Origin: Actinidia chinensis
Lineage: Eukaryota; Streptophyta; Magnoliopsida; Ericales; Actinidiaceae
Direction: 5' to 3'
Assembly: GCA_009663005.1 (NCBI GenBank)
Contig: VIGQ01002343.1
Span: 1 to 37,998 of the forward strand
Length of the DNA: 37,998 nt
Made by a program: the position numbers and the translations under genes
Notes under the pieces: model-generated
The model's input: only the letters and a program-made list of their open reading frames with translations
Told to the model about the DNA's origin: nothing
The model's database searches: none
Shown: one piece after another, positions 1-37,998 of the stretch
Numbering within the stretch: the stretch's first letter is position 1
Layout of the letters: each line of letters opens with the position of its first letter

Positions 1-1639
1 TTCAATCATTATGGACCTATCGACTCCAATCATCCGCTTTTCTCCCCTTATCGACGTTCGCGTACCGGGTGAACTTCAACGGTACAAAAAAACGAAAAAT
101 GGTTAAAACTTAATCGTTCGTACTGCATCCGATGTATAAAAGTAAATGCGCATTGGAATTTTTTAGAAAAGCATAAGTGTAAAAAGCGACAAAAAGTTGC
201 CAAAAAAAGGACCTTCCCGGTGGGTCACCCATCCTGACATTGCACCCGTCCATGCACGCTTAACTTCAAAGCTCAAAGGGATCCTCATTTTGTTACCATT
301 ATGATCCGAAGGTATGTTGGTTCCCCTTTGCATTACTGTACCTACCGACCCAATAATCCCTTTCTCCCTATCGACCGTAGCGTTAACGGGTGAACTTCAA
401 CGGTTAAAACTAATCGTTTATTGCCTGCATCCGTTAAGTAATAAAAATTAATGCGCAAAGGGAAATTTTTTAGAAAGCATAAGTTTTAAAAATGACAAAA
501 AAGTATAAAAGGGTGGCTCCGGTGGTCACCAATCCTGACATTGCACCCGTCCATGCACGCTTAACTTCGACGTTCCAAACGGGCGATCCATACATTGTAC
601 CCTTATGATCGCGAAGGTATTCTGGTTTCAACTTTTCTACTCATATGGAACCTATCGACCTTCTAATCATCCGCTTTTCTCCCATCGAACCGTCGCGTAC
701 CGGGGAACTTCACGGTGAAAACTATCGTTTCCTTGCCGCAAGCCGTACGTAATAAAAATAAATGCGCAAAGGGAATATTTTAGAAAGCATAAGTGTTAAA
801 AATTGACAAAAAGGTTGCAAAAAGAGGACTTCCCGGTGGGTCACCCATCCTGACATTGCACCCGTCCATGCGCGCTTAACTTCGAAGTTCAAACGGGATC
901 CATACATTTTTACCATTATGATCCCGAAGGTATGTTGGTTCACCTTTTCAATTCATATGGACCTACCGACCCCAATCATCCAATTTCTCCCTATCGAACC
1001 GTAGCGTAACGGGTGGACTTCAACGGGTTAAAACTAATCGTTTCATTGCCTGCATCCGTAAGTAATAAAGATAAATGCGCAAAGGGAATTTTTTATAAAG
1101 AATAAGTGTTAAAAATCGACAAAAAAGGAGTAAAAAGGGGACTTCCCGGTGGGTCACCCATCCTGACATTGCACCCGTCCATGCACGCTTAACTTCGACG
1201 TTCAAATGGGATCCATACATTTGTACCATTATGATCGCGAAGGTATGTTGGTTCAACTTTTCTATTCATATGGACCTATCGACCTCCAATCATCCGCTTT
1301 CTCCCTATCGAACCGTAGCATAACGGGTGAACGTCAACAGGTTAAAACTAATCGTTTCATTGCCTGCATCCGTAAGTAATAAAAATAAATGCGCATAGGG
1401 AATTTTTTAGAAAGCATAAGTGTTAAAAATCGACAAAAAGGTTGCAAAAAGAGGACTTCCCGGTGGGTCACCCATCCTGACATTGCCCCGTCCATGCACG
1501 CTAAAACTTGCGTTCAAACGGGATCCATAAATTTGTACAATATGATCGCGAAGGTCTATGGGTTCACCTTTTCACTAATACGACCTATCCGACCCCCAAT
1601 CATCCGCTTTCTCCTATCAAAACCGCCCGCAAAAACGGG

Positions 1640-1800
1640 TTGTAAAGTTCAAGGATTAATATAATATTATATTTGCCCTGCATCTATAAGTAATAAAAAT
1701 AAATTCGCATAATAGAATTTGTTTTATAAATGATATTAAGTGTTTAAACTCGTGTCAAAAAGGGTGCAAATAAAGAGATTTTTTCGGTGGGCTCACCCAT
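1640..1800 (-). repeat. Subtype E spacer, first copy
   Basis: The spacer has AAGGATTAATATAATATTAT then CATCTATAAGTAAT and TTTTATAAATGAT where the standard monomer has ACGGGTTAAAACTAATCG and TTTTTTAGAAAGCAT. The next core is preceded by TTTTTTCGGTGGGCTCACCC. A second copy of this combination starts near 2930, so the changes are inherited. Confidence 0.7.
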
Positions 1801-2929
1801 CCTCAATTGCACCGTCCACGCTACGCTTACACTTCGCAAGTTCACACGGGATCATACCTTTGTTACCATATGATCGCGCGGGTATGTTGGTTCACCTTTT
1901 CAATTCATATGGACCTATCGACCTCCAATCATCCGCTTTCTCCCTATCGACCGTAGCGTAACGAGTGTAACTTCAACTGGTTAAAACTAATCGTTTCATT
2001 GCCTGATCCGTAAGTAATCAAAGTAAATGCGCATAGGAAATTTATTTTTAGAAAGGCTAAATAAGTGTTAAAATCGACAAAATGTTTGGCAAAAAAAAAA
2101 AAGGACTTACCGGTGGGTCCCCATCCTGACATTTGCACCCTTCCTGCACTCTTAACTTCAAAGCTTCAAACGGTATCCATGACATTTGTACCATTATGAT
2201 CCCGAAGGGTTATGTTGGTTCACCTTTCATCAAGTTCATATGTACCTACCTGACCCCCAATCATCCACTTTCGTCATGTTTGAAACCGTAAGCGTAACAG
2301 GTGAACTTCAACGGGTTAACTAATCGTTCAAATTGCCTTGCAATCTGTAAGTAATAAAAATAAATGCGCAAAGGGAATTTTTTAGAAAGCATAAGTGTAA
2401 AAATCGACAAAAAGGGTGTAAAAAGGGGACTTCCCGTGTGGTCCCACCCATCCTGACTTGCAACTATCTTGCCGCTTAACTTCGAAATTCAAACGGGATT
2501 CTATACATTGTACCATTATATCGCGAAGGTCTGTTGGTTCAACTTTTCTATTCATATGAACCTATCGACCTACATCATCCGCTTTCTCCCTTCATAGACC
2601 CGTAGCGTAAGGGTGAACTTCACCGGGTTAAAACTAATCGTTTCATTGCCGTGCATCGTAAGTAATAAACATAATGCGCATAGGGATTTTTTAGAAAGCA
2701 TAAGTGTTAAAAAAATCGACAAAAAGGTTGGCAAAAGCGGACTTTCCGGTGTGTCACTCCACCTGACATTGCAAGCAGCACCCGTCCATGCACGCTAAAC
2801 TTTGAAGTTCAAACGGAATCCATACATTTGTAGCCATAGATCGCGAGGTAATATTGGTTCAGCTTTCAATTCATAAGATCTATCCGACCCCCTAATCATC
2901 CGTCTTTTCTCCCTATCAAACCGTAGCAA

Positions 2930-3075
2930 AACGGGTGAAGTTCAACGGATTAATATTAATAATTTAATTGCCTGCATCTATAAGTTATAAAAATAAATTC
3001 GGCAAGAATTTTTTTATAAATGATAAGTGTTAAAATCGCAAAAAAGGTGAAAAAGAGGGTTTTTTTCGGTGGGTC
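2930..3075 (-). repeat. Subtype E spacer, second copy
   Basis: GAAGTTCAACGGATTAATAT, ATTAATAATTTAATTGCC, CATCTATAAG and TTTATAAATGATAAGTG are all present. It lies four monomers after the first copy. Confidence 0.75.
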
Positions 3076-4420
3076 AACCCATCCTAACCAGTCACATTCC
3101 ACGCACGCATTAACTTCGAAGTTTTCAAACGGATCCAACATTTGGATACCATTATTGATCGCGAAGGTATGTTGTTTCAGGTTCACCTTTTTCAAATTCA
3201 TATTGGACCTATCACCTCCTCATCCCGCTTTCTCCTTATCGATCCGTAGCGTAACGGTGAACTTCAACGGGTTAAAACTATCGTTTTATTTGCCCTGCAA
3301 TCCGTAAGTATAAAAATAATGCGCAAATGGGAATAATTTTAGAAAGTGCAAGTGTTTAAAAATTGACAAAAAAGTGGTAAAAAGGGGCTTCCCTGGTCAC
3401 CCATCCTGACATTGCACCCGTCCATCTGCACGCTTAACTTCGAAGTTCAAAACGGATCCTACATTTATACCATTATGATCGCGAAGGTATGTTGGTTCAA
3501 CTTTTCCTACTCATCGGACCTATCGACCGTCTAATCATCCGCTTTCTCACCTACCGAACCGTAGCGTAACGGGTGACTTCAATGGGTTAAAACCATCGTT
3601 TCATGCCTGCAATCGTAAGTAATAACTAAATTGCGCCAAGGGAATATTTTAGACAGCATAAGTTTAACAAATCGACAACAAAGGTTGGCAAAATGAGGAC
3701 TTCCCGGTGGTCACCCCATCGTACATTGCACCCGTCCTGCACTCTTAACTTCGAAGTCAAACGGGATCATAACATTTTTACATTATATCCCGAAGGTATG
3801 TTGGTTCACCTTTTCAATTCATATGTAGCCCTACCGACCCCCAATCATCCTTTCCCCTAATCGAACCGTAGCGTACGGGTGAACTCAACGGGTTAAACTA
3901 AATCGTTTCATTGTCTGCATCCGTAAGTAAATCAAGATAAATGCGCAAAGGAATTTTTTAGAAGAATAAATGTTTAAAAATTCGACAAAAAAGTGTAAAA
4001 GGGGACTTCCCGGTGGGTCACCCATCCCTACATTGTCAACCCCGTCCTGCACTCTTAACTTCGACTTTCAATGGGATCCATACATTGGTACCATTTATAT
4101 ATCGCGAAGGTCTGTTGGTTCACTTTTCACTTCATATGGACCTAATCTACCTACAATCACCGCTTTCTTCTCTCCCTATCGAAAACCGTAGCATAACGGG
4201 TTGAACAGTCAACAGGTTAAAACAAATCGTTTCATGCCTGCCTGCATCCGTAAGTATGAAAATAATGCGCATAGGGATTTTAGAAAGCCATAATGTTAAA
4301 AATCCGACAACAAGGTTGCAATGAGGACTTCCCGGTGGGTCACCCATTCCTGACATTGCACCCGTCCTTGCACTCTTAACTACTTAACTTCGAAGTTCAA
4401 CGGGAATCATACATTTTTTA

Positions 4421-4493
4421 ATTGAGGGCTTTAGAGATATTTGAATATACAATCCTGGTAGGTTGTCCTTATTATGAGAGGACAGTACGGGGG
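4421..4493. other. Non-satellite insert of about 73 bp inside a 5S-like segment
   Basis: The expected ACATTTTTACCATTATG is split after ACATTTTTTA (4411-4420) and resumes at CCATTATGATCCCG (4494). The bases between match no part of the monomer. They begin ATTGAGGGCTTTAGAGATAT and end GAGGACAGTACGGGGG. A 6-bp inverted repeat, TGTCCT and AGGACA, lies at 4464-4469 and 4478-4483. I see no target-site duplication and no terminal inverted repeats. One + strand frame (from TTG at about 4422) is open for some 24 codons, but that length is not evidence of coding. Origin not recognised; options are a captured genomic fragment, a filler at a repair junction, or a read chimera. Confidence 0.75.
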
Positions 4494-5035
4494 CCATTAT
4501 GATCCCGAATGTATGTTGTTCACCTTTTCAATTCATATGTACCTACCGACCCCCAATCATCCCTTTCTCCTATCGAAACCGTAGGCGTAACGGGTGTAAC
4601 TTCAACGGGTTAAAAACTAATCGTTCATTGTCTTGCATTCCGTAAGTAATAAAGATATGCGCAAAGGGAATTTTTTTTAGAAAGAATAAATGTTAAGTAA
4701 AATCGACAAAAAAGTGTAAAAAGGGGACTCCCGTTCCCGGTGGGTCAACCCATCCTGAACATTGCAACCCGTCCCTGCACAGCTTAACTTGACTTCAAAT
4801 GGGATTCATACTTGTACCATATGATCGCGAAGGTCTGTTGGTTCAACTTTTTCATTCATATATTGACCTATCGACCTCCATCATTCCCCGCTTTCTCGCC
4901 TATCGAACCGTAGCATAACGGGTGAAACGTCAACAGGTTAAAACTAATCGTTTCAATTGCCTGCATCCGTTAAGTAATGAAATATGCGCATAGGGAATTT
5001 TTTAGAAAGCATAAGTGTTAAAAATCGACAACAAA

Positions 5036-5152
5036 GGTTGCAAAATGAGGACTTCCCGGTGGGTCACCCATCCTGACATTGCAACCGTCTATGCACGCTT
5101 AACTTCGAAGTTCAAACGGGATCCATACATTTGTACCAATATGATCGCGAAG
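5036..5152 (-). pseudogene. 5S rRNA-like pseudogene, clean copy from left region
   Basis: A low-noise copy in an otherwise indel-rich stretch. On the minus strand it reads CTTCGCGATCATAT at the start, contains GAAGTTAAGCGTGC and AGGATGGGTGACCC, and ends near TTTGCAACC. It begins GGTTGCAAAATGAGG on the + strand, the variant also seen in many short monomers at 7.9-9.8 kb. It matches the 29918-30034 copy at nearly all positions although the two are 25 kb apart, so the 5S-like segment is homogenised across the array. Confidence 0.8.
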
Positions 5153-5686
5153 GTATGTTGGTTCAACTTTTCTATTCATATGGACCCTATTGACCTACAT
5201 CTCCGCTTTCCTCCCTATCGAACTGTAGCGTAACGGTGACTTTCAACAGTTAAAACTAACCCCTTTAAATCGTTTCATATTGCCTGCCGTCCGTAAGTAA
5301 TAAAAATAATGCGCATAGTGAATTTTTTAGAAAATATAATGTTTAACATCGACAAAAATGGTGTAAAAAGGGGACTCCAGTGTGTCCCCATCGACATTGC
5401 AACGTCTATGCACGCTAAACTTCGAAATTCAAACGGTCTATACATTTGTACCAATGATCGCGAGGTATGTTGGTTCAACTTTTCTATCATAGGGACCTAT
5501 CGACCACAATCATCCGTTTCTCACTATCGACAGTAGCGTAAGGGTGAACTTAAAACGGGTTAAAACTAATCGTTCATTGCCTTGTAACCGTTGTACTAAA
5601 AATAAATGCGCATAGGGGGGAATTTTTTAGGAAAGCATAGTGTTAAAAATCGACAATAAAGGTGAAAAATGAGGTCTTCCCGGTGG

Positions 5687-5872
5687 GCACCCATCCTGAC
5701 ATTGAATCCGTACATGCACGCTTAACGCGAAGTAAAAACATGATCCATACATTTGTACCAATATGATCGACGAAGGTATGTTGCGTTCACCTTTTCAATC
5801 TATGGACCTATCGAACCTCGAAGTGTTAAAAATCGAACAAAAAAGGTGTAAAAAAGCGGGACTTCCCGGTGT
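5687..5872 (-). repeat. Short monomer S1, 186 bp core to core
   Basis: Subtype A upstream sequence runs into ACCTCGAAGTGTTAAAAATCG at about 5816-5836, skipping roughly 129 bp of spacer (from CAATCATCCGC to AGAAAGCAT). The 5S-like segment is complete. First short unit in the window, followed by a subtype B monomer. Confidence 0.85.
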
Positions 5873-6187
5873 GCACCATCCTGACATTGCAACGTCTTAT
5901 GCAAGCTTAACTTGAAATTCAAAAGGGTATATACATTTGTACAATTATGATCGACGAAGGTATGGTTGTTTCAACTTTTCTATTCATATGGACCGATCGG
6001 ACCTCCAATCATCCGTTTCTCCCTATCGAACCATAGGCGTAACGGGTGACTTCAACGGGTTGTTAAAACTAATCGTTTCATTGCCTGCATTCGTAAGTAA
6101 TAAAAATAAATGCGCATAGTGAATTTTTTAGAAAGTATAAATGTTAAAAATCGACAAAAATGGTGTAAAAAGGGGACTTCCCGGTGG

Positions 6188-6350
6188 GTCACCCATCCTG
6201 ACATTGCACCCGTCCATGCACGCTTAACTTTGAAGTTCAAACGGGATCCATACATTTGTACGAATATGATCGCGAAGGTATGTTGGTTCACCTTTTCAAT
6301 TCATATGGACCTATCGACAAAAAGGGTGTAAAAAGGGGACTTCCCGGTGT
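6188..6350 (-). repeat. Short monomer S2, 163 bp, second deletion type
   Basis: Here CCTATCGAC joins directly to AAAAAGGGTG at about 6311-6325. The two parent positions both contain ATCGAC (in CCTATCGACCTCC and in AAAAATCGACAAAAAGG), so about 150 bp was lost between two 6-bp direct repeats. The sequence around it is clean, so this is unlikely to be a read error. Only the unit at 32618 looks similar. Confidence 0.8.
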
Positions 6351-7942
6351 GTCACCCATCCTGACATTGCAACCGTCTATGCACGCTTAACTTCGAAATT
6401 CAAACGGGATCTATACATTTGTACCATTATGATCGCGAAGGTATGTTGGTTCAACTTTTCTATTCATATGGACCTATCGACCTCCAATCATCCGCTTTCT
6501 CCCTATCGAACCATAGTAGTAAGGTGAAACTTCAACGGGTTAAAAACTAACGTTTCATTGCTGTATCCGTAAGTAATAAAAATAAATGCGCATAGGGAAT
6601 AGTTTAGCAGCATAAGTGTTAAAAATCGACAAAAATGTTGCAAAAGAGGCTTCGCGGTGGGTCACTATCCTGACATTGCACCCGTCCATGCACGCTTAAC
6701 TTCGAAGTTCAAACGGATCCATACATTTGTCCAAGATGATTTTTTTCGCGAAGGTAGTTGTTCACCTTTTCAATCATAACGGGACCTATCGACCTACAAT
6801 CACCGCTTTCTCCCTATCGAATCGTAGCGTAAGGGTGACTCAAAAGGGCAAAACTAATCGTTTCATTGCCTGCCATACGTAAGTAATAAAATGAATTGCG
6901 CAAGGGAATTTTTTAGAAGCATAAGTGTAAAAATCGACAAAAGGGTGTAAAAAGGGGACTTTCGGGGGGTCAACCATCCTGACATTGCAAACGTCTATGC
7001 ACGCTTAACTTCGAAGTTCAAACGGGATTTATACATTGTACCATATGATCGGAAGTATGTTGGTTCAACTTTCTATTCATAGGACCACGACCTACCAATC
7101 ATCCGCTTTCTCCTATCGAACCTGGCGTAACGGGGAAATTCAACGGGTTAAAAAAACTAATCGTTCATTGCCAGCATCCGTAAGTAAAAAAAAATAAATG
7201 CGCATAGGGAAGTTTTTAGAAAGCAAAGTGTTAAAAATCGACAAAAATATTGCAAAAAGAGGATTTTCTGGTTGTTGGGGGGGGGGTCACCCATCTGACA
7301 TTGCATCGGCTGGGCCCGACACACCCCCGTCCATGCACAGCATAACTCGAAGTTCAACAGAATCCATTACATTTGTACCATTATGATCGTGAAGGTATGT
7401 TGGTTTAAACCTCTTTTCTGTTTTTCTATTCAACATGGATCATCGACCTACCAATCATGCGCTTTCTCCTATCGAACCGTACCGTAACGGTTAACTTCAA
7501 GGGTTTAATACTAATAGTTCATTGCCTACATCAGTAAGTAATAAAAATTAAATGGCAAAGGGAATTTTTTAGAAGATGAAGTGTTAAAAATCGACAATAA
7601 AGTTGCAAAACAGAGGACTTCCCGGTGGGTCACCCATCCTGACATTGCACCCGTCCATGCACGCTTAACTTCGAAGTTCAAACAGGATCCATACATTTGT
7701 ACCAATATGATCGCGAAGGTATGTTGGTTCACCTTTTCAATTCATATGGACCTATCGACATACAATCTCCGTTTTCTCCCTTTCGAACCGTAGCGTAACG
7801 GGTGAACTTCAACGGGTTAAAACTAATCGTTTCATTTGCATGCATATGAGTAATAAAAATAAATGGCGCAAAGGGAATTTTTTAGCAAGCATAAGTGTTA
7901 AAAATCGACAATAAAGGTTGCAAAATGAGGACTTCCCGGTGG

Positions 7943-8126
7943 GTCACCCATCCTGACATTGCACCCGTTCATGCACGCTTAACTTCGAAATTCAAACAGG
8001 ATCCATACATTTGTACCAATATGATCGCGAAGGTATGTTGGTTCACCTTTTCAATTCATATGGACCTATCGACCTGGAAGTGTTAAAAATCGACAAAAAG
8101 GGTGTAAAAAGGGGACTTCCCGGTGT
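7943..8126 (-). repeat. Short monomer S3, 184 bp
   Basis: Clean subtype A unit with AATAAAGGTTGCAAAATGAGG upstream of the core. Junction GACCTGGAAGTG at 8071-8082, the main deletion type with one changed base. Confidence 0.87.
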
Positions 8127-8442
8127 GCCACCCATCCTGACATTGCAACCGTCTATGCACGCTTAACTTCGAAATTCAAACGGAGGATCTTATACATTTG
8201 TACCGTTATGATTCGCGAAGGTATGTTGGTTAAACTTTTTATTAATATGGACCTATCGACCTTCCAATCATCGCTTTTCCCCACTCGAACCATAGCGTAA
8301 CGGGGTGAACTTCAACGGGTTAAAAACTAATCGTTTCATTTCTTGTATCCGTAAGTAAGAAAAATAACGCGCATGGGAATTTTTCGAAAGCATTAAATGT
8401 TAAATCAACAATAAAGATTGCAAAATGAGGACTTCCCGGTGG

Positions 8443-8621
8443 GTCACCCATCATGACATGCACCCGTCCATGCACGCTTAAAACTCGAAGTTCAAACGGG
8501 ACTATACATTTGTACCAATCTGACGGAAGGTATGTTGTTTCACCTTTTCAATTCATATGGGAACTATCGCCTCGAAGTGTTAAAAATGACAAAAATGGTG
8601 TAAAAAGGGGACTTCCCGTGC
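8443..8621 (-). repeat. Short monomer S4, 179 bp
   Basis: Subtype A, junction CTCGAAGTGT at 8571-8580. A few bases are missing elsewhere in the unit. Starts the first copy of the 1.8-kb higher-order repeat. Confidence 0.85.
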
Positions 8622-9239
8622 GTCACCACCGACATGCAATCTCGTCACTATGCACTCTTAAAATTCGAAATTCAAGGGATCATACATTGTACCATTATGA
8701 TCGCGAAGGTATGTGCTTCAACTTTTCTATTCATATGGACCAATCGACCTACAATCTCGCTTTCTCCTATCGAAACCGTCGACGTAATGGGTGAACTTCA
8801 ACGGCTTAAAAATAACGTTTCAACCGCTCCGTAAGTAATAAAAATAAATGAGCATAGGGAATTTTTTAGAAAGCATAAGTGTTAAAAATCGACAAAAATG
8901 TTGCAAAAAGAGGACTTCCCGGTGGGTCACCCATCCTGACATTGCATCCGTCCATGCACGCTTAACTTCAAAGTTCAAACGGAATCCATACATTTGTACC
9001 ATTATGATCGTGAAGGTATGTTGGTTTAACTTTTCTATTCACATGGATCTATCGACCTACAATCATCCGCTTTCTCCCTATCGAACCGTACCGTACCGGG
9101 TGAACTTCAATGGTTTAATACTAATCGTTTCATTGCCTACATCAGTAAGTAATAAAAATAAATGTGCAAAGGGAATTTTTTAGAAAGCATAAGTGTTAAA
9201 AATCGACAATAAGGTTGCAAAATGAGGACTTCCCGGTGG

Positions 9240-9423
9240 GTCACCCATCTTGACATTGCACCCGTTCATGCACGCTTAACTTCGAAGTTCAAACAGGATC
9301 CATACATTTGTACCAATATGATCGCGAAGGTATGTTGGTTCACCTTTTCAATTCATATGGACCTATCGACCTCGAAGTGTTAAAAATTGACAAAAAAGGT
9401 GTAAAAAGGGTACTTCCCGGTGC
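9240..9423 (-). repeat. Short monomer S5, 184 bp
   Basis: Clean subtype A unit, junction CTCGAAGTGT at 9371-9380. Nearly identical to S3 upstream of the junction. Confidence 0.88.
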
Positions 9424-9738
9424 GTCACCCATCCTGACATTGCAACCGTCTATGCACGCTTAACTTCGAAATTCAAACGGGATCTATACATTTGTACCAT
9501 TATGATCGCGAAGATATGTTGGTTCAACTTTTCTATTCATATGGACATATCGACCTCCAATCATCCGCTTTCTCCCTATCGAACCATAGCGTAACGGGTG
9601 AACTTCAACGGGTTAAAACTAATCGTTTCATTTCTTGTATCCGTAAGTAATAAAAATAAATGCGCATAGGGAATTTTTTAGAAAGCATAAGTGTTAAAAA
9701 TCGACAATAAAGGTTGCAAAATGAGGACTTCCCGGTGG

Positions 9739-9919
9739 GTCACCCATCCTGACATTGCACCCGTCCATGCATGCTTAACTTCGAAGTTCAAACGGGATCC
9801 ATACATTTGTACCAATATGATTGCGAAGGTATGTTGGTTCACCTTTTCAATTATATGGAACTATCGGACTCGAAGTGTTAAATCGACAAAAAGGGGTAAA
9901 AAGGGGAATTCCCGCGTGC
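9739..9919 (-). repeat. Short monomer S6, 181 bp
   Basis: Subtype A, junction CTCGAAGTGT at about 9869-9879, with a few missing bases near the junction. Confidence 0.86.
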
Positions 9920-10232
9920 GTCACCCATCCTGACATTGAACCGTCTATGCACGCTTAATTCGAAATTCAAACGGGATCTATACATTTGTTACCATTATGA
10001 CGCGAAGGTATGTTGGTTCAACTTTTCTATTCATATGGACCTATCGACCTACAATCATCCGCTTTCTACCTATCAAACCGTAGCGTAACGAGTGAACTTC
10101 AATGGGTTAAAACTAATCGTTTCATTGCCCGTATCCGTAAGTAATAAAAATAAATGCGCATAGGAAATTTTTTAGAAAGCATAAGTTTTAAAAATCGACA
10201 ACAAAAATTGCAAAAAGAGGACTTCCCGGTGG

Positions 10233-10416
10233 GTCACCCATCCTGACATTGCACCCGTCCATGCACGCTTAACTTCGAAGTTCAAACGGGATCCATACAT
10301 TTGTACGAATATGATCGCGAATGTATGTTGGTTCACCTTTTCAATTCATATGGACCTATCGACCTCCAAATGTTAAAAATCGACAAAAAGGGTGTAAAAA
10401 GGGGACTTCCCGGTGT
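10233..10416 (-). repeat. Short monomer S7, 184 bp
   Basis: Clean unit with junction GACCTCCAAATG at 10361-10372 and variant AAAATTGCAAAAAGAGG upstream of the core. Both marks are shared with S10. Confidence 0.88.
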
Positions 10417-11054
10417 GTCACCCATCCTGACATTGCAACCATCTATGCACGCTTAACTTCGAAATTTAAACGGGATCAAACATTTGTACCATTATGATCG
10501 CGAAGGTATGTTGGTTCAACTTTTCTATTCATATGGACCTATCGACCTACAATCATCCGCTTTCTCCCTATCGAACCGTAGCGTAACGGGTGAACTTCAA
10601 CGGGTTAAAACTAATCGTTTCATTGCCTGCATCCGTAAGTAATAAAAATAAATGCGCAAAGGGAATTTTTTAGAAAGCATAAGTGTTAAAAATCGACAAA
10701 AAGGGTGTAAAAAGGGGACTTCCCGGTGGGTCACCCATCCTGACATTGCAACCGTCTATGCACGCTTAACTTCGAAGTTCAAACGGGATTTATACATTTG
10801 TACCATTATGATCGTGAAGGTATGTTGGTTTAACTTTGAGCACATGGATCGATGACCTACCATCTCCGCTTTCTCCCTATAGAACCGTACCCGGAAAGGG
10901 TGATGAACTTCAACGGGTTGTGTGTTAAAAAACTAATCGTTCATTGCCCTGCATACGTAAGTATAAAAATAAATGTGCCTAGGAAATTTTTTAGGAAAGC
11001 ATAAGTGTAAAAAATCGCCAATAAAGGTTGCCAAAATGAGGACTTCCCGGTGGG

Positions 11055-11239
11055 ATCACCCATCCTGACATTGCACCGTCCATGACACGCTGAACTTCGA
11101 AGTTCAAAACAGATCCAATTACATTTGGACCAATATGAACGCGAGGTATGTTGGGTCCACCTTTTCCCACTTCATATGGACCTACCACCGCGAATGTTAA
11201 AATCGACAAAAAGGTGTAAAAAGGGGACTTCACGGATGT
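11055..11239 (-). repeat. Short monomer S8, 185 bp
   Basis: Indel-rich subtype A unit; the junction reads ACCGCGAATGTTAA at 11187-11200 and is best explained as the CTCGAAGTG type with errors. Confidence 0.78.
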
Positions 11240-11556
11240 GTCACCATCCTGACTGTGCAACCGTCTATGACCACGCTTAACTTCGAAATTCACCGGATCT
11301 ATACATTTGTACCATTATGATGCGGAAGGTAGTTGGTTTTAAAAACTTTTTCTATCATATGGACCTATCGACCTCCAATCATCCGCTTTCTCCCAATCGA
11401 ACCATAGCGTAACGGGTGAACTTCAACGGGTTAAAACTAATCGTTTCATTGCTTGTATCCGTAAGTAATAAAAATAAATGCGCATAGGGAATTTTTTAGA
11501 AAGCATAAGTGTTAAAAATCGACAATAAAGGTTGCAAAAAGAGGACTTCACGGTGG

Positions 11557-11740
11557 GTCACCCATCCTGACATTGCACCCGTCCATGCACGCTTAACTTC
11601 GAAGTTCAAACGGGATCCATACATTTGTACCAATATGATCGCGAAGGTATGTTGGTTCACCTTTTCAATTCATATGGACCTATCGACCTCGAAGTGTTAA
11701 AAATCGACAAAAAGGGTGTAAAAAGGGGACTTCCCGGTGC
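11557..11740 (-). repeat. Short monomer S9, 184 bp
   Basis: Clean subtype A unit, junction GACCTCGAAGTG at 11685-11696. Confidence 0.88.
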
Positions 11741-12061
11741 GTCACCATCCTGACATTGCAAACGCATGCACCTTAACTTCGAAATTCAAACGGGATCTAT
11801 AAATTTGTACCATTCTGAGTCGCGAAAGGTAGTGGTCAACTTTTCTATTCATATGGACCTATCGGACCTACAATCATCCGTTTTCTACCTATCAACCGTA
11901 GCGTCAACGAGTGGACTTCAACGGGTTTTTTAAAAACTAATCGTTTCCTTGCTGTATCCGTAAGTAATAAAAATAAATGGCGCATAGGGAATTTTTTAGA
12001 AAGCATAAGTGTTTTAAAAAAATCGAAATTAAAAATTGCAAAAAGAGGATTCCCGGTGGGG

Positions 12062-12246
12062 GTTCCCATCCTGACATTGCACCCGTCCACACGATTAACT
12101 TCGAAGTTTCCAAACGGGATCCCATAAATTTTACGAATATGATCGCGATGTATGTTGGTTCACTTTCATTATTTGGATACCCCTATCGACCTCCAAATGT
12201 TTAAAAATCGACAAAAAAGGCGTGTAAAAAGGGGACTTCCCGGTGT
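12062..12246 (-). repeat. Short monomer S10, 185 bp
   Basis: Junction CTCCAAATGT at 12191-12200, the partner of S7 one 1.8-kb period later. It is the last short unit before a 17-kb stretch with none. Confidence 0.82.
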
Positions 12247-15200
12247 GTCACCCATCCTGACATGCAACCCAATCTATGCACGCTTAAATTCGAAATTCAA
12301 ACGGGATCAATACATTTGGACCATTATGATCGGAATGTATGTTGGTCTTCAACTTTTCATTCATATGGACCTATCGACCTACAATCATCCGGTTTCTCCC
12401 TATCAAACCGTAGCGTAACGGGTGAACTTCAACGGGTTAAAACTAATCGTTTCATTCCCTGCATCCGTACGAAATAAAAATAAATGCACATAGAAAATTT
12501 TTTAGAAAGCAAAAGTGTTAAAAATCGACAAAAATATTGCAAAAAGAGGACTTTCCGGTGGGTCACCCATCCTGACATTGCACCCGTCCATGCATGCTTA
12601 TTACTTAAAAGTTCAAACGGGGAATCCAGACTTTGTTACCATTTATGATCGTGAAGGTATGTGGTTTAACTTTCTATGCACATGGATCTGTCGCCCACAA
12701 TCATCCGCCTTTCTCCACGATCGAACCGATCCGTATAACGGGTGAACTTCAATGGTTAAAACTAATCGTTTCATTGCCTTCATCCGTAAATAATAAAAAT
12801 AAATGCGTAGTATATAGGGTAGTTTTTAGAAAGCAGTGTTAAAATCGACAAAAAAAGGTTGTAATTTTTGTAAAAATAGGGCTTCCGGTGGGTCACCCAT
12901 CCTGTCATTTTTTGGCGGCCAAACCGTCCCATGCACGCGTAACTTCGTAGTTCAAATGGGATCCATACTTTGTACCATTATGATCGCGAATGTAGTTGGT
13001 TCAACTTTTATATTCATATGACCTAGACTCCAATCTCCGCTTTCTCCCTCTCGAACCGCAGAGTTTGTGTAACGGGTGAACTTCAACGGGTTAAAAAAAC
13101 CCATCGTCCATTGCTGCATCCGTAGTAATAAAAATAAATGAGCAAAGGGATATTTTTTTTTAGAAAGCAATGAATGTTAAAAATCGACAAAATGGTTGTG
13201 TTTTGTTTTGTAAAAAGAGGACTCCTCGATGGGTCACCCATCGGTCATGCACCCGTCCATGCACGCTTAACTTCAAAGTTCAAACGGGATCCATACATTT
13301 GGACCATTATGATCGCGAATGTATGTTGGTCCAACTTTTCTATTCATAGGAACTTGATCGACTCAACATCACTTCTCCCTATCGAACCGTAGAGTTAATT
13401 GTTAAATAAGGTTTTGAACTTCCCGGGTTTTAAAACTATCGTTTCATTGCATGCATCAAGTAGTAAGTAATAAAAATAAATCGCATAGCAATTTTTAGAA
13501 AGATGTGTAAAAATCGAAAAAAAAAATAGTGTTAAAAAGGGGACTTCCGATGGGTCACCCCATCCTGCATTGCACTAGTCCATGCCACGCTTAACTTCGA
13601 AGTTCAAACGGATCCATACATTTTGTACCATATAATCGCGAATGTATGTGGTTCAATGTTCTATTCATATGGACCGTACGACTCCCAATCATCGCTTCTC
13701 CCTATCGAACCGTAGGTCAAGACGTGAAAACTTAACGGGTTTTTAAACTAATCGTTTCAATGCCTGCAGCCCGTAAGTAATAAAAAAATAAAGGCGCATA
13801 GAGAATTTTTTGAAAGCATAAGTGTTAAAAATCGACAAAAAGGGTGTAAAAAGGGGACTTTCTAGTGGGTCAACCATCCTGACATTGCAACCGTCTATGC
13901 ACGCTTAACTTCGAAGTTCAAACGGGATTTATACATTTGTACCATTATGATCGCGAAGGTATGTTGGTTCAACTTTTCTATTCATATGGACCTATCGACC
14001 TACAATCATCCGCTTTCTCCCTATCGAACCGTAGCGTAATGGGTGAACTTCAAGGCGTTTAAAACTAATCGTTTCATTGCCTGCAGCAGTAAGTATAAAA
14101 ATAAATAGGATAGGCAATTTTGTCGAAAGTATAAGTGTTAATTTTAAAAAATCGACAAAAACGTTGCAAAAAGAGGACTTCCGGTGGTCAACCATCCTGG
14201 ACATTACACCCGTCCATGCAACCCTAACTCAAGTTCAACGGGATTTTATAATTTGTACCATGATGATCGCGAATGTATGTTGGTCCAACTTTTCTATCAT
14301 ATGGACCACGAACTCCAATTCATCCGCTTTCTCCCTATCGAACCGCCAGCGAACGGGGTGTGAACTTCAACGGGTTTCAAACTAATCGTTTCAGTGACTG
14401 CATCAGTAAGTAAGAAAAATAAATACGCATAGGAAATTTTTTAGAAAAGAATGAGTGTTAAAATCGACAAAAATGGTTGTAAGTTAAAAAGAGGATTTTC
14501 CGGTGGGTCCACCCATCCTTAACATTGCACCGTCCATGCATGCTTAACTTAACAGTTCAAACGGGATCCAACAATTGTACCATTATGATCTGTTGAAGGT
14601 CGATGTTGGTTTAAAACTTTCTAGTCACAAGGATCTGTCGACTACAATCATCCGCTTTCGCCTATCGAACCGTACCGTAACGGGTGACCTTCGATGGTTA
14701 AAAAACATTATGTTTTTGATGGTTTGTCTTATGCCTTCATCCGTACATAATAAAATAAATGCGGTTATAGGGTATTTTTTAGAAAGCATGTGTTAAAAAT
14801 GGACAAAAATGGTGTAAAAATAGGGCTTCCCGGTGGGTCACCCATCCTGTCATTGCAACCGTCCATGCACGCTTAACTTCGAAGTTCAAATGGGATCCAT
14901 ACATTTGTACCATTATGATCGCGAATGTATGTTGGTTCAACTTTTCTATTCATATGGACCTATCGACCTCCAATCATCCGCTTTCTCCCTATCGAACCGC
15001 AGTGTAACGGGTGAACTTCAACGGGTTAAAACCAATCGTTCCATTGCCTGCATCCGTATGTAATAAAAATAGTACGCAAAGAAATTTGTAGGAAAGCATG
15101 AATGTTAAAAATCGACAAAAATGGTTTTTGTAAAAAGAGGACTTCCCGTGGGTCACCCATAGTGTATTGCAACCGTCCATGCAGTTAATTCAAAGGTTCA

Positions 15201-17080
15201 ACGGACCAACATTTGTACATATGATCGCGAATTATGTTGGTTCCAACTTTTATATGCATAGGCCTACGAACTCCAATTAATCCATTTCTCCCTATCAACC
15301 GTAGCGTAATAGGTGAACTTCAAACGGATGGGTTAATTTAAACTATCGTGGCATTGCATGCATCAGTAAGTAATAAAAATAAGCGCGCATAGCAAATGTT
15401 TTAGAAAGCATGTGTTAAAAAATCGACCAAAAATAGTGTAAAAAGGGGACTTCCCGATGGGTCACCCATCCTGTCATTGCACTCGTCCATGCACGCTTAA
15501 CTTCACGAAAGTTAGTTCAACGGGATCCATCATTTGTACCATTATAATAGCGAATGATGTTGGTTCAACTTTTCTATTCATATGACCTATCGACCTCCAA
15601 TCATCCGCTTTTCTTCCATATCGAAACCGTAGCGTAAGCGTGAAATTAAACGGGTTGTTTAAAGCTAATCGTTTCAATGCCTGCATCCGTAAGTAATAAA
15701 AATAAAGGCGCCAGAGAGGCATTTTTTTAGAAAGCATAAGTGTTAAAAATCGACAAAAAGGGGTAAAAAGGGGACTTTCTAGTGGGTCAACCATCCTGAC
15801 ATTGCACCCGTCTATGCACAAAGCTTAACTTCGAAGTCAAACGGGATTTAGACATTTGTTACCAATTATGATAGCGAAGGTATGTTGTTCCAACTTTTCT
15901 ATTCATATGGACCTATCGACCTACAATCATCCGCTTTCTCCTATAGAACCGTGCGTAAAACGGGTGAACTTCAAAACGGGTTTTTTTTTTAAAACTAATC
16001 GTTTCATTGCCTTGCATCCGTACGTAATCAAAATAAATATGCATAGGCAATTTGGTAGAAGTATAAGTGTTAAAAATCGACAAAAAAAGGTGCAAAAAGA
16101 GGACTTCCCGGTGGGTCACCCATCATCCTTGACATTGCACCCGTCCGGCACCCGTAACTTCAAAGTTCAAAAGGAGATTTATACATTTGTAACCATTATG
16201 ATAGCGAATGTATGTTGGTCCAACCTTTCTATTCATATGGAACTATTCACCTACAACATCAGCTTTCTCCCTACGAAACCGCAGCGTAAACGGGTGAACT
16301 TCAACGCGGTTTCAAACAATAGTTCATTGCCCGGCATCAGTAAGTAATAAAAATAAATACGACCATAGGAAATAGGAAATTTTTTAGAAGAAAGCAAATT
16401 TTTATGGTGTAAAAATCGACACAATGGTTGTTGTTTTTTGTAAAAAGAGGGGGGATTTTTCCGGTGGGTCACCCTCCTAACATTGCACCCGTCCATGCAG
16501 GCTTAACTTAAAAGTTCAAAGGGGATCAATACATTTGTACCATTATGATCGTGAAGGTATTGAAGGTATGTTGGTTAACTTTTCTATTCCACATGGATCT
16601 GTCGACCTACAATCATCCGCTTTCTCCATATCGAACAGTACCGTAAAGGTGAACTCAATGGTTTAAAACTAATCGTGTATTGCCTTCATCCGTCGTTAAA
16701 TAATAAAAAATTAAATGCGATTAGGGTATTTTTAGAGAAGCATGTGTTAACAATGACAAAAAATGGGGTTGTAAAAATAGGGGCTTCCCGGTGGGTCACC
16801 CATCCTGGTAATTGCAACCGTCCAGCACGGCTTAACTTCGAAGTTCAAATGGGATCCAACATTTGTACCATTAGCTCGCCGAAGTAGGTTGCGGCAACTT
16901 TTCTATTCAATTGACCTATCGACCTCCAATCATCCGCTTTCTCCCTATCGAACCGCAGTGTAACGGGTGAACTTCAACGGGTTAAAACCAATCGTTCCAT
17001 TGCCTGCATCCGTATGTAATAAAAATAGATACGCAAAGGAAATTTTTTAGAAAGCATGAATGTTAAAAATCGACAAAAAT

Positions 17081-17196
17081 GGTGTAAAAAGAGGACTTCC
17101 CGGTGGGTCACCCATCGTGTCATTGCACCCGTCCATGCACGCTTAACTTCAAAGTTCAAACGGGATCCATACATTTGTACCATTATGATCGCGAAT
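17081..17196 (-). pseudogene. 5S rRNA-like pseudogene, clean subtype C-type example
   Basis: This copy sits in the best preserved part of the 6-monomer repeat. It has the same box A-like (GTTAAGCGTGC) and box C-like (GATGGGTGACC) blocks as the other copies. It carries subtype changes: GGTGTAAAAAGAGG at the 3' end on the + strand, CATCGTGTCATTGC next to the core, TTCAAAGTTC, and GCGAATG in place of GCGAAGG. Because these marks recur in fixed positions along the array, they are inherited monomer variants and not random errors. Like the other copies it lacks the plant intermediate element and terminal helix complementarity. Confidence 0.8.
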
Positions 17197-17226
17197 GTAT
17201 GTTGGTCCAACTTTTCTATTCATATG
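17197..17226 (-). promoter_or_regulatory. Remnant plant 5S upstream promoter elements (example copy)
   Basis: Plant 5S genes are known to use a TATA-like box near -28, a GC pair near -12 and a C at -1 besides the internal boxes. Taking the base aligned to 5S position 1 as +1, the minus strand here has TATGAATA at -28 to -21, G at -12 (followed by G in this copy, by A in most others) and C at -1. The same arrangement occurs in most clean copies, in subtypes A, B and C. Spacing agreement supports descent from a complete 5S unit. Activity is not shown. Confidence 0.55.
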
Positions 17227-20200
17227 GACCTATCGACCTCCAATCATCCACTTTCTCCCTATCGAACCGTAGCGTAATAGGTGAACTTCAACGGGTTAAA
17301 ACTAATCGTTTCATTGCATGCATCAGTAAGTAATAAAAATAAATGCGCATAGCAAATTTTTTAGAAAGCATGTGTTAAAAATCGACAAAAATAGTGTAAA
17401 AAGGGGACTTCCCGATGGGTCACCCATCCTGTCATTGCACTCGTCCATGCACGCTTAACTTCGAAGTTCAAACGGGATCCATACATTTGTACCATTATAA
17501 TCGCGAATGTATGTTGGTTCAACTTTTCTATTCATATGGACCTATCGACCTCCAATCATCCGCTTTCTCCCTATCGAACCGTAGCGTCAAGAGTGAACTT
17601 AAACGGGTTAAAACTAATCGTTTCAATGCCTGCATCCGTAAGTAATAAAAATAAAGGCGCATAGAGAATTTTTTAGAAAGCATAAGTGTTAAAAATCGAC
17701 AAAAAGGGTGTAAAAAGGGGACTTTCTAGTGGGTCAACCATCCTGACATTGCAACCGTCTATGCACGCTTAACTTCGAAGTTCAAACGGATTTATACATT
17801 TGTACCATTATGATCGGCGAAGTATGTTTGGTTCAACTTCTATTCATATGGACCTATCGACCTACAATCATCCCGCTTCTCCCTATCGAACCGTAGCGTA
17901 ACGGGTGAACTTCAAACAATCGGGTTAAAACTCATCGTTCATTGCTGCATCCGTAAGTAAAAATAAATATGCATAGGCAATTTTGTAGAAAGTATAAGTG
18001 TTAAAAATCGACAAAACGTTGCAAAAAGAGGACGTCCCGGTGGGTCACCCATCCTGACATGTCACCCGTCCCATGCACACCCTTAACTTCCAAAGTCAAA
18101 CGGGATTTATACGTTTACATTTTATCGCGATGTATGTTTTTGTCCACAACGTTTCTATTCATAGACCTAATATCGACCTCCAATCATCCTCTTTCTCCTA
18201 CGAACCGCTAAAGCGTACGGGTGAACTTCAACGGGTTCAAACTAATCGTTTCATTGCCTGCATCAGTAAGTAATAAAAATAAATACGCATAGGAAATTTT
18301 TTAGAAAGCATGAGTGTTAAAAATCGACAAAAATGGTGTAAAAAGAGGATTTTCCGGTGGGTCACCCATCCTAACATTGCACCCGTCCATGCATGCTTAA
18401 CTTAAAAGTTCAAACGGGATCCATACATTTGTACCATTATGATCGTGAAGGTATGTTGGTTTAACTTTTCTATTCACATGGATCTGTCGACCTACAATCA
18501 TCCGCTTTCTCCCTATCGAACCGTACCGTAACGGGTGAACTTCAATGGTTTAAAACTAATCGTTTCATTGCCTTCATCCGTAAATAATAAAAATAAATGC
18601 GTATAGGGTATTTTTTAGAAAGCATGTGTTAAAAATGGACAAAATGGTTAAAAATGGGGCCTTTTTTCCCTCCCTTCCCGGTGGGTCACTCCATCCTGTC
18701 CATTGGCAACCGTCCATGCCGCTTAACTTCGAGTTCAAATGGGATCCATTACATTTGTACCATTAATGATCGCGAATGTATGTTTTTTGGTTCAACTTTT
18801 CTATTCATATGGACCTATCGACCTCCCATCTCCGTTCTCCCTATCGCACCGCAGTGTAACGGTGAACTTCAACGTGTTAAAACCAACTCGTTTCCTGTCC
18901 TGCACCGTATGTAATAAAATAGATACGCAAAGGAAATTTTTTTTTAGAAAGCATGAATGTTAAAAATCGACAAAAAATGTGTAACAGGGACTTCCCGTGG
19001 GTCCCACCACATCGTGTCATTGCAAACCCGTCCATGCACGCTTAACTTCAAAGTTCAAACTGGATCCATACATTTGGACTTGAATCGCGAATGTATGTTG
19101 GTCGCAACTTTTTATTCTATGGACCCTATCGAACCTCCTCATCCACTTTCCTCTTCTCCCTATCGAACCGTAGCGTAATAGGTGAAACTTCAACCGGTTA
19201 AACTAATCGTTTCATTGCCTGCATCCGTAGGTAATAAAAATAAATGCGCGGTCAAATTTTTAGAAGCATGTGTTAAAAATCGACAAAAATAGTGTAAACA
19301 GGGGGCTTCCCGATGGTCACCCATCCTGTCATGCACCTGTCCATGCACGCTTAACTTCAAGTTCAACCGATCCATACAAAAAAAATTTGTACCATTATAA
19401 TCGCGATTTATGTTGGTTTCAACTTTTCTAATTCATATGGACCTATCGACCCTCCAATCATTCCGCTGTCTTCTCCCCTATCGAACCGTAGCGCAAGAGT
19501 GAACTTAAACTGTTTAAAACTACTCGTTTCAATGCCGGCTCCGTAAGTAATAAAAATAAAGGCGCATAGAGAATTTTTTAGAAAGCCAATAAGTGTTAAA
19601 AAATCGCAAAAATGGTGGAAAAAGGGGATTTTCTAGTGGTCACCATCGATCCTGACATTGCAACCGTCTATGCACTCTTAACTTCGAGTTCAAAACGGAT
19701 TTTAACATTTGTTACCATTATGATCGCGAGGTATTTGGTTCACTTTTCTAGTCATAGGGACCTATCGACCTACAGCATCCGCTTTCTCCTCTATCGAACC
19801 GTAGCGTAACGTGTTAACCTTCAACGGGTTAAAACTAATCGTTTTTCATCATTGCCTGCATCCCTAGGTAATAAAAATAAATATGCCATAGGCCATTTTG
19901 TAGAAAGTATAATTGTTAAAATCGACAAAAACGTTGCAAAAGAGGACCTTCCCGGTGGGTCACCATCTGACTTGCACCCGTCCATTGCGACCCTTAACTT
20001 CAAAGTTCAAACGGGATTTATACATGTGTACCATTATGATCGCGATGTATGTTGGTCCACTTTTCCTATCATATGGACCTATCGTACCTCCAATCATCCT
20101 TCTCCCTATCGAACCGCAGCGTAGCTGTTAACTTCAACGGGTTCAAATTTCCTCATCGTTTCATTGCCTGCATCCCATAAGTAATAAAAATAAATACCAT

Positions 20201-20273
20201 AGGAAATTTTTTCGAAAGCTTAGTGTTAAAATCGACAAAAATGGTGTAAAAATAGGACTTTTCCTCCCGTTGG

Positions 20274-21857
20274 GTCACCCATCGTGTCATTGCACCCGTC
20301 CATGCCCGCTTAACTTCAAATTCCCAAACGGGATCATTCATTTGTACACTTAGGATCGCGAATGTATGTTTGGTCCAACTTTTCTATCACTATGGACCTA
20401 TCGCCTCCATCATCCACTTTTCTCCCTATTATCGAACCGTAGCGTAACAGGTGAAATTCAAACGGTTTAAAACTAATCTTGATTGCCTTCATCCGTAAGT
20501 AACAAAATAAATGCGTCATAGGAAATTTTTTTAGAAAGCTGTGGTTAAAAATCGACAAAAAATAGTGTAAAAAGGGACTTCCCTATGGGCACCCATCCTA
20601 AGAAACATTGGCACCGTCCATTCACGCTTAACTTCGAAGTGTCAAACGGGAATCCTATATATTTGTACCATTATGAGCGCGAATGTATGTTGGTCCAACT
20701 TTTCTATTCTTATGGACCTATTATCGACCTCCAATCATCCGCTTCTCCCTATCGAACCGCAGCGAACGGTGAACTTCAACGGGTTTCAAAAACTATCGTT
20801 TTGATTGCCTGCATCATAAGTAATACAAATCACTACGCATAGGAAATTTTTAGAAAGCATGAGTTTTAAAAATCGACAAAATGGTGTAGCAAAGAGGACT
20901 TTCCCGGTGGTCACACCCATCGTGTCTTGCACACCAGTCATAGCACGCTTACCTTCAAATTTCAAACGGGTATCCATACATTTGTACAATTATGATCGCG
21001 AATGTCTGTTGGTCCAACTTTCCTATTCATATGGACCTATCGACCCTCCAATCATCATCCACTTCTCCCTATCGAACCTTAGCGTAACAGGTGACTTCAA
21101 CGGGTAAAACTAATCGTTTCATTGTCCCTGCATCCGTAAGTAATAAAATAAATGCGCATAAGTGAAATTTTTTAGAAAGCATGTGTTAAAAATCGACAAA
21201 ATAGTGTAAAAGGGGACTTCCCGATGGGTCACCCCTCCTAACCATTGCACCCTTCCATTGGCACTCTTAACTCGAATTCAAAACGGGATCCATATATTTG
21301 TAGCCATTTGGATCGCGAATGTAGGTTGGTCCAACTTTTCTATCTATGGACCTTACGACCTCCAATCATTCCGCTTTCTCCTATCGAACCGCAGCGGAAC
21401 GGGTGAACTTCCAAACGGTTCAACTATCGTTTATCATTGCCTGCATCAGTAAAGTAATAAAATAAATACGCCTAGAAATTTTTAAAAGCATAGTGTTAAA
21501 AATCGACAAAAATGGTGTAAAAAAGAGCTTCCCGGGGGGTCAAACCACCCATCGTGGCATGCACCGTTCCATGGCACGCTTAAAACTCAAACTTCAACAG
21601 GGATTCCATACATTTGTACAATTATGATCGCGAATGTATGTTGGTCCAACTTTTCTATTCATATGGACCTATCGACCTCCAATCATCCACTTTCTCCCTA
21701 TCGAACCGTAGCGTAACAGGTGAAATTCAACGGGTTAAAACTAATCGTTTCATTGCCTGCATCCGTAAGTAATAAAAATAAATGCGCATAGGAAATTTTT
21801 TAGAAAGCATGTGTTAAAAATCGACAAAAATAGTGTAAAAAGGGGACTTCCCGATGG
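20274..21857 (-). repeat. Local dimer expansion inside the 6-monomer repeat
   Basis: In the regular 6-monomer order a pair of neighbours is recognisable. The first has CATCGTGTCATTGC; the second has CATGTGTTAAAAATCGAC and TTCCCGATGGGTCACC (17107 with 17419, 19001 with 19316, and with more noise 15152 with 15461). Where the next subtype D monomer is due at 20274, this pair instead appears three times in succession: 20274 with 20589, 20910 with 21228, and 21539 with 21858. The pair spacing is about 620-640 bp. Subtype D returns at 22179. Three dimers fill one normal 6-monomer length. The same pair is seen once more at 27545 with 27856. Base-level noise is high at 20274-21620, so the subtype of each unit rests on several marks rather than one. 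Confidence 0.7.
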
Positions 21858-24800
21858 GCCACCAACCCATCCTAACATTGCCACCCTCTTCTGCCAACGC
21901 TTAACGTCGAGTTCAACGGGATTTATACATTTTGGTACCCTTATGATCGCGAAGGTATGTTGGTTCAACTTTTCTATTCATATGGACCTATCGACCTACA
22001 ATCAATCCGCTTCTCCCATATCGAACCGTAGCGTAACGGGCGAACTTCAACGGGTTTAAAACTTAATCGTTCATTGCCTGTAATCCATAAGTTAATAAAA
22101 TAAATGCGCATAGGGACTTTTTTAGAAGCATAAGTGTTAAAAATCACAAAAAGGTTGCAAACGAGGACTTCCCGTGGGGTCACCCATCCTGACATTGCAC
22201 CCGTCCATGCACGCTTACTACTTCGAAGTTCAAACGGTATCTATACATGTACCATTATGATCGCAGGTTATGTTGGTTTACTTTTCTATTCACATGATCT
22301 ATCGACCTACCCATGTCCGCTTTCTCCCCTATCCGAACCTTAGTACCGTAACGGTGAACTTCAAGTGTTTTAAAACTAAAACTAATCGTTTCATTGCCTA
22401 CATCCGTAAATAATAAATAAGTGCGTATAGGGTATTTTTTTTAGAAAGCGCATGAGTGTTAAATATCGACAAAAATGGTGTAAAACAGGGGACTTCCCGG
22501 TGTGGCACCCATCCGGACATTGGCAAACCACTATGCACGCGTCCATTCGAAATTCAACGGGGATCAATACATTGTACCATTATGACGCGAAGGTATGTTG
22601 TTCAACTTTTCTATTCATATGGACCTGTCGACCTACAATCATCCCGGTTTCTCCCTAATCGACCGTAGCGTAACGGGTGACTTTCAACGGGTTTTAGAAT
22701 AAATCGTTTCACTGCCTACACTGTAAGTAAAAAAATAAATGCTCATAGCGAATTTTTTATAAGCATAAAGTGTTAAAATTCAACAAAAGGTGCAACAAGA
22801 GAACTTCCCCGGTGGGTCAACCCATCCTGACACTTGTCACCCCGTCCCATGCACGCTTAACTTCGCAGTTTCAAAAACGGGATCCCATAATTTGTACCAT
22901 ATCATCCGAAGGTATGTTGGTTCCCGTTTCAATTCATATGGTACCTACCGACCCCCATCTCCATTTTCACCCTATCGAACCGCAGCGTAACGGGTGAACT
23001 TCAACGTCTAAAACTAATTGTTTCTTGCCTGTGCGACTCCGGAAGTAATAAAAATAAAATGCGCCTAGGGAATTTTTTTAGAAAGCATAAGTGTTAAAAT
23101 CTACAAAAATGGTGTGAAATGGACTTTCCGTTGGTCCACCCATCCTACGTTGCAACCCGTCTAATGCACGCTAACTTCGAAGTTCAAACGGTATCCAACA
23201 TTTGTACCATTATGATCTCGAAGGTAATGTTGTTCAACTTTTTCTATTCATATTGACCTATCTACCATCCAATCATCCGCTTTCTCCCTATCGAACCGTA
23301 GCGTAACTGGTGGAACTTCCACGGGTTTAAAAGATCGGTTCACACTGCCTACAAACCTGTAAAGTAATAAAAATAAATGCCATAAGGAATTTTTTAGAAA
23401 GCATAAGTGTTTAAAATCGACCAAAAGTGTAAAAGAGAACTGCCCGTGGGTCACCCATCCGACATTGCACCGTCCATCGCCGCTTAACTTCGAAGTTTTA
23501 AAACAAAAAACGGGATTCATACTGTATACTCATTATGAATCGCGAAGGTATGTTGGGTTCAACTTTTCTATTCATATGGACCTACGCCCTACAAGCATCC
23601 GGTTTTCTTTCTTCTCCAATCGAACCGTACGTACCGGTGAACTTCAACGGGTTCAAACTAATCCGTTTCATTGCCTGCAGCGTAGTACATAACAATAAAA
23701 ATGCGTGCATCAGGAAATTTTTTAGAAAGCATGTGTTAACAATCGACAAAATAGTGTAAAAAGGGGACTTCCCTCCCGGTGTGTCACCCATCCTAACATT
23801 GCACCCGTCCATGCACGCTTAACTTCGAAGTTCAAACGGGATCCATAAATTTGTACCCATATGATCGCGAATGTATGTTGGTCCAACTTTTCTATTCATA
23901 TGGACCTATCGACCTCCAATCATCCGCTTTCTCCTATCGACCGCAGCGTACGTGTGAACTTCAAACGGGTTAAAACCATCGTTTCAATTGCCTGCATCCG
24001 TAAGTAATAAAAATAATGCGCATAGAAATTTTTAGAAAGCATAAGTGTTAAAAATCGACAAAAAGGTTGCAAAACTAGGACTTCCGTGGTCACCCCGCCT
24101 GACATTGCAACCCTTCCATCGCACGCATTAACTTCGAAGTTCAAACGAATCCATACATTTGTAACCCATTTGACGAAAGGTATGTTGGTTTAACTTTTCT
24201 ATTCACATGGATCTATCGGACCTAGAATCATCCGCTTCTCCCTATCGAACCGTACCGTAACGGGTGAACTTCATGGTTTAAAACTACTCGTTTTTCATTG
24301 CCTACTCCGTACATAATAAAAATAATGCGTAATAGGGGTATTTTTTTAGAAAGCATGAGTGTTCAAAATCGAAAAAATGGTGTAAAAAGGGGACTTCCCG
24401 GTGTGGTCACCCATCCTGACATTGCAACCATCTATGCACGCTTAATTCGAAAATTCAAACGGGATCAATATATTTGTACCATTATGATCGCGAATGTATG
24501 TTTGTTTCACCTTTTCTATTCATATGGACCTATCGACCTACAATCATCCGTTTCGCCCATCCACCGTAGCGTAATGGGTGACCTTCCACGGGTTAAAACT
24601 AATACTCGTCTCAATTCCTGCTCCTAAGTAATAAAAATAAATGCCCATAGGAATTGTTAGAAAGCATAGGGTTTTAAATCGACAAAAAGTTGCAAAAGAG
24701 GATCCCCGGTGGGTACCCACTTGACTTTGCACCCTCCATGCAATTCGTAACTTCGAAAGTCAACTGGGATCCTACATCTTTTTGTACCATTAGGATCCCG

Positions 24801-25227
24801 AAGGTATGAAATTGGTTCACCTTTTCTTCAATTCATATGTACCTACTGACTGCCCCGACCCCCAATCCATCCACTTTCTCCATATTGAACCGTAGCGTAA
24901 CAGGTGAACTTCAACGGGTTAAACCTAATAATCGTTTCATATTGTCTGCAATTCCGTAAGTAATAAAAATAAATTCGCAAGGGAATTTTTTAGAAAGCCA
25001 TAGTTAACAATTCGACAAAAAGGGTTGTAAAAGGGGACTTTCTGGTGGGTCCAACCATCTTGACTTCACCGGTCTATGCACGCGTAACGTAACTTCGACG
25101 TTCAAAAGGATCAAATACATTTGTGACCATTACTGATCGCGAAGGCAGTTGGTTCAACTTTTCTATTCATATGGACCTATCGACCTTAATATCCACTTTC
25201 TCCCTATCCAAACGCAAACGTAACGGG

Positions 25228-25375
25228 TGAAGTTCAAAAAACGTATTAATATTAATAATTTCATTGCCTACCTCTATAATAATCACAATAAGGTTCATGA
25301 TAGAGATTTTTTATAAGCATAAGGTATTAAAAATGGTCGAATGGTGCAAAAAGAATGATTTATCGGTGGGCCACG
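25228..25375 (-). repeat. Subtype E spacer, third copy
   Basis: Reads CGTATTAATATTAATAAT with CCTCTATAAT, then AAAAATGGTCGAATGGTGC and TCGGTGGGCCACGTATCC in the following 5S-like segment. Confidence 0.72.
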
Positions 25376-26785
25376 TATCCTGATTTGCACCCGTCCATTG
25401 CACGCTTAACGTCGAGTTCAACGGGATCCTACATTTGTAACCATTACGATCCCGAAGTTATGTTTTCAATTTTCTATTCATAGGACTATCGACCTCGATC
25501 CAACCGCTTTCTCCCCTATCGACCCGAAGCGTAACGTTTGAACTTCAACGGTTAAAAACTAATCGTTTCATTGCCTGCATCCATAAGTAATAAAAATAAA
25601 TGCGCATAGGGAAATTTTTAGAAAGCATAAGTGTTAAAAATCGACAAAAATTGTGTAAAAATGGGACTTTACGGTGGGTCACCCATCCTGACTTTGCACC
25701 CGTCTATGCACGCTTAACTTCGAAGTTCAAACGGGATCCATACATTTGTACCATTATGATCGCGAATGTATGTTGGTTCAACTTTTCTATTCATATGGAC
25801 CTATCGACCTCCAATCATCCGCTTTCTCCATATCGAACCGTAGCGTCACGGTGAACTTCAACGGTTAAAATTTATTCCGTTTCTTGCCTGCATCCGTAGT
25901 AATAAAATAAATGCGCAATAGATTTTTTTTAAAAAGCATAAGTGTTAAAAAATCACAAAAGGTTGCAAAAAGATGACTTCCTCCTGTTGTGTCACACATC
26001 CTGACATTGCAACGTCCATGCACGCTAACTTCAACTCAAACGGATCCATACAGTGTACCATTAGGATCGCGATGTATGTTGGTCAACTTTTCTTTCATAT
26101 GGACCTATCGACCTCTAAACATCCACTTTCTCCCTATCGAACCGTAGCATAACAGGTGAAATTCACCGGGTTAAAACTAATCGTTGCAATTGCCTGCCTC
26201 CGTAGTAATCAAAATAAATGCGCATGGAAATTTTTTAGAAAGCATGTGTTTAAAAATCGACAAAACTAGTGTATAAAAGGAGACTTCCCGTGGGTCAACC
26301 ATCCTGACATTGTTGCACCCGTCCATGAAAAAAACTCTTAACTTCGAGTTCAAACGGGATTAATACATTTGTACAATTATGATCGCGAATGTATGTTGGT
26401 CCAACTTTTCTATTCAATGACCTATCGACCTCCAATGACATATCCGCCTTTCTCCCTACGAACCGTAGCGGCACACGGGTGAACTTCACCGGTTAAATAT
26501 CGTTTCATTGCCTGCATCCGTAAGTATAAAAATAAATGCGCCTAGATTTTTTTTAAAAGCATCAGTGTTATCAAATCGACAAAAGGTTGCAAAAAGATGA
26601 CTTCCTGTTGTGTCACACATCCTGACATTGCACCCGTCTATGCACGCTTAACTTCGAAGTTCAAACAGGATCCATACATTTGTACCAATATGATCGCGAA
26701 GGTATATTGGTTCATCTTTTCAATTCATAAGGACCTATCGACCCCCAATCATCCGCTTTCTCCCTATCAAACCGCAGCGTAACGG

Positions 26786-26932
26786 GTGAAGTTCAACGGA
26801 TTAATATTAATAATTTAATTGCCTACATCTATAAGTAATAAAAATAAATGTGCATAGAGAATTTTTTATAAAGCATAAGTATTAAAAATGGTCGAAAATG
26901 GTGCAAAAAGAGGATTTTTCGGTGGGCCACGT
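26786..26932 (-). repeat. Subtype E spacer, fourth copy
   Basis: The cleanest copy: GAAGTTCAACGGATTAATAT, ATTAATAATTTAATTGCC, ACATCTATAAGTAAT, then AAAATGGTCGAAAATGGTGC and GGTGGGCCACGTATCC. It lies five monomers (about 1.56 kb) after the third copy. Confidence 0.8.
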
Positions 26933-29138
26933 ATCCTGATATTGCACCCGTCCATGCACGCTTAACTTCGAAGTTCAAACGGGATCCATACATTTGTACC
27001 ATTATGAATCCGAATTATTATTGTTTCAGTTTCTATTCTATGGACCTATCGACCTCGAATTCAACCGCTTTCTCCCTATCGACCGTAGCCGTAACGGGTG
27101 AACTTCAGGGGTTCAAACTATCTTTTCTTTTCCTCTTCGTAAGTATAAAATAATGCACATAGGAAATTTTTTAGAAAGCATAAGTGTTAAAATCGACAAA
27201 AAGGTGTAAAATGGGGACTTCCCGGTAGGATCACCCATCCTGACATTTGCAACGCCGTGCCATGCACGCGTTAACTTCAAAGTTCAAACGGGATCCATAA
27301 TCATTTGTACCAATATGTAATCGCGAAGGATAGTTGGTTCACCTTTCATTCATATGGACCTCCATCGACCCCAATCATCCGCTTCTTCCTATCGAACCGC
27401 AGCGTAACGGGGCACTCAACGGGTTAAAACGAATCGTTTCATTGCCTGTCTCCGTAATTATAAAAATAAATGCGCATAGGAAATTTTTTAGAAAGCATGA
27501 GTGTTATAAATCGCAAAATGGTGTAAAAGAACAGCGTTCCCGGTGGTCACTCTCATCGTGTCATTGCCCCCGTCCATGGACGCTTAACATCAAACCCTTC
27601 AAACTGGATCCATAACATTTTGTACCATTATGATCGCGAATGTGTTGGTCAACTTTTCTATTCTATGGACATTCACCTTCTAATCATCCCTTTCTCCCTA
27701 TCAACCGTAGCATAACAGGTGAAATTCAACGGGTTAAAACTAATCGTTTCATTGCCTGCATCCGTAGTAATAAAATAATGCGCATAGGAAATTTTGTAGA
27801 TAGGTGCAGTGTTAAAAATCGACAAAAATAGTGTAAAAAGGAGACATTCCCTTGGGTACCCATCCTGACTTGCACCCGCCATGAACGCTTAACTTCGAAG
27901 TTGCAAACGGGATCCATACATTTGTAACCATTATGATCGCGAATGTATGTTGGTCCAACTTTTCTATTCATATGACCTTCGACCTCCAATCATCCGCTTT
28001 TTCCCATCGAATCCGGCAGCGTACGTGTGAACTTCAACGGGTTAAAACTAAATCGTTTTTTCATTGCCTGACATGCCGTAAGTAATAAATAAATAACGCA
28101 CTAGGCAATTTTTGTGGAAGCCATAAGTGTTAAAATACGACAAAAATCGTTGCAAAAAGAGGACTTTCCGGTGGGTCAAACCATCCTGACATTGGCACCC
28201 GTTCCATGCAACGCTTAACTTCAAAGTTCAACGGGATTCATCTTTCTAACCACTTTATGATCGCGAAGGTATGTTGGTCCAACTTTTCTATTATAATGGG
28301 CCCTATCGACGCCTCCAATCATACCGCTTTTCTCCTATCGAACCTCACGTAACGGGTTGAACTTCAACGGGTTTAAAACTAATCGTTGCATTGCCTCATC
28401 CCGTAAGTAATAAAAATTAAATGCGTCTATAGGGAATTTTTTAGAAAGATAATGTTACTCAAAATCTGCAAAAATGGTGTAAAAATGGGACTTTTTCCAG
28501 GTGGGGCGTGGGTCAAACATCCTGACATGCACCGTCTATGCACTTCTTACTTCGAAGTTCAAAGGGAATCCATACATTTGTACCATTATGAATCGCGAAT
28601 GTATTGTTGGTTCAACTTCTATTCCATATGGACCTACGACCTACAATCATCGCTTTCTCCTATCGAACCGTGCGTAACGGGTTGAACTTAAACGGTAAAA
28701 CGAATCTTTCACTGCCTCAACTTTACACAGTAATAAAAATAAATCGCATAGGAATTTTTTAGAAAGCATAATTGTATTTTTGTTTTTTGTTGTTTAAAAC
28801 TCGACCCACTTTTGGCAAAAAGAGACTTCCCGTGGGTCACCCATTTGACATTGGCATCCCGTCCAGCACGCTTAACTTCGAATTCAACATGGGATCATAC
28901 ATTTGTACCATTGATGCAAGGTATGTTGGTTCAACTTTTCTATTTAATGGACGCTATCGACCTACAATCATCCGCTTTCTCCCTATCGACCGTAGCATAA
29001 CGGGTGAACGTCAACGGTTAAACTAATCGTTTAATTGCTGCATCCGTAGTAATAAAATAAATGGCATAGGGAATTTTTTAGTCAAAGCCTAAGTGTTAAA
29101 AATCGACAAAAAGGTTGCAAACTCAGACTTCTCGGTGG

Positions 29139-29319
29139 GTTTCACCCATCCTAACATTGCCCCGTCCATGCACGCTTAACTTCGAAGTTCAAACGGGATC
29201 CATACATTTGTACCAATTGATCGCGAGGTATGTTGGCTCACCTTTTTCAATTTATTGACCTATCGCCTCCCAAGTGTCTCTCTATCGACAAAAAATGTTA
29301 AAAGGGGACTTCCCGGGGT
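29139..29319 (-). repeat. Short monomer S11, 181 bp, rearranged junction
   Basis: The junction reads CTCCCAAGTG then TCTCTCTATCGACAAAAAATG at about 29268-29297. A second CTATCGAC follows the usual CCAAGTG join, so part of the join seems duplicated or two deletion types are combined. The unit is noisy, so the fine structure is uncertain. Confidence 0.68.
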
Positions 29320-29912
29320 GTTCACCCTCCTGACATTGCAACCGTCCATGCACGCTTAACTTTGAAGTCATCAACGGGAGTCTATCCCTTGTACCTTATG
29401 ATCGTGCGAGGATCTGTTGGTTCAACTTTTTCAATCTAGGACCTATCGCCTCACGCAATCATCCGCATTTCTCCTATCGAACCGCAGCGTACGAGTGAAC
29501 TTCAATAATTAAACTCATAGTTTCATTGCTGCATCCGTAAGTACTAAAAACACACGCTGGCGCATGGAAATTTTTTAGTCTCATAAGTGTTAACAAACGA
29601 CAACAATAGTGAAAAAGGGACTTCCCGGTGGGTCCCATCCTGACATTTGCACCCTTCCATCAACGCTTAACTTCGAATTTTAAACGGGATTCATTACATT
29701 TATACCATTATGATCGCGAAAGGTATTTTGGTTCAACTGTTTCTATTCATAATGACCTATCGACCTTCAATCATCCGCTTTTCTCCCTTAGAACCGTAGC
29801 ATAACGGGGGAACGTCAACAGGTTAAAACTAATCGTTTCATTGCCTACATCCGTAAGTAATAAAAATAAATGCCATAGGGAATTTTTAGAAAGCATAATT
29901 GTTAAAAATCGC

Positions 29913-29917
29913 AAAAA
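29913..29917 (-). terminator. T-run at the 3' end of the 5S-like segment (example copy)
   Basis: RNA polymerase III stops at runs of four or more T. Directly after the 5S-like 3' end (GCAACC) the minus strand has TTTTT here and in most copies, as in true 5S genes. Many copies also carry a second T-run (CTCTTTTTGC) inside the last 15 bases of the 5S-like segment, where plant 5S has CGTGTTGC. Any transcript would probably end there, slightly short of the 5S 3' end. Confidence 0.5.
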
Positions 29918-30034
29918 GGTTGCAAAAAGAGGACTTCTCGGTGGGTCACCCATCCTGACATTGCACCCGTCCATGCACGCTTAACTTCGAAGTTCAAACG
30001 GGATCCATACATTTTTACCATTATGATCGCGAAG
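29918..30034 (-). pseudogene. 5S rRNA-like pseudogene, clean subtype A example
   Basis: This is one of 126 copies, chosen because it is nearly free of indels. On the minus strand it starts CTTCGCGATCATAA and ends TTTTTGCAACC. A consensus based on this type aligned by hand to a plant 5S rRNA recalled from memory gives about 87 of 118 positions identical with one gap. Conserved: GCGATCATA (5' region), GGATCCC (about position 30-36), AGTTAAGCGTGC (about 50-61, box A), AGGATGGGTGACC (about 80-92, box C) and GGGAAGTCCTC (about 97-107). Not conserved: the first four bases, positions 14-18, the intermediate element (plant GCGAGA) and positions 71-79. The first bases no longer pair with the last bases, so helix I of 5S rRNA cannot form. 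A working 5S gene is therefore unlikely. Confidence 0.85.
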
Positions 30035-31810
30035 GTATGTTGGTTCGCCTTTTCAATTCATACGTACCTATTGACCACCAATCATCCGTTTCTCCCTATC
30101 GAACCGCATCGTAACGGGTGAACTTCAACGGGCTAAAACTAATTGTTTCATTGCCTGCATCCGTAAGTAATAAAAATAAATGCGCATAGGGAATTTTTTA
30201 GAAAGCATAAGTGTTAAAAATCGACAAAAATGGTGTAAAAATGGGACTTTCCGGTGGGTCACCCATCCTGACATTGCACCCGTCTATGCACGCTTAACTT
30301 CGAAGTTCAAACGGGATCTATACATTTGTACCATTATGATCGCGAAGGTATGTTGGTTCAACTTTTCTATTCATATGGACCTACTCCCTCCATCATCCGC
30401 TTTCTCCTATCGAACCGTAGCGACCGGGTTAACTTCACGGTTAAAACGAATCGTTCACTGCCTACACTGTAAGTAAATACAAATAAATGCCCTAAGAATT
30501 TTTTAGAAAGCATAATGTTAAAATCGACAAAAAGGTTGTCAAAAGAGAACTTCCCGTTGGGTCACCCATCCTGACCTTTGCCCCGTCCATGCACGCCTTA
30601 ACTTCGAAGTTCCAAACGTGATCCATACATTTGTACATTATCATCCCGAAGTATGTTGGTTCACTTTTCCATTCATATTACCTCCCGACCCCCAATCATC
30701 CACTTTCTCCCTATCGAACCGTAGCGTAACGGGTGAACTTCAACGGGTTAAAACTAACCGTTTCATTGCCTGCATCCGTAAGTAATAAAAATAAATGCGC
30801 AAAGGGAATTTTTTAGAAAGCATAAGTATTAAAAATCGACAAAAAGAGTGAAAAAAGGAGACTTCCCGGTGGGTCACCCATCTTGACATTGCACCCGTCC
30901 ATGCACTCTTAACTTCGAAGTTCAAACGGGATTAATACATTTATACCATTATGATCGCGAAGGCATGGTGGTTCAACTTTTCTATTCATATGGACCTATC
31001 GACCTACAATCATCCGCTTTCTCCATATCGAGCCGTAGCGTAACGGGTGAACGTCAACAGGTTAAAACTAATCATTTCATTTCCTGTATCCGTAAGTAAT
31101 AAAAATAAATGCGCATAGTGAATTTTTTAGAAAGCATAAGTGTTAAAAATCGACAAAAAGGGTGTAAAAAGGGGACTTCCCGAGGGGTCACCCATCCTGA
31201 CATTGTAACCGTCCATGCACGCTTAACTTCGAAGCTCAAACGGGATACATACATTTGTACTATTATGATCGCGAAGGTATCTTCGTTCACCTTTTCAATT
31301 CATATGTACATATTGACCCCCAATCATCCGTTTCTCCCTATCGAACCGCAGCGTAACGGGTGAACTTCAACGGGTTAAAACTAATCGTTTCATTGCCTAT
31401 ATCCGTAAGTAATAAAAATAAATGCGCATAGAAATTTTTTTAGAAAGCATAAGTGTTAAAAATCGACAAAAAATAGTGTAAAAAGGGTACTTCCCGGTGG
31501 GTCACCCATCCTGACATTGCACCCGTCCATGCCCGCTTAACTTCGATTCACATGGGATCCATACATTTTGTACCATTATGTCGCAAGGTATGTTGGTTCA
31601 ACTACTTTTCTATTCATATGGACCTCTCGACCTCCAATCATCCGTTTTCTCCTATCGAACCGTAGCATAACGGGTGGACGTCACAGTTAAAACTATCGTT
31701 TAATGCCTGCATCCGTAAGTAATAAAAATAAATGCGCATAGGGAATTTTTTAGAAAAGCATAGTGTTACAATCGGACAAAAAGGTTGCAAAACAGATGGA
31801 CTTCTCGGTG

Positions 31811-31993
31811 GTCACCCATCTTGACATTGCACCGGCCATGCACTCTTAACTATCGAAGTTCAAACGGGATCCAATACATTTGTACCAATATGACCGCGAG
31901 TATGTTGGTTCACCTTTCAATTCATATGGACCTATCGACCTCCAAGTGTTCAAAATCGACAAAAAAAGGTATAAAAAGGGGACTTCCCGGTGT
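31811..31993 (-). repeat. Short monomer S12, 183 bp
   Basis: Subtype A, junction CCTCCAAGTGTT at 31939-31950. Lies nine monomers after S11. Confidence 0.84.
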
Positions 31994-32617
31994 GTCACCC
32001 ATCCTGACATTGCAACCGTCCATGCACGCTTAACTTCGAAGTTCAAACGGGATCCTACATTTGTCCCATTATGATCGCGAAGGTATGTTGGTTCAACTTT
32101 TCAATTCATATGGACCTATCGGCCTCCAATCATCCGCTTTCTCCCTATCGAACCGCAGCGTAACGGGTGAACTTCAATAGATTAAAACTAATAGTTTCAT
32201 TGCCTGCATCCGTAAGTAATAAAAATAAATGCGCATAGGAAATTTTTTAGAAAGCAAAGGTTTAAAACTCGACAAATAGTGTAAAAGGGGATTCTTCCCG
32301 GTGGGTCACCCATCTTGACCATTGGCACCCGTCCATGCACCTTAACTTCGAAGTTTAAACCGGATCATACATTTATACCATTATGATCCGAAGGTATGTT
32401 GGTTTCAACTTTTCTATTCATATGGGTGACCTATCAACCTTCATCTCCGCCTTTCTCCCTACGAACCGATCGTAACGGGTGAACTTCCACGGTAAAACTA
32501 ATCGTTTCATTGCCTGCCTCCGTACGTAATAAAATAATGCATTATAAGGGGTATATTTTAGAACATATGTGTTTAAAAATCGACAAAAAAGTTGAAAAAA
32601 GAGTCCTTCTTGGTGGG

Positions 32618-32769
32618 GATCCCCCATCCTAGACTGCCCTTCATGACGCTAACTTTGAAGTTCAAACGGGATCCAACGTTTGTACGAATTGATCTCGAAG
32701 GTATGTTGGTTCACCTTTTCAATTCATATGTACCTCTCGCAAAAAAGGTGTAAAGGGGATTCCGGGTGT
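32618..32769 (-). repeat. Short monomer S13, 152 bp, probably the second deletion type
   Basis: TACCTCTCGC joins directly to AAAAAAGGTG at 32731-32750, as in S2 with errors (expected CTATCGACAAAAAGG). The start of this unit is noisy, so the core position is approximate. Confidence 0.68.
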
Positions 32770-33198
32770 GTCACCCATCCTGACATTGCAACCGTCGATG
32801 CACCTTTAACTTCGAAATTCAAACGGGCATCTATACATTTGTACCATTTGCTCGCGAAGTATTTTGGGTTCCACTTTTCTATTCTATGTACTATCAACCA
32901 ACAATCATCCGCTTTCTCCGTATCGAACCGAGCATATACGGGTGAATTTCACGGGTTAAAACTATGGTTTCATTGCCTGTACCATAAGTAATAAAAATAC
33001 ATGCGCATAGGGAATTTTTTAGAAAGCATAAGTGTTACCAATCGACAGTAAAGGTTGCAAAAAGAGACTTGTCCCCCGTGGGTCACCTCCTTGACATTGC
33101 ACCCGTCCATGCACGCTTAACTTCTAAGTTCAACCGGGATCCCATACTTTGTCCATTATCATCCCGAAGGTATGTTTTTCACCGTTTCAAATTCATAT

Positions 33199-33319
33199 TT
33201 AAAGGAGCGAATTGCAGCAGCGGGGTTTTGAAGTGTCAGACATGATGAGACAATAGTCGGAATTTTAGACAAGGGGTTGGGAGAAGCGTGGAGAAATGTT
33301 AGTCCAATACATAGTGCAT
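33199..33319. other. Non-satellite insert of about 121 bp in a monomer spacer
   Basis: The expected TTCATATGTACCTACCGACC is interrupted after TTCATAT and resumes at ACCTACCGACCCCC (33321). The 33082-33514 interval is 432 bp, so the excess over 313 bp equals the insert. The inserted bases are more G-rich than the satellite: AAAGGAGCGAATTGCAGCAG near the left end, GGGGTTGGGAGAAGCGTGG at about 33273-33291, ACATAGTGCAT at the right end. The minus-strand frame is open through the insert, and one + strand frame is open for about 28 codons after a stop, so neither is decisive. No direct repeats at the ends beyond CAT. I do not recognise it. Confidence 0.75.
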
Positions 33320-33816
33320 TACCTACCGACCCCCACTCATCCATTTTTCTCTCCTATCGACCCGCAGCGTAACGTGTGCACTTCAACGGGTTAAAACTAA
33401 TCGATTTCATTGGCTGCATCGTAAGTTATAAAAATAAATGCCGCAAAAGGAATTTTTTAGAAGCAAAGTTTAAAAATCGACAAAAAGAAGTGAAAAAAGG
33501 GGACTCCCGGTGGGTCACCCCTCTTGACATTGCACCGTCCATGCACGCTACTTTGAATCAAACGTGATTAATACATTTTCCATTATGATCGCGAGTGTTG
33601 GTTGGTTCAACTTTTCTATTCATATGGACCTATCGACTACAATCATCCGCTTTCTCATAGCGAACCGCAGCGTAACGGTGAACTTCAACGGGTTGAAACT
33701 AATCGTTTCATTGCCTTATCCATAATAATAAAAATAAATGCGCATAGGGAATTTTTTTTAGAAAGCATAAGTGTTAAAATCGACAATAAAGGTTGCAAAA
33801 ATAGGACTTTCGGTGG

Positions 33817-34023
33817 GTCACCCATCCTGAACACTCCTGCCCCCAACCCGCCCATGCACGCTTACCCCCACCCCCTTCGAAGTTCAAGACGTGATCCATA
33901 CCTTTGTAATCCACAATATGAATCGCGATGTATATTGATTCACTTTTCAATTCATTATGGACCTATAAGACCTCCAATTGTTAAAATCGACAAAAAGGGT
34001 GTAAAAAGGGGACTTCCCGGTGT
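33817..34023 (-). repeat. Short monomer S14, 207 bp with C-rich extra bases
   Basis: Junction CCTCCAATTG at 33971-33980. The unit is about 20 bp longer than other short units because of extra C-rich bases at about 33830-33885 (ACTCCTGCCCCCAACCCGCC and TTACCCCCACCCCCTTCG) inside the 5S-like segment. Confidence 0.72.
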
Positions 34024-34867
34024 GTCACCCATCCTACATTGTTCAACCGTCTATGCACGCTTAACTTCAAAAATTCAACGGATCTATACATTTGTACCAT
34101 ATGATCGCGAGGTATAGTTGGTTCACTTTTCCTTTCATATTTATCCTATCAACCTACAATCATCCGCCTTTCTACCTCTCGATCGTACGTCGGTGAACTC
34201 AACAAGTTAAAACTATCGTTTCATTGCCTGTAGCCAAAGTAATAAAAATAAATGCGGCAGAGGGAATTTTTTTTAGAAGGCAGAAGTTGTTAAAATCGAC
34301 AAAAAGGTTGCAAAAGAGGCTTCCCGTGGGTCACCCATCCTGCATTGCACCCGTCCATGCACGCTTACATTCGAAATTCAACGTGATCCATCATTTTTAC
34401 ATTATGATCCCGAAGAGTATGTTGGTTCACCTTTTCAATTCGATAATTTACCTATCGACCCCACCTCATCCAGTTCTCCCTATCGAACGTAGCGTGAAGG
34501 ATGACTTCACGTGTTAAACTAATCGTTCTGCATTGCCTGCATCCGTAAGTATAACATAAATGCCACGGGAATTTTTTGAAAGCTAAGTGCTTAAAATCGA
34601 CAAAAGGTGGTAGACAAAGGGGACTTCCCGGTGGGTCACCCATCATGACATTGCACCCGTCCATGCACGCTTAACTTCGAAGTTGAAACAGGATCCATAC
34701 ATTTGTACCATTATTATCGCGAAGGTATGTTGGTTCAACTTTTCTATTCATATGGACCAATCGACCTCTAATCATCCGCTTTCTCCATATCGAACCGCAG
34801 CGTAACGGGTGAACTTAAACGGATTAAAACTAATCGTTTCATTGCCTGCATCCGTAAGTAATAAAAA

Positions 34868-35358
34868 TAAATGCGTATAGGGTATATTTTAGAAAGGATA
34901 AGTGTTAAAAATCGACAAAAAATTGTAAAAAGGGGACTTCCCGGCAGGTCACCCATCCTGACATTGCACCCGTGTATGCCCGCTTAACTTTGATGTTCAA
35001 ACGAGATCTATACATTTGTACCAATATTATCGCGAAGGTATGTTGGTTCACCTTTTCAATTCATATGGACCTATCGACCTCCAAGTGTTAAAAATCAACA
35101 AAAAGGTTGTAAAAAGGGGACTTCCCGGTGGGTCCCCATCCGACATGTAGCCGTCCATGCACCTTAACTTCAAAGTACAACAGGATCAATACATTGTACC
35201 ATTATTGGGATCCTGCCCGAAAAGGGGGTTGGTGGTCTCAACTTTTCATTCATATGGACCCTATCGCTCCAATCATCCGTTTTTCTCCTATCGAACCGTA
35301 GCGTAACGGGTGAAATTACTGTGTTAAAATAATCGTTTCATTACCTCCATCTGTAATT
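34868..35358 (-). repeat. Left copy of a distant repeated block (9-monomer period)
   Basis: This block and 37512-37998 share a chain of rare variants in the same order: GTATAGGGTATATTTTAGAA with GGATAAGTG, GCAGGTCACCC, ATGCCCGCTTAACTTTGA, ACGAGATCTATAC, short-unit junction CTCCAAGTG, GTAGCCGTCCATGC, CAAAGTACAA with CAGGATCAATAC, a TGTGTTAAAA change, and ATTACCTCCATCTGTA. The offset is about 2645 bp, or nine monomers. Confidence 0.8.
34948..35131 (-). repeat. Short monomer S15, 184 bp
   Basis: Clean unit, junction GACCTCCAAGTG at 35076-35087. It shares rare variants (GCAGGTCACCC, ATGCCCGCTTAACTTTGA, ACGAGATCTATAC) with S16. Confidence 0.87.
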
Positions 35359-37511
35359 ATAAAAATAAATGCTGCATAGGACATTTTTTAGAAGCATAAG
35401 TGATAAAATCGACAACAAGGTTCAAAAATAGGACTTCCCGGTGGGTCACCCATCCTGACATTGCACCCGTCCATTCCGCTTTAAAACTTCGAAGTTCAAC
35501 GGGTCCATACATTTGTACCATTATGATCCCAAAGGTATGTTGGTTCAACTTTTCTATTCATCGTACGTATCGACCTCCAATCATCCCACTTTCGTCCCTA
35601 TCGACTGTACGAATAGCGTGAACCTCAACGGTGAAAACTAATCGGTTCATTGCCTGCATCCGATATGAAAAATGCGCAAACGAAATTTTTTAGAAAGCAT
35701 AAGTGTTAAAAATTCGAAAAAGGTGTAAAAAGGGGACTTCCCGGTGGGTCACCTATCCCTTGACATTGCACCCGTCCATGCGCGTTACTTCGAAGTTCAA
35801 ACGGGATTCATACATTTAGATCAATTACAATCGGCAAGGTATGTTGGTTCAAGCTTTTCTATTCATATGGACCTATCGACCATAATCATCCGCTTTCTCT
35901 TATCAACCGTTCAAGCGTGAACGGGTGAAGTTCAACGGGTTAAAACTAATCGTTTCATTGCCTGCCCATAACTAATAAAAATAAATGCGCATATGAAATT
36001 TTTTTAGAAGCAAAGTGTTAAAAATCGACCCCCAAAAAAAAAAGGTTGGCAAAAGAGGACTTCCCTGATGTCACCCAGCCATGCACGCGTAACTTCGAAG
36101 TTCAAACGGGATCCATACATTTGTACCATTATTACCCGAAGGTATGTTGGTTGCACCTTTCAATTCATATGTACCTATCGCCCCCCAATTCCTTCCCTTT
36201 CTCCTATCAGAACCGTAGCGTGAAGGATTAACTTCAACGGGTTAAAACTAATCGTTCTTGCCTGCATCCTTAATAATAAAAATAAATGCGTATAGGGTAT
36301 ATTTGAGAAAGATAAGTGTTTAAAAATCGACAAAAAAGTTTTCAACAGGGACTTCCCGGCGGTCACACCATCCTGACATTGCACCCGTGTCATGAACGTT
36401 CTTAACTTCGAAGTTCAAACGGGATCCATACCTTTGTAACCATTATGAGCCCGAAGGTTGTTGGTTCCCTTTTCAATTCATGTACCTATCGACCCCCAAT
36501 CATCCACTTTCTCCCTACGACCGTAGCGTCCTCTTGAACTCAACGGTTAAAACTAAGTCGTTTCATTGCCTGCATCCGTAATAATAAAACTAATGTCGCA
36601 AACGGAAGTTTTTATAAAGCCATAGTGTTAAAATCACAAAAAGGTGTAAAAAGGGGACTTCCCGGTGGGTCACCCATCGTGACATTGCCACCCGTCCATG
36701 CACGTTAACTTGAATTTCAAACGGGATTCCTACATTTGTAACAATATGATCGCTAAGGTATGTTGTGTTTCAGCTTTCTATTCATATGGACCTATCGACC
36801 TATAATCAATCCGCTTTCTCCCAATCGAACCGTAGCGTCACGGGTAAAGTTCAACGGGTTAAAACTAATCGTTCCGCTGCCTGCTCCAAAAGTATAAAAA
36901 TAAAGCGCATAGGGAATTTTTTAGAAAGCATAAGTGTCTAAATCGACAAAAAGGTTGAAAACGAGGACTTCCGTGGTCCCATCCTGACCTTTGCACCGTC
37001 CATGCACAGCTTTAACGTCGAATTCAAACGTGATCCATACGATTTGTACCATTATGAGCCCACGGTATGTTGGTTCACCTTTCAATTCATATGTCCCTAT
37101 CGACCCCCAATCATCCACTTTCTCCCTATCGAACCGAGCGCATAGCGGAACTTCAACGGTTAAAACTAATCGTTCATTGCTGCATCCGTAAGTCTCAAAT
37201 AAAGCGCAAAGTGAATTTTTTTAGAAGCATTCAGTGTTAAAAATCGACAAAACGGTGTAAAAAGGGGACTTCCCGTGGGTTCCCATCATGACATTGCCCC
37301 CTCCATGCACGCTTAACTTCGAAGTTTGAAAAGGATCCCATACATTTGTACCATTATTTATCGGCGAAGGTATGTTGGTTCGACTTTTCTATTCATATTG
37401 ACCAATCCCCCTTAATCCATCCGCTATTCTCCATATCGACCGCAGCGTAACGGTGAACTTCAACGTATTTAAAACTAATGGTTTTCATTGCCTGCTGCCG
37501 TAAATATAAAA

Positions 37512-37998
37512 TAAATGCGTATAGGGTATATTTTAGAAAGGATAAGTGTTAAAAATCGACAAAAAAGTTGTAAAAAGGGGACTTCCAAGCAGGTCACCCA
37601 TCCTGACATTGCACCCGTGCATGCCCGCTTAACTTTGAAGTTCAAACGAGATCTATACATTTGTACCAATATGATCGCGAAGGTATGTTGGTTCACCTTT
37701 TCAATTCATATGGACCTATCGACCTCCAAGTGTTAAAAATCGACAAAAAGGGTGTAAAAAGGGGACTTCCCGGTGGGTCACCCATCCTGACATTGTAGCC
37801 GTCCATGCACGCTTAACTTCAAAGTACAAACAGGATCAATACATTTGTACCATTATGATCGCGAAGGTATGTTGGTTCAACTTTTCTATTCATATGGACC
37901 TATCGACCTCCAATCATCCGTTTTCTCCCTATCGAACCGTAGCGTAACGGGTGAAATTTAATGTGTTAAAACTAATCGTTTCATTACCTCCATCTGTA
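37512..37998 (-). repeat. Right copy of the distant repeated block, cut by the window end
   Basis: Carries the same ordered variants as 34868-35358 and is cleaner. It ends at the window edge in CATCTGTA, so the higher-order repeat probably continues beyond. Offsets among the marks are constant within the indel noise. Confidence 0.8.
37593..37776 (-). repeat. Short monomer S16, 184 bp
   Basis: Clean unit, junction GACCTCCAAGTG at 37721-37732. Partner of S15 nine monomers (2645 bp) later. Confidence 0.88.

Follow-up and report, generated by a model that had tools for sequence, protein, structure and literature searches.

A 5S rDNA-derived tandem satellite of Actinidia chinensis and its kinship with a dimeric 5S family

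What is the unit that repeats along contig VIGQ01002343.1 of Actinidia chinensis, and by which route did it arise? The window analyzed here comprises this entire contig (C600, positions 1..37998; 37,998 nt) from a 638-Mb assembly. The original prediction held that its monomer is a degenerate plant 5S rDNA unit, which escaped the constraint on 5S and spread as a satellite. Covariance-model matches to RF00001 and the similarity of the spacer support this origin, although the route was probably not straight from an ordinary unit. With a probability of roughly 85%, the 314-bp satellite descends from a duplicated 5S unit via one of its copies, termed beta, as kin of a 499-bp dimeric 5S family of the same genome.

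Results

The window is occupied by a head-to-tail arrangement of one 314-bp unit. Over 38 kb (1..37998), nhmmer delineated 129 pieces, where at least 126 had been counted in the original prediction, all on the minus strand, ending a few bases short of either contig end; 107 of the 129 are nearly full, covering at least 250 consensus positions. Tandem Repeats Finder (TRF) gave a period of 313-314 for most rows, and a full monomer at 1142..1454 (minus strand) is free of indels and 97.4% identical to the array consensus. Two kinds of deletion interrupt this regularity. A 184-bp unit at 10222..10405 (minus strand) retains the 5S part and lacks the spacer from approximately consensus position 37 to 166. 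The leader of 33-44 nt that marks this deletion was found in 13 of 17 pieces listed as short or irregular, and the combination of 184-bp-type with 314-bp units accounts for the 498-bp period reported by TRF at 8877-10837. The second kind, a 163-bp unit at 6177..6339 (minus strand; TRF period 163 at 6150-6481), is joined at a GTCGAT repeat and has a 21-nt leader; leaders of 20-21 nt occur in 2 of the same 17 pieces. No tRNA genes were found within the 37,998-nt window, and searches of plasmid and phage records found no similar DNA.

The window holds much one-base indel noise, and indel-free and indel-dense stretches alternate along it. Twenty indel-free tracts longer than 200 bp were seen, compared with 1.8 expected, the longest being 9409..9852, and substitutions amount to 5.3% within these tracts and 10.1% outside them. 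Because of this alternation, a portion of the raggedness and apparent decay of the window is probably unpolished long-read sequence.

Read on the minus strand, the unit consists of a spacer and a 5S gene that is complete in length but decayed. Eight regions of the window, all on the minus strand, matched the 5S model RF00001 above its gathering score, the curated cut-off. The top-scoring region, 10205..10322, spans model positions 1-120 with 48.7 bits (E 2.6e-7); 9212..9329 reached 42.6 bits, and the six further regions are at 11529-11646, 5035-5152, 9711-9828, 7600-7718, 7915-8032 and 31782-31901. All 30 Rfam matches at E ≤ 1 are to 5S and on the minus strand. Compared with a manually entered plant 5S sequence, which also served as the reference for identity and as the outgroup below, the consensus reached a local score of 76, compared with at most 25 in 500 dinucleotide shuffles and 19 on the opposite strand. 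Both the covariance-model comparison and the shuffled-consensus control proposed with the original prediction thus came out in its favor. Aligned with plant 5S over 118 sites, the consensus has 33 differences, giving 72% identity where about 73% had been estimated, and so lacks the near-identity expected of functional 5S rDNA.

The motifs that had been noted on the minus strand are strongly asymmetric. Exact and within-one-edit counts on that strand were 47 and 100 for GTTAAGCGTGC (plus strand, 0 and 0), 51 and 94 for GATGGGTGACC (0 and 7), 18 and 71 for GGGAAGTCCTC (0 and 0), with which the GGGAAGTCCCC form competes, 54 and 91 for GGGAAGTCC (0 and 4), and 49 and 99 for GCGATCATA (0 and 8). 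GGATCCC, with 41 and 114, is weakly informative by itself, because the plus strand has 7 exact copies and 92 within one edit. The layout of the 5S internal promoter, box A and box C separated by 18 nt, in the form given in passages of PMC7215508, was exact 22 times in the window, always on the minus strand (for example at 1152..1194), and never in 100 shuffles. The predicted order and spacing of the motifs therefore hold, whereas exact motifs do not occur in every monomer as had been stated. The consensus preserves both boxes unaltered. The satellite has also kept a T-run behind its 5S gene and a TATA-like motif at -28, and in the 499-bp unit a TATA-like motif lies at -30; such a layout is reported for plant 5S spacers in PMC7822202.

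Sister arrays were located on five chromosome-size contigs and on unplaced contigs with a 29-mer that covers box A; the exact 29-mer was absent from viral and prokaryote genome contigs. Nine more stretches were sampled, each with 18 to 37 pieces and a consensus unit of 313-314 bp, and units of this length are present on C2, C18, C19, C25, C26 and C1175. A clean array on C2, with a TRF period of 314 and 0% indels, is likewise diverged from 5S. The array consensuses differ among themselves at 110 of 314 columns. A search with the spacer only, in which 40 of 294 candidates were scored, met just contigs already known (C2, C18, C19, C26 and C1401).

The same genome contains a second 5S-type repeat, a 499-bp unit that consists, in order, of a fuller 5S copy followed by a spacer and a truncated 5S copy, without the 5' half of the gene, followed by a second spacer. 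An intact plant-type 5S gene was not found in the assembly by 43-mer searches and whole-gene matching: the canonical plant box-to-box 43-mer, entered manually, had three occurrences at up to 3 mismatches, the best with 2; the 43-mer of the 499-bp family consensus had none at up to 1 mismatch; and the best whole-gene match, among the 40 of 563 candidates scored, was 93%. The true rDNA array is therefore either missing from the assembly or unlike the sequences searched, and the spacer comparison rests on a decayed 5S family, not on proven rDNA. Within that scope, the predicted likeness of the satellite spacer to spacers of 5S-type units in the same genome is evident. The satellite spacer aligns along the second spacer of the 499-bp family at 64% identity, with a best local score of 52 compared with at most 35 in 1000 shuffles run for this alignment; for the C19 array the values are 69% and 103. 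A long head-to-tail array, 5S homology beyond chance and spacer homology to the 499-bp 5S family, three marks of a 5S-derived satellite, are thus present.

The 3' half of the 5S part groups with the truncated, not the fuller, copy of the dimer. Across the 73 sites that could be counted against the outgroup, the satellite shares six derived sites with the truncated copy and one with the fuller copy, and the two host copies alone share none. Under a generous chance model 1.25 sites shared with the truncated copy would be expected (P 2.6e-4). Four of the six sites are found in all 10 array consensuses and two in 9 of 10. In a tree, the satellite, the fuller copies and the truncated copies form one group each; this tree is unrooted with three groups and by itself cannot tell which two are sisters.

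These shared changes bear directly on the simplest alternative, that the satellite arose straight from a monomeric 5S rDNA unit of the ordinary kind and about 310 bp in length, that the 499-bp family branched off separately and that the sharing with the truncated copy reflects parallel decay. A length of about 310 bp is usual for plant 5S units, both the 5S and the spacer of the satellite are complete, and this spacer is equally close to both spacers of the 499-bp unit, agreeing at 6 sites with one, at 6 with the other and at 7 with neither. However, six identical derived sites are many more than parallel decay would be expected to yield, so that direct descent from an ordinary gene unit is improbable, and we favor descent via the beta copy.

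A 5S-like promoter is also a feature of Cassandra retrotransposons: according to PMC7215508, their LTRs contain 5S sequence in which 18 nt separate box A from box C, and they form arrays of at least 12 repeats. A tandem Cassandra array, in which the 314-bp unit would be an LTR with or without an internal domain, would fit both the 18-nt box spacing and the LTR range of about 200-400 bp stated in part of PMC10853983; the spacing does not discriminate, because plant 5S has the identical layout. The Cassandra primer site TGGTATCAGAGC had no exact occurrence in the window and 5 at up to 3 mismatches, below the shuffle mean of 17.6. It had no exact occurrence in the 21 fetched loci, where only two were found at up to 2 substitutions, both in L013. 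A direct LTR-LTR junction of the form TG...CA, the only junction form covered here, would give CATG, and the sole CATG of the circular consensus lies within the 5S part. Since, in addition, the 5S match covers the gene from end to end and the spacer is similar to that of a 5S unit, a Cassandra array is not supported and is very unlikely. Least probable are working 5S rDNA arrays that look degenerate only through sequencing errors: indel noise is plentiful in the window and the consensus retains both boxes unaltered, yet a consensus averages out random errors and still departs from plant 5S, the indel-free C2 array is diverged nonetheless, and the array consensuses disagree with one another.

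The boxes themselves show a mixed pattern of conservation. Between eight loci of the 499-bp family, the truncated-copy boxes rank 1 of 499 for conservation (0.01 vs a mean of 0.068) and the fuller-copy boxes 354 of 499; this test is free of the 29-mer bias because the fuller copy was the basis for choosing these loci. Between satellite arrays, boxes A and C rank 5 of 313, with 5 of 43 columns variable compared with a mean of 15, figures that are biased because the arrays were located with a 29-mer covering box A; the spacer-only search, which met known contigs only, lessens this bias and does not remove it. Inside single arrays or loci the pattern is weak, ranking 38 of 313 for all satellites and 23 of 313 for two C2 arrays, and in the 499-bp unit 34 of 499 for the truncated and 144 of 499 for the fuller copy. 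In single arrays, between 14 of 312 (L048) and 249 of 313 (L047) rotations of the 43-nt window were as low as the observed one, and in L044, L045 and L047 the window varied at least as much as the average of its array. It is conceivable, if rather doubtful on these comparisons, that beta-type boxes A and C have been selectively kept though the RNA was lost, and that both repeats, the satellite as well as the 499-bp family, are maintained as arrays of TFIIIA/Pol III binding platforms.

Discussion

We propose that a 5S unit was duplicated and that one copy, beta, was freed from the constraint that acts on 5S RNA. A truncated beta copy would then have remained in the 499-bp dimer. The founder of the satellite may have been a beta unit of full length or a product of crossing over, with the 5' half of a fuller copy and the 3' half of beta, whose period would likewise be about 310 bp; the two are indistinguishable because the truncated copy is without the 5' half. 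This founder would have multiplied head to tail via unequal crossing over or rolling circles, seeding several chromosomes, and later local deletions would have produced the 184- and 163-bp units. The satellite now behaves like ordinary tandem satellite DNA, and it is unlikely to yield usable 5S rRNA, the intact boxes of the consensus notwithstanding.

The satellite is a clear example of a housekeeping RNA gene turned into satellite DNA, and the related dimeric form that this genome also contains makes the path between gene unit and satellite partly readable. In plants of this kind, 5S-derived arrays may inflate both 5S copy counts and 5S FISH signals. Should the conserved boxes turn out to be bound or transcribed, a Pol III promoter would have a use in satellite DNA other than the production of 5S rRNA.

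Among known systems, a repeat of the fish Hoplias malabaricus, said to have been described by Martins et al. in 2006, is reportedly tandem and 5S rDNA-derived, like the satellite here, and is centromeric. Cassandra arrays resemble the present satellite in being plant, tandem and equipped with a 5S internal promoter of equal box spacing. The frog satellite PcP190, as portrayed in parts of PMC11675491, joins a conserved 5S-like part of about 120 bp, 69.4% similar to 5S, to a variable one; it has been found to be transcribed and is proposed to have recombined with 5S rDNA. It is an animal satellite with a unit of about 190 bp, compared with the plant unit of 314 bp here, and the two presumably originated independently. 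The view that 5S-derived satellites were known from frogs is thus sound, but the expectation that a large plant example would be notable has to be tempered, since a plant precedent exists. PLsatB, the B-chromosome satellite of Plantago lagopus, has a 325-bp monomer that is 5S rDNA-like without being 5S (Kumke et al. 2016, as summarized in a passage of PMC6410184). Both are plant satellites related to 5S rDNA, a likeness that holds at the level of that description. PLsatB is B-enriched, whereas the present satellite lies on several chromosome-size and unplaced contigs alongside a dimeric 5S family in which one copy is truncated; it is this 499-bp relative and its conserved promoter boxes that look new.

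Array architecture in the window

The Actinidia chinensis assembly comprises 638,422,350 bases in 1499 contigs, one of which, C600, is covered entirely by the window. The window is a single tandem array with a unit of 314 bp. A seed-monomer search recovered 129 pieces, every one in minus-strand orientation; 107 of these cover at least 250 consensus positions. Among the 17 late-starting pieces listed, 13 have a leader of 33–44 nt, which fits one spacer deletion of ~130 bp that would have produced 184-bp units; two, with leaders of 20–21 nt, are of a 163-bp type joined at GTCGAT, and the leaders of the remaining two, 71 and 87 nt long, are irregular. The bases concerned, 71 at 4419–4489 and 87 at 33199–33285, lie between monomer pieces, were left unmatched by the monomer consensus and are not a short-unit leader. 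Around 8–12 kb, short and full units alternate; at 8877–10837 TRF detects a period of 498 bp. Variant sharing among 125 monomers was 0.098 for monomers six apart and 0.079 for those twelve apart, against 0.047 for the average pair, which hints at a six-unit higher order in parts of the array.

Indels in the window are clustered: 20 indel-free tracts exceed 200 bp where 1.8 would be expected, and substitutions amount to 5.3% within these tracts and 10.1% elsewhere. An array on C2 (L041) was scored by TRF at 89% matches and 0% indels. We infer that a large part of the window consists of long-read sequence that had not been polished, and differences in single monomers should therefore not be over-read.

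5S identity of the satellite and its arrays elsewhere

The Rfam 5S model placed 8 matches in the window above the cut-off and 30 at E ≤ 1, on the minus strand only, with the top alignments spanning model positions 1 to 120, in line with the original prediction that the monomer is a degenerate plant 5S rDNA unit. The plant 5S used as reference and outgroup was entered by hand. Against it, the satellite consensus scored 76, compared with at most 25 for dinucleotide shuffles (n = 500) and 19 for the opposite strand. Mismatches occupy 33 of 118 aligned sites, and none affects the 25 positions that make up boxes A and C of the 5S internal promoter (hypergeometric P = 8e-5, assuming evenly spread mismatches). 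The satellite also has a TATA-like TATGAA starting at −28 and a T-run 3′ of the 5S gene. Plant 5S spacers are described as having a T5 stop at the spacer start and TATA-like motifs near −27, TTATGA among them (PMC7822202).

Genome-wide, a satellite 29-mer occurs 236 times at ≤2 mismatches (reversed control, 0), with 43 occurrences inside the window; the matches listed include C2, C18, C19, C25, C26, C600, C1175 and C1401. In the assembly, at least 11 contigs measure 15.6–27.1 Mb. Nine fetched 10-kb satellite stretches (L041–L049, with 1101 unknown bases in L042 and 5000 in L046) hold 18 to 37 pieces apiece, spaced mostly near 314 bp. Array consensuses, to which each array contributed 13 to 85 monomers out of its 18 to 129 pieces, are 313–314 bp long and form chromosome-specific families, of which that of C19 (L046) is nearest to 5S (93/113 in the best local alignment). 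Because monomer pieces in L044 (C18:4276000–4285999) lie on both strands, 31 minus and 6 plus, the C18 array seems to hold an inversion.

A dimeric 5S family in the same genome

A genome search with RF00001 gave 47 scored matches among 3371 candidates, with a top score of 100.3 bits. Twelve loci around RF00001 matches (L009–L020, on C5, C8, C11, C21, C22, C25, C28, C279 and C960; for example L010, C21:2200000–2208000) share a ~499-bp unit composed of a fuller 5S, spacer 1, a 5S without its 5′ half, and spacer 2, which contains a TATA motif. The family numbers 65 units, 1 to 11 per locus. Spacers 1 and 2 agree with each other in 111 of 139 columns, and the 5S of the unit consensus matches the hand-entered plant 5S exactly at 110 of 116. 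The 43-nt core of the unit was found at 0 places in the assembly at ≤1 mismatch, and over the whole gene no scored candidate exceeded 93% identity to plant 5S (40 of 563 candidates scored); for these reasons the 499-bp family looks decayed too. An intact plant-type 5S core was sought across the 638-Mb assembly and none was found; the assembly seems to lack the working 5S array.

The 314- and 184-bp satellite units paired at 8877–10837 of the window sum to 498 bp, close to the length of the 499-bp unit. The deletions behind the two lengths differ: the satellite lost spacer, whereas the 499-bp unit lost a promoter together with the 5′ half of a 5S copy. The near-equality may reflect chance or a preferred length.

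The satellite spacer aligns over the full length of spacer 2 (143/224 columns), with a best local score of 52 against at most 35 for base shuffles of the host spacer (n = 1000); part of spacer 1 scores 39 (shuffles ≤27). For the C19 satellite, the whole-length figure with spacer 2 is 152/221. The most serious alternative is an array of the retrotransposon Cassandra, because its LTRs hold 5S promoters and its elements form tandem arrays (PMC7215508). The data do not support it: no exact primer site occurs in the window or in 21 sampled loci, no direct LTR junction fits, and the spacer is that of a 5S unit.

Within the 5S-unit reading, the 3′ half of the gene, polarized with the hand-entered plant 5S, bears on which host copy is closer. 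Across 73 sites, the satellite and the truncated copy share a derived state at 6, for which a generous chance model expects 1.25 (P = 2.6e-4), the satellite and the fuller copy at 1, and the two host copies alone at 0; 5 sites changed differently in the satellite and the truncated copy, and 3 are non-outgroup in all three. Without the outgroup, at 5S sites where the host copies differ, the window consensus agrees with the truncated copy at 8, the fuller at 4 and neither at 3; for spacer sites the corresponding counts are 6, 6 and 7. Maximum-likelihood analysis of 28 consensus rows (10 arrays, and the 9 of 12 loci with at least 3 units) gave a tree that recovered satellites, fuller copies and truncated copies as one group each (ultrafast bootstrap 100, 100 and 94). 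Since this tree is unrooted, the sister pair among the three groups is not readable from it, and only the outgroup count bears on sisterhood.

Promoter boxes of the dimeric family were compared in 8 of the 12 loci (at least 5 units each; 64 of 65 units aligned). Between loci, box A plus box C of the truncated copy varies least among 499 placements (0.01; mean 0.068), and that of the fuller copy ranks 354 (0.08), a figure partly due to fixed inter-locus differences. Per unit (n = 64), mismatches in the boxes are fewer in the truncated than in the fuller copy in 40 cases, equal in 15 and more numerous in 9, averaging 1.86 in the truncated copy and 3.11 in the fuller (Wilcoxon P = 5.9e-5, units within a locus being non-independent); L016 runs the opposite way. 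Units were chosen via the fuller copy, a bias that runs counter to box conservation in the truncated copy. Within loci the contrast is small (truncated 0.068, fuller 0.089, mean 0.101). Selection may possibly act on boxes A and C.

Comparison with known 5S-derived satellites

The literature searched, only part of the whole, yielded no account of this satellite, nor of any 5S family built as a dimer whose second copy is truncated; because coverage was partial, this is weak evidence that both are new. A 5S-derived satellite has reportedly been described in a fish. PcP190 is a 5S-derived satellite of frogs (PMC11675491). A sugarcane repeat termed 5S-derived is described as >99% similar to rDNA (PMC8902033) and seems to be 5S itself. 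PLsatB, with a 325-bp monomer, is a 5S-derived plant satellite of the Plantago lagopus B chromosome (PMC6410184).
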